A stretch of 64,000 nucleotides of DNA from a virus, in IMG/VR virus record IMGVR_UViG_3300046323_000587, positions 1-64,000 of that record; one strand, 5' to 3'. The translations under genes were made by a program, and so were the position numbers. Under the pieces are notes generated by a model. That model was not told the origin of the DNA. It worked only from the letters and a program-made list of their open reading frames with translations, and did not search any database. Numbering within the stretch: the stretch's first letter is position 1; the number at the start of each line of letters is the position of its first letter. Positions 1 to 64,000 of the stretch are shown here, one piece after another.

Positions 1-435
1 GGAACTCCAGTAACCAAGACGAAATTACGTTCATATACCAAAATGATAGGTAAGAATCACACTATTTTATCTCCTATCGATTATATCCAAATAGAAGTAG
101 ATTTTGAAGAAAATAAAAGCACTTTTGCCTGTATAATTCGCCTGAATAAACATAATATTGACTATTGTTTGAAAACTTTTTGTCACCCAAGTAACACTCT
201 TATTTTTTGTTCAGAACAAATTATTTTTCACCAAGATACTATTTTGAGTTTTGTAAAAAATGGTCTTTATCAAGACAACTATTGGACAATTAATTATGAA
301 AAAATGATTCCTCTATTGTGCGAAAAAGGGACTTTTATGCTCCAATCTTTAGCAGATGGAGGAAACCGTATTTTTTGGCGTATTTTTGCTCATCAAAGTG
401 ACAAAGAACGAATTTCACAAAATTTTAAACTTTAA
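1..435 (+). CDS. Partial hypothetical protein, 5' end outside window
   Basis: The frame is open from base 1, with the peptide GTPVTKTKLRSYTKM before the first ATG at 43, so the true start probably lies upstream and that ATG may be internal. The visible part is about 144 residues, soluble, with no signal peptide or membrane segment. I do not recognise the family. It ends 23 bases before the macro-domain gene and probably shares its transcript. Confidence 0.6.
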   Translation, partial: GTPVTKTKLRSYTKMIGKNHTILSPIDYIQIEVDFEENKSTFACIIRLNKHNIDYCLKTFCHPSNTLIFCSEQIIFHQDTILSFVKNGLYQDNYWTINYEKMIPLLCEKGTFMLQSLADGGNRIFWRIFAHQSDKERISQNFKL

Positions 436-458
436 CCAATTAATTAATAAATAAAATT

Positions 459-950
459 ATGATAAAATATAAAAAAAGTAATTTACTTGATGCTTTTATT
501 GCAAAAGAAGTAAACATCATAGGGCATCAGTGCAATTTTTGTTGCGGTCTTGGTGCTGGCGTAGCTAAAAAAATAGCTGAATTATTTCCTAAGATTGCTT
601 CAGAAGATTATTTATTTAGAAATAATGTTGAGAATTCTATTGGAAAAATATTATTTGTAGAAGTAAAAGAAAATATGTACATATATAACCTATACGCTCA
701 AATTAATACATATTATACTCAACAAGATACATTTGAAAAAAGACTTTCTTGGTTAAAAACTTGTTTAAAAGAAATGAAAAAAACACTTTCTTTTGATGAT
801 CGTATAGGATTTCCTTTAATGGCTTCTGGATTAGCAGCTAATCAAGAATTAAAAGGAAGTATGTCTGATTTGGATTATTTTAAATTATATATTCATTCTA
901 TTGTTGATGAAGTATTGGGTCAATATAATGTAACTATCTATTATTTATAA
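459..950 (+). CDS. Macro-domain protein (ADP-ribose binding)
   Basis: A 163-residue single-domain protein. The N-terminal HQCNFCCGLGAGVAKKI stretch (about residues 22-38) is the ADP-ribose-binding loop of macro domains, and IGFPLMASGLA (about 117-127) matches the second conserved phosphate-contacting loop. Macro domains of this size bind or hydrolyse ADP-ribose derivatives, including ADP-ribose-1''-phosphate made during tRNA splicing or repair, and they reverse ADP-ribosylation. In phages they can counter host defence. An RNA ligase lies elsewhere in the window (28691), so a role in RNA repair is possible but not shown. The ATG follows AAATT, the usual start context here. Confidence 0.85.
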   Translation: MIKYKKSNLLDAFIAKEVNIIGHQCNFCCGLGAGVAKKIAELFPKIASEDYLFRNNVENSIGKILFVEVKENMYIYNLYAQINTYYTQQDTFEKRLSWLKTCLKEMKKTLSFDDRIGFPLMASGLAANQELKGSMSDLDYFKLYIHSIVDEVLGQYNVTIYYL

Positions 951-962
951 TTTTTATTTATA

Positions 963-1253
963 ATAACACAAGAAAAATACTTAAATGCATAATTTATAAT
1001 TTATCAATACATAGAACAAGAGTCCAAGAATAGTATAATTGATTATAAAGGTTTTCTTCATTCTATAAAAGAAAGAGATGAAATATGTCAAGAACTCATA
1101 GAAAATGCAGGGTATATTTTTTATGACATGACTCTTATTGGACTTGGAGGCAGAAAAGATATGTATAATAGCATTAAAAAAGAATCTTTAGCACAAATAA
1201 TAAAAATCAACAATAAGTTAAAAAAGATAATAAAATCACTTTATGAACAATAA
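963..1253 (+). pseudogene. Disrupted ORF: apparent ATA start and one in-frame TAA
   Basis: This frame encodes about 95 codons but has no normal start. An ATA at 963 followed by ACA CAA GAA AAA sits where an ATG would be expected after the upstream stop. A TAA interrupts at 990; beyond it the frame is open to 1251 and contains MTLIGLGGRKDM. The next broken frame starts inside its end (1243), the usual overlapping arrangement here. Product unknown. It fits a decayed gene with G-to-A lesions (ATG to ATA, TGG to TAA), but no homolog is available to prove that. Confidence 0.45.
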
Positions 1254-1510
1254 ACATATTTTATTGTGACACAAAAAAATTTGAATTACTAATAAACAAG
1301 TTAATTAATAAAGAAGTAGAATCTGTTGAGATTCCTTCAATGATTATAGACGAATACGATAAATTATTTGATAAAGCTGGATTTAAATATACTCCTGAGC
1401 TAAGTGAATTTTATGGCTGGGACTTTTCATTTTATTATGAAAGAAATGAAGTAACTTATTGTTTTAGTGGAAGTACTTATTATGAAGGATATAATTTGTC
1501 TGTTAAATAA
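1243..1510 (+). pseudogene. Disrupted ORF with in-frame TGA and A7 frameshift
   Basis: An ATG overlaps the end of the previous frame. After eight codons comes TGA (1267), then a seven-A run (1273-1279) after which coding continues one base out of phase to the TAA at 1508, with peptides such as FYGWDFSFYYERNE. Both lesions are single-base in scale. Transcriptional slippage on the A-run could restore the second but not the TGA. Family unknown. Confidence 0.45.
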
Positions 1511-1525
1511 TTTTTACTAAATCAA

Positions 1526-1669
1526 ATGTCTCAACTAATTGAATCAACTGAATTACAAGAAGTGAGATCTATTTGGATTTTTATTAAACCTTTTTTAGGT
1601 AAAGATTTTGATGATATACTGCAACAATACTACAATTATCATCATTATGACGAATATAAGCTAATGTAA
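1526..1669 (+). CDS. Small hypothetical protein, 47 aa
   Basis: An intact ATG-to-TAA frame of 47 residues, rich in aromatic and charged residues, containing IWIFIKPFLGKDFDD. It sits between broken genes and could itself be a fragment, although start and stop are normal. No domain or membrane segment recognised. Confidence 0.4.
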   Translation: MSQLIESTELQEVRSIWIFIKPFLGKDFDDILQQYYNYHHYDEYKLM

Positions 1670-1683
1670 TATAAATTAAAATT

Positions 1684-2013
1684 ATGCAAAAATACTTGTT
1701 AGAAATTACAGGATTTGATTATGTAGAATAAGTACAAGAATTGTTAGAATATATTAAAGAAAATTATGATTTACTCAAACAATACAAAAAAATATCAAAT
1801 GTAAATATTTTAAATAACAACCCTACAAAAGTTAAATTAATAAAATCTAAACCACACTAACTTAAATTCTTTCTAAATGATATTGAATCAAAAATATTTG
1901 AGTATAACAAAAGAACTTACGATAGTTATGAACATCTTATTCAAGAAATCGAGCAAGATAGGATAGAGTAAATACTTACTAATGTTGAATCAGGTTATAC
2001 AAAAATTAAATAA
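1684..2013 (+). pseudogene. 109-codon frame interrupted by three TAA codons
   Basis: A normal ATG (AAAATTATG context) opens one frame that runs 109 codons to a double TAA at 2011. TAA occurs in phase at 1729, 1858 and 1969, after VE, PH and IE respectively. There is no frameshift. The protein would be charged and helical (QELLEYIKENYDLLKQY). Accumulating three nonsense codons and no indel is unusual for neutral decay. Alternatives are readthrough, or biased mutation of TGG, CAA, AAA or GAA codons. No homolog recognised. Confidence 0.5.
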
Positions 2014-2039
2014 TAAATTAAACCGTAAATAATTTGATT

Positions 2040-2369
2040 ATGGGATTTAAAGAATGGGCAAAAAATAAAGTATTTTATAGTACACATGCTGATCTAATAA
2101 AAAAAATTTGTCAAGACTGTTCTGTTACAGAAATAAATTCTTTATTTAATGAAAATCTTTCTACTATAAATAGAGTAAAATTAGAATACGAAAAATACGA
2201 AGATTGGAACTGTGGTTATAACCAACCTGTAGAGACTAGAATAGAAAAACAATTAGAAGGTTGGTTATATAAAGAAGACTATAAAAAAGACATCGATAAA
2301 TATCAAGATCCTAGTCTTTGGAATGAAATTCCTTTAAGATTTAAAGGTATTAAATTAAAACAAAAATAA
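2040..2369 (+). CDS. Hypothetical protein, 109 aa
   Basis: The start is placed at the ATG at 2040; a TTG two codons upstream is less likely because GATTATG is the usual start context here. The protein is soluble and charged, with GFKEWAKNK at the N-terminus and no recognised domain. It is separated by two bases from the next gene, so probably co-translated with it. Confidence 0.55.
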   Translation: MGFKEWAKNKVFYSTHADLIKKICQDCSVTEINSLFNENLSTINRVKLEYEKYEDWNCGYNQPVETRIEKQLEGWLYKEDYKKDIDKYQDPSLWNEIPLRFKGIKLKQK

Positions 2370-2371
2370 TT

Positions 2372-2746
2372 GTGACAAAAGAAGAAGCAAATAAATTACA
2401 ACAAGAATGTATTGATTATATTGAAAATCTTCGAATAAATGTTAAATGGAGACATCAAAGGTTTATTAGATATTGGTTAATGAGTTATACAAAAAAAGGT
2501 GAGTTAGATTCAGATAATTTAGTTCCTTCTTGGGAAGAAGAAGATGGTAGAAATATGCATTTAACTATTGGTTTTATGGTGGACGATACAAATTATGATT
2601 CCAATAAAAGACAAAACTACAATGGGCTGTATGTAACTATACAAAGGTATTCATTTAGAAGCTATGTTTGGGACAGAAAACTGGGATTTCTTATCAAATC
2701 ATTAGAACAATTTAAACATATTATTACAGCTATTATTAAAATATAA
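2372..2746 (+). CDS. Hypothetical protein, 124 aa (GTG start)
   Basis: It begins with GTG two bases after the previous stop; no ATG is available at that point. The product is soluble, with a basic Trp-rich patch (WRHQRFIRYWLM, about residues 26-37) and many aromatic residues. It is followed by other small genes of unknown role in the same direction. Not recognised. Confidence 0.5.
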   Translation: MTKEEANKLQQECIDYIENLRINVKWRHQRFIRYWLMSYTKKGELDSDNLVPSWEEEDGRNMHLTIGFMVDDTNYDSNKRQNYNGLYVTIQRYSFRSYVWDRKLGFLIKSLEQFKHIITAIIKI

Positions 2747-2757
2747 ATAAAAAATAT

Positions 2758-3108
2758 ATGTATTTTACTTTATCAGAAAAACAAAAAAATATCGTTGATG
2801 CTTTTATATCAACTACAGAAAAGAAGTTTTTTAGTGAATCATTAAATTGGTTGTTTAATAGAGATAAAAAAGAAATGATTGTTTCATTAGAAGATAAAAG
2901 TTTAATAGATCTTTATCAATATACGATTGATTACGATAAAAGAGGAATTTTTATTTGTGTAGAACACGGAAGTAAATTAAAGACAGGATTTAGTTTTGAT
3001 GTTACAATATTTGGTAAAATTGAGACAATGTCTTTTAGAGGATTTAAAAATAAAAAAGAAGTTTTAATTGCAGGAATTAAATATGTTATAGCAAATGATA
3101 ACAAATGA
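2758..3108 (+). CDS. Hypothetical protein, 116 aa
   Basis: Intact frame with ATG after AAATAT. The sequence alternates charged helical text and short hydrophobic strands (GIFICVEHG, KEVLIAGIKYVI). Its last 14 bases overlap the start of the next gene, implying coupled translation. No family recognised. Confidence 0.55.
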   Translation: MYFTLSEKQKNIVDAFISTTEKKFFSESLNWLFNRDKKEMIVSLEDKSLIDLYQYTIDYDKRGIFICVEHGSKLKTGFSFDVTIFGKIETMSFRGFKNKKEVLIAGIKYVIANDNK

Positions 3109-3508
3109 AAATTTAGATAAAGGTTATAAAGAATTTATAGAAATATTCAATACTTGGAAAAAAGTTGGTAAAACTGTTGCTCATATAAATAATGATGTAG
3201 ATTCTTTATTAAAATCTTGTGTAATTAAATATTCTGGTTTAAGTTGGAAAGATAAAAATATTTTAAAAAATACCTTAAAATTTGATGTGTATTTAGATTA
3301 TGAATCACTTTCTATAAGAGAAATTTCTGTAATATACTTAAATCGTCACACTTCTTTAATTTCTTTATATGAAGAAGTTAAAAACTATTTTAGTAAAATA
3401 AGTTTAATTCAATATAATAAAGAAGAGGTTGTTTTAGATACTACAACAAGTAATTCAAGTTGCTTAGAAATAAGTTTTGATTCAATAGAGTGTATTAAAT
3501 TTGAGTAA
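3095..3508 (+). CDS. Hypothetical protein, 137 aa
   Basis: The ATG lies inside the 3' end of the previous gene. The product is soluble and contains FIEIFNTWKKVGK near the N-terminus and a Cys near the C-terminus (SNSSCLEISF). I see no motif that identifies it. A 45-base A/T-rich gap separates it from the coiled-coil gene. Confidence 0.55.
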   Translation: MITNENLDKGYKEFIEIFNTWKKVGKTVAHINNDVDSLLKSCVIKYSGLSWKDKNILKNTLKFDVYLDYESLSIREISVIYLNRHTSLISLYEEVKNYFSKISLIQYNKEEVVLDTTTSNSSCLEISFDSIECIKFE

Positions 3509-3553
3509 GTAATTAAAGTGAATTAATTTTTAACCATTAAATAAATAATAATT

Positions 3554-3982
3554 ATGGAAAATGTAAATGTAAATGAAGTAGCAGCAAACAATAATGAGCA
3601 AAATCAAAATGGAGGAGAATTAGTAAAACAAACTAAGAAATTTGATACTAATATTCAAAAACTAATAGCTGTAATGGGAGGAAAAACTCTGGATAAGAAA
3701 GTATCTAATTCAGAAGTAGATGAACTTGTTACAGAACTTTTAGCAGAAAAAAGACAGCAAAATAAAAAAGTATTAAAAGAAGGGTTAAATAATTTATTAG
3801 ATCAAAAATCTAATTTAGATATTGAAATTACAAAGAAAAGAGCTGAATTTGATAAGCTAGTTGCTCAAAAATATAAAGAGTTTAACGAGTCTGCTGAGAA
3901 GTTGTTTAAATTAGTAGAAGATATGAATGCAATAGAACAAAGTTATAAAAATAATTTATCAGGTTTAAATAATAAAATTTAA
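3554..3982 (+). CDS. Coiled-coil protein, 142 aa
   Basis: After a low-complexity Asn/Gln-rich start (residues 1-20), residues about 75-125 show heptad-like spacing of Leu, Ile and Phe with many Lys and Glu, predicting a coiled coil. The protein is soluble, without a signal peptide. It is the last gene before a strong hairpin terminator at 3996, so it closes the first transcription unit. Function unknown; it could be structural or a scaffolding partner. Confidence 0.6.
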   Translation: MENVNVNEVAANNNEQNQNGGELVKQTKKFDTNIQKLIAVMGGKTLDKKVSNSEVDELVTELLAEKRQQNKKVLKEGLNNLLDQKSNLDIEITKKRAEFDKLVAQKYKEFNESAEKLFKLVEDMNAIEQSYKNNLSGLNNKI

Positions 3983-3995
3983 TAAATTTTAACTT

Positions 3996-4023
3996 AAAGA
4001 CTGTAGAAATACAGTCTTTTTTT
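3996..4023 (+). terminator. Rho-independent terminator
   Basis: Arms AAAGACTGT (3996-4004) and ACAGTCTTT (4011-4019) pair perfectly around a six-base loop and run into a T-tract ending at 4023. It follows the coiled-coil gene and precedes the first toxin-like cluster. Confidence 0.85.
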
Positions 4024-4035
4024 ATTTTATATACA

Positions 4036-4281
4036 ATGCTACCACAAGATATTGAAAAGAATTACGATAAAGATAGATTAAAATTAAGAGAAGAAAATAC
4101 TAGAAAGAAGTTAAAGGCTTTATCTATGGGTTATGAATATGTATTAAATGAGGGTTGGTATAATAATAAAGGAGAATTTCTTTGTAGAAATGGTAGTAAA
4201 TTAAACTTTAATATAACAGAATCAAATTATGCAAATTGGAGAAAACATAAAGAAGATAATATATTTAAAAGTCAAAACTAG
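4036..4281 (+). CDS. Hypothetical protein, 81 aa, upstream of a toxin-like gene
   Basis: A small charged, soluble protein with a helical N-terminal half (LREENTRKKLKAL). Its 3' end overlaps the next gene by 53 bases, since the ATG at 4229 lies inside it; that is a long overlap even for this window, so one of the two starts may be wrong. Unknown role. Confidence 0.5.
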   Translation: MLPQDIEKNYDKDRLKLREENTRKKLKALSMGYEYVLNEGWYNNKGEFLCRNGSKLNFNITESNYANWRKHKEDNIFKSQN

Positions 4282-5131
4282 TTTATTAATAATCTTTTTA
4301 TTGGTAAGCTTTTATGGTATTTATAGAGTTGTAGTGAATATTTTGCAACCAAATCAAACAGTAGTTAATTTCAATAATATATTAAATAAATTACAAAATA
4401 CTCAACAAATAACTGTTTATGAGAAAATGGTGTTTTGTGATTCAATACATAAAAATAATGCTTTATTAAAAAGTTATAAACAATATTGTGAGTCAGGAAG
4501 TGAATTTATACAATTTGATTCAGTTTATAAAACCATACACAATAATAATCAATGGACAGATAGTTTAACTGTCCAAAAAACTAGTTATCAATCAACAATT
4601 AATTTTAAACAGGCTTATCAAAAAGAAAATATTTATTTAAATGGTTTATTAGTTTGGAAAGAATTTAAAATTTTAAGCGAAAATTACATAATTAATTCTT
4701 TTCAAGATTCTTTTAAAACTATTATTAATAAAAAAGATTTATTTCATATTTATTTTGGTCATCTATATTTTAATGATGCCTCTGAAACTTTCATCAAAAA
4801 ACTAAACTCGACTCAATTTATTGAAACTGATTTTAATTATGAGTTAAAAAACATTCTCTTTGATTTAGATATGTTATTTAAAAGAATTAACAATCAAAAT
4901 TTATTGTATTTTACAAGTAATGTAGGAAAAGATTCAACTAATTTTAGACTATATTTTAAAATAGATTTAAAACACTATTTATTATTCTTTGATTACAAAT
5001 CTATTATAAAACAACTTCAAATTAAATCATTTCTTGAAATAAAACAAAGTAAAATAAATACATTTATACATCAGAATAATGTTGATAGCTGTTTATTAAA
5101 ACACAATGTAAAATTATACTATAAAAAATAA
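4229..5131 (+). CDS. Membrane-anchored HIxxxH protein, putative BECR-type nuclease toxin (copy 1)
   Basis: A 300-residue protein with a Lys-rich start, one hydrophobic segment (about residues 18-38), an extended middle and the motif FHIYFGH at about 171-177. The C-terminal half has alternating strands and ends in VKLYYKK. Seven other intact proteins here share this plan. The HIxxRH-like motif plus later strands resembles BECR/EndoU-fold RNase toxins (PBECR group); that assignment is inference from motif order. The anchor predicts N-in, C-out topology. It is followed after 12 bases by a 233-residue protein that would be its partner. Confidence 0.6.
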   Translation: MQIGENIKKIIYLKVKTSLLIIFLLVSFYGIYRVVVNILQPNQTVVNFNNILNKLQNTQQITVYEKMVFCDSIHKNNALLKSYKQYCESGSEFIQFDSVYKTIHNNNQWTDSLTVQKTSYQSTINFKQAYQKENIYLNGLLVWKEFKILSENYIINSFQDSFKTIINKKDLFHIYFGHLYFNDASETFIKKLNSTQFIETDFNYELKNILFDLDMLFKRINNQNLLYFTSNVGKDSTNFRLYFKIDLKHYLLFFDYKSIIKQLQIKSFLEIKQSKINTFIHQNNVDSCLLKHNVKLYYKK

Positions 5132-5143
5132 ACCAAATTTGAA

Positions 5144-5845
5144 ATGTTTTCTACAAAAATATATACAGAAATATCTTTGATTTCAAGTCAAACAGCAAAA
5201 TATTTGTATTCTAGTTATAATATTCCAGTAACTTATGAAGAAGATTGTCCGTATATTGTAATACTAGAAATAGATATAAAAACAAAAGAGTACAGATTTT
5301 TATCAAAAAAAGAAAATAATGGTAATTATTTAAGATACACCTTAAAACAAATTAAATTTCTATTAGAAACACCTAATATAGAAGTATGTTCTTCAATAGA
5401 AGCTCTAGCAGATATTTTCTTTAAATACGATAATAAATTATATAGTTTTAACTCTTATGACATACAAAGACAAAGAATGTCTAATAAATTATTACATTAT
5501 AGAGATAGAGCTAAACCTTTATGGAATTTATTTAATGAAGGCGAATATTATTTATTTGATTTCGTATTATCACCAGAAACTATCGAGAATCTTGTACTTG
5601 ATAACAGAACTAAATTAATCAATGAAAAGTATTCTTTATCTCAGCAATATAAATCAATAGCTATTCCTGATTACATTGTTTCTCAAAAGCAATATGATTT
5701 TGTAATTGATTTATACAATAAAAACGGCTGGATTATTCAATATATTGATATAATGAATAATAGTGAAAATTGTTATATATCAAGTAATTTTTTAGATAAG
5801 TATTGTTTAGTTAAAGGTACAGACAAAATAATTAAAATTAAATAA
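5144..5845 (+). CDS. Putative partner (immunity-like) of toxin-like copy 1, 233 aa
   Basis: A soluble protein without signal peptide, 12 bases downstream of the first HIxxxH gene. It is about twice the length of the partner proteins elsewhere. The two halves each contain a short strand-helix pattern (YIVILEIDIKTKEYRFL; DYIVSQKQYDFVIDL), suggesting but not proving two domains. It has no clear similarity to the partner families of other toxins, as expected for subtype-specific immunity. The function is inferred from position only. Confidence 0.45.
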   Translation: MFSTKIYTEISLISSQTAKYLYSSYNIPVTYEEDCPYIVILEIDIKTKEYRFLSKKENNGNYLRYTLKQIKFLLETPNIEVCSSIEALADIFFKYDNKLYSFNSYDIQRQRMSNKLLHYRDRAKPLWNLFNEGEYYLFDFVLSPETIENLVLDNRTKLINEKYSLSQQYKSIAIPDYIVSQKQYDFVIDLYNKNGWIIQYIDIMNNSENCYISSNFLDKYCLVKGTDKIIKIK

Positions 5846-5871
5846 ACTTAGTATAACTATAAAAAAAATTT

Positions 5872-6825
5872 ATGTTAGATACAATAAAAAAAGCAAATTC
5901 AAATAAAGTAAAGTTAGGTTTCGATAATAAATTATATAAAGTAAGTTCTCTATTAATAGTTATAACTATTTTATTAGCTTTAATATATTCTTATTTTATT
6001 ATTAAATCTGAAATTCCAGTTACACCCAAATACGAAGAGCAATTACTTCACAAACTTCAAAGTAAAGACGGAAATCTATCAAAAGAAGAAGTTCAAGTGT
6101 TATTAAATACTTATGGAAAATACAAGATACTTCAGATGCTTTTCACACAAGAGTTTATCGAAGAAAGTTATACTTATGAAGAATTTTTATTAGATTACAA
6201 AGAATTAAAAGATAAACCTATATTTAAAATAGCTTTGTTGTATGAAAAAATTAATTTAAATAAAAGTAGTAATAAAATTATTTTAAATCAATTATACAAT
6301 GAAAATAAAAGAAGAATAAATAAATCAAAACAAAAAAAGGAGTTAATAATTATAACTACTTGTTTAAAATATGTTTTATACAAAGAAATAATAAAAAATT
6401 TTAGGTCTGAACACATTTTTTACATAAAAGATATAAAAATAACTTTAAGTTTATTAAACTTCTTTCATATTTGGATTGGTCACGGTATAGATTATAAAAA
6501 AGATTTTAATATAATTATAGAAGAGCAAACTCTTACAAAAGTACCTGAGTTTAATTACTCTTCTCACAATTTAATATTAGATTTAGATTTTTTATTTTCT
6601 AAAGTAAATAGTTTAGATTTAGATATAAATAACGATTTAAATAAACATAATAAACTATATTTTAAATTTTGTAATTTAGATTATGTTATATCTTTACATA
6701 AAAATAAAGAAAAAGATTTTAATATTACTACAATGTATATAGAAAGCAATGATTATTTAATCAAGAATTTTAATGCATTTATCAGTGTAAACCATCAAAC
6801 AATATATTTTTATGGAAAAAAATAA
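5872..6825 (+). CDS. Membrane-anchored HIxxxH protein, putative nuclease toxin (copy 2)
   Basis: A 317-residue protein: Lys-rich N-terminus, transmembrane segment at about 22-44, a conserved stalk (YEEQLLHKLQ, KYKILQMLFTQEF), then FHIWIGH at about 198-204, and a C-terminal strand region ending IYFYGKK. It is closely similar to copy 3 (8631) across the anchor and stalk and diverges more in the C-terminal domain, a pattern typical of polymorphic toxins. The next gene starts 14 bases before its end, so toxin and partner are translationally coupled. The nuclease assignment rests on the shared motif only. Confidence 0.62.
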   Translation: MLDTIKKANSNKVKLGFDNKLYKVSSLLIVITILLALIYSYFIIKSEIPVTPKYEEQLLHKLQSKDGNLSKEEVQVLLNTYGKYKILQMLFTQEFIEESYTYEEFLLDYKELKDKPIFKIALLYEKINLNKSSNKIILNQLYNENKRRINKSKQKKELIIITTCLKYVLYKEIIKNFRSEHIFYIKDIKITLSLLNFFHIWIGHGIDYKKDFNIIIEEQTLTKVPEFNYSSHNLILDLDFLFSKVNSLDLDINNDLNKHNKLYFKFCNLDYVISLHKNKEKDFNITTMYIESNDYLIKNFNAFISVNHQTIYFYGKK

Positions 6826-7231
6826 TAATTTTTATTTCTATTTTAAAGATTTTTTAAATAGAAATAAAATTTTAAATCTTTTAAAAGAAGAGAAAGTATT
6901 ATTAGAAGAAGATGAAGTTATCACAAATTGTAAAATAGAGAGTCTTGTTTTTTCTTTTAACACCATTAAAGAAAATAATACAAAATTTGGTAATGATATA
7001 CTAATAGAACAAGAAAATACAATAATAAATGTTGTAAAAGTATTAAAAAATATAAAAAATTTTACATATTTTAAGGATAGAATTGACATTTATCAACTAC
7101 CCAATGTGTTAAAATTTATTTCCAAATTTATCCTTACTAGCAAAGAATTAATAATAATAAAAAATCTTGATACTGAAGAAGAGTATTTAATAACTGAAAC
7201 AACAATTATAAATTGCCATAAATATTTATAA
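6812..7231 (+). CDS. Partner family A, member 1 (immunity-like), 139 aa
   Basis: The first of four tandem proteins after toxin-like copy 2. Hallmarks of the family are an N-terminal FYFYF-type strand, a central FTYF segment and a C-terminal block SKELIIIKNL followed by EEYLITE and a terminal Cys-containing tail. Soluble, no signal peptide. It overlaps the toxin-like gene by 14 bases. Immunity is inferred from gene order, size and multiplication. Confidence 0.6.
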   Translation: MEKNNNFYFYFKDFLNRNKILNLLKEEKVLLEEDEVITNCKIESLVFSFNTIKENNTKFGNDILIEQENTIINVVKVLKNIKNFTYFKDRIDIYQLPNVLKFISKFILTSKELIIIKNLDTEEEYLITETTIINCHKYL

Positions 7232-7232
7232 A

Positions 7233-7670
7233 ATGATAGACTTAAAAAATAGTTCTTTTTATTTTTCTTTTGTAGATATTATAGATAGAAATAGAATATT
7301 AAACATAGTAAAAAAGAATAATATTTTTATTTACTCTGACTACTTAATATTAAATCGCAACATACCTTATTTAATTTATTCAAATAATTATATTTCAGAT
7401 AAAACTACATTTTACGATAAAAAATATTATGTATTTGAAAATGAGTCTACTTTTTTTAATACAATTAAAATAATAAAAACATTAAAATCTTTCACTTATT
7501 TACAAATACCTGACAATTTTTTTGAATGTTTTGATTTAAGTAGACTTTTAACTAAATTTGTTTTTAATAGCAAAGAATTGATAGTAATTAAAGATCTTGA
7601 CACGAATGCAGAATATATTGTAACAGAAAAAACAACTATAAATTGTACTAGTTTTTTTATAAAATGTTAG
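7233..7670 (+). CDS. Partner family A, member 2, 145 aa
   Basis: It starts one base after member 1 and carries the same blocks: FYFSF near the start, SFTYL in the middle and SKELIVIKDL with AEYIVTEK at the C-terminus. Sequence between the blocks has diverged strongly from its neighbours, which suggests duplication followed by diversification. Overlaps member 3 by seven bases. Confidence 0.6.
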   Translation: MIDLKNSSFYFSFVDIIDRNRILNIVKKNNIFIYSDYLILNRNIPYLIYSNNYISDKTTFYDKKYYVFENESTFFNTIKIIKTLKSFTYLQIPDNFFECFDLSRLLTKFVFNSKELIVIKDLDTNAEYIVTEKTTINCTSFFIKC

Positions 7671-8119
7671 ACTTAAAAAATAACTATTTTTATTTTTGTA
7701 TAAGAGATATAGAAAAAAATCAAGAACTTATAGAAAAAATAATGCTTAGACATAATTACACAGAACATTGGTTTTCTATTAATACAGAAGTATTTAAGAT
7801 AAATAACAAAACTAAAACAATCTCTGGTAATGGAAGTTCAACTTACTGTAATTATATATTAATAGAAAATCCTGCTGTATTAGACAATATATTAGATGTT
7901 TTAAATAAAGTAAATACTTTTGAATATCTTAAAGAAACTTATCCAAGAGAAGAACGTTATATACATAATAGTTTAACTACAGTTAATATGTTAGCTAGGT
8001 TTTTAATTAATTCAAAAGAATTAATCATTATTAAAGACCTAAAAACATTGAATGAATACATAGTAACAGAAAATAGAGTAATAGATTGCAATAAATATTT
8101 AACCACATTATCTAATTAA
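7664..8119 (+). CDS. Partner family A, member 3, 151 aa
   Basis: Third tandem copy, overlapping member 2. It shares FYFCI, a TFEYLKET segment and SKELIIIKDL with NEYIVTE. The Trp-containing HWFSINTE stretch is closer to members 9598 and 10498, which follow toxin-like copy 3, than to its own neighbours. Partner sets of copies 2 and 3 therefore share ancestry or exchange members. Confidence 0.6.
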   Translation: MLDLKNNYFYFCIRDIEKNQELIEKIMLRHNYTEHWFSINTEVFKINNKTKTISGNGSSTYCNYILIENPAVLDNILDVLNKVNTFEYLKETYPREERYIHNSLTTVNMLARFLINSKELIIIKDLKTLNEYIVTENRVIDCNKYLTTLSN

Positions 8120-8124
8120 ATAAA

Positions 8125-8607
8125 ATGATAGACTATCCCACAAACAATAAATTAAATTTTGTATTAAGCACTTCTATTGATTTAGAAGAATTAGTTAATT
8201 TATTTGAATTAAATAAAGTAAAAATTCATTATAGACTTAAACACAACACTATATACAGATTAGTATTACTGAAAGAAGAAATTATATTAGATGTACCTAA
8301 CAGTAATATTTATTATACTATTACCAATATTAACACTTTTGTAAATTACTTTTCTGCAATAAAAGATACTGATACAACAACACCTATGTATATTATGAAT
8401 GGTGATGACGGTACAGGTGATTCAGAAATAGGTAAATTTCATTTTGATAAAGAACCAGAAGAAGAGGATTTTCCACAAACAAAAGCTTATATTAGTAAGT
8501 TTCTTTATGATGCAGTAGAGTTAATTATATTATCTGATGAACGGTTTAATTGGACATTGATAACAGAAAAAAGCATTGAAAATATAACTCTTACAGATGT
8601 AGAATAA
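8125..8607 (+). CDS. Partner family A, divergent member 4, 160 aa
   Basis: Fourth gene after toxin-like copy 2, five bases downstream of member 3. The C-terminal block is recognisable but altered (AVELIILSDE, TLITEK), and an acidic insertion (DGDDGTGDSE-like, residues about 92-112) is unique. Either a diverged family A member or an unrelated gene with chance resemblance; the position favours the first. Confidence 0.5.
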   Translation: MIDYPTNNKLNFVLSTSIDLEELVNLFELNKVKIHYRLKHNTIYRLVLLKEEIILDVPNSNIYYTITNINTFVNYFSAIKDTDTTTPMYIMNGDDGTGDSEIGKFHFDKEPEEEDFPQTKAYISKFLYDAVELIILSDERFNWTLITEKSIENITLTDVE

Positions 8608-8630
8608 TTAAACATTTAAATTTTACAATT

Positions 8631-9614
8631 ATGATAAAAACAAAAGAAAAAGTTGATAAGGTTGATAAGAAGAACAATTATAACCTAGGTTTTGATAACA
8701 AATTCTATAAAGCAAGTTCATTAGTAATAATTATTTCGATTTTATTAACAATAGTTTTTTCTATTTACCCAATAAAATCTGAAATTCCAATTACGCCTAG
8801 TTATGAAGAACAATTATTACAAAAATTACAGACTAAAGAGGGAAATTTATCAAAAGAAGAAGTTGAAATATTGTTGAATATTTATGGAAAATATAAAATT
8901 CTTCAAATGTTGTTTACTCAAGAGTTTATTGAGGAAGAATATACTTATGAAGAATTTTTATTAGATTACAAAGAGTTGAAAGATAAATTAATTTTTAAAA
9001 TTGCTTTGTTATATGATGAAAAAAATTTAATTGGCAAAAATGCTGTAACTAAAAACAAAGTTATTTTAAATATATTGGGTTCAGATAATAAAGCTAAATT
9101 AGAATATACAAAAGCAATTTATAAAGATTCTTTAAAAGCTGTATTAAATTGTTTAAAATATGTTGTTTATGGAGAAATTAGAAAAAAGTATGAACCTTTA
9201 TATATTTTTAAACTAAAAGATATAGAAATAAAATTTTATATAACCTATTTATACCATATTTGGACAGGACATTGTATAGACTATCAAAAAGATTTTAATA
9301 TTATGTTGAATAAAACAAATATTGTAGATACATTTTCAGAATTTAGAAGAATTAATATATTTTTAGATATTGGTTTTTACGTTCAAAAATTAAATGACTT
9401 GGATTTAGATTATAAGAAGATTTTAACTAACAATGAAAATTTATATTTTAAATTAGGAGAAGTTATATATTGTTTAAGAATTATTGTAAAAAACAATGAA
9501 TATATAATAGAAACTTATTATCCAAAGAATGAAATAGATCTTTCAAGTAAAAAAACAATTATTGAAATTAAACTTAACTATAAAACATATTTTTATTATG
9601 AACACAAAAAATAA
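8631..9614 (+). CDS. Membrane-anchored HIxxxH protein, putative nuclease toxin (copy 3)
   Basis: A 327-residue protein nearly parallel to copy 2: Lys-rich start, transmembrane segment about 28-48, stalk with YEEQLLQKLQ and KYKILQMLFTQEF, motif YHIWTGH at about 207-213, and later strand YIIETYY. The anchor half is strongly conserved with copy 2 whereas the C-terminal half is not. The next gene starts inside its last 17 bases. The BECR-like assignment is inferred; a membrane-localised role is supported by the hydrophobic segment. Confidence 0.62.
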   Translation: MIKTKEKVDKVDKKNNYNLGFDNKFYKASSLVIIISILLTIVFSIYPIKSEIPITPSYEEQLLQKLQTKEGNLSKEEVEILLNIYGKYKILQMLFTQEFIEEEYTYEEFLLDYKELKDKLIFKIALLYDEKNLIGKNAVTKNKVILNILGSDNKAKLEYTKAIYKDSLKAVLNCLKYVVYGEIRKKYEPLYIFKLKDIEIKFYITYLYHIWTGHCIDYQKDFNIMLNKTNIVDTFSEFRRINIFLDIGFYVQKLNDLDLDYKKILTNNENLYFKLGEVIYCLRIIVKNNEYIIETYYPKNEIDLSSKKTIIEIKLNYKTYFYYEHKK

Positions 9615-10044
9615 ATTTTATTTTTACATATACGATACAAAAGAAGACAAAACTCAAGTTGAAAATCTTTGTGTAAAGTATAATTTTATTTGTGACAATA
9701 CTCATCCTTGGTTTTCTGGAGATACAGAATTATATATTATTGATACAATAGAAAAAAATGTTTGGGGAGATAACATTTGTAGTTATGCTAATCGTATTAG
9801 TATAGAAGATATCAATTTTTTAGAAAACATTTTTATTGTATTGAGTAGTTTAACTCAGTTTGAATACTCTAAGAACACTTTTCACAGAGACGAAGATTAT
9901 CGTTACATAAATGGAAAAAAACTTTTAACTACTAGAGAAATGTTAGCTCAGTTTTTATTTAAAAGTAAAGAATTAGTTATTATAAAAGATTTAATAACAA
10001 AAAAAGAGTATTTAATAACAGAGAATAAAATAATTAAATGCTAA
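9598..10044 (+). CDS. Partner family A, member 5, 148 aa
   Basis: The start is placed at the ATG at 9598 (TTATTATG context) rather than at an upstream non-ATG codon, because MNTKNKFYFYI aligns with MGTKNKFYFYI of the gene at 10498. It carries HPWFSGDTELY, LTQFEYSK and SKELVIIKDL with KEYLITE. It overlaps toxin-like copy 3 by 17 bases. Confidence 0.62.
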   Translation: MNTKNKFYFYIYDTKEDKTQVENLCVKYNFICDNTHPWFSGDTELYIIDTIEKNVWGDNICSYANRISIEDINFLENIFIVLSSLTQFEYSKNTFHRDEDYRYINGKKLLTTREMLAQFLFKSKELVIIKDLITKKEYLITENKIIKC

Positions 10045-10048
10045 ATTA

Positions 10049-10495
10049 ATGAAAGATTACAATATACTTTCTTTTATAATATCCTATGAAATAAATAGAG
10101 AAAAATTACTAGCTTTATTAAAACAATCTAATGCAAATCTTCAAAATTTTTTTAACTTCGATGAACAGGAGCCTGGATATGTAATATACAATAATAAAAC
10201 TAATACTTTTTATAGTGATTTTAGTTATATTGTTACAAATACAATTAAAATAGAAAATGAAAATCTATTATTAAATGTATTGAAAGTATTAAAAACTCTA
10301 AATACATTTAATTATTTTATAGAAACAACTAGAATTTTAGAATTGCCTGATAAAAGTAAATTTATTTCTAGTCTTTTATTTAAAAGTAAACATTTAATCA
10401 TTATTAAAGATTTAGAAAATAATAAAGAATATTTAATAACAGAAGACAATATTGTTGATTGTAATGATTTTTTGTCTAAAAAAGTTTTAAACTAA
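10049..10495 (+). CDS. Partner family A, member 6, 148 aa
   Basis: Second partner of copy 3. It has the family C-terminal block SKHLIIIKDL with KEYLITED but lacks the WFS stretch, so resembles members 6812 and 7233. The alternation of subtypes suggests a duplicated two-gene unit. Soluble. Confidence 0.6.
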   Translation: MKDYNILSFIISYEINREKLLALLKQSNANLQNFFNFDEQEPGYVIYNNKTNTFYSDFSYIVTNTIKIENENLLLNVLKVLKTLNTFNYFIETTRILELPDKSKFISSLLFKSKHLIIIKDLENNKEYLITEDNIVDCNDFLSKKVLN

Positions 10496-10497
10496 TT

Positions 10498-10956
10498 ATG
10501 GGTACAAAAAATAAATTTTATTTTTATATAGATTATAGAAAAGAAACAGAGGTTACTGAAATATGTAAAAAATATAAATTTTCTTATGACTATGATCCTC
10601 TTTGGTTTTCTTGTAATACAGAAATATATACTATTGATACAGAAAAAAAATACGTTTGGGGAGATACTGTTTATAATTACAATACTTCCATTGCGATAGA
10701 TAATCTAAATCTACTAGAAAATGTTTTTATTGTATTAAGCAATTTAATTGAATTTGAATACTCTAAAACTACTTTTCAAAGAGATGAAAAAGATTATAGT
10801 TATTTTAAAAATTCAACAACAAAAGAATTGATACCAAGAATCTTATTTAAAGATAAATATTTAATAATAATCAAGAATTTAATTACATTAGAGGAGTATC
10901 TAATTACTGAAAACAGAATTATAAATTGTATCGAATATTTAACTCAAAATAAATAA
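10498..10956 (+). CDS. Partner family A, member 7, 152 aa
   Basis: Third partner of copy 3 and a close paralog of the gene at 9598: KNKFYFYI, DPLWFSCNTE, YVWGDTV, FEYSKTTFQRDE and DKYLIIIKNL are shared with small changes. It starts two bases after member 6 and ends two bases before the AAA ATPase, so all appear to be one transcript. Confidence 0.62.
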   Translation: MGTKNKFYFYIDYRKETEVTEICKKYKFSYDYDPLWFSCNTEIYTIDTEKKYVWGDTVYNYNTSIAIDNLNLLENVFIVLSNLIEFEYSKTTFQRDEKDYSYFKNSTTKELIPRILFKDKYLIIIKNLITLEEYLITENRIINCIEYLTQNK

Positions 10957-10958
10957 AA

Positions 10959-12329
10959 ATGGAAAATAACATTAATGAATTATTAGACGAAAATACATTA
11001 AAGAAAGTATATCAAGATACAGTATATCCTTTTAATGTGTATAGATATATGTATGCAAAGTATCCTGGAGTTTATGGATATTTTTATTATGATTATTTAG
11101 ATAAAGAAATAATAGACATAGAAAAAATGTTAAATATTATTAAAAGTATTAAAGGAACAAAAATAAAAACTTTATATAATCTATGTTTGAAATATAATAA
11201 AAATCACAAAAAACCTAGCAACTATCATTCTTACGATATTGTTAAATATAACAATATTTTTAATATTTCTTATATAGGGAAAATTAAAAGATTTTATTCA
11301 AATTATATATTAGATATTAATGATGTAGCTAATTTTCCTAGCACACTTGAATCTAGTGTCAATGGAGATCAAAATATAAATGGAATAAATTTGTTAGAAA
11401 TAAATGAGATTCTCAGCCCTTTACATAATGATGACAGCACTGAAATAAACGGTATTAAAATGCTTTTTGATGGTTGGAGTTTTATTGAAGTAGAAATTGA
11501 AGATTGTCAAGTTGGTTTTATATTTAATGGTACTTTATCTGGAGTATATAGAATTGATGATTTACGTTCTCAAGAGTTAGCTTATACAATTATAGAAGAG
11601 ATGCACAAACTAAAAGACGATTACGATAAACTAAACAAACAAAAGAAATCTAAAATTAATTTTATTACTCAAACCACACAAGGAATGAATTTACAAGAAG
11701 TTGATTTCTTTCTTAAAAATCCAATTAAAGATTTGAGTTTATATTATAACGACAACTTTATTTCTATTGATGCACAAATCAAAAAATTAGTTGATAATAA
11801 AGATAAAGGATTTGTATTACTTCACGGTAAACCAGGCACAGGAAAGTCTAATTACATTGAATATATTACTAAATATTGTATTGATAAAGAAGTTAATTGT
11901 GTGTATTTACCTAACTCTTGTTTATCTATTTTATCTTCACCTAATTTTATCTCTTTTGCATTAGAGCAATTAAAGAATTGTGTGTTGATTATTGAAGATG
12001 CAGAAGAAATACTATTAAATAGAGATGTTAATAGAAATTCAGCTGTAAGTAATTTATTAAATCTTACTGATGGATTGTTGTCTTCTACTATTCAATGTAA
12101 AGTTATTGCAACATTTAATACTAAATTAAAAAATATTGATCCAGCTTTATTAAGAAATGGAAGGTTGACTATTCTGTATGAATTTGATGAATTATCTATT
12201 GATAAAACTAATAATTTAAGAAAATCTCTTGGATTAGAAGAAGGCGTTAAAAAAGAAGTATTGGCTGATATTTTTAATAATGCTACAATAGAGAAGAATG
12301 TTAAAGAAGGAGTAAAGATTGGATTTTAA
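10959..12329 (+). CDS. AAA ATPase, BCS1-like
   Basis: A 456-residue protein with an unrecognised N-terminal region (about 1-260) and a C-terminal AAA module: Walker A GKPGTGKSN (about 289-297), Walker B VLIIEDAEE (about 340-348), sensor 1 ATFNT (about 383) and DPALLRNGRL (about 393), the region carrying the arginine finger. The BCS1/CbbQ-like spacing is typical of AAA ATPases carried by phages and mobile elements. No transmembrane segment is obvious, unlike mitochondrial BCS1. Such ATPases remodel or unfold client proteins. Its place directly after two toxin-like clusters raises the possibility that it handles those proteins, but nothing proves it. Confidence 0.82.
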   Translation: MENNINELLDENTLKKVYQDTVYPFNVYRYMYAKYPGVYGYFYYDYLDKEIIDIEKMLNIIKSIKGTKIKTLYNLCLKYNKNHKKPSNYHSYDIVKYNNIFNISYIGKIKRFYSNYILDINDVANFPSTLESSVNGDQNINGINLLEINEILSPLHNDDSTEINGIKMLFDGWSFIEVEIEDCQVGFIFNGTLSGVYRIDDLRSQELAYTIIEEMHKLKDDYDKLNKQKKSKINFITQTTQGMNLQEVDFFLKNPIKDLSLYYNDNFISIDAQIKKLVDNKDKGFVLLHGKPGTGKSNYIEYITKYCIDKEVNCVYLPNSCLSILSSPNFISFALEQLKNCVLIIEDAEEILLNRDVNRNSAVSNLLNLTDGLLSSTIQCKVIATFNTKLKNIDPALLRNGRLTILYEFDELSIDKTNNLRKSLGLEEGVKKEVLADIFNNATIEKNVKEGVKIGF

Positions 12330-12355
12330 TCTAAAATAAATTAAAATAAATTAAA

Positions 12356-12592
12356 ATGGAGATAAAAAAAATTGAAGATTGTGAAATAGAATTAAACAAA
12401 AGAATTTATCTACCTTTTGTTTTAAGTATTATTTGTGAGTGTAGTAATATACTAGAAAATAATTTATCAACTACTTGTTTAAATTATCCTATTATTGGAA
12501 AACCAGAAGAAATTTCTTTTTATTGTAATGAATGTGAAAGAGAATATATAAAAAAGATAAAAGTATTAATAAACATAGAAGAAGTATTATGA
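12356..12592 (+). CDS. Small Cys-rich protein, 78 aa
   Basis: Intact short frame with Cys pairs (CECSN at about 24-28, YCNECE at about 57-62), suggesting a structural zinc site. It overlaps by four bases a tiny following frame. No family recognised. Confidence 0.5.
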   Translation: MEIKKIEDCEIELNKRIYLPFVLSIICECSNILENNLSTTCLNYPIIGKPEEISFYCNECEREYIKKIKVLINIEEVL

Positions 12593-12645
12593 AAATTATT
12601 ACAGGTATGCAATTAAGTTGTAAAAGATGATCTTCATGTAATTAA
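12589..12645 (+). pseudogene. Tiny disrupted frame with in-frame TGA
   Basis: An ATG overlapping the previous stop opens MKIITGMQLSCKR, then TGA (12628), then SSCN and TAA. It may be the remnant of a gene interrupted or displaced by the nuclease gene that follows. Too short to classify. Confidence 0.25.
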
Positions 12646-12665
12646 TTAATTAATTGAAAGCCGTT

Positions 12666-13595
12666 ATGGATAAAACAGAAATATTTTTAAAAAAATGTGT
12701 TAAAATACACGGAGTAAATAAATACGATTTTAGTAAAGTAAAATTTGTAAACAGTAAAACAAAAATAAATCTAACTTGTCTTATATGTAACTATAACTTT
12801 GAAGCATTGCCAGAAAACATATTTAAAATGAAAAATTGTAAAATTTTTACTTATAAAAATTTGAAACAAAATCAAAAAAAATCTAACGACTGGTTTTTAG
12901 AAAAAGTAAAACTAGTTCATAAAGATAAATATTCTTATTTAAATGATTATTTAGGAGCTAAGTCTGTTATTACTATAAAATGCAATATTTGTAATAATAT
13001 TTTTAATCAAAGAGCAAGTAGTCATTTGGAAGGGTTTGGTTGTAAAAAATGTGCTGATAATTTATCTACTAAGACACAACGAACACATTTTTTAGAATTT
13101 GAAAAAAAATGTGATGAATTACACAATAATAAATATATTTATTTTAATGATTTTGTAAATAACAAGTCAAGATTAAAAATACAATGTAAAACTTGTTTGA
13201 ATATATTTGAACAATCTGTATGCGGACATTACAATAAAAAACAAGGTTGTCCTATTTGTAAGTTTTCAAAAGGAGAAGTTGTAGTACAGAAATATTTAGA
13301 TATTAATAATATAAATTATGAAACTCAAAAAAAATTTAAAGATTGTAGAAACAAATTACCTTTAAGGTTTGATTTTTATTTGCCTGATTACAACACTTGT
13401 GTTGAATTTGATGGTCTTCAACATTTTGTGAACGTATCTATATTTAAAAACAGTTTTGAGTATGTTGCAAATAATGATAAAATAAAACAAGATTATTGCA
13501 ATAGTAAAAATATTAAATTATTAAGAATTTCTTATAAAGAAATAAAAAATGTTTGCAAAATACTAGATAATTTTATACTTAATTTTAAAAATTAA
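12666..13595 (+). CDS. Zinc-module nuclease, homing-endonuclease type (Vsr/EDxHD-like C-terminus)
   Basis: The start is taken at ATG 12666. Three repeats of about 65 residues each begin with a KIHGxNKYDF-like helix and carry zinc-binding Cys pairs (CLIC, CNIC with CKKC, CKTC with CPIC), the DUF723-type modules of phage nucleases. The first module has lost part of its Cys set. The C-terminal domain (about 205-309) contains RFDFYLPDYNTCVEFDGLQHF, the Asp/Glu-rich core of Vsr-like or EDxHD endonucleases. Such genes are mobile, usually free-standing homing nucleases that cut related phage genomes. No intron was identified around it. Confidence 0.75.
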   Translation: MDKTEIFLKKCVKIHGVNKYDFSKVKFVNSKTKINLTCLICNYNFEALPENIFKMKNCKIFTYKNLKQNQKKSNDWFLEKVKLVHKDKYSYLNDYLGAKSVITIKCNICNNIFNQRASSHLEGFGCKKCADNLSTKTQRTHFLEFEKKCDELHNNKYIYFNDFVNNKSRLKIQCKTCLNIFEQSVCGHYNKKQGCPICKFSKGEVVVQKYLDINNINYETQKKFKDCRNKLPLRFDFYLPDYNTCVEFDGLQHFVNVSIFKNSFEYVANNDKIKQDYCNSKNIKLLRISYKEIKNVCKILDNFILNFKN

Positions 13596-13599
13596 AATA

Positions 13600-14067
13600 G
13601 TGTCTGGTTTTAATACAGGAGCAGATTTTGCAGCAATTAAAGCTGCAAAAGATAATGGAATGGAAACAAGTGGTTATATGCCGAAAGGTTATAGAACTGA
13701 GAAAGGAACTAAACCTGAGTATGCTGAATTATATGGAGCAGTAGAACATAGTAATTAGGATTATTTAAGCAGAACTTTACAAAATGTACTAGATAGTAAT
13801 TGTACCATTATATTTGAATATATTTTGTCGTCAGGTAGTTCTAATACAGTTTATTATTGTAATAAATATAATAAACCTTATATGAGATTATATGATTATG
13901 AAATAGATGATAAGCATATTGTAAATAAAATTCTTACTTTTATAATAATAAAAAACCCAAAAATATTAAACATTGCAGGTAATAGAGAATCAGTATGTAA
14001 TGGAATTGGAGATAAAGTTTACAAGATTATGAATGAAGTATTTAAACAATTAAATAATTTAAAATAA
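13600..14067 (+). pseudogene. Circularly permuted YpsA/SLOG-family protein, interrupted by TAG
   Basis: The frame reads IVSGFNTGADFAAIKAAKD, YMPKGYRTEKGTKPEYAELY, then HSN, TAG (13756), DYLSRTLQNVLDSNCTIIF. These are the blocks of the cpYpsA/putative molybdenum-carrier SLOG family, nucleotide-related Rossmann-like proteins common in phages. The rest is open to 14065 with no indel. The start is unclear: GTG at 13600, or an upstream codon, since the family normally begins one or two residues before the conserved K-I-V-S-G. An independent short product from the internal TCG/TTG region is unlikely. Confidence 0.7.
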
Positions 14068-14078
14068 CTTAAATAATA

Positions 14079-14719
14079 TGGCAGGAATATTTACAGGAAC
14101 GGTAAGTAAAAGCATTACAGTTAGAAGAAACATTGTTATAACAGATATTTACAATATTATAAAATATCTTAATGTAAAAAGAAGAACTAAAAGTTAGTTT
14201 AATTAATAAAAGTAATTGGTTCAATTTAAATAGATAATAATTAAAAAAAAAATTAAACTCTAATGGATTTAATTCATATAAAATATTTGATGTTGGTAGT
14301 AATATTTGTATTTGCACAACTATACTAAATACAAAAGAAACAAAAGAAATTTTAAAACAGAAAAAAGCTTTATATTATGAATGTTTTCATAGATTAAATT
14401 TTTGGAATGGAGAGTATAGTGGTATTAAAGAATCAATCGAATTAAAAAAGACTATAAAAAAATAGATAAAGAATATTATGATTCTATTGTTCTAGGTGAA
14501 ATTTCTATTAAAAGTGGGATAATTGGAGCATTTTTATTAAGAGATATTTTAGAAATTATTCCTCATTTTAAAGAAGAGTTAGATAAAACTGATAATATAA
14601 CTATTATTAAGGATTTTCAAGACAAAATTTATATAAAAGCTGCCAACTATCCAAAAACAGAAATTTCTATTACAGGAAAAGAAAATATCAATTTTTATAC
14701 GTTACAAACAAAAATTTAA
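14079..14719 (+). pseudogene. Degraded gene region with frameshifts in A-runs
   Basis: An ATG at 14079 opens a 38-codon frame ending in TAG. Coding-like text then continues in other phases: INKSNWFNLNR, double TAA, then after a long A-run FNSYKIFDVGSNICICTT through LKQKKALYYECFHRLNFW, and after a seven-A run (about 14452-14458) KEYYDSIVLGEISIKSG to the TAA at 14717. At least two one-base shifts lie in A-runs. The last 85 codons are continuous and well formed. I cannot name the family. Confidence 0.45.
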
Positions 14720-14726
14720 GATACTT

Positions 14727-15260
14727 ATGAAACCATTTGTAAATAACACAGTATTAAATAGTTTTGATGATTTAAAAGGTTTTGTTCTTTGTAGTAATTT
14801 CCCTAATACAGATTTATATTTATTTAATAAAGAAGATTTAGAACAGGGAGCTACACCTTTTTATGGAATAAACGATTTACCAGAAGAGATTTTAAAACAA
14901 TATAAAGAAGACAAAATTAACACGGTCAGTACATTTGAATTTGTTAAAGAATATGATCACAGTAAAGAAAAATCATTTTCCTTATTAAAAATCAATAAAG
15001 TATTAAAAGAAACAAATCATAAAAAACTATTAAATGAATCTGAAATCAATTTTATACTTGAATACAACAGATTTAATGAGCCTAGTGGAAACACCGAACA
15101 AGGTATTTATTATGGTGTAGTTGTTATAAATAAAACTGATTGTTTTATTATTAGCGTTTCTGATTGTGAATTAGATTGTTGTGGAAATTATGATTTAGCC
15201 TACAAGAAATATGATATTAAAGGATTTGATTTAAATAAAATCTTAAAAGAAACTAAATAA
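14727..15260 (+). CDS. Hypothetical protein, 177 aa
   Basis: Intact frame with ATG eight bases after the previous remnant. Contains a C-terminal Cys cluster (DCELDCCGNYD, about residues 148-158) and a central charged helical region. Soluble. No family recognised. Confidence 0.55.
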   Translation: MKPFVNNTVLNSFDDLKGFVLCSNFPNTDLYLFNKEDLEQGATPFYGINDLPEEILKQYKEDKINTVSTFEFVKEYDHSKEKSFSLLKINKVLKETNHKKLLNESEINFILEYNRFNEPSGNTEQGIYYGVVVINKTDCFIISVSDCELDCCGNYDLAYKKYDIKGFDLNKILKETK

Positions 15261-15352
15261 ATTAAATTAGATATATTTTATATGACTGTAGGAGATATTT
15301 TATGGTTGCAATTGTAAAGTTACAAATAATTTAAAACAAATATTAAAATTAT

Positions 15353-15610
15353 ATGGATTTGTCTTATAAAGAATATAAAATATTTTTTGTTTCTAAATTA
15401 CCAGAACAAATAAAAGACTATTTTAAAAAATATAACGATTCAAAAACTAAATACATTGGATTATTTTTTGATATAGGAAAAAAAGACTCTGACAATAGTA
15501 TTTCTGTATATGGAGAACTTTTAACAAAATCAGAAGAGTTGTATAGTATTCATAATTACTTTATAAGATTTGAAGAAGAAACAATTATGATTTATTATGA
15601 TGAAGTTTAA
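15353..15610 (+). CDS. Hypothetical protein, 85 aa
   Basis: Small acidic soluble protein with ATG in TTATATG context. The 92 bases before it hold only a short 11-codon frame (MTVGDILWLQL) and A/T-rich text. No motif recognised. Confidence 0.5.
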   Translation: MDLSYKEYKIFFVSKLPEQIKDYFKKYNDSKTKYIGLFFDIGKKDSDNSISVYGELLTKSEELYSIHNYFIRFEEETIMIYYDEV

Positions 15611-15658
15611 ATCTTCTAAATAAAAATTAAACATTTTAAACACTTTAATAATTAAACT

Positions 15659-16075
15659 ATGAGAACTATAAAATTTAATGTTTATGATAATTACTTAAAA
15701 CAATTTATTTGTAAAGGAATACATATCTTAGGAGAAACTCTATTATTTGGTATGATAGAAAACTATTGTGATAAAAATCCTAATACTAACTATAAATATT
15801 CTATTCAAAGATTTGATGATATTGTATTTATACAATTTATAGGCTTGTTTGATAAAAATGGAGTAGAGATATATGAAGGAGATATTGTTAAAGACACAAG
15901 AAACTTTAAAAAAGAGATAAATATAAGACAAGTTGTATTTAAAATAGAATGTGGAGGATATGTTCTTTGTGAAAAAGATTTGTATTATAACTTTTCAATA
16001 AGTGCTGCAAATACAGGAGAGTGTAATCATTTAGAAGTAATTGGAAATATTTATGAAAATTTTGAATTAATTTAA
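15659..16075 (+). CDS. YopX-family phage protein
   Basis: The 138-residue sequence follows the YopX pattern: an N-terminal IKFNVYDNYLKQF, the central hallmark FIGLFDKNGVEIYEGDIVKD (about 67-86), a gap strand rich in Gly, and the terminal EVIGNIYENFEL. YopX proteins are widespread in phages and prophages of Gram-positive and Bacteroidota hosts and have a beta-rich fold of uncertain function. This copy looks complete and supports a phage origin for the window. Confidence 0.9.
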   Translation: MRTIKFNVYDNYLKQFICKGIHILGETLLFGMIENYCDKNPNTNYKYSIQRFDDIVFIQFIGLFDKNGVEIYEGDIVKDTRNFKKEINIRQVVFKIECGGYVLCEKDLYYNFSISAANTGECNHLEVIGNIYENFELI

Positions 16076-16087
16076 TCAAACAATTGT

Positions 16088-16462
16088 ATGATAAACAAAA
16101 TCACTATACACTTAATTACAATCTATTTTTTACATAAAATTTATTTACCAATAATTAAATTCTTAATTGTGTCTTATTTAAACATCTTTCACAATATAAA
16201 AATTGGTAGTAAATTCATTTATATTAAATTTGAAAACCATAAAACAGCTAATATTCAAGTTAGTCAAATTAAAGAATTTAATATTGATTGGGACGGAAAA
16301 ATTTTATTTGATGTAACTTTAATATTTTCTGTTCATTATAATGAATCTTATAGTAAAGGTTATTATAGTCTATCAGATATATTAGCAATAAAAGATAGTC
16401 AAAAATGGATCAATATTAAATTGAAAGATTACGATTATACATTACCAGAACATTTAAATTGA
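16088..16462 (+). CDS. Small membrane-associated protein, 124 aa
   Basis: Hydrophobic text at about residues 5-40 (ITIYFLHKIYLPIIKFLIVSYL) predicts one or two membrane-associated helices; the remainder is beta-like and soluble. It starts 12 bases after the YopX gene and ends just before a terminator. Unknown role. Confidence 0.55.
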   Translation: MINKITIHLITIYFLHKIYLPIIKFLIVSYLNIFHNIKIGSKFIYIKFENHKTANIQVSQIKEFNIDWDGKILFDVTLIFSVHYNESYSKGYYSLSDILAIKDSQKWINIKLKDYDYTLPEHLN

Positions 16463-16470
16463 GTTGTAAG

Positions 16471-16501
16471 CCTTTCTAATGTATTTTAGAAAGGTTTTTT
16501 T
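16471..16501 (+). terminator. Rho-independent terminator
   Basis: Arms CCTTTCTA (16471-16478) and TAGAAAGG (16487-16494) enclose an eight-base loop and are followed by seven T. It separates the YopX unit from the next toxin-like module. Confidence 0.87.
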
Positions 16502-16528
16502 ATTTTTTAATTTAAATCAAATACTATT

Positions 16529-17551
16529 ATGACTGTACTAATATTAAAAATTAATAAAAAAAAAGTTATTAGAAAACAACCAAAGAATAAATTAACTATT
16601 AAATTATTATTTATTGTTAGTACAATCCTTTCAATAGGAATTTATTTTGTTTATAAAGAATATAAAGAAAGTTATTACAATGATTTAGAAATAAGACTAA
16701 TAAATAAACTTCCATTATCTCAAAAAGAAAAAAACGATTTATGTAAATATTTTTTAGGTACTGATAAAGAAAAATATAAAAAATATTGTTTAAATCAAGA
16801 TACTTCTATTAATAATTTATTAGAGAAATACCTATACAATAGAACAAATATTTCTTATACAGATAGTATAAAAATAGATTCAATTTATCTAGATTTCTTT
16901 AAAAAATTAGACAAAGCTAGATCAATAGAAAATAAAACTGGTAAAAATTTACTAACAGAATCTAAAAAAGTGGTAAATAGTTACAAAGAATATATAAGAA
17001 GAATTAAACATAAAATAAAATACAATGTATCTACAAAAGATATTTATTTATTGACTTTATATGTATATACTCAAATAACAAATGAGAAAATTTTAAATAA
17101 TTATGAGTTTTTTGTTTCTTATAAAAAACATAAGATTATAGTAAATAAATTTTCTTTATTACATATAATAGTTAGACATTATTTTATAAGCAATTATTAC
17201 ATAAATAACAATTCTACTTTATATAAATATACTACTTATAATGAATTAATCATAGAACTACAAAAATTTTTAAAAGCTATTTCTTTTTCTGAACAAATTG
17301 ATAAAACTGTATTATTTGAAAGTAGTCAATCTAAAGATATACAGAATTATAGTGTTTATATGTTTAATGATTCTGTAAAATTAGATTTACATCTAATTAA
17401 ACTTAAAAATACTTTTTTTGTTGAAACATTTTTTGTTCACGATAGTAGTGCAGTATCTAATTTATCTGACAATAGAAAAATAAAAACAACCAATTGTAAT
17501 TATTATAATCTAATTAATAACGTAAAAATATTTTATAAAGATGATAAATAA
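16529..17551 (+). CDS. Membrane-anchored HIxxxH protein, putative nuclease toxin (copy 4)
   Basis: A 340-residue protein: Lys-rich start, transmembrane segment at about 25-43, stalk with LSQKEKNDLCKYFLG and YKKYCLNQ (the LxxxExxxLCxxFL pattern shared with copies 7 and 8), motif LHIIVRH at about 211-217, then strands including FVETFF and a terminal VKIFYKDDK. The architecture matches the other seven copies. It is followed by the largest partner array (five genes), the first overlapping by 11 bases. The nuclease identity is inferred. Confidence 0.62.
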   Translation: MTVLILKINKKKVIRKQPKNKLTIKLLFIVSTILSIGIYFVYKEYKESYYNDLEIRLINKLPLSQKEKNDLCKYFLGTDKEKYKKYCLNQDTSINNLLEKYLYNRTNISYTDSIKIDSIYLDFFKKLDKARSIENKTGKNLLTESKKVVNSYKEYIRRIKHKIKYNVSTKDIYLLTLYVYTQITNEKILNNYEFFVSYKKHKIIVNKFSLLHIIVRHYFISNYYINNNSTLYKYTTYNELIIELQKFLKAISFSEQIDKTVLFESSQSKDIQNYSVYMFNDSVKLDLHLIKLKNTFFVETFFVHDSSAVSNLSDNRKIKTTNCNYYNLINNVKIFYKDDK

Positions 17552-17903
17552 TAACATAAAAGTAATTTGTAAACATTCACAAGATTTTGAATATTTAATT
17601 TTAGAGAATAAATTACCAATAGCAACTAAATATGTAGAAGAATCTAAAATTTTAAAAGAATTGTTAAATTATAAAGACTTTCTACCTTCTAGTTTTTATC
17701 TAAATTTACTTGATTTATTTATTGAACCTTGTGAAACAATAGAAAATTGTGAAGTAAATCCATATTATTTTTATTATTTTGATGAAGAAAGTTTGTACTC
17801 AATTAATGAATTTAAAAATTTATTGTTTAATAAAGAGTATATAACTAAAATAATTGTTAATTATAATTCAATAGAGATAGTATACAATATTTATAAAAAT
17901 TGA
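17541..17903 (+). CDS. Partner family B, member 1 (immunity-like), 120 aa
   Basis: First of five tandem partners of copy 4. Family B members start with a strand of the type IKVICKH, continue with LPIATKYVEE, and end with a strand such as SIEIVYNIYKN. Soluble, no signal peptide. The ATG lies 11 bases inside the toxin-like gene, indicating coupled translation. Confidence 0.6.
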   Translation: MINNNIKVICKHSQDFEYLILENKLPIATKYVEESKILKELLNYKDFLPSSFYLNLLDLFIEPCETIENCEVNPYYFYYFDEESLYSINEFKNLLFNKEYITKIIVNYNSIEIVYNIYKN

Positions 17904-17907
17904 CACA

Positions 17908-18666
17908 ATGAAAAATACAAAGATTAAAGTTTTTTGTTTTAATAAATCTGAAACAAACTATGCAGAATTTTCTAATTTAATTCCAATATATTTAAGTGAA
18001 TATGTAGAAGAGTTTAAAAATATTTTTGGATTTGAAAACATTACTTCAAATAAAGTATTGCTAAATATAGACTTGTTATCAATAAAGAATATTTCTTACG
18101 AAAACTATACTGAGATGTTTTGTTTTAATCCAAATAATTTTTTACAAATAAGATTATTAAGAGAACTGTTTGATTTTAGTAGACATATTTCTTCAATACA
18201 AATAAAGAAAAATTCAATAGCTATTACTAAAACCAGTAAAGAAAACTATATCTACAAAAAAAAAGAATATATTCCTTTAAATTTAAATGAAAATAAAGAT
18301 TGTAGAGTAAGATATTGGTTTAGTAAAGGTTATGTTGATGGAAGCTTTTACTATGAACAAGTAAATAAAGTAAATATTAATTTAGGAATATATTTAAAAG
18401 AATTTGAAGAACTGTTTGGATTTAAAGACATATCAACTTCGAATATAATTTTAGATATTGAAAATAATACAATAGAGCCTAATACTTTTATTGAATATCT
18501 TAAAAAAGACGGTACACCAGAAATAGAATTTAATCCTCACATTATTTTTATTGTAGGTATTTTGAAAGAGTTGATTTCCAGTGATAAAATAAAAGCAGTT
18601 GATATCTATTCAGATAAAATAAAAATCGAAAAACATTCTAATACAAATATTTGTAATTATTATTAA
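17908..18666 (+). CDS. Partner family B, fused double-domain member 2, 252 aa
   Basis: About twice the family length, with two successive family B units: IKVFCFNKSETNYAEF with LIPIYLSEYVEEFKNIFGF, and RVRYWFSKGYVDGSF with INLGIYLKEFEELFGF. Each ends with a KIEI/IQIKKNSIAI-type strand. A tandem duplication appears to have fused by loss of the intervening stop. Confidence 0.6.
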   Translation: MKNTKIKVFCFNKSETNYAEFSNLIPIYLSEYVEEFKNIFGFENITSNKVLLNIDLLSIKNISYENYTEMFCFNPNNFLQIRLLRELFDFSRHISSIQIKKNSIAITKTSKENYIYKKKEYIPLNLNENKDCRVRYWFSKGYVDGSFYYEQVNKVNINLGIYLKEFEELFGFKDISTSNIILDIENNTIEPNTFIEYLKKDGTPEIEFNPHIIFIVGILKELISSDKIKAVDIYSDKIKIEKHSNTNICNYY

Positions 18667-18672
18667 TGCTTT

Positions 18673-19011
18673 ATGAAAATAATTTGTAAACAGTTTATTG
18701 ACAATTCTTATAAAGCATATATAAATAAAATACCAATTTTAGCAAGACATAAAAAAGATTGTTATAATATATTAGATAACGATTTTTTATTAGAAAAAGA
18801 ATATATAACTAAAACTTTTTATTACTTAGATTTAACAGATTTATCTATACAAATTGCTTCTGAAATTTCAATTGAATATAATTATTATTTATTAGATCAA
18901 GAAAATCAACAATCGGTCGATTTTTTAAGTAATATTTTAATTGATTTATCTAGTATTTCTCAAATTATTATAGAAGAAAATAATATACAAATAACTTATA
19001 AATATAAATAA
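18673..19011 (+). CDS. Partner family B, member 3, 112 aa
   Basis: Third copy, six bases after member 2. Shares KIICKQF, KIPILARHKKDC and the terminal IQITYKYK strand. Soluble. Likely same role as its neighbours. Confidence 0.58.
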   Translation: MKIICKQFIDNSYKAYINKIPILARHKKDCYNILDNDFLLEKEYITKTFYYLDLTDLSIQIASEISIEYNYYLLDQENQQSVDFLSNILIDLSSISQIIIEENNIQITYKYK

Positions 19012-19012
19012 T

Positions 19013-19369
19013 ATGGATCAAGATAGAATAGAAGTAATTTGTTGGAATAACGAATTGAATACTTCTGAAAAATTTTATAATGAGATTCCTATCTATATTG
19101 GTGAATATAAAAAAGAGTTTAAAGATTTATTTGCTGTTTCTAGTATAATAGAAGATTATGTTTTTATAGATTTAGTAAATTTAAAAGTAAGTAATCTTAA
19201 AATATCAGAAGAGAATAAAAAATATTGGAAACAATGGATTCAATTTCATCCTGATAACAGTTTCTTAATTAAGAAACTAAAAGAGATTCTTAAATACTCT
19301 GAAAATGTTGATAAAATAGAAATAAAGCAAAATGAATTAATTATTCAGTATAAAATAAATAATAATTAA
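19013..19369 (+). CDS. Partner family B, member 4, 118 aa
   Basis: Starts one base after member 3. Closest to the units of the fused member 2: IEVICWNNELNTSEKFYNEIP, YIGEYKKEFKDLF, and C-terminal KIEIKQNELIIQYK. The shared IPIYIGEYKKEF-like segment is the strongest family B signature. Confidence 0.6.
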   Translation: MDQDRIEVICWNNELNTSEKFYNEIPIYIGEYKKEFKDLFAVSSIIEDYVFIDLVNLKVSNLKISEENKKYWKQWIQFHPDNSFLIKKLKEILKYSENVDKIEIKQNELIIQYKINNN

Positions 19370-19371
19370 TT

Positions 19372-19746
19372 ATGATACAAGTAATATGCGAACACAGAAA
19401 TAATGAAGAACCTTTGATTTTAATTGATAAGTTACCTATATCAGGACCATTTCAAGAAGACATAAATAAATTAACTTCTTTTCTTAATATTTCTAAGATA
19501 AACCACACAGACTTTTATTTAAATTTAATTGACTTTACTGCAATAGAGACAGAGGAATTCTTTTTTGATGATAATAATTTATATTGCTATTTTTATTTAG
19601 ATACAGATTATCAAGATTCATTAAATCAATTGAAACATATTGTAAATAATGTATCTAATATAAAAAGTATAACAATAAAGTTTGAGTCTATTTTAATAGA
19701 ATATTATAGTCATACTAATTTTGTAGACGTACATAAATTAATGTAA
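19372..19746 (+). CDS. Partner family B, member 5, 124 aa
   Basis: Last of the array. Has IQVICEHRN and KLPISGPFQEDI at the N-terminus and ITIKFESILIEYY near the end. Closer to member 1 than to member 4, consistent with alternating duplication. Confidence 0.58.
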   Translation: MIQVICEHRNNEEPLILIDKLPISGPFQEDINKLTSFLNISKINHTDFYLNLIDFTAIETEEFFFDDNNLYCYFYLDTDYQDSLNQLKHIVNNVSNIKSITIKFESILIEYYSHTNFVDVHKLM

Positions 19747-19790
19747 ATTTTACACTGAATTTTTAACCTCAAATCTTAATTTTAAATTTT

Positions 19791-20306
19791 ATGCTAAGAA
19801 AACTAAAAAGTAAGTCATTAGACGTTTATTATAATTTCAAATACGGTATTTCAAATCTTTTCACTTGGTTTAAAATCATTTGGAGTAATAGAGATTACGA
19901 CCAATGGTATATCTATGAAATACTTAAATTCAAACTTGAAAGACAATCTAAATATATTAGAAATCACGATACAATAGAAAGTAATAAAGAAATATCTGAT
20001 AAAATTAATTTAATTGTAAAATTAATTAAATTAGAACAAGAAGATTATTATTCTAATGAATATTCTGAATATTGTAAAGTCGAGTATAATTTAGACTTCT
20101 TTAACAGAAATATAGTAGAAGAAAGATTTGAAGATTACTTTAAAAAATATAAACGACAATACAAAATATTGTTGAAAACTTATCCAGAATTAAAAGAAGA
20201 ATCAAAAGAATGTATTGCAATTAATCTAGGACAACAAAACCAGAATCGTTGTAAAGAATTGATTTTTAAATTACTTTCTAGAAATATTAATACATTCTGG
20301 GATTAG
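19791..20306 (+). CDS. Conserved phage protein, 171 aa
   Basis: The N-terminal FKYGISNLFTWFKIIWSNRDYDQWYIYEIL pattern (about 16-45) followed by KFKLERQSKYIRNH matches, from memory, a widespread phage family with the same GIKNLxxWFPxIWxDRDWD signature; I know no function for it. Amphipathic, no true transmembrane segment. Independent start after a 44-base gap. Confidence 0.6.
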   Translation: MLRKLKSKSLDVYYNFKYGISNLFTWFKIIWSNRDYDQWYIYEILKFKLERQSKYIRNHDTIESNKEISDKINLIVKLIKLEQEDYYSNEYSEYCKVEYNLDFFNRNIVEERFEDYFKKYKRQYKILLKTYPELKEESKECIAINLGQQNQNRCKELIFKLLSRNINTFWD

Positions 20307-20317
20307 TTTTAAAGTGA

Positions 20318-20398
20318 TTTTATTCGATTTGAGAGATTTTAAATGTTTTTTAGTACAAACACTAAGATAAAAAGTAAAATCTTTCAAATCGAATAAAA
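20318..20398. repeat. Long inverted repeat with 33-base loop
   Basis: Arms at 20318-20341 and 20375-20398 are 24 bases long and complementary except for one position. No T-run follows, so a simple terminator is less likely than an mRNA structure, a protein-binding site or a processing site. It lies directly upstream of the first of two paralogous genes, and a second inverted repeat precedes the second gene. Confidence 0.8.
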
Positions 20399-20448
20399 TT
20401 GATTGATTTAACATTTAATAAAATTGTTAACTTTACTTCAAATTAATT

Positions 20449-20769
20449 ATGAATGACTATTGGATTAAAGCAATTGATTACTTTAATAGTATAGAAGAAG
20501 ACACTAAATTAGAACTAAAATTTTATCTTACATTTTATCCAGAAGAAAGATATTATACAAAATATTTTAATTGTAAGTCAAATTGTATAAATCATATTAA
20601 TAAAATAGTGTACAGACAAATTCGTATTGAAGGTTTGTCACCGGATATTATGGATTGTATTTTTGCAACAGAAGAAGAAGATGAAGATTGTTCAGATACA
20701 TTCAAAATGGAAAGAAAATATTATTTACAAACTATTTTTAAAGAATTTGTTAAAATAGTAAAAGAATAA
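20449..20769 (+). CDS. 106-aa protein, family with copies at 20912 and 30320
   Basis: Acidic soluble protein with the family signature AIDYFNSIEED, FYLTFYPEERYYTKYF, CINHINKIV and RIEGLSPDIMDCI. A paralog follows at 20912, and a third copy is fused in frame behind a TAG at 30317. Both standalone copies are preceded by inverted repeats. Function unknown. Confidence 0.6.
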   Translation: MNDYWIKAIDYFNSIEEDTKLELKFYLTFYPEERYYTKYFNCKSNCINHINKIVYRQIRIEGLSPDIMDCIFATEEEDEDCSDTFKMERKYYLQTIFKEFVKIVKE

Positions 20770-20784
20770 AATATTAAATTAATT

Positions 20785-20848
20785 AATTTAAGACATTTTT
20801 ATACTCACTTGAAGTTTGATATTACTTTCGAAATTAAGTGTCTTAAAT
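20785..20848. repeat. Imperfect inverted repeat upstream of second paralog
   Basis: AATTTAAGACA (20785-20795) pairs with TGTCTTAAAT (20839-20848), with further short complementary text inside (CACTTGAA and TTAAGTG). The position relative to the gene at 20912 mirrors that of the larger repeat before 20449, although the sequence differs. Confidence 0.55.
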
Positions 20849-20911
20849 CGATTAAAAATTATGTAAATCAGGTTTAATTTATTATTTATTTTAAAATTTC
20901 ATCATAAAATT

Positions 20912-21232
20912 ATGAATAATTACTATAAAAAATCAATAGAATATTTTAATTCAATTCAAGAAGTTGAACCATTAGTATTAGATATTTATCTTACTTATTA
21001 TCCATTAGATATTCATCACATTAAAGAATTTGAAACTAAACAAGAATGTATCGAATATATTAATAAAATAGTGTTTGGTGAAATTGTTATTGAAGGAATG
21101 GCACCAACAATAGAAGATTGTATTGGTATTATGACATATCCAGAAAATGAATTAGATGAACACGATATTTTATTAAAACAATATTATTTAGAAATAATTT
21201 TTAAAGGCTATGTCAAAAGAAAGAAAAATTAA
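20912..21232 (+). CDS. 106-aa protein, paralog of the gene at 20449
   Basis: Same length and plan as the gene at 20449: SIEYFNSIQEV, IYLTYYPLDIHHIKEF, CIEYINKIVF and VIEGMAPTIEDCI align throughout. Sequence identity is moderate, so the duplication is not recent. It overlaps the next gene by 23 bases. Confidence 0.6.
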   Translation: MNNYYKKSIEYFNSIQEVEPLVLDIYLTYYPLDIHHIKEFETKQECIEYINKIVFGEIVIEGMAPTIEDCIGIMTYPENELDEHDILLKQYYLEIIFKGYVKRKKN

Positions 21233-21569
21233 TTTAGAAGAACTAAAAGATTTAGTAGATACAGGTATACATCCTATTATACATTACAACAGTAAATTAT
21301 CTGAATGTGATTTTTGTTGTGGAATTTCTGGGGATTTATTAACTCAATGTGACCATTATGTAATAGTTGAAAATTATTTAAGTGTTAAGAATTTAGTAGA
21401 AGTGAGAATGATTACTAATAGTAATAAATATAATAACATAAGAGCAAATTCTAAACAATTTTCTTTATTAAAAAATATTGGTATAGGATATTACACAGAA
21501 AGAACTTTTGTTATCAGCTTTGATTGTTTAGGTACAACAACTTATTTTGGATATTTTAAATTTCTTTAA
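21210..21569 (+). CDS. Hypothetical protein, 119 aa
   Basis: ATG within the end of the previous gene. Contains a Cys pair (CDFCCG, about residues 29-34), and later hydrophobic strands. Soluble, not recognised. Confidence 0.5.
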   Translation: MSKERKINLEELKDLVDTGIHPIIHYNSKLSECDFCCGISGDLLTQCDHYVIVENYLSVKNLVEVRMITNSNKYNNIRANSKQFSLLKNIGIGYYTERTFVISFDCLGTTTYFGYFKFL

Positions 21570-21589
21570 CTTTAAATCAAATTAAAATT

Positions 21590-21913
21590 TTGGCAATTGA
21601 TTACAGATTTAATAAATCAATTCTTTTAGAAGAGGTTGAAAAACAAACCAGTATTAAAGTAATATATATTAACAATGGATATTATTTAACATTAGAAGAT
21701 AATTATGGGCACATTTCTGAAATAGAAACTGATTTAGATAAGAGATTATCGATGATAGAAATAAGTGAATATGGTGGAAATATTCTTTATGATATTCTCA
21801 CAATATTAGTCGATACTTTTAAAGTTAAATTCATTACTGATGATGATTTAGAGAGAGCTTGTAGAGAACAGTTATCAAAAGAAAAAACTGAAAAGTTGTA
21901 TAGAGTTAAATAA
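21590..21913 (+). CDS. Small protein, paralog of the gene at 25494, 107 aa (TTG start)
   Basis: The best start is TTG at 21590 in AAAATTTTGG context; no ATG is in phase nearby. RFNKSILLEEVEKQTSIKV, GHISEIE and VKFITDDDLERA align with FKKGIKLSEVEVKTNIKV, AHISEIV and VEVITDEDYETI of the gene at 25494. Each member lies just upstream of one of the two helicase genes, suggesting two related modules. Confidence 0.55.
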   Translation: MAIDYRFNKSILLEEVEKQTSIKVIYINNGYYLTLEDNYGHISEIETDLDKRLSMIEISEYGGNILYDILTILVDTFKVKFITDDDLERACREQLSKEKTEKLYRVK

Positions 21914-21930
21914 TTTAAACAAGCTTACCA

Positions 21931-22197
21931 ATGAAAATTCGATTATTTAAATTAATAAATGACGGTAAATTGAATATATTTACTTTAAGTGTGTTTGATT
22001 ATATTTTAGAAATAAATTATTTTATTACTGACTATTATTCAAATAATATTTCACCGTATAGTAGATTAATATTTACTCTTTGGAAAGAAAATAAACCATT
22101 AAGAAAGAAAGTGTTTTATCCATTTAGATATCAATATAAAGTAGGTATAGATACATTGAATAAGATGAAAGAAGAAGATAAGTTTAGGAAATATTGA
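21931..22197 (+). CDS. Hypothetical protein, 88 aa
   Basis: Small aromatic-rich, basic protein (YSRLIFTLWKENK; FYPFRYQYKVG). No clear membrane helix. Its stop lies within the promoter-like element for the helicase gene. Not recognised. Confidence 0.5.
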   Translation: MKIRLFKLINDGKLNIFTLSVFDYILEINYFITDYYSNNISPYSRLIFTLWKENKPLRKKVFYPFRYQYKVGIDTLNKMKEEDKFRKY

Positions 22198-22223
22198 TAA
22201 TGAAGATATTTTTAGTAACTTTG
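22194..22223 (+). promoter_or_regulatory. Bacteroidota-type promoter for helicase gene
   Basis: TTG at 22194-22196, exactly 19 bases, then TAACTTTG at 22216-22223. This fits the Bacteroidota -33/-7 consensus (TTG-N19-TAnnTTTG). The helicase ATG is 38 bases downstream. Confidence 0.7.
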
Positions 22224-22261
22224 TAGGTATAAAATAAAAGTTAAATCATAACATTAAAAAT

Positions 22262-23971
22262 ATGAAAATAAACATTCCAAAAGAAATTAATTACTTAGGC
22301 GAATTTATAACTGATTTACCTAAAAATTGTATATTTGATAAAGGTAAGGTTGGTTGTGGCGGTACAACTGTAGCAATAAATAATCCAGAAAATTACATTA
22401 TTTGTGTTCCTTTTGTATCTCTTATTAAAAATAAGTTAGCTCAACACAATAACTTATTTGGTTTTTATGAAAAAGTTTCTATAAAAGAATTAAAAGCATT
22501 TATTAAAAATGGTGGAAATAAGATAATGGTTACTTATGATAGTCTTGAAAAGCTGATATCTTATATAAATCCTTTAGAATATAATTTATTAATTGATGAA
22601 TTACATATTCTATTCTTACAATATTCTTTTAGAAGAAATGCAGTTCAAAAAGTGTTACCAAACTATACAAAATTCAAGTCATTTTGTTTTATGACAGCTA
22701 CTCCTGTTGAAAATGATTTTATGTTAGAAGAATTGAAAAATTTACCTATTATAGAAGCTGTTTGGACAGATGTTAAAGAAGTAACAGTAAATTCTGTAAA
22801 ATGTGAAAAAGATGTTAAAGGAACTGTAATTAATATAGTAGAAAAGTTTCTTTCAGGTAAATACGAAGGAAATGGATACTTTTTTGTTAATTCAGTAGAA
22901 TTTATAAGAGAAGTAGCTGAATTTTGTGGTTTAACTGATGATACAACTAGAGTTATTTATTCAGATAACAATAAAACTCAATTACTTGTAAAAAGAGGTT
23001 ATACAACAGATCCGACTAAGAAAATTAATTTTGTTACTTCTACTGCATTTGAAGGAGCAGATATCTATGATGAGCAAGGTAGAATTTATATTATATCTGA
23101 TAATAAAAAACCACATACTTTAACAGACATATCAACGCAATTTCAACAGATAGCTGGTAGAATTAGAAATACAAAATATTGGAATACTATAACTCACATA
23201 TTTACAGAAACTAGATATTATAATAATCTTACTTATGAAGAATTTAAAACTATTTGTGGTAAACAAGTAGATAGAGTAGAAAGTAAATTAGTTCAGTTAG
23301 GTAATTTAGATCAAGATTTAAGAAAAGATGTAATGATGCCATTAGAGTCTTATGTTGTAAAAGAAGATGATTTATTTTCATTTGACCCTAATTTAGTCAA
23401 AATAGATTTGTATAATTTTAAAATCACTAAATGTTTATATAAACTTAGAGTTAATGTTGTTAAAGCTTTAAGAACAGAAAATTTTACTGTAAAAGAATTT
23501 GATTCTAGTATTAAAAATCCTATTATAGATGTATCAAAAGTAGAAATGTCTTTTAAAGATGTTGTAGAAGAACTAGAAAAAACTGAAGATGAAGAATTTA
23601 AGTTAGCTGCTTATGAGAAATATCCATTTTTAGAAAATGCAATTGAAAAAATTGGTTTTGATGGTATTAAAAAGAATGGTTATGTTATCACAAATATTAA
23701 AAGAGCTTTAATAAAATTTTTAGATGTTATGACTACTACTAAGATAGCTAAGCTATTAAAACTTTCTGGAAAACTTAATAATGGTGTATATATCTCAGCT
23801 AAAGATGCAAAAGAATTAGTTGCAAAATATTATAAAGAATATAATGTAGAAAAATCACCAAATATAAAAGATTTTTATGAAGTTAAAGAAAAAACTAAGT
23901 ATCTAAATAATACTTATATAAAAGGTTATATAATCATAATACCTAAAATTTTATTGGAAGAAGATTACTAA
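22262..23971 (+). CDS. SF2-type DEAD/DEAH helicase-like ATPase, 569 aa
   Basis: Walker A-like GKVGCGGTT at about 28-36, DELH (motif II) at about 113-116, MTATPVEND (motif III-like TAT) at about 143-151, and QFQQIAGRIRN (motif VI) at about 292-302 define a superfamily 2 ATPase. The variant P-loop with GGTT in place of GKT/S resembles a helicase type I associate with Bacteroidota phages and mobile elements. The C-terminal third (about 390-569) is helical and has no recognised domain. It likely acts on DNA or RNA in replication, repair or counter-defence. It has its own promoter and a terminator follows. Confidence 0.75.
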   Translation: MKINIPKEINYLGEFITDLPKNCIFDKGKVGCGGTTVAINNPENYIICVPFVSLIKNKLAQHNNLFGFYEKVSIKELKAFIKNGGNKIMVTYDSLEKLISYINPLEYNLLIDELHILFLQYSFRRNAVQKVLPNYTKFKSFCFMTATPVENDFMLEELKNLPIIEAVWTDVKEVTVNSVKCEKDVKGTVINIVEKFLSGKYEGNGYFFVNSVEFIREVAEFCGLTDDTTRVIYSDNNKTQLLVKRGYTTDPTKKINFVTSTAFEGADIYDEQGRIYIISDNKKPHTLTDISTQFQQIAGRIRNTKYWNTITHIFTETRYYNNLTYEEFKTICGKQVDRVESKLVQLGNLDQDLRKDVMMPLESYVVKEDDLFSFDPNLVKIDLYNFKITKCLYKLRVNVVKALRTENFTVKEFDSSIKNPIIDVSKVEMSFKDVVEELEKTEDEEFKLAAYEKYPFLENAIEKIGFDGIKKNGYVITNIKRALIKFLDVMTTTKIAKLLKLSGKLNNGVYISAKDAKELVAKYYKEYNVEKSPNIKDFYEVKEKTKYLNNTYIKGYIIIIPKILLEEDY

Positions 23972-24102
23972 ATAACTAGCCTGTGACTTTATATAATTAA
24001 GGGTCTTAAAAATAAAATAAAAGTCAAAAACAGTTGTATAAAGACTACTTTGTTTCTTCTTTAATTTAAAGTAAATTTTGTTCAGTATTTTTTATTTCTA
24101 TT

Positions 24103-24136
24103 ATCGTATATCAAGAAATTGGTGTACGATTTTTTT
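24103..24136 (+). terminator. Rho-independent terminator
   Basis: ATCGTA (24103-24108) pairs with TACGAT (24125-24130), extended by a wobble pair, and is followed by six T. It ends the helicase transcript. Confidence 0.7.
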
Positions 24137-24160
24137 ATTTTACGTTAATTCGTTTCAATT

Positions 24161-24766
24161 ATGACAAAAAGATACACTCAAATATCCTGTTTTTTAAGAA
24201 TACCTTATGTAAAAACTTTTACAGAATCAGATTCATACACTTGTAGTAAAGATTCTACTCACAATATAAATAAAAAACATTCATTTTGCTCTATTTGTGG
24301 TTCTACTATTGTTTGTAATAAAATTAAAAAAGAAAGCATAACTTCTCCAGAGGATCTTTATTTCTTAGCTTGTTTAAAAGTAGTTGATACGTATTCATTT
24401 GAAGAAATAGAAGAATTAGAACTAGATTTTATAGATGAATATATCTTAGAATATTACAATGAAATTAAAGAATCAGGTTTAGATTTTGTTAAAGAATCAA
24501 ACTATTCTGATGGAATTAATCATTGGTTTACTAATAATGAAAAGAATCAAGAATATTATTTAGATTTATTTGCTGATGACAGTAAATTATTACCAGATGA
24601 ATTTAAGAATCAGTATTATGAAGGATTATTTACAATTACACCAGAAGTAATAGAAAAATGTATAAAATTAATACCAGAAGATAAATTAAAATTAATAAAA
24701 TTACTTTCTTGGTATTTAAATATTGAATTGAAACCAGAGTTTGGTATTAAATTCTATTGTAATTAA
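24161..24766 (+). CDS. Zinc-ribbon-containing hypothetical protein, 201 aa
   Basis: Cys residues at about 28, 43 and 46 (YTCSKDS, FCSICGS), plus a later Cys and nearby His residues, suggest a zinc site. The C-terminal part is acidic and helical. It starts 25 bases after the terminator T-run. No named family. Confidence 0.55.
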   Translation: MTKRYTQISCFLRIPYVKTFTESDSYTCSKDSTHNINKKHSFCSICGSTIVCNKIKKESITSPEDLYFLACLKVVDTYSFEEIEELELDFIDEYILEYYNEIKESGLDFVKESNYSDGINHWFTNNEKNQEYYLDLFADDSKLLPDEFKNQYYEGLFTITPEVIEKCIKLIPEDKLKLIKLLSWYLNIELKPEFGIKFYCN

Positions 24767-24789
24767 ACAAATTATATTTAAGTATTACT

Positions 24790-25062
24790 ATGAATAATTA
24801 TTCGATATTTAAAACATTTGTATTTGATAAATTACGAAAATCAATTCAAAATGATATAAAAGAGTCTTTACAAGATAAATTTATAAATAACACTTTTACT
24901 ATTCAAAGAATTGGAGAACAATTAAATAATATTATAGTGTTATATGGAGAAGAATTAACAAAAGATAGTAGTAGTGTATATGAATTTCAAGAATGGTTTA
25001 TTTCACAAGGTTGTAAGAATGAAGATATATTAATATTAATAACTAATTTAACAGATAAATAA
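24790..25062 (+). CDS. Hypothetical protein, 90 aa
   Basis: Helical, soluble, charged protein (FDKLRKSIQNDIKESLQDKF near the start). Short gaps on both sides place it in an operon running to the second helicase. Not recognised. Confidence 0.5.
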   Translation: MNNYSIFKTFVFDKLRKSIQNDIKESLQDKFINNTFTIQRIGEQLNNIIVLYGEELTKDSSSVYEFQEWFISQGCKNEDILILITNLTDK

Positions 25063-25073
25063 CTAAATAAATT

Positions 25074-25472
25074 ATGAATTACAAAGAATTAGAAATAGAA
25101 TGGAAATTTCCAAAAGAATCAACAGATGAAGAAGAATTGCTAGATTGTGGAAGTTTATTTTTAAATGATTTTACTAAAATAGCAGAATACAATAATTGTT
25201 TTGAATTGATTGTAGAAAATAAAGTCTATAAAGGAAGTGATACTCAATTTGAACAAATATTATTAATGTTTCCTAATCATAAATTTGAAATATTTGATTC
25301 AAGTGAAAAACTTATAGAATATTATGAAGGATATTTAGAATCTTCTTTTGACAATTATTTTATTATTAAATATCAAGGAAGTTATATAAGTAAATTTGAT
25401 TTGACTATTATTGAATTAAAAGGAAGTAAAGAAGCTTTTGAATTGATTAAAGAAAAGTATAATTTAAAATAA
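25074..25472 (+). CDS. Hypothetical acidic protein, 132 aa
   Basis: Strongly acidic (for example ESTDEEELLDCG) soluble protein. It lies 11 bases after the previous gene and 21 before the paralog at 25494. No identifying motif. Confidence 0.5.
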   Translation: MNYKELEIEWKFPKESTDEEELLDCGSLFLNDFTKIAEYNNCFELIVENKVYKGSDTQFEQILLMFPNHKFEIFDSSEKLIEYYEGYLESSFDNYFIIKYQGSYISKFDLTIIELKGSKEAFELIKEKYNLK

Positions 25473-25493
25473 CTCTTAAAATAAATAATTTAT

Positions 25494-25877
25494 ATGGGAA
25501 TGGAAATAAGTTTTAAGAAAGGAATTAAATTAAGTGAAGTAGAAGTAAAAACAAATATTAAAGTAAAATATAATAAAAGTTGTTTGTTATTGATTGATGG
25601 AGAGAATGAAGCTCATATATCTGAAATAGTTGTACAAAATTCTGAAGATCTTTACATTAATACAATTTCTGTCCGTGGTTCAGGATTAAGTATAGCTTTT
25701 AAATTAATACTTGCTTTTCAAGTAGAAGTAATAACAGACGAAGATTATGAAACTATAGCAAGAGGCGAAATAACTGATTATGAAACATTGTTTAAAAATA
25801 GAACAATTGAATTTGGATTTGAGATAAATGATAGATTTATTAGCTTAAGTAAACCTTTTTTAAATGATATACAATAA
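25494..25877 (+). CDS. Small protein, paralog of the gene at 21590, 127 aa
   Basis: Shares the FKKGIKLSEVE, AHISEI and ITDEDYE blocks with the gene at 21590. It overlaps the following helicase gene by 14 bases, the tightest coupling of the pair, which suggests that protein and helicase work together. Confidence 0.55.
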   Translation: MGMEISFKKGIKLSEVEVKTNIKVKYNKSCLLLIDGENEAHISEIVVQNSEDLYINTISVRGSGLSIAFKLILAFQVEVITDEDYETIARGEITDYETLFKNRTIEFGFEINDRFISLSKPFLNDIQ

Positions 25878-27504
25878 AAGAGTAGAAGAATTTTTAAGTG
25901 CTCATTCTAATGAAGAGTATAGAAAATCTTCTTCAGTAAATTATATATTTGATAGTCAAATAGAAACAGCAAAAGAAGTCCTTTTAAATTTTACAAGTAG
26001 CAAAGGTGGAAAAAGTGAATATGAGACAAACAATAGACATATTATATTATATGCTCAAATGCAATCTGGAAAAACAGGAATTTGTTCAGCAATCATTAAT
26101 ATATTAAAAACAACTACATTAGAAAACTATTTTGGTATTAAACAATATATGTTTATTACTGGTATGAATGATAAAGGGTTACAAAAACAATCTAAAGATA
26201 GATTAATAGATCAAGTTTTTGATATGACTGCTTCTACAGTTAATGATGAAATAAAATATGAACACCCTTATTATTCTATTTATGTTTATAAAAACAGTGA
26301 ATTAAGATTTTCAAACTTAATTTTGAAAGACACTTTAATTTTAATAGATGAATCTCATTACGGAACAGACCAAGCAAGAAATATATTAAACCAATTTTTA
26401 GATAAAAGTAAAATAGATTGGAAAAATGAAGGAAGTTTAAAAATAAATAATAATTATTTAGTTAGTATTTCTGCTACACCATTTAATGAAATGTATTCTG
26501 ATATAGCTGATACAAAACCTAAAGTATTTTTAACTGTTTCTGAATCTTACTATGGTATAAAAGAATTTGATAGTTTAGGATTATTAAAATCTGCAAATAA
26601 TACAGAAAAAGAAATGGAATCTGTTATAGATGATGCTTATATAAGAATGAAACAAAATAAAATAAATGGAGCTGTTTTTGTTAGAACAAGAAAATTATTA
26701 AAAAATGTTAGTTCTTGTTGGGATATTCTATATCTTGATTCAAATAACGAACCTATCAGTTATTTATATGTTAATAGTAAAATAGAGAATTTGATTTACA
26801 GTCCTAATTCTAAACCTTTACTGATTATTATTAAAGGAGCTTATAGAGCAGGAATAACTATAGAATCAAAACATAAAGATTATATTTATGCTATCTATGA
26901 TATATCAAATAAAAGAGAAGCAACTTTACAAGGATTAATTGGTAGAATGTGTGGATATAGATCAAATGAAAATTTAGTTTCTAATACTTTGTTTTATGTT
27001 AATAAAAATCATTGTGAAGATTACATACAATTTATAAATGGTGTAAAAGAATATGAAAGAGCTGGAAAAGGAGATCCTAGTAGACTATTTTTTAAAGAAG
27101 ATATAGTAATACCAATAGATTTTAAACTTGTTTATGATAAAGAAAATAAAATAATTATTGATAAAAACTTTTTAAATGATTTTATTAAAAAAACAGACTT
27201 AGAATTTGATCCCGAAACTGTTTTAGAGTATAATATTTCTGGCAGAAATTCTTATTCGGAAGGTATGTTAAGAAGAAAATTTGATGGAAAAACTTTATCT
27301 TTTAATAAAAAAATTAAAGTTTATGAAGAAAATAAAGACAACATAGGGAAAAGATTATGTTCAATAATCTTAAATGATTTAGAAAGTAATCCTTCAATTA
27401 TAGTAAGATATGGAGAAATAAAAGAAAATGTGAAAACAGTTTCAATAGGAAAATTGACAGAAATAAAAAAAAACAATTTAACTTTTAAACAACATAAAAA
27501 TTAA
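25864..27504 (+). CDS. SF2 helicase/ATPase, 546 aa
   Basis: Walker A MQSGKTGI (about 65-72), Walker B ILIDESHYG (about 158-166), SATPFNEMY (about 203-211), a second RecA-like lobe with YRAGITIES (about 326) and the Arg-finger block QGLIGRMCGYR (about 355-365). The second-lobe text resembles Z1/Res-type helicases of phages. It could act in recombination, in defence or against it. Past its TAA, the overlapping phase stays open for about 29 codons (see intergenic entry). Terminator downstream. Confidence 0.75.
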   Translation: MIYNKRVEEFLSAHSNEEYRKSSSVNYIFDSQIETAKEVLLNFTSSKGGKSEYETNNRHIILYAQMQSGKTGICSAIINILKTTTLENYFGIKQYMFITGMNDKGLQKQSKDRLIDQVFDMTASTVNDEIKYEHPYYSIYVYKNSELRFSNLILKDTLILIDESHYGTDQARNILNQFLDKSKIDWKNEGSLKINNNYLVSISATPFNEMYSDIADTKPKVFLTVSESYYGIKEFDSLGLLKSANNTEKEMESVIDDAYIRMKQNKINGAVFVRTRKLLKNVSSCWDILYLDSNNEPISYLYVNSKIENLIYSPNSKPLLIIIKGAYRAGITIESKHKDYIYAIYDISNKREATLQGLIGRMCGYRSNENLVSNTLFYVNKNHCEDYIQFINGVKEYERAGKGDPSRLFFKEDIVIPIDFKLVYDKENKIIIDKNFLNDFIKKTDLEFDPETVLEYNISGRNSYSEGMLRRKFDGKTLSFNKKIKVYEENKDNIGKRLCSIILNDLESNPSIIVRYGEIKENVKTVSIGKLTEIKKNNLTFKQHKN

Positions 27505-27620
27505 AAAATTTGATGTTTTAAGAAAGCAGTTAGCTGATTCATTAAGAGAAAATGTTTATAAGTTTGGATTTTTGTATAGATAATTGAATTGAAAACTATA
27601 AATTTTAAGTTTAAAAACAG

Positions 27621-27664
27621 ATACATTAACAGAAAATATTTAAAAATCTGTTAATGTATTTTTT
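27621..27664 (+). terminator. Rho-independent terminator
   Basis: ATACATTAACAGA (27621-27633) and TCTGTTAATGTAT (27647-27659) pair perfectly over 13 bases and lead into a T-run. Confidence 0.88.
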
Positions 27665-27855
27665 AATGAACATCAGTTCTTTAATATTTTATAGAATTTG
27701 CAATAAGTTTGAAATTTTCTATTTTAAGTAGTCTTTATAATTTTTAATAAAAATATTTAATTATAAAATAACTTTATATTAGTTAGTTTATAAGCATTTA
27801 AAGTCAAATAATACTTTTTATTAAAAATAATGCACTACCCCTACAAAAATATAAC

Positions 27856-27886
27856 TTGACAAGTTAGAAATAAATAACTAATTTTG
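27856..27886 (+). promoter_or_regulatory. Bacteroidota-type promoter
   Basis: TTG at 27856-27858, 20 bases, then TAATTTTG at 27879-27886, 23 bases before the ATG of the GIY-YIG gene. One base longer than the usual spacer. Confidence 0.6.
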
Positions 27887-27909
27887 AATCCTAATTAAAA
27901 TTTATAGCT

Positions 27910-28671
27910 ATGGATTTAAAAGATATAAAAAAAGTAAATTTAGAGCACAATATGTATATTTTAAGATGTTATGGATTAAATGGACAAACTTTAGTAAAAG
28001 TTGGATATTCTTCTAAAATTAGAAATAGGCTTTGTACATATAATCGTGCAAACCCTTTAATTGAATTTGTAACAAGTTTTTATGCAAACTTAGGACAAAA
28101 GTTTGAATTAATTTTACATTCTTCATTTCCAGGTTATAAAACAAATAAGGAATGGTATGAAGAAAAATATTTAGATTTAATATTGAATTTTATTGATAAA
28201 CATAACAATACAACAGATATTAAAAAACTATTAAAAGAAGCTGGAAAAATAAAAATAATCAAAGAATCTCCAAAACAATATGCTATGTATGTTAAAGAAA
28301 TAAGAAATTGTAATGATTTAAAAGAAAAACTAGAAGTGTTGGAAACTATTGATACTCAAACTTGGAAAAAGTATTTACAGTATGGAATTGAAACAAATAA
28401 TTTACAACTAAATATAACAGCAGCTAAAAAGCATTACGAAACTAAATTTAGTTATAATATACTTAAAGAAGTTATTTATGATAATTTCAAATTAAATACA
28501 TTTTATGTTGCAACAGAAATTAAAGAAATTTTAAATAAAATCTATAAAAATATGAAATTAAATAAATCTCCAAAATCAACTGATTTATATGAATTTTTTG
28601 AGATGAAAGTTACTCAGAAAATGAAAGAAGGTAAAAATTTAAAAGGATTTACATTAACTTTAAAAAAGTAA
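27910..28671 (+). CDS. GIY-YIG/T5orf172-type nuclease-like protein, 253 aa
   Basis: The N-terminal domain (about 14-95) has MYILRCYG, then LVKVGYSSKIRNRL with conserved Gly and Arg, and a downstream EWYEEK Glu: the layout of the T5orf172/Mug113 branch of GIY-YIG nucleases. The first half-motif is altered (YIL instead of GIY), as in that branch. The C-terminal 150 residues are Lys-rich and helical and probably bind nucleic acid. Could be a selfish nuclease or a phage repair enzyme. Transcribed from its own promoter together with the RNA ligase that follows. Confidence 0.7.
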   Translation: MDLKDIKKVNLEHNMYILRCYGLNGQTLVKVGYSSKIRNRLCTYNRANPLIEFVTSFYANLGQKFELILHSSFPGYKTNKEWYEEKYLDLILNFIDKHNNTTDIKKLLKEAGKIKIIKESPKQYAMYVKEIRNCNDLKEKLEVLETIDTQTWKKYLQYGIETNNLQLNITAAKKHYETKFSYNILKEVIYDNFKLNTFYVATEIKEILNKIYKNMKLNKSPKSTDLYEFFEMKVTQKMKEGKNLKGFTLTLKK

Positions 28672-28690
28672 ATAATAAATAATTTAAAAT

Positions 28691-29329
28691 ATGTATCTAC
28701 ACGAAAAAGTTAAATATCCAAGTACACCTCACTTAAATATAAGTCAAACAATAAATAATGACGATAAAATCATTAAAGACTATTCTCAACTTGAAGGCAA
28801 AGAAGTAGTAATTCTTATTAAAATGGACGGTGAAAATACAAGTTTTACTAATTCTTATATACACGCAAGAAGTCTTGATTCTAGTCATCATTCAAGTAGG
28901 AATTGGGTAAAAGGATTATGGGGTAATATTAAACATACAATACCTGATAATATTAGAATTTGTGGTGAAAATATGTTTGCTGTACATAGTTTAGAGTATT
29001 CAGACTTACTTAGTTATTTTTATGTATTCAATATATGGAAAGATAACTATACTTGTCTTAGTTATGATGATGCTATAAATACTTGTAAAGAATTAGGTTT
29101 ACTTCACGTACCAGAAGTATATAGAGGAACTTTTGATTTAAATAAGATAAAGGAGGTATATAATTCTTTAGATAAAATTAAACACGAAGGTATAGTGGTT
29201 AGAAATACTAATTCTTTTATGTTTCAAGATTTTAAATATAATGTTTGTAAAGTAGTAAGACCTAATCACGTGCAAACTGATGAAGATTGGTTAAATAACC
29301 CTATAATTAAAAATAGATTAAAACAGTGA
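28691..29329 (+). CDS. RNA ligase (nucleotidyltransferase family)
   Basis: A 212-residue ATP-dependent RNA ligase. KMDGEN (about 45-50) contains the Lys that takes up AMP (motif I), HARSLDSSHHSS lies at about 58-69, GENMF (about 95-99) is motif III, KHEGIVVR (about 164-171) motif IV and CKVVRP (about 186-191) motif V. The set is complete and the protein compact, lacking the added C-terminal domain of larger T4 ligases. Such enzymes seal broken tRNAs or other RNAs during host defence. The matching end-healing functions in this window (kinase at 47545, HAD phosphatase at 58661) are broken. Confidence 0.88.
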   Translation: MYLHEKVKYPSTPHLNISQTINNDDKIIKDYSQLEGKEVVILIKMDGENTSFTNSYIHARSLDSSHHSSRNWVKGLWGNIKHTIPDNIRICGENMFAVHSLEYSDLLSYFYVFNIWKDNYTCLSYDDAINTCKELGLLHVPEVYRGTFDLNKIKEVYNSLDKIKHEGIVVRNTNSFMFQDFKYNVCKVVRPNHVQTDEDWLNNPIIKNRLKQ

Positions 29330-29387
29330 AAAAGGTAAGAAACATTAAATAATTTAATCTAATTTAACTTTTAAACAATATAAATTT

Positions 29388-29746
29388 ATGGCATTTAATG
29401 TCACAGCATACAATAACGATAGTAGTAGTGATTTATTTGGTCTTTATAATAATTATATAAAAGAAAATTCTAAGATTGAGTTTATGGAATTTGTAAAGAT
29501 TAGAGTATATAAACTTAATATACATTCATTCAATTAATAGAAGATAAATGGACAATAGTAGGTTGTGTTATAATAGCTTTAAGAGAAGGTTTGCCAGTAG
29601 ATAAAGAATCTATTTTAAAAGCAATAGAATATACAAAAGAAACAATTAAAAATTTTAATGAAAATACTACAATAGATTGGATTAAGGATAAAATAGAAGA
29701 AAAAGATTTTATTAAAACATTGAATTTTTTAAATCATTTTATATAA
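29388..29746 (+). pseudogene. Frameshifted gene, two halves out of phase
   Basis: ATG at 29388 opens about 44 codons (MAFNVTAYNNDSSS) ending at TAATAG near 29540. A second phase, open from about 29517, encodes FIQLIEDKWTIVGCVIIAL and continues to TAA at 29744, exactly at the ATG of the next gene. One base appears lost near 29510-29530. Not an A-run. Family unknown. Confidence 0.5.
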
Positions 29747-30610
29747 ATGTTTATAACTGAACAAGACATTCTTCGATTTGATTATTTATTAGAAAATACA
29801 AAATTCATATTAAGAAAATCACTAACAAACAAATTCAATATTAAAAATTTTTTATCAAAAACACAATACATTAATCACATCAGTTCATCTTTACTTGATA
29901 TTAATTTTATATCAAGTAAATTTCTTCATACAATTAAACTTTGTGAAAAAGATCAATCTAAAATTGTATATTATGTGTTTAAATATTTGACTATTATTGA
30001 TTTTTATTATAAAGAAAAAGAATATTATAAATCAATAGGCAATAATCCAATTACATTAAATATTCCATTAAAAAATTCTAATTATTGTAGCAAAGAATAC
30101 CAAAATTTAGATGAATTTTTTTATTTAGATTTTAAAAAAATATTAAAAAATAAGGAATTATTAAATTCATTTGATACAGATGTATTTAATAATATTAATA
30201 AATATAAAATTAATAAAACTAGGCTCACTCTTGTTAGAATTAAACAATTTATTGAAAATATAAAATATATTATTACTTATAAATTTATTAAAGAAGTTTA
30301 TTTAAAAAAAGAAATCTAGTATTATAATTCTATTAAAAAAGATACTAAATTAAAATTAAACTTTTATTTAGGTTGTTATGAACAAGAACAATATTTTACA
30401 AAATATTTCAATTCTAAATCAGATTGTGTAAGATTTATTGATAAAATAATAAACAAAGAAGTTGTTATAAATGGCTTAGACCCTAGTTTAGTTCAGATAA
30501 TACATTTTGTACACAATATCAATTACACTTTAACAGAAAAACAAGAGTTTTATAAAAATCGTTATAGAGAAATCTTTTTTTATTGTACTAATGAAGAGAA
30601 CTCAAATTAA
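29747..30610 (+). pseudogene. Long frame split by TAG; second part homologous to the 20449 family
   Basis: ATG at 29747 runs 190 codons to TAG at 30317. The same phase stays open another 97 codons to 30608, reading YYNSIKKDTKLKLNFYL, YFTKYFNSKSD and VVINGLDPSL, which aligns with the whole 106-residue family at 20449 and 20912. The TAG falls where those paralogs have Glu or Asp (SIEYFNSI, AIDYFNSI), not Trp. Possibly a third paralog that lost its own start and was joined to an upstream gene, or a two-domain protein with a nonsense codon. The first part is unrecognised. Confidence 0.55.
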
Positions 30611-30667
30611 TATTTCAAATTATTATTTCAAAGATTATTACTTAATTTAACTTAAATTCATAGTAAA

Positions 30668-30847
30668 ATGAAACCAAAAACAATTCTCAAACAATTAACA
30701 TTACTATTATTGGTAATAATAATCATTTTTATTGGCAATATAATAACTACTTTTCTTATTATATACACCAGAGACCCTATAATTACTTTTCAAAGAGCTA
30801 TAAATTTAACTTTAATAGTGGTCAATAAAATATTAGGATTAGAATAG
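30668..30847 (+). CDS. Small membrane protein, 59 aa
   Basis: The ATG follows AGTAAA. Residues about 8-36 (LTLLLLVIIIIFIGNIITTFLI region) form one strong transmembrane helix, flanked by Lys at the N-terminus and Arg-Asp after it. A terminator follows directly. Could be a small membrane regulator or holin-like; unknown. Confidence 0.55.
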   Translation: MKPKTILKQLTLLLLVIIIIFIGNIITTFLIIYTRDPIITFQRAINLTLIVVNKILGLE

Positions 30848-30852
30848 AATTT

Positions 30853-30891
30853 AAGCTTAAACTATTCTTATGAATAATTTAAGCTTTTTTT
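30853..30891 (+). terminator. Rho-independent terminator
   Basis: AAGCTTAAACTATTC (30853-30867) pairs with GAATAATTTAAGCTT (30872-30886) with one non-Watson-Crick position, a four-base loop and a T-run. Confidence 0.88.
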
Positions 30892-30939
30892 ATTGTCATT
30901 AATAACAAATTAATTTAAATAATTAAAAAATTTAAAATT

Positions 30940-31413
30940 ATGAATTGGTTAGAAGATAGAAAATTATCAGCACCTATTTTAGAAGAAAATGTGCATTACT
31001 ATAGAAATTTAATTCCTTCATTTCAAGATTTAACTATATATGAAGAGCAAACTCAATATGCTTGGAAAAAAGATTATGGAGATATTGAATTTCTTAAAAA
31101 TTATTTTAAAGGAATGTTTACAGAAGAAGAATTTTTTGAAAAATGTCAAGATTGTTATAATAAAGAATTTAGGCTATACTTAGATTTAGATAAAAAATGT
31201 TTTACTTATAGAGATAGTGCAATTGATCATTATAATTTTGTTGAGTATACTACACCAAATAAAACAATAGAAGAGTTAATTAAAATGTACGAAGAAACAA
31301 AAGAATTAATAATATTTAATCCTGTATATAGTAGACATTTGTTTCAAGAAACTGATATTTTATCAGCTTATAATAAACCTTTTATAATAAAAAAATTTAA
31401 TATTTATTTTTAA
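30940..31413 (+). CDS. Hypothetical protein, 157 aa
   Basis: Soluble, Tyr- and Glu-rich protein opening the 31-39 kb toxin-like region, 19 bases upstream of copy 5. No membrane segment and no similarity to partner families noticed. It may be an upstream accessory gene. Unknown. Confidence 0.5.
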   Translation: MNWLEDRKLSAPILEENVHYYRNLIPSFQDLTIYEEQTQYAWKKDYGDIEFLKNYFKGMFTEEEFFEKCQDCYNKEFRLYLDLDKKCFTYRDSAIDHYNFVEYTTPNKTIEELIKMYEETKELIIFNPVYSRHLFQETDILSAYNKPFIIKKFNIYF

Positions 31414-31432
31414 TCCTTAAATTAACTATATA

Positions 31433-32407
31433 ATGTTTAAACTTAATCATTTCCCAGAAAGTAAATTAAAATTTGATAAAAAGAATAGGAATAATAACAC
31501 TAAGTACAATAAAATAAAATATTTATTAATTGGTACAGTTATTTTACTAAGCTCTATTGGTATTTATTTTTCTATTTTAGAAACACCTTCAAAAGAAAAA
31601 CAATTACTTCAGAAATATATTAATAAAGAACCTCTTACTATCAATGAAAAACTGGAATTGTGTACGTGGCTTGATGGTAATGAAAGTTACAAAAAAGAGT
31701 TTGAAGAAATTTGTGGCGATAAAGCTGAAAGACCTGAATATACCAAAGTAAAAAAATATGTTGAAGATAATTCAGGAGGAGATTCTAAATTACAAAAAGA
31801 TTCTGTTGTTTTAGCTTTTAAAGAAAATTTAAAAGATATTCTAGCAAGTAGAACACCTTATCAAAAAGAATACATATATTTAACTGCCTATAATTATTAT
31901 AAACATTTAAAAAAACTATATCCAGATCAAATACTTTATAGAGATACTAAAAATGGTTATAGAGTTTATTTTAGCTTAGAAAGATTCTTTCATATTGTAA
32001 TTAAACACGATTTATATAAAAAGAAATTTGATTTCACCAATAGAAAAAATATTAGTCAGTTTAAAGACGGTGATTTTATTAGAACAGAACAACACGTTTT
32101 TGAAGATGTTTATAGAATATTTGATCATATTAATCAAAATAATGAAAGTAAATTTCTAGAACGTAAAGTACCAAATTCTGAAATACAAAATAATGAATTA
32201 TATTATCAGTATTTAAATAACAACAAAATTTTACAAAATTATGTGTTAAATTATAAAATAAAGAATAAGATTATTTATGTTCAAACATACTACGAAATAG
32301 AAGATTCGGTTATTAACAATGCAATAAATAGATATAAATTAATTAAAGAAATTTTAGATTCTACACAAATTTCAAATAAACATTTTATCTATAGACTAGA
32401 TAAATAA
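31433..32407 (+). CDS. Membrane-anchored HIxxxH protein, putative nuclease toxin (copy 5)
   Basis: A 324-residue protein beginning MFKLNHFP, the start shared with copies 6 and 7 and with the remnant at 32943. Transmembrane segment about 29-47, stalk KEKQLLQKYINKEPLT and ELCTWLDG, motif FHIVIKH at about 186-192, strand IIYVQTYYEIED later, terminal FIYRLDK. It is followed after 30 bases by one intact partner. Domain assignment inferred from motif order shared by the eight copies. Confidence 0.62.
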   Translation: MFKLNHFPESKLKFDKKNRNNNTKYNKIKYLLIGTVILLSSIGIYFSILETPSKEKQLLQKYINKEPLTINEKLELCTWLDGNESYKKEFEEICGDKAERPEYTKVKKYVEDNSGGDSKLQKDSVVLAFKENLKDILASRTPYQKEYIYLTAYNYYKHLKKLYPDQILYRDTKNGYRVYFSLERFFHIVIKHDLYKKKFDFTNRKNISQFKDGDFIRTEQHVFEDVYRIFDHINQNNESKFLERKVPNSEIQNNELYYQYLNNNKILQNYVLNYKIKNKIIYVQTYYEIEDSVINNAINRYKLIKEILDSTQISNKHFIYRLDK

Positions 32408-32437
32408 GTCATTAAATGTAAAACAATTTAATAAATT

Positions 32438-32929
32438 ATGGATATTTTAGAAAAAATAAAAGAAAAACATAATACTTGTGTAAATATATTAGAAATAGAT
32501 CCAAACAATCTTTTAGATTTACCAGAAGAGTATAGAAATTTTAGTAATTGTAAAGGCGTGGAAGACTCTTACGAAGCTTTAGATTATGCTAGTAGAATTG
32601 GTTATATTACAATAGTAGATTTGGAAAAAAATGAAATTTATATTGACAATGCATTAAAAAAATTCCCTAATTGTATAGATGTTGGATTTGAAAATACCTT
32701 ATTTTTAAAACATTTTTTAGATGAGTTTAATAAAACAAAATCTGTATTTTATTTTAAACATTGTCCAAAAGAAAGTCATTGGAGATACACTCTTATAATA
32801 GCGACATTTGATGAAGGAATATCTTGGAAATTATACCCTTATGAATCAACGTTATCAGAAATAGAAAAATACATTTCTGGAAAACAAATTATTAAAACAG
32901 TTTACGATCTTAAAGATATTATTAATTAA
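32438..32929 (+). CDS. Partner family C, member 1 (immunity-like), 163 aa
   Basis: Family C shares a YRNFSN/YKNFNNF segment, a strand of the IVDLEKNEIY type and a C-terminal ATFDEGISWKLYPYE block with a conserved Trp. Members here: this gene, the broken double copy at 33049, and genes 34817 and 35239. Soluble, 30 bases downstream of copy 5. Role inferred from position. Confidence 0.6.
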   Translation: MDILEKIKEKHNTCVNILEIDPNNLLDLPEEYRNFSNCKGVEDSYEALDYASRIGYITIVDLEKNEIYIDNALKKFPNCIDVGFENTLFLKHFLDEFNKTKSVFYFKHCPKESHWRYTLIIATFDEGISWKLYPYESTLSEIEKYISGKQIIKTVYDLKDIIN

Positions 32930-32942
32930 AAATCAATCAGAT

Positions 32943-33041
32943 ATGTTTAAAATAAATACAGTTCCAAATAAAGTAAGACATTTTAGTTCTGAAATTAAAT
33001 GAAACTTCACATTAAACTATTTTATCTATATAAAACCATAA
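32943..33041 (+). pseudogene. Toxin-like remnant: N-terminus joined to C-terminus with the middle deleted
   Basis: ATG at 32943 encodes MFKINTVPNKVRHFSSEIK, matching the MFKINQEP and MFKLNHFP starts of copies 6 and 5. After TGA (33000) the same phase gives NFTLNYFIYIKP and TAA; the last eight residues are identical to the end of copy 6 (NYFIYIKP). About 290 codons, including anchor and HIxxxH motif, are missing. It lies where a toxin-like gene would be, between the partner of copy 5 and the broken partner at 33049. Confidence 0.75.
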
Positions 33042-33048
33042 AAAATAT

Positions 33049-33821
33049 GAACAATTTATATTACACAAATAAAATTACTATAAAATCTGAATCTCTTTTA
33101 TATATATATATCAAAAATAAATAAAAAATTTTTAAACCTTGAAAATATAGAAGATATTAAAACAGACATAGTTGAATTAGATTTAATCAAAAAAACAATT
33201 AAAAATATTGATTCTAATGAAAATTTTGAAGATTTGATAGAATTTAAATCTAGTTTAGAATTTGATAAATTTTTAAATGAATTTAGAAAAACTAATTATG
33301 TAGCAATTCTAAAAGATTCAACATTTAAAGATTGCTTTAAAGATGTAAATAAAATTATCTGCACTTTTAATGAAAAAGATTAGATCAGTTTTGAGAGTAA
33401 AAAAGAAACAATTTATACGAAAAGAGAACATAAAATTTATATTAATAAACTATATCTAACTGGTCAACAAGTATTATTATTTGACTATAAATATAAAAAC
33501 TTTTCTAATTACCAAGATATAAAACAATTAAATATAGATTTATATCATTTTTATATGAATGATTGCGGAAATGTTACAATAAATTTAGAAACAAATGAAT
33601 TAATAATTCATTCAGAAACAGACGAAATAAATCCAAGAATAGATTTTTTGAGATTTAATCAAATAGGTGATATTTATGAAATCATTGATAACTATAAAAA
33701 ATTTGGTTATGTAATTGTATCACATAATTTTTTATCTGAATATACTTATAAAGATGGATTTAATATACTGTGTTCATTTGATAACGGCAATTTACATTGG
33801 AATAAATATTCTGCAAGCTAA
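33049..33821 (+). pseudogene. Partner family C, broken double-unit gene after the toxin remnant
   Basis: ATG at 33049 (MNNLYYTNKITIKSESLLYI) loses phase in a TA dinucleotide run near 33100-33113. The next phase is open from there to 33819 except for TAG at 33381. It holds two family C units: the first ends FNEKD-TAG-ISF, aligning with FGDNVWKSY and FGEDTWVGY of the intact genes at 34817 and 35239, so the stop replaces the conserved Trp. The second unit contains YKNFSNYQDI and ends FDNGNLHWNKYSAS. An ATG at 33555 could still start the last 88 codons. Confidence 0.7.
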
Positions 33822-33850
33822 ATAAGCACTAATAAATTAAATTACTTATT

Positions 33851-34807
33851 ATGTTTAAAATAAATCAAGAACCAGTAATAAAGAGAGAAAACTCTTCTAA
33901 TAAATTATTAAATAATAAACACTTAATATTCATTGGAATAATTTTAATCTCTATTGGAGTTTCTCAATGTTTAGGTTTAGTAGAATTTCATTCAAAAGAA
34001 AAGGAGTTATTACAACGTTATAAGAACAAGGAACCTTTAACTGAATTAGAGAAATTTGAATTATGTGAATGGTTAAGTGAAAATAAAAGTTATGAAAAGG
34101 AGTTTAAAGAGATTTGTGAGAGTAAGTTAGATACTACTGTAAAAGGTGGGGCAGAGTATGATAAAGAATTTATTCAGTTTATAAATAAAAATAATAAATA
34201 TCTTCTTACAAACAAAGAAATAAAGAAATTATATAAAAATCTAAGTCCTATGGTAAAAAAAAGAAATAAGTATGAAAGATCTTTTGTTTATAAAACAAGT
34301 CTTGATCTATGGTTTCAATTAAATAAAGAGGTTCCTAACGGGTTTATTTATTCTACTATGAGTAATGATTATAAAATTAAAATATCTATTGATGATTTTT
34401 TACATATTGTATTAAGACATCAAGTATTTGAAAATTATTTAAATTTTACATTAAATAAAAAAGAAACTCAATTTGAAACAGAAGACCAAAAATTTTATTT
34501 AAAAGATGTTTTATGGAGTATAGAAACTATTTTTAGATCTCTGACACCTCAGAGTTTATATAGGTTTGTAAGTAGGTTAAATATAAATTCTAGGCCTACA
34601 ACTTATCAACTAATTATTTGTTATCTTAACACAACCAAAGAAGAAGAATTTTATAACATACATTTTAGTATACAAACAGATACTCTTTATATTAAAACTT
34701 TTCATAGAAATAAAAACTATACAGAAAAAATCTTACTAGATTCAGGAAATATTAAAGAACAACTAAGTAAATTTCAACCTAACTACTTTATTTATATTAA
34801 ACCGTAA
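33851..34807 (+). CDS. Membrane-anchored HIxxxH protein, putative nuclease toxin (copy 6)
   Basis: A 318-residue protein: MFKINQEP start, transmembrane segment about 22-41, stalk KEKELLQRYKNKEPLT and ELCEWLSENKSY that closely match copy 5, motif LHIVLRH at about 184-190, strand LYIKTFHRNKNY and terminal NYFIYIKP. The C-terminal residues recur in the remnant at 32943. Two family C partners follow, the first after nine bases. Confidence 0.62.
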   Translation: MFKINQEPVIKRENSSNKLLNNKHLIFIGIILISIGVSQCLGLVEFHSKEKELLQRYKNKEPLTELEKFELCEWLSENKSYEKEFKEICESKLDTTVKGGAEYDKEFIQFINKNNKYLLTNKEIKKLYKNLSPMVKKRNKYERSFVYKTSLDLWFQLNKEVPNGFIYSTMSNDYKIKISIDDFLHIVLRHQVFENYLNFTLNKKETQFETEDQKFYLKDVLWSIETIFRSLTPQSLYRFVSRLNINSRPTTYQLIICYLNTTKEEEFYNIHFSIQTDTLYIKTFHRNKNYTEKILLDSGNIKEQLSKFQPNYFIYIKP

Positions 34808-34816
34808 AAAAATATT

Positions 34817-35215
34817 ATGCTAAATAAAAAAATACCTTTTATAGAAAATAAATTATTTGTCATAACAGAACAAATAAATCAACTTTCAGACAAGTATAAA
34901 AATTTTAATAATTTTAGTTCTGTTAAAGATGCTAATACTTATCTAAATTATTTAGAAATGGATGGAGAATTTGTTATAGTAGATTTTAATAAAAATATAT
35001 TATATAATGAAAGAGAAATTTTAGAAGAAAATTATTATAATTATTGTGAATTTTTTAGATTATCTGATTTAAAAGAAATATTTGATTTATTTAATTTACA
35101 TAAATCTGTTTTTTTTATAAAAACTGATTGGAGTTGTGATGTTTTAGGATGCTGTAGATTAATATGTCGATTTGGAGATAACGTATGGAAAAGTTACCCT
35201 ATTAATGTAATTTAA
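34817..35215 (+). CDS. Partner family C, member 3, 132 aa
   Basis: Contains YKNFNNFSSVKDANTYLNYL, FVIVDFNKNILY and the terminal CRFGDNVWKSYPIN block. It is shorter than 32438 but complete across the family core. Provides the internal reference showing that the TAG at 33381 sits on a conserved Trp codon. Confidence 0.6.
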   Translation: MLNKKIPFIENKLFVITEQINQLSDKYKNFNNFSSVKDANTYLNYLEMDGEFVIVDFNKNILYNEREILEENYYNYCEFFRLSDLKEIFDLFNLHKSVFFIKTDWSCDVLGCCRLICRFGDNVWKSYPINVI

Positions 35216-35238
35216 CTTTTAATTTATAAACAAATATT

Positions 35239-35634
35239 ATGTTAGATATTCCTTACACAGTAAATAAATTATATTTATCATCTGATATGATGAATATGTT
35301 AAAAGTAGAGAATTACAAAGAATTTAAAAACTTTAATTCTTTAAAAGAAGTTCATCAATTTATTACCTATCTTAGTAAAACACCTGATTATGCTATATTT
35401 GAATTAGATACTGGTAAAATCTATGAAAGCAGATTAGGTACATTTGAAGAAAAATATAAGACTGGTTATAGATTTCTTAAACTTGAAGATTACAATGCTT
35501 TTATGGAAATGTATAATCAGTATAAAGATGTTACTATTTTAGATATAGATTGGCTTTATGAAGTTATAGGATTTTATAGATTAATTTGTTGTTTTGGTGA
35601 AGATACTTGGGTAGGTTACAATATAATGAAGTAG
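35239..35634 (+). CDS. Partner family C, member 4, 131 aa
   Basis: Close paralog of 34817 with YKEFKNFNSLKEV, YAIFELDTGKIY and CCFGEDTWVGYNIM. The shared GFYRLICCFG/GCCRLICRFG segment is the strongest match between the two. Soluble. Confidence 0.6.
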   Translation: MLDIPYTVNKLYLSSDMMNMLKVENYKEFKNFNSLKEVHQFITYLSKTPDYAIFELDTGKIYESRLGTFEEKYKTGYRFLKLEDYNAFMEMYNQYKDVTILDIDWLYEVIGFYRLICCFGEDTWVGYNIMK

Positions 35635-35689
35635 TAATATATTAAATAGTGTAATAAATAAATAAGTAACAATTTAAATTTAGACTGAT

Positions 35690-36106
35690 ATGGAAAATAA
35701 AAAAGTAAAATTAATAGAGAAATTAACAAGTTTAAACAAAACTCTTTATGAATTTAATGATAAATTTGTTTTTAAACTTAATTTTAATGAATTATCAAAT
35801 GGAGATCATACAAAAATTGGAGATAATTTAGAAGAAAGAATAGATTTTATTATTGAACTATTTAACAATAAAATCTTAGTAGAAGGTTTTTACGAGAAAT
35901 TATTATTATTTTTAATAAATAATTATAAATCCTATTTTTATACTATGATAAAATTAGAAAAAAATACAAAAAACATAGAGTCTTTTGAAGATTTTATAGA
36001 CTATGAGATATTTTACAATACTTTTTATTTAAAAATAGATTTCAATAAAATAATATACGAAAGAGACCATTGTTTTTTAGGAAATACTATTGAGGAAAGA
36101 TTATAA
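35690..36106 (+). CDS. Hypothetical protein, 138 aa, with in-frame continuation past the stop
   Basis: The protein contains LEERIDFIIELFNNKILVEGFYEK at about 44-67. After its TAA (36104) the same phase continues 19 codons to 36164, reading KIVGWFKNGILVEGFYERK, which repeats the earlier segment. The frame was therefore probably longer, with a second repeat unit now cut by TAA. In the alignment the stop faces Asp of the first unit. Function unknown. Confidence 0.5.
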   Translation: MENKKVKLIEKLTSLNKTLYEFNDKFVFKLNFNELSNGDHTKIGDNLEERIDFIIELFNNKILVEGFYEKLLLFLINNYKSYFYTMIKLEKNTKNIESFEDFIDYEIFYNTFYLKIDFNKIIYERDHCFLGNTIEERL

Positions 36107-36184
36107 AAAATAGTTGGTTGGTTTAAAAATGGAATTTTAGTAGAAGGATTTTATGAAAGAAAATAAATTTTAAAACAAACTGTT

Positions 36185-36703
36185 ATGAAAAAACAATCTG
36201 TAGAAGGAAATATTTATCAACACAAACTTACCAATATAAAGTATATTTATATTGGTAAAGTATTATTTGAAAAGCAAAACATAATTAAAAAAGCTTATAT
36301 TAAATTAGCTTCAAACAAAAAAATTTATTTTAATGTTAAAGGACTAAAACTAGTTAAAGAAAATCAAAAACATTTAATACCAAATAATTACATTTCTAAA
36401 ATAGAAGAATTAGGTTTAATTCCTTTATATTATAATTATATTATTGATAAAGAAGATTTATTTAAAAGACTTGATTTATATTTTAGCAAGAACTTGGAAT
36501 GCGTAGGTTTTAGAGCATTTAATCCTTTTTGGGCAAAAGATTATATAAATAATGTGTTTAAACCAGACTATTATGAAATAAACTCAGATGTAAAATATTA
36601 TCATATTTCTGATGAATTTAGTAAAGAATGTAGTAAACGTTCTTATTATTTTTATTTAACAGGCGAAGTATATAGTATTGAGTATAGAGAAAAAGCTATT
36701 TAA
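36185..36703 (+). CDS. Hypothetical protein, 172 aa
   Basis: The N-terminal 60 residues look like a small beta-barrel (NIYQHKLTNIKYIYIGKVLF), followed by a helical region and aromatic-rich tail. Soluble and basic. It precedes copy 7 by 37 bases. Not recognised. Confidence 0.5.
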   Translation: MKKQSVEGNIYQHKLTNIKYIYIGKVLFEKQNIIKKAYIKLASNKKIYFNVKGLKLVKENQKHLIPNNYISKIEELGLIPLYYNYIIDKEDLFKRLDLYFSKNLECVGFRAFNPFWAKDYINNVFKPDYYEINSDVKYYHISDEFSKECSKRSYYFYLTGEVYSIEYREKAI

Positions 36704-36740
36704 TTAAATTTTTAAATATCTAAAAGTTAAATTTTATATT

Positions 36741-37736
36741 GTGTTTAGATTAAATCAACTACCAAAAGAAGTAAACACTAAAAAATCAAATTTAGCTACT
36801 AAAATACTAATTCTAGTTTCTATTATAGTATCTATTTATTATTGGGAAGATCTATTAAAGTTGCTCACTGATTTGTTTAGTAGTAACAATATTGAAAAAC
36901 AATACATTAAAAAACTAGAAAACAATGAACGACTAAATGATTCAGAAAGACAATATATTTGTAACTATTTCTTAAATATTGGAGATACAAGTAGTTACAA
37001 TAAATACTGTTTAAATGTTGTAGATGATAAATTTCAAGTTTTGTTTGAAAGATATGTTCAAGATGAAAATTCTATTTCACAAGAAGAATTTGAATATATA
37101 TTTAACACAGCAGAAACCTTTAAATACTTATGTGAACAAGTAAGTGGAGACACTATAAAAGGCGATAAATTACAGAGAGAATGTCAAAAAACAATGAAAA
37201 GTATAACAAAAAATAAAGATGTAAAACATTTAAAAAAACATCTTTTAAAGTGGTATTATATGTTTTATATTTATAACGAGATTGTAAAAGAAGCTAATTT
37301 AAATGGTCTCAATCTAAAATATAAGGTGTATAAAACAGATTCTACTTATATTTATGTTAAACTATTAAATACTTCTTTATTACATATTAAATATAAACAC
37401 TATGAACTAAAAAGTTTTACAGAATCTGAAATTTCTTTATTTAAAAATTATACTTATTACGATGAATTAATAAGAGATTTAAATGAAATCTTTAAATATA
37501 TTACACTAAATAGATTGAAATTAAATAAAATTAATTTTAATACACTTGATCTAGACCTTTATTTAATTTATTTAATTATTAATGATTTGCCGATGACTCT
37601 ATACATTGATAAAGCAACTAATGTTATTACTACTTTTTATATAGAAGAAAAAGATTTTGATAATAAACTGTTGAAAATACAAAATAGTGACACTTTAAAA
37701 TTAAATAAGTATATTAAAATTCTAATTAAAAAATGA
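36741..37736 (+). CDS. Membrane-anchored HIxxxH protein, putative nuclease toxin (copy 7, GTG start)
   Basis: A 331-residue protein starting MFRLNQLP at GTG 36741. Transmembrane segment about 21-39, stalk ERQYICNYFLNIGDT and YNKYCLN matching copies 4 and 8, motif LHIKYKH at about 214-220, strand VITTFYIEEKD and terminal KILIKK. The next gene overlaps by four bases (ATGA). The GTG start is supported by alignment of the N-terminus with copies 5 and 6. Confidence 0.6.
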   Translation: MFRLNQLPKEVNTKKSNLATKILILVSIIVSIYYWEDLLKLLTDLFSSNNIEKQYIKKLENNERLNDSERQYICNYFLNIGDTSSYNKYCLNVVDDKFQVLFERYVQDENSISQEEFEYIFNTAETFKYLCEQVSGDTIKGDKLQRECQKTMKSITKNKDVKHLKKHLLKWYYMFYIYNEIVKEANLNGLNLKYKVYKTDSTYIYVKLLNTSLLHIKYKHYELKSFTESEISLFKNYTYYDELIRDLNEIFKYITLNRLKLNKINFNTLDLDLYLIYLIINDLPMTLYIDKATNVITTFYIEEKDFDNKLLKIQNSDTLKLNKYIKILIKK

Positions 37737-38080
37737 GACATATTCCAGTAAAATATTATTTTGGTAATACACCAGACACAGAATATAAAGTATACGATGA
37801 AATTATATTGTATGATACACTTTGTTTACATACTTTTAATGGTGAAGAATGGGTAGAATATGTTTTAAATTTAAATACATTTAAATTAATATGCACACCT
37901 TTTTTTCTATCTGTTTATCTATTTAATAATCACCGTACTTACGAATCAGTAATTTTTTATATTAAACAACACATTTCTAAAATTAGTTCTATGGAAATTA
38001 ATCGAGAAAGTGACTTAATTATTAATTTTAATGATGGTAGAATTAAAACATTCGAAGCTTATTACCAATATTATATATAA
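37733..38080 (+). CDS. Partner family D, member 1 (immunity-like), 115 aa
   Basis: First of three tandem small proteins after copy 7. Family D signatures are a N-terminal RHIPVKY or RNIPVTY, YVLNLNTFK or YILNLNTLE, and a C-terminal strand after a helix (SSMEINRESDLIINF). Soluble. Overlap with the toxin-like gene gives coupled translation. Confidence 0.6.
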   Translation: MRHIPVKYYFGNTPDTEYKVYDEIILYDTLCLHTFNGEEWVEYVLNLNTFKLICTPFFLSVYLFNNHRTYESVIFYIKQHISKISSMEINRESDLIINFNDGRIKTFEAYYQYYI

Positions 38081-38091
38081 TTAAATATTCT

Positions 38092-38451
38092 ATGAGAAAT
38101 ATACCTGTTACTTATCCTACATCATTAGCAGAAACTTTTATTATTAAATATCAAACAAGACTTCCTGTTAATATTACAACATTAACTTTATCAAATACTT
38201 TATTTTACACATATAAACATAAAGATTACATATTAAATTTAAATACCTTGGAATCAATACAAATTTCTTTTTATTTAGATATACAATACTACGAAAATGA
38301 GATATATTGTAAATATAGTTTAGATTGTATAAAAAAAGAAATACACAAGATAAAATCAATTAAAGTAATTACACATTTACAAGATTGCAATAAAGAAATA
38401 ATAAAATTATTAGTAACGTATAAAGATAATTCAACAAAAATTTATGTTTAG
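38092..38451 (+). CDS. Partner family D, member 2, 119 aa
   Basis: Shares MRNIPVTYP with MRHIPVKYY of member 1 and YILNLNTLESI with YVLNLNTFKLI. The rest has diverged. Overlaps member 3 by eight bases. Confidence 0.6.
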   Translation: MRNIPVTYPTSLAETFIIKYQTRLPVNITTLTLSNTLFYTYKHKDYILNLNTLESIQISFYLDIQYYENEIYCKYSLDCIKKEIHKIKSIKVITHLQDCNKEIIKLLVTYKDNSTKIYV

Positions 38452-38794
38452 AACTTGTTTACATGAAATACAATATAATTCAATATGGTGTTTACATCAC
38501 ACAGATTATAATAAATTAAATAGAATTTATGACGAAGAAAATGTATCATTAGGTAATACAATTTGTATGTATTTTCAAGGTCGTCAACAAATATTTGATA
38601 CAGAATTACTAGAAATTAAAGAAATCCCTTTTGATTTTGGTGTTTATTATTTTAATAATCTAGAAAAAGAAGAAGAAGTTGTAAATACTGTTTTAGAACA
38701 TTATTTAAATATTGATTCTGTTGAAATAACAAAAGAGTCTATGATTATTACATTAAAAGATAAAACAGCATTTACTTTTGAATCTAAATTTTAA
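38444..38794 (+). CDS. Partner family D, divergent member 3, 116 aa
   Basis: Same length and secondary-structure rhythm as members 1 and 2, ending SVEITKESMIITLKDK (compare SMEINRESDLIINFNDG of member 1). N-terminus has diverged. Its presence in the array supports family membership. Confidence 0.52.
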   Translation: MFRTCLHEIQYNSIWCLHHTDYNKLNRIYDEENVSLGNTICMYFQGRQQIFDTELLEIKEIPFDFGVYYFNNLEKEEEVVNTVLEHYLNIDSVEITKESMIITLKDKTAFTFESKF

Positions 38795-38833
38795 TCATTT
38801 AAATATTAAATCAAACTTTAAAATTCTATAACT

Positions 38834-39034
38834 ATGAAAAAATCACACGAATACAATAAATTGTCTATTAATGTTACTTGTAACTCTTGTAGTAGACCAT
38901 TAAAAGAAAGACACTCTCATACACATAATTTGTGTTATTATTGTTATCTATTAAAAAGTGGTAAAACAATGTTCAAAGGAAATCATCTTGATATTATAGT
39001 AAAAAAACAACACTTACAGTACTCTAATAGATAA
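38834..39034 (+). CDS. Small zinc-finger-like protein, 66 aa
   Basis: CNSCSRPLKERHSHTHNLC-YYC (about 17-38) gives four Cys plus His, spacing suitable for one zinc ion. Basic C-terminus. Could be a small nucleic-acid-binding or regulatory protein. Followed by 130 bases with no gene or clear signal. Confidence 0.55.
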   Translation: MKKSHEYNKLSINVTCNSCSRPLKERHSHTHNLCYYCYLLKSGKTMFKGNHLDIIVKKQHLQYSNR

Positions 39035-39164
39035 TTAGCAAAATTAATTAATTAGAAGCCTTTTAAAGAATTTTTTTATTAAGTTGGTACTTTGTATTAC
39101 TTTTTAAATTGATTTCGTTAGAAAGCTTTATTTATGTATAAAATAACTTAAGTCATTTATTAAA

Positions 39165-39506
39165 ATGGAAAAACCAGAACGACTAGTTAAAGATTTAGCA
39201 AATAAAATTTCTTTTAAAGAAATATCAAATTCTTTTGTAGCAGGATTAGCAGCAAGAATGAATAGCAATAAAGTTGAATTTGGAGGTAAGTATGGACAAA
39301 TGAGTTTTATAGATTCAAATCCAATAGATTTAATTGATGCAATTAAAAGACATCTTCAAGATTTAGAAGAACAGTTAAATAATAAACCAGAAATTCATTC
39401 AAAAGGAGAGAATAAAGATACCATTAAAGATAATATTTTAGCTATTGGAGTTAATGCTAATATGTTATTTGAAGTGTGTAAAAAATTAAATAAATTTTAT
39501 TTTTAA
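39165..39506 (+). CDS. Conserved phage-type protein, 113 aa
   Basis: GGKYGQMSF, then DLIDAIKRHLQDLEEQL and a distal IGVNANMLFEV resemble phage proteins with the KYGxxNW...AIxRHL...VxxNAxFL layout, a group that includes nucleotide pyrophosphohydrolase-like domains. The catalytic residues of that group are not all evident, so only the resemblance is claimed. Confidence 0.5.
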   Translation: MEKPERLVKDLANKISFKEISNSFVAGLAARMNSNKVEFGGKYGQMSFIDSNPIDLIDAIKRHLQDLEEQLNNKPEIHSKGENKDTIKDNILAIGVNANMLFEVCKKLNKFYF

Positions 39507-39526
39507 ATCTTAAACATTATTAAACT

Positions 39527-39790
39527 ATGCAAAATAAAACAAGTTCTATTATAGAAGCTATTATAAATACATTCATAGGATTATTATTAAGTATTACAAT
39601 TACTACATTTTATTATTGGTTAAATGATATTCAAATATCTGCACAACAAAACATTTCATTAACTATAATTATGACTACTGCTTCTATTTTAAGAGGTTAT
39701 TGGATTAGAAGATATTGCAATAATTATCTTGAAATAGTGAAACATAAAATAGAGTTAATTTGGATTAAAGTAATTAATTTAAAATTTTAA
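39527..39790 (+). CDS. DUF7220-like membrane protein, 87 aa
   Basis: Two transmembrane helices (about 11-31 and 44-63) with KTSSIIEAIINTFIGLLLS at the start and SILRGYWIRRYCNNY at the end, the layout of a short phage membrane family (SxxE...N...G..., SxxRSYxxRRxFN). Function unknown; found in many phages. Confidence 0.62.
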   Translation: MQNKTSSIIEAIINTFIGLLLSITITTFYYWLNDIQISAQQNISLTIIMTTASILRGYWIRRYCNNYLEIVKHKIELIWIKVINLKF

Positions 39791-39806
39791 TAGTTTTATT
39801 TATATT

Positions 39807-39914
39807 ATGAAAAAAAAAAGTTTATTTCAATCTTATAAAATCTATAAAACATTTATAAATCTAAAAGAAGTTATTACAGAATTTAATTTACTTATTAATC
39901 ATAAAATACTTTAA
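39807..39914 (+). CDS. Tiny hypothetical protein, 35 aa
   Basis: ATG in TATATTATG context, ten-A run directly after the start, and TAA two bases before the next ATG. The fit to gene spacing supports it as real; the A-run makes it prone to slippage. Basic, no motif. Confidence 0.4.
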   Translation: MKKKSLFQSYKIYKTFINLKEVITEFNLLINHKIL

Positions 39915-39916
39915 CT

Positions 39917-41461
39917 ATGTATAAACACAAATTAATTAAAGAACTACCTAATCATAAAATAGGTGAAGTAGTTCAATTTTTTGGTTTTTGTGAAAAAGAG
40001 CCTTATAAATCAATATTAAAAGAAAGTCAGATTATTCCAGAAATAGGTTGGTATTGGAAAGATGATATTGAAAGAAAAGGTTGTATAACTAATTATAGTG
40101 AATATTGTAAATGTAAGTATAATGTAGATACATTACCTGATTGGTTTGCACCTTATTTATTTACAACAGAAGATGGTATTGAATATTACGATTGTTATAA
40201 TGACTTTGATAAAAAGTATTTTTACATACATAGATTAGATAATAAATTAAATTGGTCAAGAAGTTTTGATACAATTAAACTTAAACATCAATCTTATAAT
40301 GAATGGAGAGAACAATATAAAATATTTTCAACTAAAAAATCAGCTGAACAATATTTACAATCATTGAAATTTAAATTTAAAGTAGGAAATATTGTTGTTG
40401 TTGATTGTTTTACTTATGAAATATTTGGAAAAGTAAATAAAATAAAAGAAAATCAATTACTTGTAGATAAAATTTGGGTTAATGATGAACATATTAAATT
40501 AGCCAATTCTAAACAAATTATCAAATATTATACACAACAAGGTTGGCAAGAAGGAGCTTTACTTAATACACCTGAAGGAAATAGAAAGTTGTATTACCTT
40601 TTTATTGAAAACAATCAAACAATTTGTTGTTTTATAAAAGGTTTAGGTATTCAATCGTACGAACTATCTTTATGTACATTAATTAAATATAAAATTGGAG
40701 ATTTTATTATTGTCAATAATATTTTTAAAGATATTTGTAAAATTACAAGTGTTTCTGATAGTTATTATTATAGCGTAGAAATGTATGATAAAGAAAAAGC
40801 TTCAGTAAATATAAAAAAAGTTCTTAGAAAAGCTACTGAAAAAGAAATTGTACAATACTATGAAAATCAAGGTTGGATTAAAGGAGCTGAGTTTATTTGG
40901 AAAAATACATATCTAGAAAAAACCTATTATAATCATACTGTAGACCATTTAGAATTTATTAATAATGTTTTACACATTGTTTTTGACAAAAATTTTAAAT
41001 ATAAACTTGTTGAAGAGTGTGAATTATCTAAACCTATTATTAAGAATGTGAAATATGGTTCTAAAGTTTGTTATACATCAAATTTTGATTTAATTTTAAG
41101 TTATCCAATAAATATAGAAAAGGTTCAATTAAATACATTATCTAATTGTTATTCAGAAAATAATCGAGAAATGGTGACAGGAACACAATCACAATATAAA
41201 AATATAAAAGCTTTTATGAAATTAAGTATTCTTAACAAAGAAATAATTTCAATTTATAATAAATTAAATAATTATGATTGGAAACCTAATTGGAATAACC
41301 ATTTTGGAAAAAATTATGTAATTAAAAGATTTCACAATAAATTAATTATTATAAAAGATAATGAAATGTATTTTTCTTTGAGTTTTCCTAGTAAAGAATT
41401 GGCAGAATTTTCTTTGTTACATCATAAAGAACTATGGGAACAATATTATGAATTAAAATAA
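39917..41461 (+). CDS. Large repeat-containing hypothetical protein, 514 aa
   Basis: Two similar segments are visible: KQIIKYYTQQGWQEGALL (about 194-211) and KEIVQYYENQGWIKGAEF (about 311-328), each preceded by a small beta-rich module (FKVGNIVVVDCFTYEIFGKV; YKIGDFIIVNNIFKDICKI). The YYxxQGWxxGA repeat is known to me from other phage proteins without assigned function. Soluble. A terminator follows. Confidence 0.6.
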   Translation: MYKHKLIKELPNHKIGEVVQFFGFCEKEPYKSILKESQIIPEIGWYWKDDIERKGCITNYSEYCKCKYNVDTLPDWFAPYLFTTEDGIEYYDCYNDFDKKYFYIHRLDNKLNWSRSFDTIKLKHQSYNEWREQYKIFSTKKSAEQYLQSLKFKFKVGNIVVVDCFTYEIFGKVNKIKENQLLVDKIWVNDEHIKLANSKQIIKYYTQQGWQEGALLNTPEGNRKLYYLFIENNQTICCFIKGLGIQSYELSLCTLIKYKIGDFIIVNNIFKDICKITSVSDSYYYSVEMYDKEKASVNIKKVLRKATEKEIVQYYENQGWIKGAEFIWKNTYLEKTYYNHTVDHLEFINNVLHIVFDKNFKYKLVEECELSKPIIKNVKYGSKVCYTSNFDLILSYPINIEKVQLNTLSNCYSENNREMVTGTQSQYKNIKAFMKLSILNKEIISIYNKLNNYDWKPNWNNHFGKNYVIKRFHNKLIIIKDNEMYFSLSFPSKELAEFSLLHHKELWEQYYELK

Positions 41462-41482
41462 TTAAAATATTTCAATAGAGAG

Positions 41483-41523
41483 AACTCTAAAATAATCAAC
41501 CCATCAAATTTTAGAGTTTTTTT
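41483..41523 (+). terminator. Rho-independent terminator
   Basis: AACTCTAAAAT (41483-41493) and ATTTTAGAGTT (41508-41518) pair perfectly around a 14-base loop and lead into seven T. Confidence 0.87.
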
Positions 41524-41550
41524 AAGTAACTTCTATTAACTATTAAATAT

Positions 41551-41694
41551 ATGGTAACAAAAGAAATTGTAGATAATCAATTATTTGTTTATATGAATGG
41601 TGTATTAATATATAAAAGATGGTTGAAACAGAATTGTGGTATGATATTTTGTAAATTTGGTAATTTTAAACCTACTGATAGAGATGGAAAATAG
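41551..41694 (+). CDS. Small hypothetical protein, 47 aa
   Basis: ATG to TAG, MVTKEIVDNQLFVYMNGVLIYKRW. The next gene begins 11 bases before its end. Small beta-rich peptide of unknown role. Confidence 0.45.
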   Translation: MVTKEIVDNQLFVYMNGVLIYKRWLKQNCGMIFCKFGNFKPTDRDGK

Positions 41695-42079
41695 AGATTT
41701 TGCTGATTTTGAATTAACTAAATTATTACCTGATAAAAACAATGTCTATAAAAGAGATAAACGATTTAAGTGTGTTCATATAAATTCTAATAATACATTG
41801 ATTTATTGTGCTTATAATGAACTTATTGCTTGGTCTTGGGAAGATATTAGACTTTTTTTAAAAAATAAGAATATAGAATATTGTATCTCAGTTAATAACT
41901 TTAAACACGATGAATGTAAAGTAACTTATAAAGCTGTGATTGATTTATATGGAGATTTAGTAAAATCTAATAATTACACAGATGTTATTGTTTTAGATGA
42001 AAAAGAGTATGAATTTTATGAAGAAGCTCGTGTAGCTGCTATAAAATATTGTTTAGAATTAATTAAATCTAATAAATAA
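41684..42079 (+). CDS. Phage-type protein, paralog of the gene at 44515, 131 aa
   Basis: Start set at ATG 41684 (MENRDFADFELTK); an upstream TTG is not needed. DFADFELTKLL, WSWEDIRLFL and the C-terminal YEEARVAAIKYCLELI align with NFADWEITQKL, WTFEDIRLYL and YEEARKEAIIYCLNLI of 44515. The EEARxxAIxYCL tail is common in small phage proteins. Function unknown. Confidence 0.6.
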   Translation: MENRDFADFELTKLLPDKNNVYKRDKRFKCVHINSNNTLIYCAYNELIAWSWEDIRLFLKNKNIEYCISVNNFKHDECKVTYKAVIDLYGDLVKSNNYTDVIVLDEKEYEFYEEARVAAIKYCLELIKSNK

Positions 42080-42110
42080 ATTTTAATCAAAACTTTTAAT
42101 CAAAATAATT

Positions 42111-42388
42111 ATGTGGAATTACAAAATTGGTACTAGATTAAATAAAACATTATTAAAAGGTTGTAGTGAAGAATTATCAAGACAGTTCTTTATTTTTGAG
42201 TGTTATTACGATGAAAAAGGTATTCCTGATGGACATTTTGAAGAAGTAGAAACTGATATAATCCACCTAATCCTTTTGATGGTTGTGATAGCTTAAAAGA
42301 CTTGAAAGATACTTATGAATTACTTGCTAAAGCTTTTAATAAACCAGTAATAGATATTGATAATTTTCCTAATGATTATTTAACTTAA
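42111..42388 (+). pseudogene. Frameshifted conserved phage protein
   Basis: ATG at 42111 gives MWNYKIGTRLNKTLL and FFIFECYYDEKGIPDGHFEEV in one phase; from about 42262 the coding text moves phase, NPPNPFDGCDSLKDLKDTYELLAKAF and KPVIDIDNFPNDYLT, ending at 42386. Together they resemble a conserved phage protein with a C-terminal KPVLDxxxFP block. One base is missing or extra near 42260. Confidence 0.6.
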
Positions 42389-42404
42389 TTAAATAATATA
42401 AATA

Positions 42405-43361
42405 TTGAAAACAGATAATTTACATAAAGCCAAAAAAGTAAAAAATGACGAATTTTATACTTTTTATGAAGACATTGAAAAAGAATTACAACATTATAAA
42501 GAAGAATTAAAGAATAAAATTATTTATTGTAATTGTGATGATTATAAAATATCTAATTTTTATAACTATTTTCTTAATAATTTCAAAGAATTAGAGATCG
42601 CTAAACTGATTACAACTCATTATAACAATAATAATTCAATTGCTTATAAAACAGAAACCACATTTGAAAATGATGAAGTCGTTATAACAATACAGGCATT
42701 AAAAGAAGACGGAGATTTTGCTAGTCAAGAATGTGTTGATATATTAATCAATTCAGATGTTATTGTTACTAATCCACCTTTTAGTTTATTTAATAAATAC
42801 ATTTCTTTATTAGAAGACCACAATAAAAAATATCTTGTAGTTGGTAATTTTGGAGCTGTTTCTTATAAAAAGATATTTAAGTTAATAAAGTCAAATAATC
42901 TTTATATAGGAGTAAATAAAATTAAAACTTTTCTTCAACCTGATAATACAATTAAAAAATTTGGAAATATTTGTTGGTTTACTAACATTAAAAATAAAAC
43001 AAACGATTTTATTAAATTGACTAAACTTTATAGTCCAACAAATTATATAAAATATGAAAATTTTGATGCTATTGACGTTGATAAACTAAAAAATATTCCA
43101 AAAGATTTTACAGGTGTTCTTGGAGTCCCTATTACTATTTTAGAACAATTTAATTCTTTACAATTTACTATTATAGGTTTAGGTAGTGGAAAATCTTTAC
43201 AAGAAATTGCTCCTAATTGTACCTACCCTAAACAATTTTTAATTGATTATTTTAATTCAGGTAAGAAAGGACATTTATCAGAAGGTATGTTTGGTTTAGC
43301 TTTATATAAGAATGGAATACCTATTGCACCTTATAGTAGAATATTAATCAAAATAAATTAA
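42405..43361 (+). CDS. EcoRI-family adenine-specific DNA methyltransferase
   Basis: A 318-residue protein of the EcoRI-like adenine methylase family. KVKNDEFYTFYEDIEKELQ (about 9-27) is the family's N-terminal block, IIYCNCDDYKISNF (about 38-51) lies in the SAM-binding region, VTNPPFSLF (about 121-129) is the catalytic NPPF motif, and NICWFTNI appears later. The start is TTG at 42405, where the N-terminus aligns; no ATG is close. No cognate restriction gene is seen, so it is probably an orphan methylase used to mask phage DNA from restriction. Confidence 0.88.
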   Translation: MKTDNLHKAKKVKNDEFYTFYEDIEKELQHYKEELKNKIIYCNCDDYKISNFYNYFLNNFKELEIAKLITTHYNNNNSIAYKTETTFENDEVVITIQALKEDGDFASQECVDILINSDVIVTNPPFSLFNKYISLLEDHNKKYLVVGNFGAVSYKKIFKLIKSNNLYIGVNKIKTFLQPDNTIKKFGNICWFTNIKNKTNDFIKLTKLYSPTNYIKYENFDAIDVDKLKNIPKDFTGVLGVPITILEQFNSLQFTIIGLGSGKSLQEIAPNCTYPKQFLIDYFNSGKKGHLSEGMFGLALYKNGIPIAPYSRILIKIN

Positions 43362-43374
43362 TTTATTTAAAATT

Positions 43375-43557
43375 ATGAAATTACCAACTAAAAAAGGGAA
43401 GTATTTAATTAAATATTATACTTCTATACCACCTAGTACAGGATTTAGATTTTCATATAAAATTTATCATACATTCTTTTCATATTTTGACGGAAAAAAG
43501 TTTGATAAAGAGAATGTAGTAGAATATCAAGAAGTAAATTGGGAAGTCTATACTTAA
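43375..43557 (+). CDS. Small phage-type protein, 60 aa
   Basis: KLPTKKGKYLIKYY at the start and a terminal VNWEVYT follow a pattern seen in small phage proteins with a PxxxGxYL...W layout. Complete, ATG in AAATTATG context. Unknown function. Confidence 0.5.
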   Translation: MKLPTKKGKYLIKYYTSIPPSTGFRFSYKIYHTFFSYFDGKKFDKENVVEYQEVNWEVYT

Positions 43558-43577
43558 ATAATTTAAATTATGTTAAA

Positions 43578-43853
43578 ATGAACATTTTAATAAAAAATGA
43601 TTTAATATTCTCTGATGGAGAACAAGTAGTTTGTGAACAATGTAGTGTTATATTAAAATGTGGATTGTATAAATACTCTGATAAAAGAATTGGAGTAGTA
43701 TATGTAGAAGATAAACCAGAATATGTAATACACAATGATTTTCCTGTATGGCTACACGGTTGGTATTTAGAATGGAATAATGGCGGTATAGAAACACTAG
43801 AACATCATTTATATTTAAGTTTAGAAAAATTATCTGAATATGATAACATTTAA
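43578..43853 (+). CDS. Hypothetical protein, 91 aa
   Basis: Start placed at ATG 43578. Cys residues CEQCSVILKC (about 19-28) suggest a metal site; Trp-rich centre VWLHGWYLEW. Overlaps the next gene by 14 bases. Not recognised. Confidence 0.5.
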   Translation: MNILIKNDLIFSDGEQVVCEQCSVILKCGLYKYSDKRIGVVYVEDKPEYVIHNDFPVWLHGWYLEWNNGGIETLEHHLYLSLEKLSEYDNI

Positions 43854-44151
43854 AGAGTTACAAGAATATAAAGAAGACCACAAACATCTTTTGTATGATT
43901 ATTTACAATGTAAAAAGAATCAAAAGAATTTTAATTACAAAGAAGAATTATGGAAAGGAAGATATGGAGAATCTGATACACGATATGACGGTTCTTGGAG
44001 TGATCCACAACTACAAGGTGTACTCACTAAATTTCAACAGTTGTGCGTATTAAAAGAGTTAGTCAAAATATCTCAAAAAAGATTAATTCAATTGAATAAA
44101 GAATATAAACAACAAAATATTTTAAAATCTAAAAATGTCAAGAACACTTAA
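43840..44151 (+). CDS. Hypothetical protein, 103 aa
   Basis: Charged, helical protein with GRYGESDTRYDGSW in the centre and coiled-coil-like ends. Overlaps both neighbours, consistent with a compact operon. Unknown. Confidence 0.5.
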   Translation: MITFKELQEYKEDHKHLLYDYLQCKKNQKNFNYKEELWKGRYGESDTRYDGSWSDPQLQGVLTKFQQLCVLKELVKISQKRLIQLNKEYKQQNILKSKNVKNT

Positions 44152-44380
44152 AATAAATACAATAACTTTTACCAAAGAAGATGAAAAGTATAGACGTACA
44201 AGAGATTTTTTAGAAGGTAGAAGATTAAAAGCTTATACTGAAAATGGTAAAAGAGGTAAACGACTAACACCAAGTGGAGCTCGCAGTATATTGTTAAAGA
44301 ATAATATCAATAGAGCTGCTAAAAAACAATTAAGAAGTCTTATTAAAAATGAATTAAGAAATTATGATAAAACAGATTAG
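44135..44380 (+). CDS. Small basic protein, 81 aa
   Basis: Highly basic (for example GRRLKAYTENGKRGKRL), likely nucleic-acid binding. Start and end overlap neighbouring genes by about 17 bases. Unknown function. Confidence 0.5.
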   Translation: MSRTLKINTITFTKEDEKYRRTRDFLEGRRLKAYTENGKRGKRLTPSGARSILLKNNINRAAKKQLRSLIKNELRNYDKTD

Positions 44381-44525
44381 TATTTCATTCACAATAGAAA
44401 CTGAAGAAGAAGCCTTTAAAAATAATATTACTTATAAAAAGTTTGTAGCACAATTTGAAAGTTTTATTAATAATTTTGATTATTTTACTATTAATGATTT
44501 AAAAATAGAAATAAATGAAACATAA
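44364..44525 (+). CDS. Small hypothetical protein, 53 aa
   Basis: ATG at 44364 inside the previous gene; MIKQISISFTIETEEEAF to a TAA at 44523, inside the next gene. The two nested overlaps match the local style. Acidic, no motif. Confidence 0.45.
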   Translation: MIKQISISFTIETEEEAFKNNITYKKFVAQFESFINNFDYFTINDLKIEINET

Positions 44526-44952
44526 TTTTGCTGATTGGGAAATTACTCAAAAACTAACTAAAAAAAATCCTTACATAAATAGAGAAAAATCTAATTTAAC
44601 TTGGGCTTATTGGTTTGTAAAAGATAAACCAGAGATAATTACAGTTGATTATTTTATTGATGAATCTACATCAAGAGATGTTTGGACTTTTGAAGATATT
44701 AGATTGTATTTAGATAGTAATAGATGTTATATTAATGTTTGGTATCACTTGTATCCGCATAATAGATATTTTACTCAGTCTATACATAGAAACGATGTTC
44801 AAGTTGTTCAAAATATGGACATTCAAGAGAAGTTAAGTTTAAAAAAAGGTAACTTATATTTTACTTACGAAGAAGCTCGAAAAGAAGCAATTATTTATTG
44901 TTTAAATTTAATCAACAATGATACACTGGAAACAAATAAAATTACAGAATAA
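44515..44952 (+). CDS. Phage-type protein, paralog of the gene at 41684, 145 aa
   Basis: NFADWEITQKL, WTFEDIRLYL and YEEARKEAIIYCLNLI align with the gene at 41684 over its whole length, with a central insertion. Overlaps the next frame by 35 bases. Unknown role. Confidence 0.6.
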   Translation: MKHNFADWEITQKLTKKNPYINREKSNLTWAYWFVKDKPEIITVDYFIDESTSRDVWTFEDIRLYLDSNRCYINVWYHLYPHNRYFTQSIHRNDVQVVQNMDIQEKLSLKKGNLYFTYEEARKEAIIYCLNLINNDTLETNKITE

Positions 44953-45209
44953 TGAATCAATTATAGAAACTTCTGAAAAAGGAAATTATATGATTCCTTT
45001 GATTAAATCAGGTCAGAGACACAATTTAGAACCTATTAAATTAGAAGATATTAAAGTTGGTGATATACTCTTTTGTAAGTGTAAAGGAAGTTATTATACT
45101 TACTTAGTGTTAACTTTACACGAAACAAAAGGTTGTCAAATTAGTAATAAAAGATAGAATTAATAGTTAGATTAAACAAGTATTTGGTAAAGTAATTAAA
45201 ATATATTAA
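44918..45209 (+). pseudogene. Conserved phage protein (S24-peptidase-like), frameshifted with TAG at a Trp site
   Basis: The text SIIETSEKGNYMIPLIKSG, IKVGDILFCKCKGSYYTYLV and GCQISN follows a phage family related to S24 peptidases (GNSMxPxIxSGQ, VGDIVxCKVxG, YQIxNN). In this family the end reads roughly GxINGWxx...GKVxxI. Here, after a one-base shift near 45150, the other phase gives DRINS-TAG-IKQVFGKVIKIY, so TAG at 45168 replaces the expected Trp. The Ser of the family's GNSM block is Tyr here. Confidence 0.65.
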
Positions 45210-45258
45210 AAAATATTTATCCGTTATACAATAAAAAGTAATTTAAATTTAATTTTAA

Positions 45259-45538
45259 ATGTTACTCACAATGGTTCGTAAAGCAAATTTAGTAAATTCA
45301 GAAATAAAATCAGCTTCAGTAGCACAAGAGTCAGTAGTTTGTACATTAGCAAAAATAGTAGATATTTTTAAAAAATTATATAGTTAAGATTGTGATTAAG
45401 CAAAAAATTATATAAAAAGTATATTATTAGAATCAAATTCACCAACAACTTTTTTAAGCTACTCAAATAACAAAAGAGTTTTTATTAGAATATAATGATG
45501 ATGAAGAACTTATTAAACGTATAAACAAAGTAAATTAA
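45259..45538 (+). pseudogene. Degraded small gene with stops and a T-run frameshift
   Basis: ATG at 45259 (MLLTMVRKANLVNSEIKS, LAKIVDIFKKLYS) ends at TAA 45385; the phase continues past a second TAA to AKNYIKSILLESNSPTTF, then shifts at a T-run near 45450 into ATQITKEFLLEYNDDEELIKRI to the TAA at 45536. Unknown family. Confidence 0.4.
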
Positions 45539-45540
45539 CT

Positions 45541-45800
45541 ATGAAAGATTTTAATGAAAATGTGCTCAATATTTAGGTTGGATTAGAACAAAACAAACAA
45601 AAAATGGCGTACAATTAATTTGGTGGACTGATAATACTAATAATAATTACTTTGATTTAAAATTTGATTCTGATTGGAACTGGACCATTATTTTATTAGA
45701 AGCTATTTTACAACAGTGTGTAAATAATGATGACTTAGAATCTTATTCTGTTATACTAGATTGTATTCCTTATTTAAATTCAGTTAAAAAAAATTTATAA
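45541..45800 (+). pseudogene. Conserved phage protein with one-base frameshift
   Basis: ATG at 45541 gives MKDFNE, then the phase is lost at about 45560; the next phase is open to 45798: CAQYLGWIRTKQTKNG, QLIWWTDNTNNN, FDSDWNWTIILLEAI. The FDSDWNW block is typical of a phage family of unknown function. Four TGG codons around it are intact. Confidence 0.55.
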
Positions 45801-45817
45801 ATATATAACAAAAACCA

Positions 45818-46090
45818 ATGAATAAATATAAAATAATACCTTCTAGTAATTATGCAGCTTTTACAAATTTTATTTACAATAAAATAAAAACAAGTGATTT
45901 ATATGATTATACGATACAACATAAAAGTTGTAATATAGCTAATGAAATTTTAGAAGAATCAGAAGAAGTTTCTCAAGAGAATAATAATATTTCATTAATT
46001 GCTGTAGAACAAATTTCTAATGAATATTTAAAAGAATTTACAGAACTGTTGAATTTAAAAGAAAATTATTACATTATATTTACGGACTAA
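45818..46090 (+). CDS. Hypothetical protein, 90 aa
   Basis: Intact frame, acidic, helical (NEILEESEEVSQENNN). Lies two bases before the next gene. Unknown. Confidence 0.48.
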   Translation: MNKYKIIPSSNYAAFTNFIYNKIKTSDLYDYTIQHKSCNIANEILEESEEVSQENNNISLIAVEQISNEYLKEFTELLNLKENYYIIFTD

Positions 46091-46092
46091 CA

Positions 46093-46620
46093 ATGAATAA
46101 ACTATATAAATATTTACCATTTGATATTAAAGTCTGTATTAAGTCTATTTCAGATAGAACTTCTTATTTAGGTACACTAATTAGCTTAGATCAAGATTGT
46201 TGTTATATTATAGATGAAAACGGTATTAAAAGAGACAGTAAATTATCTCAAACTATTCCTTTATTAAAACCTTTTAAAAATGTTTTTAAACCCTTAATTA
46301 TTAATAAATTCCAAGCTAGTTTAATTAAAAAGAAAAATAAAAGTACAATAAATGTATTAGTAGAGTTTTTTACTATTCTTCTTAATATACCTAAACACTG
46401 TTCTACTATTAATGAAGAATATATTTTCTATAATGAAAAACAGACTTATTTTAGTTATTGTACAAATAACATCTGTATTACTTTTTATAAAGATTGGAAT
46501 TATATAATTGAAAATTGTGTAAATCATTCGTTTAATTTTGAAAAAGCATTTGATTTTTTAAGAGCTATGAAATTTGCAGTAGATTTTAAAGAAGATAGAT
46601 ATATTAAATTTGAAGATTAA
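46093..46620 (+). CDS. Hypothetical protein, 175 aa
   Basis: The first 60 residues may form a small beta-barrel (VCIKSISDRTSYLGTLISL; CCYIIDENG). The C-terminal half is aromatic-rich with Cys residues. Its last base overlaps the ATG of the next gene (AATTAATG). Unknown. Confidence 0.5.
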   Translation: MNKLYKYLPFDIKVCIKSISDRTSYLGTLISLDQDCCYIIDENGIKRDSKLSQTIPLLKPFKNVFKPLIINKFQASLIKKKNKSTINVLVEFFTILLNIPKHCSTINEEYIFYNEKQTYFSYCTNNICITFYKDWNYIIENCVNHSFNFEKAFDFLRAMKFAVDFKEDRYIKFED

Positions 46621-46973
46621 TGAAAACTAAATTAAGAATAGCTTTTGAGATATCTTATAATATAGAAGGCAATTATGAGTATATTTTAAATTATATTTAT
46701 GAAAACAAATATAGATTAATTGATAAAGTTCCTACTAAAATATTTTTTCTAGGTCTTTTAAATAGATTTAATTACAAAACACTAGAAGAAGCTAATAGAT
46801 TATTAAAGTTAATAAAAGAAGTTGTTGTTGAATGTTTAGAAATCTCAGGAATAGAATTATCTTTTGTAGATATTGAATGGAGTAATTTACAAATAGTTTA
46901 TAATCGATATAATCGTATTGATATATCTGACATTGAAAATAAACCTTACTTAATGAATTTTTACGAATTTTAA
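46620..46973 (+). CDS. Hypothetical protein, 117 aa
   Basis: Soluble, mixed alpha/beta (LRIAFEISYNIEG; LLKLIKEVVVECLEI). Last intact gene before the most degraded stretch. Not recognised. Confidence 0.5.
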   Translation: MKTKLRIAFEISYNIEGNYEYILNYIYENKYRLIDKVPTKIFFLGLLNRFNYKTLEEANRLLKLIKEVVVECLEISGIELSFVDIEWSNLQIVYNRYNRIDISDIENKPYLMNFYEF

Positions 46974-46980
46974 TTTACAC

Positions 46981-47338
46981 TTTAAACCAAAACTACTAGA
47001 AGAAGACTATTTAACAGTAAAACAATTAAGAAATTTTCTTAATACTTGTAATTTACCAGATAATACAAAGGTATTTACTCAAAGATTAAAAGATATATAT
47101 GTTGAAAGAGATGATTCTTGAGTAATTAAAAAAAAGTGAACAATATCATAATGCTAAAAACTAGAATGAGTATATTGATAATTATAACAATTTTCTAGAA
47201 GATGAAAAATTAGATAATAAACTCAACGAAAAATATACAGAACAACAGCTTGATAAGCTTAAGACTGAGTATGTTCTGGTATGGAGAATGATTCAATATC
47301 TAGAAAAAAATCGATTATTTTTAAATATACACTATTAA
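46981..47338 (+). pseudogene. Conserved phage protein with TGA, A8 frameshift and TAG
   Basis: Without an ATG, the frame reads LLEEDYLTVKQLRNFL, LPDNTKVFTQRLKDIYVE, then RDDS-TGA (47119)-VIKKK, a one-base shift in the eight-A run 47128-47135, SEQYHNAKN-TAG (47162)-NEYIDNY and on to LFLNIHY at 47335. This follows a phage family with LPxDxxVxxxRIEDxYFE, then GWxVxK, then a YHxA block; the TGA falls at that Trp. Both stops are plausibly former TGG. Confidence 0.6.
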
Positions 47339-47350
47339 ACTTTAAAAGTA

Positions 47351-47548
47351 ATGAAAATAAAAAATAAACTAATTAAAAATCCAGATACTTGAATTGTAAA
47401 TGAGTTTGATGATTGGGGAAGAGGTATTGGTATAGAAATTGTTGTAGTGCCGCCTTTTGATTTAGATATTGATACAGTTGATGTAAGATGGGAAGATGGT
47501 AAATATTTTGAATTTATTAAACAATTAACTAAACTTGAGAAACAATGA
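47351..47548 (+). pseudogene. Conserved phage protein with one in-frame TGA
   Basis: ATG at 47351, PDT-TGA (47390)-IVNEFDDWGRGIGIEIVVV, PPFDLDIDTVDVRWEDGKYFE, stop at 47546. The DxWGRGxGxxVVxPPF...VDVRWxxGxxFE layout is a known phage family. Only one stop and no indel interrupt it, and other Trp codons remain TGG. The next frame's ATG overlaps the stop. Confidence 0.62.
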
Positions 47549-47971
47549 AAAAGAAAATTGGTTTTATTTTATTATTAATTACTATGTTCTTATATCTCTT
47601 GATGATTTAAGAATAGAATTTACAGGAAATATTAATAATAAAACCAAAGATAAAAAGATTTATCAAGAAGCTATTTTAAGAACAATAGTAGCTTTAAAAC
47701 AAAATAAAAATGTGATATTTGATTCTACAAATTTAACAAAAGAGAGAAGATTGCCTTTTATAGAATCTGTTAAAAAAAGTTGCCAAATAGTATAATTAAG
47801 TATAAATTATTTGATATAGGTTCTTCAACAGCTAAACAAAGAATACAAAATGATATTCAAAGTGGAATTAGTAGAGCTTCTGTACCAGATTCTTCAATAG
47901 ATAGACATTTTGAATCTTATAAACAAATGCTTGAAGACATTAAAAATGAAAATATAATTATTATGAATTAA
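47545..47971 (+). pseudogene. Polynucleotide kinase-like gene missing its P-loop
   Basis: ATG at 47545 encodes MKKKIGFI, the usual lead-in to a Walker A motif, but the GxxGxGKS block is absent. Another phase gives YYVLISLDDLRIEFTG, KIYQEAILRTIVALKQ and NVIFDSTNLTKERR (DxTN, typical of T4 Pnk-like kinases), and after an extra base near 47792 a third phase gives IIKYKLFDIGSSTAKQRI and DSSIDRHFESYKQM. An internal deletion of about 15-20 codons plus a frameshift inactivates it. Its role would have been 5' RNA or DNA end phosphorylation, partner to an RNA ligase. Confidence 0.75.
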
Positions 47972-47975
47972 TAAC

Positions 47976-48005
47976 TTGAACTAGAATTTTTTTATTTTAT
48001 ATTTG
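47976..48005 (+). promoter_or_regulatory. Bacteroidota-type promoter
   Basis: TTG at 47976-47978, exactly 19 bases, TATATTTG at 47998-48005, 30 bases before the ATG at 48036. Same spacing as the element at 22194. Confidence 0.72.
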
Positions 48006-48035
48006 TGTAACAATTTAATTTAAACTTAAATTAAA

Positions 48036-48269
48036 ATGGAAAAACGTAATGAAGTAGTAAATGATGTTATTTTCAATTTTTTAGGTAAAGTGGCAGAAGA
48101 TTTTCAAAAGAAATATCGTTCAAAAGGCTATTTAACAGTTATTGGTACATTTGAGAGAGATGTTAATAACAATAGACTTTCAAGTAGTATTATTGGACAC
48201 AAAACACCTAATTTAAATGAAAACAAGCCAAGCGATTATACTAGACTTATTGAATTTAAAACAACGTAA
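48036..48269 (+). CDS. Hypothetical protein, 77 aa
   Basis: Single intact gene with its own promoter and a terminator, so a monocistronic unit within the degraded belt. FNFLGKVAEDFQKKYRSKGY at about 11-30; basic and soluble. Unknown, but its regulation suggests it matters. Confidence 0.6.
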   Translation: MEKRNEVVNDVIFNFLGKVAEDFQKKYRSKGYLTVIGTFERDVNNNRLSSSIIGHKTPNLNENKPSDYTRLIEFKTT

Positions 48270-48288
48270 GAAGATTATTAAATCAATT

Positions 48289-48321
48289 AATCCTTTTAGA
48301 GAAATCTAAAAGGATTTTTTT
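48289..48321 (+). terminator. Rho-independent terminator
   Basis: AATCCTTTTAGA (48289-48300), GAAA tetraloop, TCTAAAAGGATT (48305-48316), then a T-run. Perfect 12-base stem. Confidence 0.92.
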
Positions 48322-48347
48322 ATGTAAAATTTTAATCATTATTTACT

Positions 48348-48488
48348 ATGAACATTGATATAAAACAAACTCTTATTCAAAAGAATGAAAAAATAATTAC
48401 TAAAATAGAATTATTAAAAGAAGAAATATATAATCTTAAACAACAATCACATTATTTATGGAAACACCTATTAAAAAAAAGTAGTTGA
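48348..48488 (+). CDS. Small coiled-coil-like protein, 46 aa
   Basis: ATG to TGA; MNIDIKQTLIQKNEKI and IELLKEEIYNLKQQ give heptad-like leucine spacing. The next frame starts inside its end. Unknown function. Confidence 0.42.
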   Translation: MNIDIKQTLIQKNEKIITKIELLKEEIYNLKQQSHYLWKHLLKKSS

Positions 48489-48759
48489 TTTTACTAAAAC
48501 ATATCAAAATTATATTGGTAAATATTATGAATATGATGAAAGTAGAATTAAAATTATTAGAGTGTGTACTGAATTTGAATGTACTAGGATTCGTTGTATT
48601 AATGGAGTGTATTGTGTTCAATACAATATTGAAGGAATTGATCGGTATAAATATTTTAAAATCTACTATGAAAGTAACTTTTTAAATTTGATAAAAAATG
48701 GAGTAGAGTTAAGTGAAGAAGAGTTTTATAAATTTAACGAAAAATATGAAAAACATTAA
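48458..48759 (+). pseudogene. Gene frameshifted in an A8 run
   Basis: ATG at 48458 encodes METPIKKK then TAG; the A-run 48473-48480 precedes it. In the next phase the text runs 90 codons, VVDFTKTYQNYIGKYYEYDE, CTEFECTRIRCING, to TAA at 48757. One extra or missing A explains the break, and transcriptional slippage could restore it. Family unknown. Confidence 0.55.
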
Positions 48760-50089
48760 AGAATTATACAAACAACATTGTCTTGAATATAACATTGAAT
48801 TTCAAGACCAAGAATTAACGGTAAAACCATATAATGATTCTACATTATTTTGTCCAGCAGGTATTCAGCAATTTAATCATTTAATTAATACTGGTTTTAA
48901 AGGTACATTTGCTAATATACAACCTTGTATTAGATTAAATGATTTAGAAGAGATTGGAGATGGTTCTCATTTATTATATTTTAATATGATTGGTCTATTT
49001 TCTTTTAGAGAATTGACATTACAACAAGCTATTGATTTTTGGATGAGTTTTATATCAAATAAATTAGAATTGAAGTTAAGTAAAATTACTATTCATCCTG
49101 ATAAACCTGAATAGAGAGAATTATATAATGACTATAAAGAAAAAGAGTTAATTCAATTTGATGAAGGTTGTATTTGGAAAGATGGGGTTAGTGAAGGATA
49201 TTGTACTGAATTTTATGTTGAATATTTAAGTGAAGATTTAGAAATTGAAAATATTGTAAATCCTAATGGAAATTCGATAGATGTGGGATTTAGTTGAGAA
49301 AAGAGTGATATAGCTGTCAAATACCAAGAATTAGAAAAAGAAACAGTAAAATTTTTGATTGAAAAAAGAGAATAGAAAAAGTTATTACAATACAAACTTA
49401 AGGATCAAAAAAATAACTTAATCAACTACAATAGTATTATAAAACAAATTAACCCTGCAGTAAGTCCAAATACTATTTATTATTGGTATTCTACAACTGA
49501 TAAACAACGTCAAATAGACCGCCAAAATAAACTACAAAAATGGTTAGAAGTTAATCAACGTGAAGGAGTTGAATATGATCTTCCAGGTTTATCACATACA
49601 TTTGAAAAATATTTATTAAATAGTGTTCTAAGTAAATATTTAGTAATAACAAAAAATAATGTGAGCTTATTTATTCAATATTTTGATAATTTATATAAAA
49701 AATTACAATAAATAAACGTCAGTAAAAAACAAACTCTTATTAATATTATTAATGAATTATTAGATTCTGAATATTTACCTTCTAATAAACTACAAGGTTA
49801 TGTTACAAGAAAATTAATTAGATTGTAGTATAAAGAATATAGTAAAAATGATAAAAAATATATTGAATCTAAATTTTTATCAATTTCTTTATATAATAGT
49901 ATTAAATTAGAACAATTAGCAATGTTTAAATCTTCAATATATAATGTGTTACCTGTACAAAAAGAAGTTGAAATCTATGAAAAAGCAAAAGAAACTTATT
50001 TAAGAAATAAAGATAAAGCTAAATTTAAAGATAAATCAAGTGACTGGTGGCAAGATTCGTTTGGAGTACGTCCAGAAGATTTTGAATAA
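48746..50089 (+). pseudogene. Alanyl-tRNA-synthetase-related gene with five in-frame stops and no frameshift
   Basis: The ATG at 48746 overlaps the previous frame; one phase runs 447 codons to TAA at 50087. The catalytic-core text of alanyl-tRNA-synthetase-related proteins is clear: STLFCPAGIQQF, RLNDLEEIGDGSHLLYF, GLFSFRELTLQQAIDF, IHPDKPE-stop-RELY, WKDGVSEGYCTEFYV, NIVNPNGNSIDVGFS-stop, later PSNKLQGYVTRKLIRL-stop and a terminal DWWQDSFGVRPEDF. Stops: TAG 49112, TGA 49295, TAG 49373, TAA 49709, TAG 49826. The first sits at the Trp expected after IHPD. Six or more TGG codons remain. Editing and tRNA-recognition domains are absent, as in the short phage-type relatives. Confidence 0.8.
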
Positions 50090-50123
50090 TTAAAACTATG
50101 CTTATTAACTTATATAATTAACT

Positions 50124-50207
50124 ATAAATAACATACAACAAGAAATACTCGATAAAAATTCTCGCAGAAAAGAACAAGTAAAATTATTAATTCAAACTTA
50201 TAATTAA
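50124..50207 (+). pseudogene. Short frame apparently starting with ATA
   Basis: TTAACT-ATA-AATAAC has the exact context of start sites here but with ATA for ATG. The frame, NNIQQEILDKNSRRKEQVKLLIQTYN, is 27 codons and ends by overlapping the next ATA-started frame by eight bases. Best explained as a former ATG gene. Confidence 0.4.
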
Positions 50208-50574
50208 TACGAAACAAATACAAGAAAAAACATCAAAATATATTATATTTCTTGATACAGAAGAATTTAAATATTATAAACAATTAAAATCTAATCCAGA
50301 ACAATTAATAGAAGTTAAACAATTTCCTAAGATATTTTATGTTTGGGAAGAAGTTAATACAAAAGAATATCTTGTTAATACTGAATATAGAGATATTTGT
50401 TATAACATAGCGGAAGAAGTGCACGAAAATATGGATTACGATGATATTGAAATTGGTAACATTAATAGTTTATATTTAGATTATTTTAACTATGAACCAG
50501 AAGAGTTAGTAGAAAATATTAAACATTGGAATTTACCAATAGAATTAATAGAAAGATTAGAAAAATTAACTTAA
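50200..50574 (+). pseudogene. 124-codon open frame apparently starting with ATA
   Basis: The frame INTKQIQEKTSKYIIFLDTEEF through YVWEEVNTKEYLVNTEY to IERLEKLT is uninterrupted from ATA at 50200 to TAA at 50572, with no earlier ATG in phase. The overlap with the upstream stop would be normal if ATA were ATG. Apart from the start it looks like an ordinary acidic protein. Family unknown. Confidence 0.5.
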
Positions 50575-50585
50575 TTCCTAACAAG

Positions 50586-50807
50586 ATGGAGCTATATAAA
50601 CATCAAATAACAGTAACAATATTAACTGATAAACCTATTGAGAATTTAGACGAGTTGCCTTTAACAGAAATAGAAGAGACTTATACAACAGGTCATTGGT
50701 TAGGTTTAAGTAAAATAAAATTTATTAATCAAGAAATAAAAGGAAAACAAAATCAATTAAAAGAATGTAAAAAATTAAATAATGGCGGTGAATTTTTTGA
50801 TTTATAG
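50586..50807 (+). CDS. Hypothetical protein, 73 aa
   Basis: Start at ATG 50586 (MELYKHQITVTILTD). Resembles small phage proteins with an N-terminal strand ITVTILTDKP and a WLG motif. The phase after its TAG continues directly into the next frame, whose start is ATA. Confidence 0.5.
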   Translation: MELYKHQITVTILTDKPIENLDELPLTEIEETYTTGHWLGLSKIKFINQEIKGKQNQLKECKKLNNGGEFFDL

Positions 50808-50816
50808 ATTGTAATT

Positions 50817-50966
50817 ATAGAAAAACTAAATAGTTTTATTGATAAACTAATTTTAGAATATCAAAAACATTTATTAAAAAGTAATAAAACACTAAGAAGT
50901 TTACCTAATGACTGAAAAATAGAATTACAAGAAATAGTTGAAGAATTAATTGAAAATACTAAATAA
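50817..50966 (+). pseudogene. Short gene with ATA start and in-frame TGA
   Basis: GTAATT-ATA-GAAAAACTA again has start-site context with ATA for ATG. The frame reads EKLNSFIDKLILEYQKHLL, SLPND-TGA (50913)-KIELQEIVEELIENTK, 49 codons. A former Trp at the TGA would read naturally. Unknown role. Confidence 0.42.
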
Positions 50967-50968
50967 AT

Positions 50969-51337
50969 ATGAATAATCCTTCACAAATATTAAAAGAATA
51001 GTTATTTAAATTTTGTTTGATAGAACTTAAAAAATTTGAAGAATTTAAAGAAGAAGAGATTAAACCTAATAATTTTGATGAGTTTACTTCTTTTATTGAT
51101 AAATCTTTTAAAGAAGAAAAATGTAGATTATTTATAGACATTTTACACGAAGTAATTGAAAATAAAATAATTTCTCACTTATTTATAGGAGAATATAGTA
51201 TTAAATATACTTTTAAAATAAAAAAAGATTGTATACAAATCTATAACTCAATAAATGACGAAACTATTATAAATAGTATTGAAAAAACATATTTTGTGAA
51301 ACCTATTAAAATTACTACTTATGTAAGAATATACTAA
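50969..51337 (+). pseudogene. Gene with TAG at codon 11
   Basis: ATG at 50969, MNNPSQILKE, TAG (50999), then an open phase of 111 codons, LFKFCLIELKKFEEFKEEE to ITTYVRIY. Internal TTG codons just after the stop could restart translation. The body is intact. Family unknown. Confidence 0.5.
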
Positions 51338-51429
51338 TTTATTTGTACTATAAAGTAATAATTAAAACTACTAAAAATTAAAAATAACTAGTAATTTGAC
51401 TGGTATTAAACAATTAATAATTTAAATTT

Positions 51430-51935
51430 ATGATAAACAAAATAAACGATTTAGAATTTAAGTATATTACAATAGAAGAATTAGAAACATTTAAACAATT
51501 TATTGAAAATAAAATTGAATCTGTAAAAATGATAAAGAAGTTATAAAAAAAGTATTAATATATTTTGCTAATGTAGGCATAATGTATGGTGATACAGATG
51601 GGTATTCAATATTTACGGAGGAAATTAATAGAGACGATTATATTAAACTACAACTGTTTAATTTTTTAGATATTACATTTAGTCACGAACAAATGGGCGA
51701 TACAGAAGGGCAAATAAGTGACTTCATTGATGTTGAAAAATTTTATTTTGATTTAAAAACAAGGTCTAGTATAAAACCTCGTTATTTGGAAGTTGAAAAA
51801 GCTTTAGATAGTATTTCTGACTATATTGAAGAACATTATTCTGATGATTTAAATTATGAAAATTTGTATAAATTATATTTAAATAACGATAATTTTGATA
51901 TAGAAAACTACAAATTAAATTCGGAAGAATCTTAA
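51430..51935 (+). pseudogene. Gene frameshifted in an A5 run
   Basis: ATG at 51430 encodes MINKINDLEFKYITIEELET, KIESVK, then at the A-run 51525-51529 the phase changes to NDKEVIKKVLIYFANVG and continues to IENYKLNSEES at 51935. Adding one A restores a protein of about 167 residues. An ATG at 51582 could start the last 117 codons independently. Unknown family. Confidence 0.5.
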
Positions 51936-51953
51936 AGATAAAAATCAAATTAA

Positions 51954-52271
51954 ATGATTCACATAGTTAATAAATACAAACACACACCTAGCTCTACTGA
52001 CTATTATTGCGGTAGAGGTTCTTTATTTGGTAATCCTTACACTCATATTAGAGATAAGCAAACATTAGCTCAATTTATTGTTGATACAAGAGAAGAAGCA
52101 ATAAATAAATATGCAGAATATTTTAATAGTGTTATATTAAATAATGAATCAGCAAGAATTAAATTAAATAGTATGAAAGAAGTAGCTAAACATAATGATA
52201 TTTATTTGTTATGTTTTTGCGTTCCAAAGAAGTGTCATTGTGAGGTAATTAAACAATATTTAGAACAATGA
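51954..52271 (+). CDS. DUF4326-family phage protein, 105 aa
   Basis: IHIVNKYKHTPSSTDYYCGRGSLFGNPYTH (about 2-31) has the family hallmark GRGSxxGNPxxH, and LLCFCVPKKCHCEVIKQYL (about 84-102) the C-terminal CxCxPxxCH block with metal-type Cys residues. Intact and of normal length. DUF4326 proteins are common in phages and some hosts; function unknown. It survives within the degraded belt. Confidence 0.88.
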   Translation: MIHIVNKYKHTPSSTDYYCGRGSLFGNPYTHIRDKQTLAQFIVDTREEAINKYAEYFNSVILNNESARIKLNSMKEVAKHNDIYLLCFCVPKKCHCEVIKQYLEQ

Positions 52272-52578
52272 AACCAATAAAAATATTTGAAATTTATTAA
52301 AACAAAATAATTTAAGTTTTGATTCTGATATATCAGAATTGCTTGAATTCATAGAATTGAAATCGGTATCTGTAAAAATTATTGATATTAATTTAATTAA
52401 ATCTTATTATATAAAAGAGTATTTATTTTATATTGGTGGAAATGAACCAAATATAAAATTAAATTTGCTATTTAATGCTGATAATATTATTAAAGAACAG
52501 TTAAATAATTCTGATAACTGTGAGAAAATTAAATTAAAAGAAGAGTTAGTAACAACATTTACTTATGAAAGATTATGA
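52268..52578 (+). pseudogene. Gene with A5 frameshift and TGA
   Basis: ATG at 52268 overlaps the DUF4326 stop. MKPIK is followed by an A5 run (52279-52283); one added A gives the phase that reads TGA (52288), NLLKQNNLSFDSDISELLEF and continues to VTTFTYERL at 52578. A former Trp at the TGA would read naturally. A TTG at 52339 could start a 79-residue product. Unknown family. Confidence 0.45.
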
Positions 52579-52925
52579 TAACAAAAGAATTTTATGATAA
52601 GTTATTTAATAAAATAAATATAGAAATTAAAAAAGAGTTAAAAGATATAGAGGAAAAAGATCAATTTAGAAATGATTTACTAGTTGATTCTACTTTATGT
52701 TATATAGAGAATAATTGTATATAAGAAGGAACAGAAAATATTGATTTGCAGCATTCTGCTGAAGATAGGTATTATATATTTAAATGTGAAGATGAATATT
52801 TTAAATTGATTTTACCTTATTGTGAATATAAAAGTTTATTGGAAGAAATTGAAAGATTAAATGTACATTCTATAAAAAAAGTAACACCTAAACAAATAAC
52901 TAAAATAATATGGGAATTGTTATAA
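52575..52925 (+). pseudogene. 116-codon frame with one TAA
   Basis: ATG at 52575 (ATTATGATAACA), KINIEIKKELKDIEEKDQF, CYIENNCI, TAA (52722), EGTENIDLQHSAEDRYY, IIWELL, stop 52923. No indel. It overlaps the following intact gene by 16 bases. Family unknown. Confidence 0.5.
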
Positions 52926-53374
52926 CAAAACTAGATGAAATAGTAAACAAATACAGAGAATATAAAAAAGTAGATAATTATTGTAAAGGTTCTAATACCT
53001 TCTTTAATTTCTCAGATAAAGGATTTTTACTTGATTCAATAATTATTGGTTCATTTGTACTTATTCAAATATACTTACATCACAGCAATTGGAGAGAATC
53101 TGCTTTATTAAGTAAACCTTTATTATGTATTTATTTAGGTAGAACTGTATGGCAACAAAGTATAGTTGCAAAATTATTTGAAATACCTAGAAGGTATCAT
53201 TATGAAAATTGCGTAGATTTACAAGACGAAAGTTTAAATTCTCATTTATTTTACTCTAAAGAAAAAATTGCTTATATTCCTGAATGGTATGGAGACGATG
53301 TGGTATTATTAGAACAGTGGCAAAGTAAACCTAGTTTTAAAGAATTATTAAACGCTTGTAGAAAAAAGATATAA
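52910..53374 (+). CDS. Hypothetical protein, 154 aa
   Basis: Intact, with a mildly hydrophobic centre (LLDSIIIGSFVLIQIYL, about 40-56) and a Trp-rich remainder (HSNWRESALLSKP; IPEWYGDDVVLLEQW). Might be membrane-associated. Not recognised. Confidence 0.5.
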   Translation: MGIVITKLDEIVNKYREYKKVDNYCKGSNTFFNFSDKGFLLDSIIIGSFVLIQIYLHHSNWRESALLSKPLLCIYLGRTVWQQSIVAKLFEIPRRYHYENCVDLQDESLNSHLFYSKEKIAYIPEWYGDDVVLLEQWQSKPSFKELLNACRKKI

Positions 53375-53376
53375 CT

Positions 53377-53571
53377 ATGATAAAAGAAATCAATAAATTA
53401 AGTTTTAAATACTTCGATAAAGAAGAGTTATTAACTTTTAAAGAAATTATTAATAATACTAAGCTTGAAAAAATTAAATCAGGATTAGAAATAAAGAAAA
53501 GACTTTTAAAATATTTTGCTGAAGTAGATATATTGTATGAAGATGCTAGCCAACATTCTCTATACTATTAA
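53377..53571 (+). CDS. Hypothetical protein, 64 aa
   Basis: Small helical protein (KLSFKYFDKEELLTFKEII) two bases after the previous gene. Ends one base before the ATA-started frame that follows. Confidence 0.45.
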   Translation: MIKEINKLSFKYFDKEELLTFKEIINNTKLEKIKSGLEIKKRLLKYFAEVDILYEDASQHSLYY

Positions 53572-53572
53572 A

Positions 53573-54187
53573 ATAAGCAGAAGAAATTATATTTTACTTT
53601 AAGTATTTTCTAAAGAATACATTTCTTTTTCTAGTGTATATAAAGATAAAGATGAAATAGTTAGTGCTTTTATTGGTGTTATAATTTCTTATGTAGATAT
53701 TAGTACAAGTGAACTTGAAAGTGAATTAGACAATTGTTTATACTCATTAATTGATATTATTGAAACACACTATTTAAAAAAAAATCAAATTATTTTAGAT
53801 TTTGTTTATGAATATTACTATAAGTTACTTAAAAAAAATAAAAATTTTAATTTAGCTGAATATAGAATAAACTCTACTAAACCTGAAAACTATAGTATAT
53901 TTTTTAAAAGTTTTATTATTCGTTCATATTATATTTATGATACTGATGAATATTTATTACTTAAATATAATTCTTTTATTGTAACTAATTTAAGTAAAAT
54001 ATTAAATTTTAGTATTACTAAAAAGCATCTTTTATTAGATTGTCGTAAATTAAATGATAATATATTAAGTATATACGAATCGGATAGCGATAATAATATA
54101 ATGAAACCAGAACGTTATTATATTGTTCCTACACCTGATTTAATTAAAGAATATGATTTAAATGATTTAATTATTAAATTAAAATAA
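53573..54187 (+). pseudogene. 204-codon frame with ATA start and one TAA
   Basis: ATTAAA-ATA at 53573 has normal start context with ATA for ATG. The frame reads SRRNYILL, TAA (53600), VFSKEYISFSSVYKD, and stays open 190 codons to 54185 (LLDCRKLNDN; PERYYIVPTPDLIKE). Restoring ATG and TGG would give a complete 204-residue protein with a natural N-terminus. No indel. Family unknown. Confidence 0.55.
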
Positions 54188-54189
54188 TT

Positions 54190-54420
54190 ATGGAAATACT
54201 AGCTAAATTTAGAATGGGAATAGATTCAAGACCTGATTAGTTTTGTGATAAAGCTAGTAGAAATGAAATAACACCTCATTATGTCAATGAAAAGGAACAA
54301 CATCAAAAAAATACTAATCCTTTTGAATTTAAAGAAACTTATGTTAAAATTAGAGAAGTAATAATAAATTGTGGAGAATGGGTAGGTTTAACAGAAGCTA
54401 ATAAAATTATTAAATTATGA
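54190..54420 (+). pseudogene. Small phage protein with TAG at the PDWF Trp
   Basis: ATG at 54190, MGIDSRPD-TAG (54238)-FCDKASRNEITPHYVN, and EWVGLTEANKIIKL to 54418. The RPDWFxDKxxxNxI motif is familiar from phage proteins, and the TAG replaces its Trp. Everything else is in phase. Overlaps the next gene by four bases. Confidence 0.65.
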
Positions 54421-54857
54421 AAATAAACTATAAATTTAATAAAAGTATTGAAAGTAGAGATTGTGTTGTAGAAAGTGTAGAGTTAGAAATTCTAGTGTAT
54501 ACACTATATAAAAAATTAACTTTACAAACATTTACAGAAGCATTAAACAATGCTAAGGAATCAAAAGATAATTTTTTAATTGGTGGTAATAAAGGAGAAG
54601 GAATTTGTAAACAGTTGGAATCTTTATATAAACAAGAAACTAAGCAATTTACATCTTAACAAGACCTAAAATACTACATCAACACAATACAAGAACCAAT
54701 AGAGTTTATAGCTGAATCTGATATAGATCAAGTGTTAATGAAAGAATGGGTTGGTGAATGGGAATATAAAACTATACCCTTATCTACTAAACATTTGAGT
54801 ATAGTTAAAACAGGTTCACCAAAACTTAATTCAAATTGGACACTTAAAATTAAATAA
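54417..54857 (+). pseudogene. 146-codon frame split by TAA
   Basis: ATG at 54417, KINYKFNKSIESRDCVVES, GGNKGEGICKQLE, KQFTS, TAA (54657), then QDLKYYINTIQEPIEF, MKEWVGEWEYKT, stop 54855. The first 80 codons could stand alone, but the continuous phase with three intact TGG codons beyond the stop argues for a longer gene. Unknown family. Confidence 0.5.
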
Positions 54858-54859
54858 TT

Positions 54860-55870
54860 ATGGAAATTAAAGAATCGAGCAATAAAACTAAAATAGGTTT
54901 TAATAAATTAACTATTAAGTATTCAAAATATGTGATTATAGTAGCTATACTTTTATCTAGTATAGTCGCTATTTTTTACAATCAAGAAAATAATGAAATT
55001 ACTTATATTAAAAGTTTAGAATTAAAATTAGATAGGAAAGAAGATTTAACTAATGAAGAACATCATTATTTATGTAGACATTACTTAAATTATAACTTAG
55101 ATAAATATTATCTACACTGTCTAAATCAAACAGAACAAGAATCTAAGTTTGTTTCATTATTTGAAATGTTTCTAAATGATTCTAATAGTATTTCAGATGT
55201 AGAAAAGAAATTTTTAGATAGTTTAACTCAAGATTTTATTGTTAAGTGTACAAAAGAAACTTCTTATAATAAGAAAAATTTATATGTAGAAGCAACAAAA
55301 ATATATAAAAGTTTTACATCTGTTGAACAAGATAAATTAAAGAAAAATGTAAATTATGTACCAAAAACCAAACTAAATATCTATAAAATACTTTATTATG
55401 TGTTCATTAAATTATCAAGAGAAAAAAGCTTATTGACATTAAATTATGTGTATAATATAAATGATATTGTAATTACAATAGACACAACAAGTTTATATCA
55501 TATAATTTCTAGACATTATCAATATAAGTATTTAAATGATAACAAATCAAGTTTATATAAATATGAAAACTACGATGAATTGATTTTAGATTTAAATAGA
55601 ATTTTGTTTGCTTTACAATTAAATAAAGAAATATTTAAAGATGTATTTTATCTTAATGGAAACAATGGAACAATATATTTGTTTACACAAGAGTATCAAT
55701 TAGATATACATTTTAATAGAATTAATAATTTTCACTATAAAGTAATTACTTTTTATATCTATGATCCAAGTGAAGTAATAAGAAAAGATCATAGACCTAA
55801 TAGAATTTTAAATAAAAAAGAAATAAAATTATTTAACGATTGTAAAATATATAAAGTAAATGAAAATTAA
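54860..55870 (+). CDS. Membrane-anchored HIxxxH protein, putative nuclease toxin (copy 8)
   Basis: A 336-residue protein: Lys-rich start, transmembrane segment about 22-44, stalk LTNEEHHYLCRHYLNYN and YYLHCLNQ matching copies 4 and 7, motif YHIISRH at about 212-218, then YKVITFYIYDPS and terminal CKIYKVNEN. Intact although it directly follows the degraded belt. The first partner starts 11 bases before its end. Nuclease role inferred. Confidence 0.62.
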   Translation: MEIKESSNKTKIGFNKLTIKYSKYVIIVAILLSSIVAIFYNQENNEITYIKSLELKLDRKEDLTNEEHHYLCRHYLNYNLDKYYLHCLNQTEQESKFVSLFEMFLNDSNSISDVEKKFLDSLTQDFIVKCTKETSYNKKNLYVEATKIYKSFTSVEQDKLKKNVNYVPKTKLNIYKILYYVFIKLSREKSLLTLNYVYNINDIVITIDTTSLYHIISRHYQYKYLNDNKSSLYKYENYDELILDLNRILFALQLNKEIFKDVFYLNGNNGTIYLFTQEYQLDIHFNRINNFHYKVITFYIYDPSEVIRKDHRPNRILNKKEIKLFNDCKIYKVNEN

Positions 55871-56168
55871 TTATTGCGGTTCTTACTACTACAATTCTAA
55901 AATAGTAGAAGAAAATAAATTATTTGTTTGTTTTATTACAGAAGATGAAAAACCTTTTGAAGAATTTGAACATTTTGAAGAATATTGGTTTGATTTTAGT
56001 ACAAACACAAAAATTAAAGAGCTTACTCAAATAGAGCTTAATCCTTTATATGTAGATTGTTCAATACCAATTGAAAAAGAGATATATACTACAATTAAGA
56101 AACACAATAAAAACATATCTGAAATAGATATTCAGCAGAATAAAGTTAAAATAACTTATAAGTATTAA
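55860..56168 (+). CDS. Partner family E, member 1 (immunity-like), 102 aa
   Basis: KINYCGSYYYNSKIVEENKLFV at the start, EYWFDFSTNTKIKELTQIE in the middle and VKITYKY at the end. A second member follows. Soluble, acidic, overlaps the toxin-like gene. Confidence 0.58.
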   Translation: MKINYCGSYYYNSKIVEENKLFVCFITEDEKPFEEFEHFEEYWFDFSTNTKIKELTQIELNPLYVDCSIPIEKEIYTTIKKHNKNISEIDIQQNKVKITYKY

Positions 56169-56173
56169 TTATA

Positions 56174-56512
56174 ATGGAAAGTAATTATTCTGAATACAAT
56201 GGAAAAAATCTAAATGTTTATTATGAAAAACATTGTAATACATTCTACAATGACAGCATTTTTGTACACTTTATTAATTGTTTAGATGATTCTATTAATA
56301 ATAGATCTTTTTGGATAAATTTAAATACATTAGAAAGAGTAGAAGAACTTAAACAAGTAAATATTATTCCTTTTTATGTAGATTTTAATTCTGAATTAGT
56401 TAAAGATATTTATTATTTATTACTAAATTATTACAAATCAATAGAAAAAGTAAGTTTTAATGAATTTGAAATAGAAGTAACTTATAATTATTATAATGTA
56501 CAAGATTTTTAA
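56174..56512 (+). CDS. Partner family E, member 2, 112 aa
   Basis: SFWINLNTLERVEELKQVNIIPFYVDFNSELVKDIY aligns with YWFDFSTNTKIKELTQIELNPLYVDCSIPIEKEIY of member 1, and EIEVTYNYY with VKITYKY. The two-gene array repeats the pattern seen after the other toxin-like genes. Confidence 0.6.
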   Translation: MESNYSEYNGKNLNVYYEKHCNTFYNDSIFVHFINCLDDSINNRSFWINLNTLERVEELKQVNIIPFYVDFNSELVKDIYYLLLNYYKSIEKVSFNEFEIEVTYNYYNVQDF

Positions 56513-56608
56513 AATAAAAACTAAATTTTACATTAAATTACGTTAAATAGTTTATTACATTGTTATTAAATTTTAATTAATCATTTAACTCTTTTAACAA
56601 TTATTATT

Positions 56609-56761
56609 ATGAAAAAATATACAATTACTTATGAAATTTCAGCATTTCCAGTACCAGTAGTAAAAACAACAACAGTTAAAGCAAGTTCTGATAAAGAAGC
56701 AAAAAGTAAATATGAATCTGAAAACCCTTCTACAAAAGTTGTGGGTGTACATCAACAATAA
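56609..56761 (+). CDS. Small hypothetical protein, 50 aa
   Basis: ATG in ATTATTATG context; MKKYTITYEISAFPVPVVKT and a Lys/Ser-rich helix. A beta-alpha small peptide followed directly by a terminator, so a short transcription unit. Unknown; the VxAxSDKEAxxKY pattern is common in small phage proteins. Confidence 0.55.
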   Translation: MKKYTITYEISAFPVPVVKTTTVKASSDKEAKSKYESENPSTKVVGVHQQ

Positions 56762-56772
56762 TTAATATAATT

Positions 56773-56809
56773 AAAAAGACTAGATTAATCATTTTAGTTT
56801 AGTCTTTTT
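56773..56809 (+). terminator. Rho-independent terminator
   Basis: AAAAAGACTA (56773-56782) and TAGTCTTTTT (56800-56809) pair perfectly around a 17-base loop; the arm ends supply A- and T-tracts. Confidence 0.82.
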
Positions 56810-56840
56810 ATTAAAACTTTCAATTAACCTTAGACAAACT

Positions 56841-57188
56841 ATGAAAATATTATTTATAACAATATTATTGAGTTTTTTATTAGGTTTAATTACTGAATTA
56901 ACTGAACCTGTTAGTCAAATAATTATTGAATACAATAAAGAATCGTTGAAATTAAAAGTAGATAGTTTAATTGCTAGTAATGAAAACTTATTAGATAAAT
57001 ATCAAGAAATTAAACAACTAAATCAAAAATTAAATTTTGAAAAAGATTCTTTGATTCAAATTAATCTAGAACTAAAAGAAAAATTAAATGAACAATCTAC
57101 CAATGTCTCTGTACTACAAACTATTATTTACACTGTTTTGGTGATTATAGTAGGTGTAATATTTTATAAAAACTTTAAACTAAATTAA
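56841..57188 (+). CDS. Membrane protein with coiled coil, 115 aa
   Basis: A hydrophobic start (ILFITILLSFLLGLI, about 3-17; signal anchor), a central coiled coil (about 35-90) and a second transmembrane helix near the end (about 92-110). The topology resembles spanin or Rz-like accessory proteins but no specific motif supports that. Precedes a multi-pass membrane protein by 22 bases. Confidence 0.55.
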   Translation: MKILFITILLSFLLGLITELTEPVSQIIIEYNKESLKLKVDSLIASNENLLDKYQEIKQLNQKLNFEKDSLIQINLELKEKLNEQSTNVSVLQTIIYTVLVIIVGVIFYKNFKLN

Positions 57189-57210
57189 TTTAAAATAAAC
57201 TATAAAAAAT

Positions 57211-58083
57211 ATGTCTGCATCAGAAAAAATCAACAATTTATCTAAAAACTTTTCAAGATTAGTAACTCTTATTGGAGGTATTCCTTTTATTATATTAGTA
57301 TCAGTTCCTTCATTGGTATTTATTGGATTCAATTTATATTTTACTTCTGGTATTACTTCTCTTATTATTACTTCTCTTGGTATAGCTTCTTTATTTGGTA
57401 AAATGTTAAAAGGATTTCTTATTCTTTCTACTGCATTGTTAATTATGATGCCTTTATTAAGAATGATGTTTACTAAAACAGGAGGAGAATTGACTAAACA
57501 AGAGAGTTCTGATTTAAATATGTTTAATATTGTAGCAGGAAGTATTTTGTTATCAATGTTATTTCTTTTTATTATTTGTGCAATGGGTTATATAGGGAAA
57601 GGAATTACTGTTGATATTATGTCACCTAAAAAAACTTTAACAAACTTTGAGACTTTTATAAATATTTTTTCAACAGTAGAAGAAAAAGTGGGAGAGCGTC
57701 CAATATTTTTTGTAGAAGGGTTATTAGCAGCAGCTTGTTTTGCATTAATTTTCTTTACTGATAAAGCAGCAGGTATTTGTTTAATTACTATGAAAGATAT
57801 TCTTTTTCCTGATTTATTGAATAATAGCAAAGAAGAGTCAGGAGAAGAAAATTTACAAGAGTTACGTAAAAAATTTGACGAAACTGAAAGTAATGCATTA
57901 AAAATAACTTCTTTATCTAAACCTAATCCTACTCAAATAGAAGAGTTAAAAGATTTATTAGTTAATTTAGATAAATATTCTGGAAAAATTGGACATTTTG
58001 GAAGTTCTAAAGAAGAAACTGAACTTAAAATAAGAATTAAACCAATAAAAAATAAATTGAAAGATTTTACTACAGCAAAGTAA
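57211..58083 (+). CDS. Multi-pass membrane protein, 290 aa
   Basis: About five hydrophobic helices (roughly 18-40, 42-56, 64-85, 104-128, 168-182), followed by a charged cytosolic-looking C-terminus (about 200-290) rich in Glu and Lys. No signature motif. The phase beyond its TAA is open in the next frame (VTEEKSSETTSSPF) up to the following gene, so a frameshift between the two genes is possible. Confidence 0.55.
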   Translation: MSASEKINNLSKNFSRLVTLIGGIPFIILVSVPSLVFIGFNLYFTSGITSLIITSLGIASLFGKMLKGFLILSTALLIMMPLLRMMFTKTGGELTKQESSDLNMFNIVAGSILLSMLFLFIICAMGYIGKGITVDIMSPKKTLTNFETFINIFSTVEEKVGERPIFFVEGLLAAACFALIFFTDKAAGICLITMKDILFPDLLNNSKEESGEENLQELRKKFDETESNALKITSLSKPNPTQIEELKDLLVNLDKYSGKIGHFGSSKEETELKIRIKPIKNKLKDFTTAK

Positions 58084-58193
58084 CAGAGGAGAAGAGTTCA
58101 GAAACTACTTCTTCTCCTTTTAATAATATTTCAACAGAAGAAAACAACCTTACAGGAGCTTTTAGTGAATTTACTACATTTAATTTTAAATCG

Positions 58194-58658
58194 ATGGGAG
58201 TTGTATATAGAAAATTAAAGATGTGGTTTCCATTAAATTTTGATATACATCTGGCTCCTCAAAAAATAATAACTATTGCTGATAGAGAATATATTGCAAC
58301 TCTATGTAATCAATTTTATGATACAACATATTGTAATTATAATTCAAATGCTTTTGAAGCTATAAGAGAACAAATAGCAGATTTTCTAACTCAAAAATCT
58401 TGTTGGAATGCTATAAAACACACAGAGTCTTGGGAACAATCTTGCTTTATGGAATTAAAATCTATTTATGCTAAAAAACTACCTTTTAGTAATACAGCTC
58501 AATTAAAAGATTCCATCAATTATAGTGAATTACAACATTTAATAGGGCTTATTCATAATATGAATATTACAAATGACAAAGAAACTTCAAGAAATACTAT
58601 TAAGTTCTTTTGTAAAGCTGCAAAAATAGTTAGTGATTACGTTGATATGTATATCTAA
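58194..58658 (+). CDS. Hypothetical protein, 154 aa
   Basis: ATG at 58194 in phase with about 37 upstream open codons lacking an ATG (TEEKSSETTSSPFNN, LTGAFSEFTTF). It may therefore have begun upstream or been joined to the membrane protein. Contains MWFPLNFDIHLAPQK and a helical C-terminus (FFCKAAKIVSDYVDMYI). Unknown. Confidence 0.5.
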   Translation: MGVVYRKLKMWFPLNFDIHLAPQKIITIADREYIATLCNQFYDTTYCNYNSNAFEAIREQIADFLTQKSCWNAIKHTESWEQSCFMELKSIYAKKLPFSNTAQLKDSINYSELQHLIGLIHNMNITNDKETSRNTIKFFCKAAKIVSDYVDMYI

Positions 58659-58660
58659 TT

Positions 58661-59071
58661 ATGAATAAAACAATTATATTTCTTGATTTTGATGGAGCAA
58701 TTAACTTTAATTCTGGTATACTATCATTCAATAAAGATTGTTTAAATAATATACTAGAATTATGTTATTATCTTAATGCTAAAATAGTAATTTCAAGTAA
58801 TTAGAAACATTTTAAATCAATAAAAGAATGAAATAAAATATTTTTTAATTATGTAATTGATATTACTGAGTTTTTTAATGAATTACCTGCTACAGAAGCT
58901 CGATATGAAGAAATAAATAGTTATATAATAAAGTATTCAATTAAAGAATATCTTATAATAGACGATATGAAAGAATTGGAAAAATATTTTAAAAAGAATT
59001 TAGTTTTATGTAATTTAAATACAGGGTTTACCAAAGAATTATTAACACAAACTTTAAATGAGTATTTATGA
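58661..59071 (+). pseudogene. HAD-family phosphatase-like gene with two stops at Trp sites
   Basis: ATG at 58661 reads KTIIFLDFDGAINF (HAD motif I DxDG), AKIVISSN-TAG (58802)-KHFKSIKE-TGA (58829)-NKIFFNYVID, YLIIDDMKELEKYF (motif IV region, DD), stop 59069. HAD proteins of the RNA-repair-associated type read ISSSWRxxxxxxxxxW here, so both stops fall on expected Trp positions. No indel. The last 80 codons are intact. It could have supplied the 3' phosphatase step of an RNA repair set. Confidence 0.72.
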
Positions 59072-59095
59072 TAAGTAATTTAAATAAACCAACCA

Positions 59096-59290
59096 ATGGA
59101 ATATACTAACATATTTACACTTGAACAACAAAAAGCCTTAGATTTGCTTGATAAATATTTTTCTACTACACCAAAAAAAATAATTCAAGTTGAAATTAAT
59201 GAAATATTTTCTCAATCTTTTGAAGGTGTTACAATAGACGAGTATTTTAAATTATTTGGAAATACTATTCAAACTAATTCAATAGAATAG
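59096..59290 (+). CDS. Small hypothetical protein, 64 aa
   Basis: Acidic helical protein with ALDLLDKYFSTTPKK and TIDEYFKLF. The 108 bases after it contain only A/T-rich text. Unknown. Confidence 0.48.
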   Translation: MEYTNIFTLEQQKALDLLDKYFSTTPKKIIQVEINEIFSQSFEGVTIDEYFKLFGNTIQTNSIE

Positions 59291-59398
59291 ATTTAAGAAA
59301 TTATCTCAATAAAGTAATATCATTAATTAACTTATTACAAAACTCTCTTAAATCTAATAAAAATTGCAAATTAACAAATTAGTTATTTTATTAAAATT

Positions 59399-60100
59399 AT
59401 GAACATTAAAATAGAATTTTTAGATAAATTATTTAATAGAGTAGAATTAGAAATTAATTTTGATAAATATTTTTCTATTTCAGGACAATATCAAAATTCT
59501 TGTGGTCAAGTATTAGATTCTATTACACCAGCAAATATATTTCAAGCACAATTAATTAGTTTACACAGTAAATATCATTTAAAATCAATAGAAGAAATAG
59601 AATTAGATTTCAATAGTTTTGAACAACAAGTAAAAGAATTGTTATTAAAAATTGAAGAGTACGAACAAATTTTACAAGACAAGTCTTTAACAGAAGAGGA
59701 TTTAAATAATGAAAATATTCAATTTATTATAGAAGAAGAGTTTTCTTTTATAGATTATGATAGAATGTGTGCAATTTGTTTAATGTTTAATTTAAGTTTA
59801 CAGACTTTATTAAGAGTTGAAATAGAAGGAAGAACAAATTATATTACAGTTGAAGGAGTAGAGTATATCTTTGGAACAGAATCAGAAGTAGACGAATTAG
59901 AAAGAGAATCAGTAAAAAATATAATAGAAGATTGTTATTTACCTAATATTGACAAAGATCACCCTATATTAAATTATATTGATATGGAAAAATGGTTAGA
60001 TGATTGGTGTGGTAATCGTGGAGATAATCTTAATAGATATGATGGTACAGAAGATTACATTGAATATAAAGGAGTTTGGTATTTTGCTTATAAACAATAA
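59399..60100 (+). CDS. Conserved phage protein, 233 aa
   Basis: The C-terminal part (MEKWLDDWCGNRGDNLNRYDGTEDYIEY, about 197-224) matches a phage signature DWxGNRGDxLNxYDGxExxI. The N-terminal half is acidic with a helical centre. Complete and intact; no enzymatic motif visible. Confidence 0.6.
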   Translation: MNIKIEFLDKLFNRVELEINFDKYFSISGQYQNSCGQVLDSITPANIFQAQLISLHSKYHLKSIEEIELDFNSFEQQVKELLLKIEEYEQILQDKSLTEEDLNNENIQFIIEEEFSFIDYDRMCAICLMFNLSLQTLLRVEIEGRTNYITVEGVEYIFGTESEVDELERESVKNIIEDCYLPNIDKDHPILNYIDMEKWLDDWCGNRGDNLNRYDGTEDYIEYKGVWYFAYKQ

Positions 60101-60123
60101 ATAAAAGTTATAAGACTAAATTT

Positions 60124-60429
60124 ATGGAAAAAGATTTACACAAAACAAAAGTAATATTTAGAATTGATATTAAAGGCGATTTTACAAGACCTGTTGATGT
60201 ATTTGCAATGTTTCCTGAACATAAAGAAAATAATGATTGTGTTTCAGGTTATACTCACATAGGACAACATAGTGCTTATCATTATGAAGGTTGTATTAAA
60301 GATTCTAGATTTGCAACAGAAGAAGAATATTTATCATTAAAACAAGAATTAGAATCATTAGGTTATAACTTACAAATTATTAAATCTCTTAAAAATTATT
60401 ATAGTAATTATTCAAATCTCTCACTTTAA
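60124..60429 (+). CDS. Conserved phage protein, 101 aa
   Basis: VIFRIDIKGDF, VFAMFPE, YTHIGQHSAYHYEGC and TEEEYLSLKQELESLGYNLQII follow the widespread small phage family with the layout VIFRxxxxGDVxALFPE...HxGQH...ELExxGYxL. Function unknown, normal length. Confidence 0.7.
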   Translation: MEKDLHKTKVIFRIDIKGDFTRPVDVFAMFPEHKENNDCVSGYTHIGQHSAYHYEGCIKDSRFATEEEYLSLKQELESLGYNLQIIKSLKNYYSNYSNLSL

Positions 60430-60446
60430 ATATTATAAATATAACT

Positions 60447-60695
60447 ATGTTCTCATTAAACACTTTAGATTGGCATTTAGAATTTAATGTTTACCCACCT
60501 TTAAATTCAGAGGCTATTAATTGGATTAAAACTTTAATTGAAAATTATAATAACAATAAATTAGATTACGATACTATTATTACAAATGAATCAGAAGAAA
60601 AAAATAATATAACTTTTGGAGAGTTAATTGAAGATTTAAAATTAGAAAGTTATTTATTTGATTTAGAAGACAATCTTGAAATTGAATTAGAGTAA
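60447..60695 (+). CDS. Hypothetical acidic protein, 82 aa
   Basis: ATG in AACTATG context; Trp-containing start (LDWHLEFNVYPPL) and very acidic C-terminus. Soluble. Unknown. Confidence 0.5.
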   Translation: MFSLNTLDWHLEFNVYPPLNSEAINWIKTLIENYNNNKLDYDTIITNESEEKNNITFGELIEDLKLESYLFDLEDNLEIELE

Positions 60696-60743
60696 TTTCA
60701 TTAAAAATTAAAATTGATTTTAAACTAAACTAAACTTAAAATA

Positions 60744-61583
60744 ATGAAAATCTTAGCTGAAAAATATAGTATAGATAAAAACTATAATTCTAATTATATT
60801 TTAAAATTAATTAAACAAAATAAATTTCAACTATCTTTTATAATAGATAAAAATAGAGAATACTTAGAATTTACTTTATTATTGTTTTTTGGTATTCAGT
60901 TTATCTATTATATTAGAAATAAATACTTTTGGAAAATATTAAATTATTTCTCTATTACTAAATTATATAGACTTGTCACTGAAATTTCTATTGTTGATTT
61001 TAAATTATTTTGGTATTGGTTTATTAATGAATATAATATAAAAAAAGAGTATTCTAATAAAAGGTATTATTTTATTAATCTTTTATATAAATTTTGTACT
61101 AAAATAGTTGAAGATTCTTCTATTGTAAGAGAAAAACTGTTTGTATTTCATACTAATAAAGAATATTCAATATTTATTCAACAACAAAATATTTATATTG
61201 ATTACTATTTTTATTGGTTTAAATTATCTAAACTAGAAAAAAGATTTAATTGTATTAGTGGCTATGTTTCTATAACAGAAAATTCTAATAGTTTTCGTAA
61301 TTTGGGTGAATTGGAGTTTCATTCTATGGAAGAAAACTTAAAATTAAATACTGTTATAGAATATTTTATTGAAACAATTATTGAGCAATATGAAACAACA
61401 AAACCTTTTTATAAAGTGTATAAAAATTATGATTCTATTGAAACTGTATTAGAAGATTTAAAAAATATATTTTATATAGAAGAATCAAAAAAAGATTTGA
61501 ACGAAGAATTTGTATACTTAGAAAATTTAAATGATTTACTTGATACAAACAATTCAAATCTGTCATTATTACCTAATATGTAA
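60744..61583 (+). CDS. Hypothetical protein with one membrane segment, 279 aa
   Basis: A hydrophobic stretch near residues 43-57 (EFTLLLFFGIQFIYYI) suggests a membrane anchor; the rest is aromatic and basic, with many Tyr, Phe and Lys, and an acidic tail. It lacks the HIxxxH motif, so is not one of the toxin-like family. Unknown. Confidence 0.5.
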   Translation: MKILAEKYSIDKNYNSNYILKLIKQNKFQLSFIIDKNREYLEFTLLLFFGIQFIYYIRNKYFWKILNYFSITKLYRLVTEISIVDFKLFWYWFINEYNIKKEYSNKRYYFINLLYKFCTKIVEDSSIVREKLFVFHTNKEYSIFIQQQNIYIDYYFYWFKLSKLEKRFNCISGYVSITENSNSFRNLGELEFHSMEENLKLNTVIEYFIETIIEQYETTKPFYKVYKNYDSIETVLEDLKNIFYIEESKKDLNEEFVYLENLNDLLDTNNSNLSLLPNM

Positions 61584-61663
61584 TTTAATACAATTTGGCA
61601 TATTATTTGTTTACTAATTTTTAATTAATTTTAAAAATCACTTTTAACTTTATTTTAATATTT

Positions 61664-62044
61664 ATGAAAAATTTATGTTATTCAAGTTATCCAGAACACT
61701 ACATTAATAATTCAAAAATAAATTATTTAGTAGAAGATTTATTTTACACAGAAAGGAAAAGAGTTTTTCCAAAAGTTCAATTAAAAACAGAAGACGGTTT
61801 TACTACAATTTCAATTGAATTAGTTAAGGCGGATAAAACTAAAATTAAAATTGCAATTGAAGATTCTTTATTAAGGATTATTTATGATAATTCAAAAGAC
61901 AATAGAAATAAATATTTAGATTATTCATTAAAAATTTTAGCTAAATTTGATATTTCAAAAATTTCTTCTAAGTATGAAGACGGAGAATTATTGGTTACAA
62001 TTCCTCACAAAGAAAAAGAAATTAAATATATTACGATAGAATAA
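61664..62044 (+). CDS. Small heat-shock protein (Hsp20/alpha-crystallin family)
   Basis: A 126-residue protein. After a short N-terminal arm, KVQLKTEDGFTTISIELVKAD and KIKIAIEDSLLRIIYDN form the first strands of an alpha-crystallin domain, and FDISKISSKYEDGELLVTIPHK (about 95-116) is the hallmark AxxxxGxLxVxxP region. Such chaperones prevent aggregation of unfolded proteins and occur in T4-like and other large phages. ATG after TTATTTAATATTT; single-gene unit closed by a terminator. Confidence 0.82.
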   Translation: MKNLCYSSYPEHYINNSKINYLVEDLFYTERKRVFPKVQLKTEDGFTTISIELVKADKTKIKIAIEDSLLRIIYDNSKDNRNKYLDYSLKILAKFDISKISSKYEDGELLVTIPHKEKEIKYITIE

Positions 62045-62053
62045 AGTAACAAT

Positions 62054-62089
62054 AAAACTCTAACGATTTAATTATTGTTAGAGTTTTTT
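62054..62089 (+). terminator. Rho-independent terminator
   Basis: AAAACTCTAAC (62054-62064) and GTTAGAGTTTT (62077-62087), perfect 11-base stem, then T-run. Ends the Hsp20 unit. Confidence 0.88.
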
Positions 62090-62141
62090 ATTTATTAAGA
62101 ATACTAGTATTAATCAAATTAAAAATAATTTACTTATATTT

Positions 62142-62546
62142 ATGGAAAATCAATTAGCTATTTGGAATGAAGAATCAAGAAAATCTTTTACTGATGTAGA
62201 AAAAAGTGAAGAATATTTTAATTTGAGTCCAAGAGAAGATGAAGGAAATATTGGAACAATGTATTGTATTAGTAATAAATACAATTTAGGAGACTCTCAT
62301 ACATTAAATCAAGAAGAGATTATCGAATTAACTAAATCTGTTCCTCATCTACCTTTATTTATTTATGCTCATAGTGGAATATCTATGAATACTTACAAAC
62401 AATGTCAATGGGATAGTAGTATGGTAGGATTTATTATCTATGATCAAAAGAAAGCTACTGCTCTTGATTTACATTTATCAGAAGAACAGATTTATAAAAA
62501 TTTACAGCAAGAAATTGATGAGTATTCTAATTATTTATCTTATTAG
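62142..62546 (+). CDS. Conserved phage protein, 134 aa
   Basis: FNLSPREDEGNIGTMYCISNKY-NLGD, LPLFIYAHSGISMNT and CQWDSSMVGFIIYD follow a phage family with SPRExxNxGTMxxxHxxYxLGD, LPLYxYxHSGxxMxT and CxWDSGxxGFI. Normal except for a shortened C-terminus. Function unknown. Confidence 0.7.
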   Translation: MENQLAIWNEESRKSFTDVEKSEEYFNLSPREDEGNIGTMYCISNKYNLGDSHTLNQEEIIELTKSVPHLPLFIYAHSGISMNTYKQCQWDSSMVGFIIYDQKKATALDLHLSEEQIYKNLQQEIDEYSNYLSY

Positions 62547-62554
62547 AATAAAAA

Positions 62555-62580
62555 AACCTGTTAGAATTATTTAACAGGTT
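62555..62580 (-). terminator. Terminator between convergent genes
   Basis: AACCTGTTA (62555-62563) pairs with TAACAGGTT (62572-62580). The A-run to its left would give a U-tract to - strand transcripts, so it serves mainly the reverse gene, whose stop codon lies inside the loop at 62567. Weak for + strand transcripts, since no T-run follows on that side. Confidence 0.7.
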
Positions 62581-62845
62581 CGTTTGGTTTATTTAAATCA
62601 TCTTCTTTTTGTTTCTCTTTGCCTGAAAAATAAAAATTAACTAAATTGCTTTGTGTAGTAATTATAGCACCTATTAACATACCTATTGCAGCATTAGTTT
62701 CAGGTTTTAAAGAATTAGGATTAGTTACTAATGTAAGTAATATAATACCCATAAATAATGTATTTAATCCTAGAAGAAAAGCCCTACTATAAAAGTAATG
62801 ATTGACTCTTAATTTATTGTAAGCGTTTTTTATTAGCTCTCCCAT
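62567..62845 (-). CDS. Holin-like membrane protein, 92 aa (reverse strand)
   Basis: The only convincing - strand gene. Two transmembrane helices (about 22-40 and 51-67) are followed by LVNFYFSGKEKQKEDD, similar to the phage-type ending NFYFGSSxxSxxK of holin-like or phage membrane proteins. ATG in AATTATG context on the reverse strand. Orientation opposite to all neighbours suggests separate control. Holin function is inferred only. Confidence 0.65.
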   Translation of the reverse strand: MGELIKNAYNKLRVNHYFYSRAFLLGLNTLFMGIILLTLVTNPNSLKPETNAAIGMLIGAIITTQSNLVNFYFSGKEKQKEDDLNKPNEPVK

Positions 62846-63025
62846 AATTGATATGTTTTAAATTGTAATAAGTAAAATAAAATACACTTATTGGTATAAT
62901 AAATAATTCTATAACAAATAATCTGTTGTTTAACATAATAGAAGTATTTTAATTGTTTTTAAACATATCTATTTTTAATAATTTGTAATCAAAATTAATT
63001 TTAATTATTTTAAATTATTTTAAAA

Positions 63026-63247
63026 ATGTTTTATACGTATAGAAATTCAATAACAAATGAAGTAGTAGAGATAAGTCATTCAATGAATTATTGTATTGAT
63101 TTAAATAATGAAGAGTTGTTTAATAAATTGCCAGAAAATTTAAAAGAGAGATTGATTATTAACGGAGTAAAATTAAAAAGAATTATAGCTTACGCTCCAG
63201 CTGTTTTAAGTATGAATAGATTTGGTTCAAGTGAACTTAAAAAGTAA
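63026..63247 (+). CDS. Hypothetical protein, 73 aa
   Basis: Intact, ATG after AAAA. FYTYRNSITNEVVEISHSMNY at the start is like regulatory or zinc-ribbon-less versions of short phage proteins; no Cys pairs beyond a single residue. Unknown. Confidence 0.5.
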   Translation: MFYTYRNSITNEVVEISHSMNYCIDLNNEELFNKLPENLKERLIINGVKLKRIIAYAPAVLSMNRFGSSELKK

Positions 63248-63265
63248 TTTTATATTTTAAATTAT

Positions 63266-64000
63266 ATGACAATATTAGAAGAATTGAATAAGTATAAAAA
63301 AGAGAATTTATTTAGTCAAGAGATAATTGAACCAATTTTAAGTAGAACCAACAATGAAATATATCTTAATATCTGTTCTATATTTTCTGTTGTGTTTGGT
63401 TTATCTATTATCACAGTCATTACTGAAAATCAAGAAATAGGGTTTACTGTTGTAGGAATATTTATATTTTTATTATTTATTTTAATTATAAATGAAAAAG
63501 TAAAAGTAAATTATCTTAAAGAATATGGTAAAAATCAATTAACAAAAGATTTAATTGTATCTTTAATTTCTATTGGAATTTCTTTAATTAGTTTGTTTGG
63601 TATTTACGTTAATGTAAATAATTATAATAAGTCTTTAGGTTCTGTAAATCAATTAACACTCAAAGAAGATTCTATGCTAATAAATAAAGTTAATGAAGTA
63701 GAATTAAATAGAAAAACTGTTTTAGAGCGTGTTAATAAAAATAATGAAAGTTATCTAAAAATTAGAAAAGATTACGAAGATCGTAAAAAACAGAATAAAT
63801 TTGAACTTACAGAAGATGATAAAAACATATATAATAAAGCAAATGAAAAATTGCAAGAAGCAATAGATAAAGAAATTAAAAAAATTGATGATAAAATTAT
63901 TGAGTTAAAAAAATCAAATGAATTAAAAAAACAACAGTTAATTCAAAATATTTCAAATAGTTCTAGTAGAACTTTATATGTAGCATTAATCTTTATGGGT
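63266..64000 (+). CDS. Membrane and coiled-coil protein, truncated by window end
   Basis: ATG at 63266, open for 245 codons to the last base. Three hydrophobic helices (about 33-49, 56-73, 89-108) are followed by a long coiled coil (about 130-235) and the start of another hydrophobic segment (TLYVALIFMG). Likely an inner-membrane protein with a large soluble coiled coil. No family recognised. Confidence 0.6.
   Translation, partial: MTILEELNKYKKENLFSQEIIEPILSRTNNEIYLNICSIFSVVFGLSIITVITENQEIGFTVVGIFIFLLFILIINEKVKVNYLKEYGKNQLTKDLIVSLISIGISLISLFGIYVNVNNYNKSLGSVNQLTLKEDSMLINKVNEVELNRKTVLERVNKNNESYLKIRKDYEDRKKQNKFELTEDDKNIYNKANEKLQEAIDKEIKKIDDKIIELKKSNELKKQQLIQNISNSSSRTLYVALIFMG

What the first reader, a model, noticed from the sequence alone, without database searches (positions are those of the whole stretch)
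4229..56512. Expanded family of eight membrane-anchored HIxxxH proteins with dedicated downstream partner genes
Eight intact proteins of 300-340 residues (4229, 5872, 8631, 16529, 31433, 33851, 36741, 54860) share a Lys-rich start, one transmembrane segment, a stalk, a central HI(x)3H motif at residues 171-220 and a later V/I-x-T-F/Y strand. Seen directly: the motifs and the gene order. Known: BECR/EndoU-like RNase toxins (PBECR group) show HIxxRH plus such strands. Inferred: these are toxins, and the small proteins that always follow are immunity proteins. A phage-borne polymorphic toxin set of this size, anchored in the membrane, would be a new type of system for competition or superinfection control.
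Basis: partly seen in the sequence, partly recalled or inferred. Interest (0 to 1): 0.93.

Follow-up and report, generated by a model that had tools for sequence, protein, structure and literature searches.

The report
Phage cassettes of toxin-like membrane proteins
A very large crAssphage-like virus carries eight related membrane-anchored proteins that look like RNA-cutting toxins, each followed by its own small set of probable antidote genes, which suggests (but does not prove) a virus-borne toxin-and-immunity arsenal.

Summary
Eight paralogues (300-340 aa, mostly 16-33% identical, one pair 51%) share an N-terminal membrane helix, an N-terminal helical domain and an invariant HI(x)3H; a Thr/Ser in a later [IV]x[TS] strand is kept in 8/8. 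Each is followed by small genes; seven of eight have paralogous downstream arrays (20 intact genes plus a decayed ninth cassette) whose family follows the clade of the upstream gene, and five first partners overlap it. The record is a 226-kb crAss-like phage, probably of Flavobacteriia.

No profile library matches. Two AlphaFold models agree on beta-beta-alpha(HI..H)-alpha-alpha-beta-beta-beta; Foldseek is not significant. Profile-profile comparison with bacterial PBECR2-like HIxxxH genes puts both motifs in register and beats 200/200 column shuffles, but P is only 0.003-0.02. Two remote, soluble bacterial homologues were found. In the closest pair the catalytic domain evolves much faster than the N-terminus.

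Best reading: membrane-tethered BECR-like (predicted RNase) toxins with polyimmunity-like antidote arrays, used in virus-virus or virus-host conflict. Toxicity, RNase activity and antidote function are inferred, and the predicted N-in/C-out topology conflicts with cytoplasmic antidotes. New variant of a known kind.

The parts
4229..5131 (+). HIxxxH protein 1 (300 aa; HIYFGH, IKSFL)
5144..5845 (+). partner u (233 aa), no paralogue found in the record
5872..6825 (+). HIxxxH protein 2 (317 aa; HIWIGH, ITTMY)
6812..8607 (+). array of four y-family partners (6812-7231, 7233-7670, 7664-8119, 8125-8607); the first overlaps the upstream gene by 14 nt
8631..9614 (+). HIxxxH protein 3 (327 aa; HIWTGH, IETYY); 51% identical to protein 2
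9562..10956 (+). array of three y-family partners (9562 or more likely 9601-10044, 10049-10495, 10498-10956); the first overlaps the upstream gene
16529..17551 (+). HIxxxH protein 4 (340 aa; HIIVRH, VETFF)
17541..19746 (+). array of five x-family partners (17541-17903, 17908-18666 with two domains, 18673-19011, 19013-19369, 19372-19746); the first overlaps the upstream gene by 11 nt
31433..32407 (+). HIxxxH protein 5 (324 aa; HIVIKH, VQTYY)
32438..32929 (+). z-family partner
32942..33821 (+). decayed ninth cassette: short MFKIN..P-like start that stops after about 20 codons, then two broken z-like frames (about 33084-33383 and 33384-33821)
   Evidence: 33384 frame E 1e-7 to the z profile; 33084 frame E 0.025; the start by eye
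33851..34807 (+). HIxxxH protein 6 (318 aa; HIVLRH, IKTFH)
34817..35634 (+). two z-family partners (34817-35215, 35239-35634)
36741..37736 (+). HIxxxH protein 7 (331 aa, GTG start; HIKYKH, ITTFY)
37733..38794 (+). three v-family partners (37733-38080, 38092-38451, 38444-38794); the first overlaps the upstream gene by 4 nt
54860..55870 (+). HIxxxH protein 8 (336 aa; HIISRH, VITFY)
55860..56512 (+). two v-family partners (55860-56168, 56174-56512); the first overlaps the upstream gene by 11 nt

Best explanation
Eight toxin-immunity cassettes of one family, amplified in the accessory part of a crAss-like phage. The large protein is tethered to the host inner membrane by an N-terminal helix, followed by a conserved helical domain and a C-terminal catalytic domain of BECR-like (metal-independent RNase) design: His residues on one helix, Thr/Ser on a later strand. 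The small, mostly acidic downstream proteins bind and silence it; extra paralogues in each array silence variants carried by competing viruses (polyimmunity logic). Made in an infected cell, the set would harm an unprotected competitor virus or a host function while sparing the phage's own programme. Shown: family, motifs, gene order, clade matching, uneven evolution. Inferred: toxicity, RNase activity, antidote function, who is attacked, topology.
For: H, I and H are invariant in 8/8 phage proteins and in both bacterial homologues; Thr/Ser in the [IV]x[TS] strand in 10/10. Models of two different members agree: b-b-a(HI..H)-a-a-b-b-b-a-b-b, pTM 0.65 and 0.71. Profile-profile comparison with bacterial PBECR2-like solo HIxxxH genes aligns H to H and, against the phage profile, also T to T in one 81-column alignment; score 23.4 against at most 16.3 in 200 column shuffles. 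Those bacterial solo genes overlap a short downstream gene (DUF2283 where tested), the same layout as here. Partner families occur only downstream of the HIxxxH genes and follow their clade: y with 5872/8631, z with 31433/33851, x and v with 16529/36741/54860; the first partner overlaps in 5/8. HIxxxH proteins are basic (Mann-Whitney P 0.0014 against other window ORFs), partners acidic (P 0.036). 5872 vs 8631: dN/dS about 0.15 in the N-terminal 125 residues, about 1.3 in the middle and about 0.7 in the catalytic domain.
Against: No convincing Pfam, PHROG, NCBIfam or PADLOC hit; Foldseek has no E below 0.001 and model confidence is only moderate (pLDDT 70). The profile-profile P of 0.003-0.02 is not decisive. 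Flanking charge predicts N-in/C-out, which would put the domain in the periplasm, away from RNA and from partners that show no membrane helix. The Thr lies on the third strand after the helix, not the fourth as in classical BECR. The two bacterial homologues have other downstream genes (DUF2971; unknown), not the phage partners.
Confidence: 0.5

Rival explanations
1. Membrane-anchored superinfection-exclusion or abortive-infection proteins in which the C-terminal domain binds nucleic acid or an incoming viral component without cutting it, like PdpSau and AbiP; the small partners modulate specificity or timing rather than being antidotes.
For: N-terminal membrane helix plus basic C-terminal domain is the layout described for prophage-encoded PdpSau and for AbiP (PMC10127798). 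No catalytic profile matches.
Against: In a family diverged to about 20% identity the kept residues are H, I, H, a Thr/Ser and one Glu, as expected of an active site. Clade-matched overlapping partners look like antidotes.
Confidence: 0.17
2. Host-takeover RNases: the HIxxxH proteins cut host RNA during infection, and the partners are substrate adaptors or regulators.
For: PBECR domains are phage-borne and were proposed to target host or phage mRNA (PMC5512222); the BECR-like evidence above.
Against: Adaptors do not predict several tandem paralogues per enzyme, strict clade matching, or a catalytic domain that evolves faster than its anchor.
Confidence: 0.15
3. Counter-defence set: the proteins are decoys or inhibitors derived from a bacterial defence protein, and the arrays track host defence diversity.
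For: Bacterial homologue L028 lies near a TIR-domain gene and a PIN_12 gene.
Against: Only two homologues were found in roughly 1,290 genome searches of Bacteroidota (some genomes drawn more than once), the other beside a DUF2971 gene; kept active-site residues do not suggest decoys.
Confidence: 0.1
4. Periplasmic (C-out) hydrolase with a different chemistry, the HIxxxH being unrelated to BECR enzymes.
For: Predicted N-in/C-out topology; no significant fold or family match.
Against: Register of both motifs with PBECR2-like proteins; bacterial homologues without membrane helix.
Confidence: 0.08

Closest known systems
PBECR2-like solo HIxxxH genes with an overlapping DUF2283 gene (Bacteroidota; PF18810 / PF10049)
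   Same: strand - HI(x)3H helix - helix - strands ending in [IV]xT.[YF]; a short overlapping downstream gene in 8/8 loci
   Different: about 105 aa, soluble, one partner; no membrane helix or N-terminal domain; partner family unrelated to those here
BECR fold toxins (colicin D, EndoU, barnase, RelE; PMC3482391)
   Same: His on the N-terminal helix, alcoholic residue on a late strand, toxin-immunity layout
   Different: strand order in the models only partly matches; no profile hit; no known export module
Homogeneous polyimmunity loci of polymorphic toxin systems (PMC3482391)
   Same: tandem paralogous antidote-like genes in one direction with tiny gaps
   Different: here each array is headed by a toxin-like gene, there are several arrays, and all are on a phage; published loci are not interrupted by toxin genes and are usually single per genome
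PdpSau and AbiP, membrane-anchored phage-exclusion proteins (PMC10127798)
   Same: N-terminal membrane helix, basic C-terminal domain (PdpSau), PdpSau prophage-borne
   Different: C-terminal domain described there as OB-like; no partner gene array reported in the passages read
Soluble bacterial homologues L028 (331 aa) and L032 (334 aa) found here
   Same: LTxxEKxFxC-like N-terminal motif, HI..RHY, [ST]FY; same length
   Different: no membrane helix, single copy, other neighbours (TIR, PIN_12; DUF2971)

Membership tests
BECR fold / PBECR | catalytic His on the helix that precedes the sheet | tested here: met
   HI(x)3H invariant in 10/10 and inside a predicted helix in both models; catalysis itself not tested
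BECR fold / PBECR | helix followed by a 4-stranded meander, sometimes a fifth strand | tested here: inconclusive
   models show three meandering strands, then a helix and two more strands; pLDDT about 70
BECR fold / PBECR | Ser/Thr on the late (fourth) strand | tested here: inconclusive
   Thr/Ser conserved 10/10, but on the third strand after the helix
BECR fold / PBECR | significant match to a family profile or fold | tested here: not met
   no PBECR or EndoU hit at E<=10 with the eight proteins or three consensus sequences; Foldseek none below 0.001; hhalign against PBECR2-like solos P 0.003-0.02
BECR fold / PBECR | metal-independent RNase activity | not testable with these tools
   needs biochemistry
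Polymorphic toxin system | variable C-terminal toxin domain behind a conserved N-terminus | tested here: met
   74% vs 33% identity and dN 0.17 vs 0.61 between 5872 and 8631 at similar dS; seen in the one close pair only
Polymorphic toxin system | N-terminal trafficking or release module of a known export route | tested here: not met
   only a membrane helix and a helical domain without convincing Pfam hit
Polymorphic toxin system | adjacent immunity gene | tested here: inconclusive
   position, overlap, charge and clade matching fit; neutralisation not tested
Type II toxin-antitoxin | soluble cytoplasmic toxin with one small antitoxin | tested here: not met
   membrane helix in 8/8, several partners in most cassettes
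Crassvirales-like phage (the record) | crAss-type terminase, portal and major capsid protein | tested here: met
   phrog_6681, phrog_6547, phrog_11589; best TerL hits include crAss-like phages at 27-34% identity

The most novel reading that the evidence does not exclude
A phage-borne, membrane-tethered toxin family with dedicated polyimmunity arrays, maintained and diversified by birth, fast evolution and decay of cassettes, as a weapon in competition between viruses in the same host: a virus-encoded counterpart of bacterial polymorphic toxin systems.
Probability: 0.3. Interest if true: 0.85.

Novelty: new variant of a known kind. Interest (0 to 1): 0.62.

Why it matters
If true, a giant crAss-like phage spends about 18 kb (8% of the record) on a self-diversifying toxin and antidote arsenal, which would extend polymorphic-toxin and polyimmunity logic from bacteria to conflict between phages or between phage and host. 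It also gives a defined set of eight putative enzymes with natural antidote panels, in which the specificity of toxin-antidote recognition can be tested directly.

Tried and rejected
Pfam, PHROGs, NCBIfam and PADLOC scans of the proteins, of partner consensus sequences and of domain consensus sequences: nothing convincing. tblastn in INPHARED phages with three phage members and one bacterial homologue, and in PLSDB plasmids with both bacterial homologues: nothing. Six viral-contig scans with members, member alignments, bacterial homologues and the y partner family: no relative; the tool relies on short conserved peptides and is weak for this family, so absence is not shown. The 141-kb record IMGVR_UViG_3300046328_000499, identical at TerL and capsid, has no HIxxxH gene, but by those positions it appears to cover only about 68-209 kb of this genome, so it is uninformative. 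PDB profile search: no hit. hmmsearch of the phage ORFs with the solo PBECR2-like profile: no hit above shuffles. Full-length PDB Foldseek hits (fluorescent proteins, a HigBA2 entry at E 0.46) were judged noise. The Mu MuF C-terminal domain was fetched as a yardstick, but it is called inactive in PMC5512222 and scores below the MuF_C cut-off, so PF18810 members were used instead. Weak hits L029, L033 and L034 were rejected (broken frames or unrelated proteins).
Full report
WHERE IT IS. The window is bases 1-64,000 of a 226,480-nt virus record. Terminase, portal and major capsid genes are crAss-type; TerL is 27-34% identical to the best hits, among them crAss-like phages of human gut and an Azobacteroides phage. 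GC is 21.6%, start codons lack Shine-Dalgarno signals, and the closest cellular relatives found for the phage's ribonucleotide reductase small subunit are from Flavobacteriia and other Bacteroidota at 56-59% identity, so a Flavobacteriia host is likely (inference). The window is an accessory, almost entirely plus-strand stretch rich in small genes.

THE OBSERVATION. The eight ORFs are real, intact and homologous. A profile of the eight finds exactly eight places in the whole record. Across the family only M1, a Glu in the N-terminal domain and H, I, H of the motif are invariant. Single hydrophobic segments lie within residues 16-49; 4-9 Lys/Arg precede them and 1-5 follow in the next 20 residues. 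Thr/Ser of the later strand is 8/8.

THE PARTNERS. Profile searches over all ORFs show four partner families, y, x, v and z, plus one singleton u. Each occurs only directly downstream of HIxxxH genes: y (7 genes) after 5872 and 8631; x (5, one with two domains) after 16529; v (5) after 36741 and 54860; z (3 intact) after 31433 and 33851. x and v are weakly related to each other (E 7e-5; hhalign P 8.5e-5), and their upstream genes are the closest to one another after the 5872/8631 pair (29-33% identity). Thus partner family follows clade. The first partner overlaps the upstream gene in five cassettes (for 8631 also if the ATG at 9601 is the start). No partner shows a membrane helix by hydropathy. 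HIxxxH proteins are more basic and partners more acidic than other window ORFs. Between 31433's partner and 33851 lies a decayed cassette: a short MFKIN..P-like start that stops after about 20 codons, followed by broken z-like frames. Together the cassettes fill about 17.8 kb.

EVOLUTION. The closest pair, 5872 and 8631, is 74% identical over the first 125 residues and 33% over the catalytic domain, while dS is similar (1.14 and 0.89). dN/dS is about 0.15, 1.3 and 0.7 for the three successive parts. dS is near saturation in this AT-rich genome and the middle part is short, so ratios are rough, but the contrast of dN (0.17 to 0.61) is clear: a constrained anchor and a fast-evolving effector domain.

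FOLD. AlphaFold models from the eight sequences alone: 54860 full length, pLDDT 70.5, pTM 0.65; C-terminal domain of 33851, pLDDT 70.2, pTM 0.71. Both give two strands, the HI(x)3H helix, two helices, three strands with the conserved Thr on the third, a helix and two strands. BECR is described as a helical segment and a four-stranded meander with an alcoholic residue on strand four in many members (PMC3482391); five of six PBECR families as His on the helix and C-terminal Thr/Ser (PMC5512222). Foldseek finds nothing at E below 0.001. Several of the weak viral hits are polyvalent phage proteins, proteins named nuclease, or a minor capsid protein, contexts where PBECR domains are known; this is suggestive only, as no background rate was measured.

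PROFILE-PROFILE TEST. Pfam PBECR2 (PF18810) was searched in 327 Bacteroidota genomes. Two matches, L042 (over the cut-off) and L043 (just below), are solo proteins of about 105 aa with IRL..ERW.HI...H and F[IV].T.YF; a search with the pair collected more. Eight cleaned members were compared with the phage family by hhalign. Against all ten domains: score 23.4, P 0.003, H aligned with H; the best of 200 column shuffles scored 16.3 and the reversed alignment 10.6. Against the eight full-length phage proteins: one 81-column alignment that puts HI..H on HI..H and the Thr strand on the Thr strand, P 0.018. Partner families as targets scored 9-14. This supports distant relationship or convergence on the same design; it is not proof. 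In all eight bacterial loci a short gene overlaps the 3' end of the solo gene; the three tested by Pfam are DUF2283 over the cut-off, and the others look alike by eye.

BACTERIAL HOMOLOGUES. The domain profile found L028 (E 3.2e-4 for one genome, 396 genomes searched, so about 0.13 expected by chance). Its alignment adds independent support: same length, an LTEHEKEFFC match in the N-terminal domain, which was not part of the query, and LDTFY. With it included, L032 was found (E 1.4e-13); it is 35% identical to L028 and keeps HIMSRHY and IQSFYP. The phage-only profile gives L028 20.8 bits (with high composition bias) against 16.0 for the best of 20,000 shuffled sequences, but the reverse search with the two bacterial sequences does not find the phage proteins, and hhalign gives 40% probability, P 3e-4. 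So homology is likely, not certain. Both lack the membrane helix. L028 lies near a TIR gene and a PIN_12 gene; L032 overlaps a DUF2971 gene.

MECHANISM. I commit to membrane-tethered, BECR-like RNase toxins with immunity arrays. The main unresolved problem is topology: the positive-inside rule puts the catalytic domain outside the cytoplasm. Either the rule fails here, or the toxin is bound by its partner before insertion, or the target is not cytoplasmic RNA. A published membrane-anchored exclusion protein shows the same tension: PdpSau is predicted N-in yet described with a cytoplasmic C-terminal domain (PMC10127798).

VERDICT. The family, the arrays and their co-diversification are real and were not matched in any library at hand. 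The toxin-immunity reading is the best supported (about 0.5). It works like a BECR toxin-immunity set; membership in PBECR or in polymorphic toxin systems is not claimed, because a profile or fold match and an export module were tested and not met.

Noticed in passing
G000, whole record (226,480 nt): crAss-like phage larger than the 145-192 kb quoted for the large Zeta and Epsilon groups (PMC10136315), with minus-strand ORFs of 1,446 to 3,833 aa, one with a DprA-like and one with a Dda-like helicase domain.
   Followed up: partly
L047-L053, L056 (Bacteroidota genomes): Solo PBECR2-like HIxxxH genes each overlap a short downstream gene, DUF2283 in the three tested: a toxin-antitoxin-like two-gene module (no paper in the library holds both DUF2283 and toxin).
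   Followed up: partly
42405-43361: EcoRI-type adenine methyltransferase (PF13651, E 9e-84), 31-45% identical to copies in phages of Mycobacterium, Helicobacter, Campylobacter and others; no cognate nuclease noticed nearby.
   Followed up: partly
20449/20912, 21590/25494, 41657/44515, and 22262 with L011:8257-10068: Other apparent paralogue pairs by eye, including two helicase-like proteins with similar starts; the accessory region seems prone to duplication.
   Followed up: no
459-950 and 51954-52271: Macro-domain-like and DUF4326-like small proteins by eye, possibly NAD/ADP-ribose related.
   Followed up: no
10959-12329: AAA ATPase (PF00004) with an unassigned N-terminal half directly behind the third cassette; may or may not belong to it.
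   Followed up: no
L031:474-4831: Bacterial homologue of the family in a neighbourhood with PIN_12 and TIR_2 genes.
   Followed up: partly

Follow-up and report, generated by a model that had tools for sequence, protein, structure and literature searches.

The window analysed here is a 64,000-base stretch, bases 1-64000 of a 226,480-base IMG/VR record. The terminase large subunit, portal and major head proteins of this record match PHROG head-and-packaging families and the best terminase matches include crAss-like phage genomes, which together identify a jumbo crAss-like phage. Its early region is low in GC (21.6% in the window). Within the window, positions 48746-50089 of the plus strand hold a single 447-codon frame that begins at ATG 48746, ends at a natural TAA (50087-50089) and carries TAG, TGA, TAG, TAA and TAG in phase, with zero frameshifts. 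The start codon overlaps the end of the preceding ORF in an operon-like arrangement. No second frame anywhere in the record exceeds two true internal stops; elsewhere, what was flagged as an internal stop is mostly the TAA end of a gene with an ATG close behind.

Alignment with relatives divides the frame, all of it on the plus strand, into several parts. The intact 5′ part (48746-49114) encodes 122 amino acids spanning the motif 1/2 region and ends at the first in-frame TAG (49112-49114), which replaces Trp123, a residue invariant in relatives. The remaining catalytic core (49115-49334) holds a degraded motif 3, in which an in-frame TGA (49295-49297) stands in place of the motif 3 Leu (GFGLER), likewise invariant in relatives. 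Motif 3 is followed by an in-frame insertion of ~126 codons (49335-49717, edges approximate) that is absent from all relatives; TAG 49373 and TAA 49709 lie inside it or at its edge. The C-terminal part (49718-50089; PSNKLQGYVTRKLIRL ... SSDWWQDSFG) carries TAG 49826 at a hydrophobic/aromatic column (Tyr/Cys/Leu-type) of the family alignment. Around residues 374-400, this part also holds a further in-frame insertion, of ~26 codons, compared with the relatives.

A codon-usage HMM trained on the phage's own genes called 48754-50086 as a single continuous coding segment without a change of phase. Scores for the six pieces that the stops delimit were 0.17-0.32 nats per codon, compared with 0.22 +/- 0.04 for intact genes, and the other two frames over 48746-50089 scored 0 or below. 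Because out-of-frame stops make up 10-16% of codons, 441 sense codons with five stops are not chance openness. The original prediction of a 447-codon frame with five stops and no frameshift is thus correct; its wording that indels are missing holds for frameshifting indels, but not for the two in-frame insertions.

The read-through protein matches PF01411 (class II alanyl-tRNA synthetase, AlaRS) over residues 27-163 (E = 1.8e-16; 60.3 bits against a curated cut-off of 30.3), and the DNA gives E = 6.6e-16, confirming that the gene is synthetase-related. We found 25 phage relatives, comprising the 634,780-bp phage genome LR745206.1, which is the closest match in the annotated collection, and 24 IMG/VR contigs. 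None has an internal stop, so intact relatives, which the original prediction had named as a sign of simple decay, do exist. The one relative with a broken gene, on contig L026 (7980-8679), is split by a frameshift, which reflects either the decay of a second copy or an error of assembly. The relatives' proteins are ~260-290 amino acids long and consist of a class II catalytic core with a short tail, having neither the editing nor the C-Ala domain of AlaRS, and the PF01411 match spans only profile positions 1-204 of 552; we refer to them as mini-AlaRS. The family alignment profile finds AlaRS crystal structures. For L004, the closest relative of the window copy, the predicted structure (pLDDT 85) matches AlaRS catalytic fragments with E about 1e-15 and a TM of 0.74. 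Intact relatives retain the motif 2 region and motif 3, the latter reading G[FW]GLER in all aligned relatives. The nearest relatives share ~50% protein identity with the window copy, and synonymous sites are saturated. Two sequence patterns found no family relatives in cellular genomes.

Several intact relatives sit among phage tRNA genes, tRNA-Ala included, and others adjoin further miniature synthetases. A role in charging phage tRNA-Ala would be plausible for the intact proteins; the genome of the nearest relative yielded only three tRNA matches, and the one examined was tRNA-Met. On L007 (L007:7132-9466), miniature synthetases stand in a row: a 239-amino-acid Trp/Tyr-type protein, the mini-AlaRS and a 210-amino-acid His-type protein. 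A class II G/H/P/S/T-type core adjoins the mini-AlaRS in L002:7220-8852 and L013:7146-8813, and a Thg1 gene lies near it in L002. Synthetase partners of these kinds were not found in the window phage's genome, in which searches recovered neither a tRNA-synt_1b or tRNA-synt_2b member nor anything related to the L002 neighbour.

The ~126-codon insertion has no convincing homologue in viral contigs, phage records, Pfam, PHROGs or PDB sequences, and its structure model consists of low-confidence helices. We rejected a self-splicing intron or intein as its identity, given the lack of any Rfam match to an RNA family or intron and the lack of a homologue (inteins were checked through Pfam only). A piece of a microvirus capsid gene was also dismissed: the tblastn hit was weak (E = 0.3) and fell on a single microvirus among thousands, neither PF02305 nor PHROG 514 matched the insertion, and we judged the hit to be chance.

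The rest of the genome uses the standard code. ORFs of up to 3833 amino acids are open under code 11, and window ORFs of at least 60 amino acids end in TAA 84, TAG 12 and TGA 9 times, indicating that TAG and TGA both work as terminators. The terminase large subunit, portal and major capsid genes are open under table 11, with none of the in-frame TAG or TGA codons that mark code 15 or 4, and no suppressor tRNA was found in the phage genome; on these grounds, we set aside a reassignment of TAG to Gln or TGA to Trp. The only tRNA found (L038:9762-9829, record 213762-213829; Rfam 50.8 bits) has no usable anticodon: its anticodon loop is the 4-nt UUAU, and compared with phage tRNA-Gln genes it is missing exactly three bases, at the anticodon. 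One could imagine a lineage that once read TAG as glutamine, with this tRNA as the suppressor's remnant and the TAG-rich broken early frames as fossils of the lost code. We regard this as scarcely credible; for the mini-AlaRS frame itself, it is at odds with the additional TGA and TAA stops and with a TAG that falls on an invariant Trp.

The pattern of constraint on either side of the first stop bears on the fate of the gene. Scored over columns invariant in relatives, the window copy keeps 26 of 26 residues before the first stop and 24 of 31 after it (Fisher p = 0.01, an optimistic value because the relatives share ancestry). Over residues 123-200, it keeps 20 of 25, the five losses including the Trp stop at the boundary, whereas the relatives keep 375 of 379 (p = 6e-5, optimistic for the same reason). 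In the C-terminal part beyond the catalytic core, 4 of 6 invariant residues remain. Motif 3 now reads GFS-stop-EK (G183S, R186K), and the complete GxGxER signature is gone. The window copy is 61% identical to L004 ahead of the first stop and 49% identical in residues 123-198, whereas other relatives show 45-57% and 51-63% identity to L004 in the same two regions, most without any drop. Such a step in conservation at the first stop shows that constraint was lost downstream; it points to decay and is not expected of a read-through product under selection. The window copy thus combines two hallmarks of a pseudogene: premature stops at positions that are sense codons in relatives, and relaxed constraint downstream of the lesion. 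Among the explanations first offered for the preserved phase, selection on the downstream frame finds no support, since conservation kept by relatives is lost after the first stop. A recent burst of point changes does, in the plain form of recent decay.

The preserved phase had been considered surprising on the premise that neutral decay should add indels. In the codon usage of this AT-rich gene, 4-10% of random substitutions make stops. With n as the nonsense fraction and i as the frameshift rate per substitution, five stops arise ahead of any frameshift with probability (n/(n+i))^5, which gives ~0.23-0.44, ~0.05-0.16 and ~0.01-0.04 at assumed indel:substitution ratios of 0.02, 0.05 and 0.1, respectively. 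The premise is therefore weaker than stated: with probabilities of ~0.01-0.4 across these ratios, preserved phase alone calls for no special mechanism. Simulated neutral divergence of ~0.05-0.08 per site produced 4-6 stops while retaining most of the codon signature. The observed downstream signature, 0.256 nats per codon, exceeds the ~0.18-0.20 simulated at the required divergence (joint probability ~0.01-0.04), a mild and unexplained excess of preservation. There is also a mild shortage of TAA, which accounts for 1 of the 5 internal stops, compared with 57-70% expected under random mutation.

These observations make it highly probable that the frame is a recently decayed mini-AlaRS-like gene whose intact family is widespread in other large phages. 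In the course of events we envisage, the protein would have gained in-frame insertions in a crAss-like jumbo phage, the gene would then have lost its function, and point mutations would have placed five stops in a 3′ part that was no longer translated. With substitutions outnumbering indels and little time elapsed (~0.05-0.1 substitutions per site), phase would have survived. We expect translation to stop at TAG 49112 and no functional read-through product to result; the 122-amino-acid 5′ product is perhaps still made and constrained, although without motif 3 it cannot be a complete synthetase. Several features count against decay: the zero frameshifts, the two insertions that are also in frame, a downstream codon signature that is not measurably eroded, and the shortage of TAA among the stops.

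Tentatively, the 5′ piece could be a living shortened gene, with only the region behind TAG 49112 dead, a sub-case that is compatible with decay and that we hold to be possible but doubtful. The retention of every invariant residue and the lack of any stop before 49112, against the losses further on, would fit this reading, as would the overlapping start codon and a pre-stop identity to relatives that equals that between intact genes. With motif 3 and the remainder of the fold missing, however, the piece cannot be a synthetase, and 122 codons are a short target: we estimate the probability of zero stops at ~0.2 for the estimated divergence. It is very unlikely that the full 447-amino-acid protein is instead made by readthrough or reassignment of the stops, as when a suppressor tRNA inserts Gln at TAG. 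Many crAss-like phages do decode TAG in this way, three of the five stops are TAG, further TAGs occur in neighbouring frames, and all six pieces preserve the coding signature. Yet all three stop types are present and they replace differing ancestral residues (Trp, Leu and the Tyr/Cys/Leu-type column), two of them invariant, a pattern unlike that of a reassigned codon. Internal stops are missing from late and structural genes, 12 of the 105 window ORFs that reach 60 amino acids end in TAG, no suppressor tRNA was found, and conservation collapses past the first stop. The readthrough raised in the original prediction is therefore not supported.

We give sequencing or assembly error almost no credence. 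The source is a metagenome record, but five substitution-type stops fall in one gene while long clean genes lie elsewhere on the contig, and over 8 kb around terL the sequence is matched at 100% identity by a second IMG/VR contig from this phage, although that contig does not cover 48746-50089. This was the one near-identical contig available for a population comparison; we found no closely related genome covering the locus, and a search with an exact DNA pattern turned up no further copy.

Besides the mini-AlaRS frame, which we take to be a decayed gene, further frames in the stretch at ~47.5-51.3 kb look broken. ORF and coding scans marked three decayed-looking frames on the plus strand: 50210-50570, which has no ATG start; 50571-50963, with TAG 50805 and TGA 50913; and 50964-51335, with TAG 50999. 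Their stops and missing start add to the case for decay of the mini-AlaRS gene. Upstream, at 47535-47971, an AAA_33-like kinase fragment lies over two frames, matches its profile only from position 25 and looks broken. Elsewhere in the window, single in-frame TAGs interrupt two otherwise open frames, at 13756 in 13573-14064 and at 33381 in 33118-33815. At 53377-54184, a 64-amino-acid ORF is followed by a 194-codon open stretch in another frame that lacks a listed start; the two may be one gene that a frameshift has split. By eye, a family of ~300-340-amino-acid proteins with an N-terminal hydrophobic segment has apparently expanded many times in the window (starts at 4229, 5872, 8631, 16529, 31433, 33851, 36741 and 54860). 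An EcoRI-type adenine methyltransferase is encoded at 42405-43361 (PF13651, E = 9e-84).

Overall, the case is mostly ordinary. Recognisable pseudogenes are rare in phage genomes, and a gene caught in mid-decay would indicate that dispensable translation genes occur even in jumbo phages. A further lesson, for gene callers, is that a stop-riddled frame in a crAss-like phage is not always recoded; decay and reassignment can be told apart by the conservation before and after the first stop. The intact family, with its miniature synthetases in phage tRNA arrays or beside other miniatures, is the more interesting subject.

Compared with known systems, the family resembles the bacterial AlaRS catalytic fragment (PF01411; PDB 3hxu, 1riq and 9jc7) in profile and fold over the class II core. 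The phage proteins differ in their small size, in the absence of the editing and C-Ala domains and in a shortened tRNA-recognition region; the window copy differs further in its stops, insertions and ruined motif 3. Huge phages have been described with up to 15 synthetases each, suggested to charge phage tRNAs (Al-Shayeb 2020, PMC7162821), and the excerpt of that paper considered here mentions neither a miniature AlaRS nor a decayed copy. A parallel in form comes from crAss-like phages, the same phage group, in which genes are split in one frame by standard stops or in-frame inserts (Yutin 2021, PMC7886860), leaving same-frame fragments like those seen here. Those cases mostly concern late or conserved genes and are tied to TAG/TGA reassignment or to introns and inteins, whereas the mini-AlaRS frame is a dispensable early-region gene with all three stops in a genome that otherwise uses the standard code. 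The code-reassignment explanation given for most of those split genes does not fit this one.
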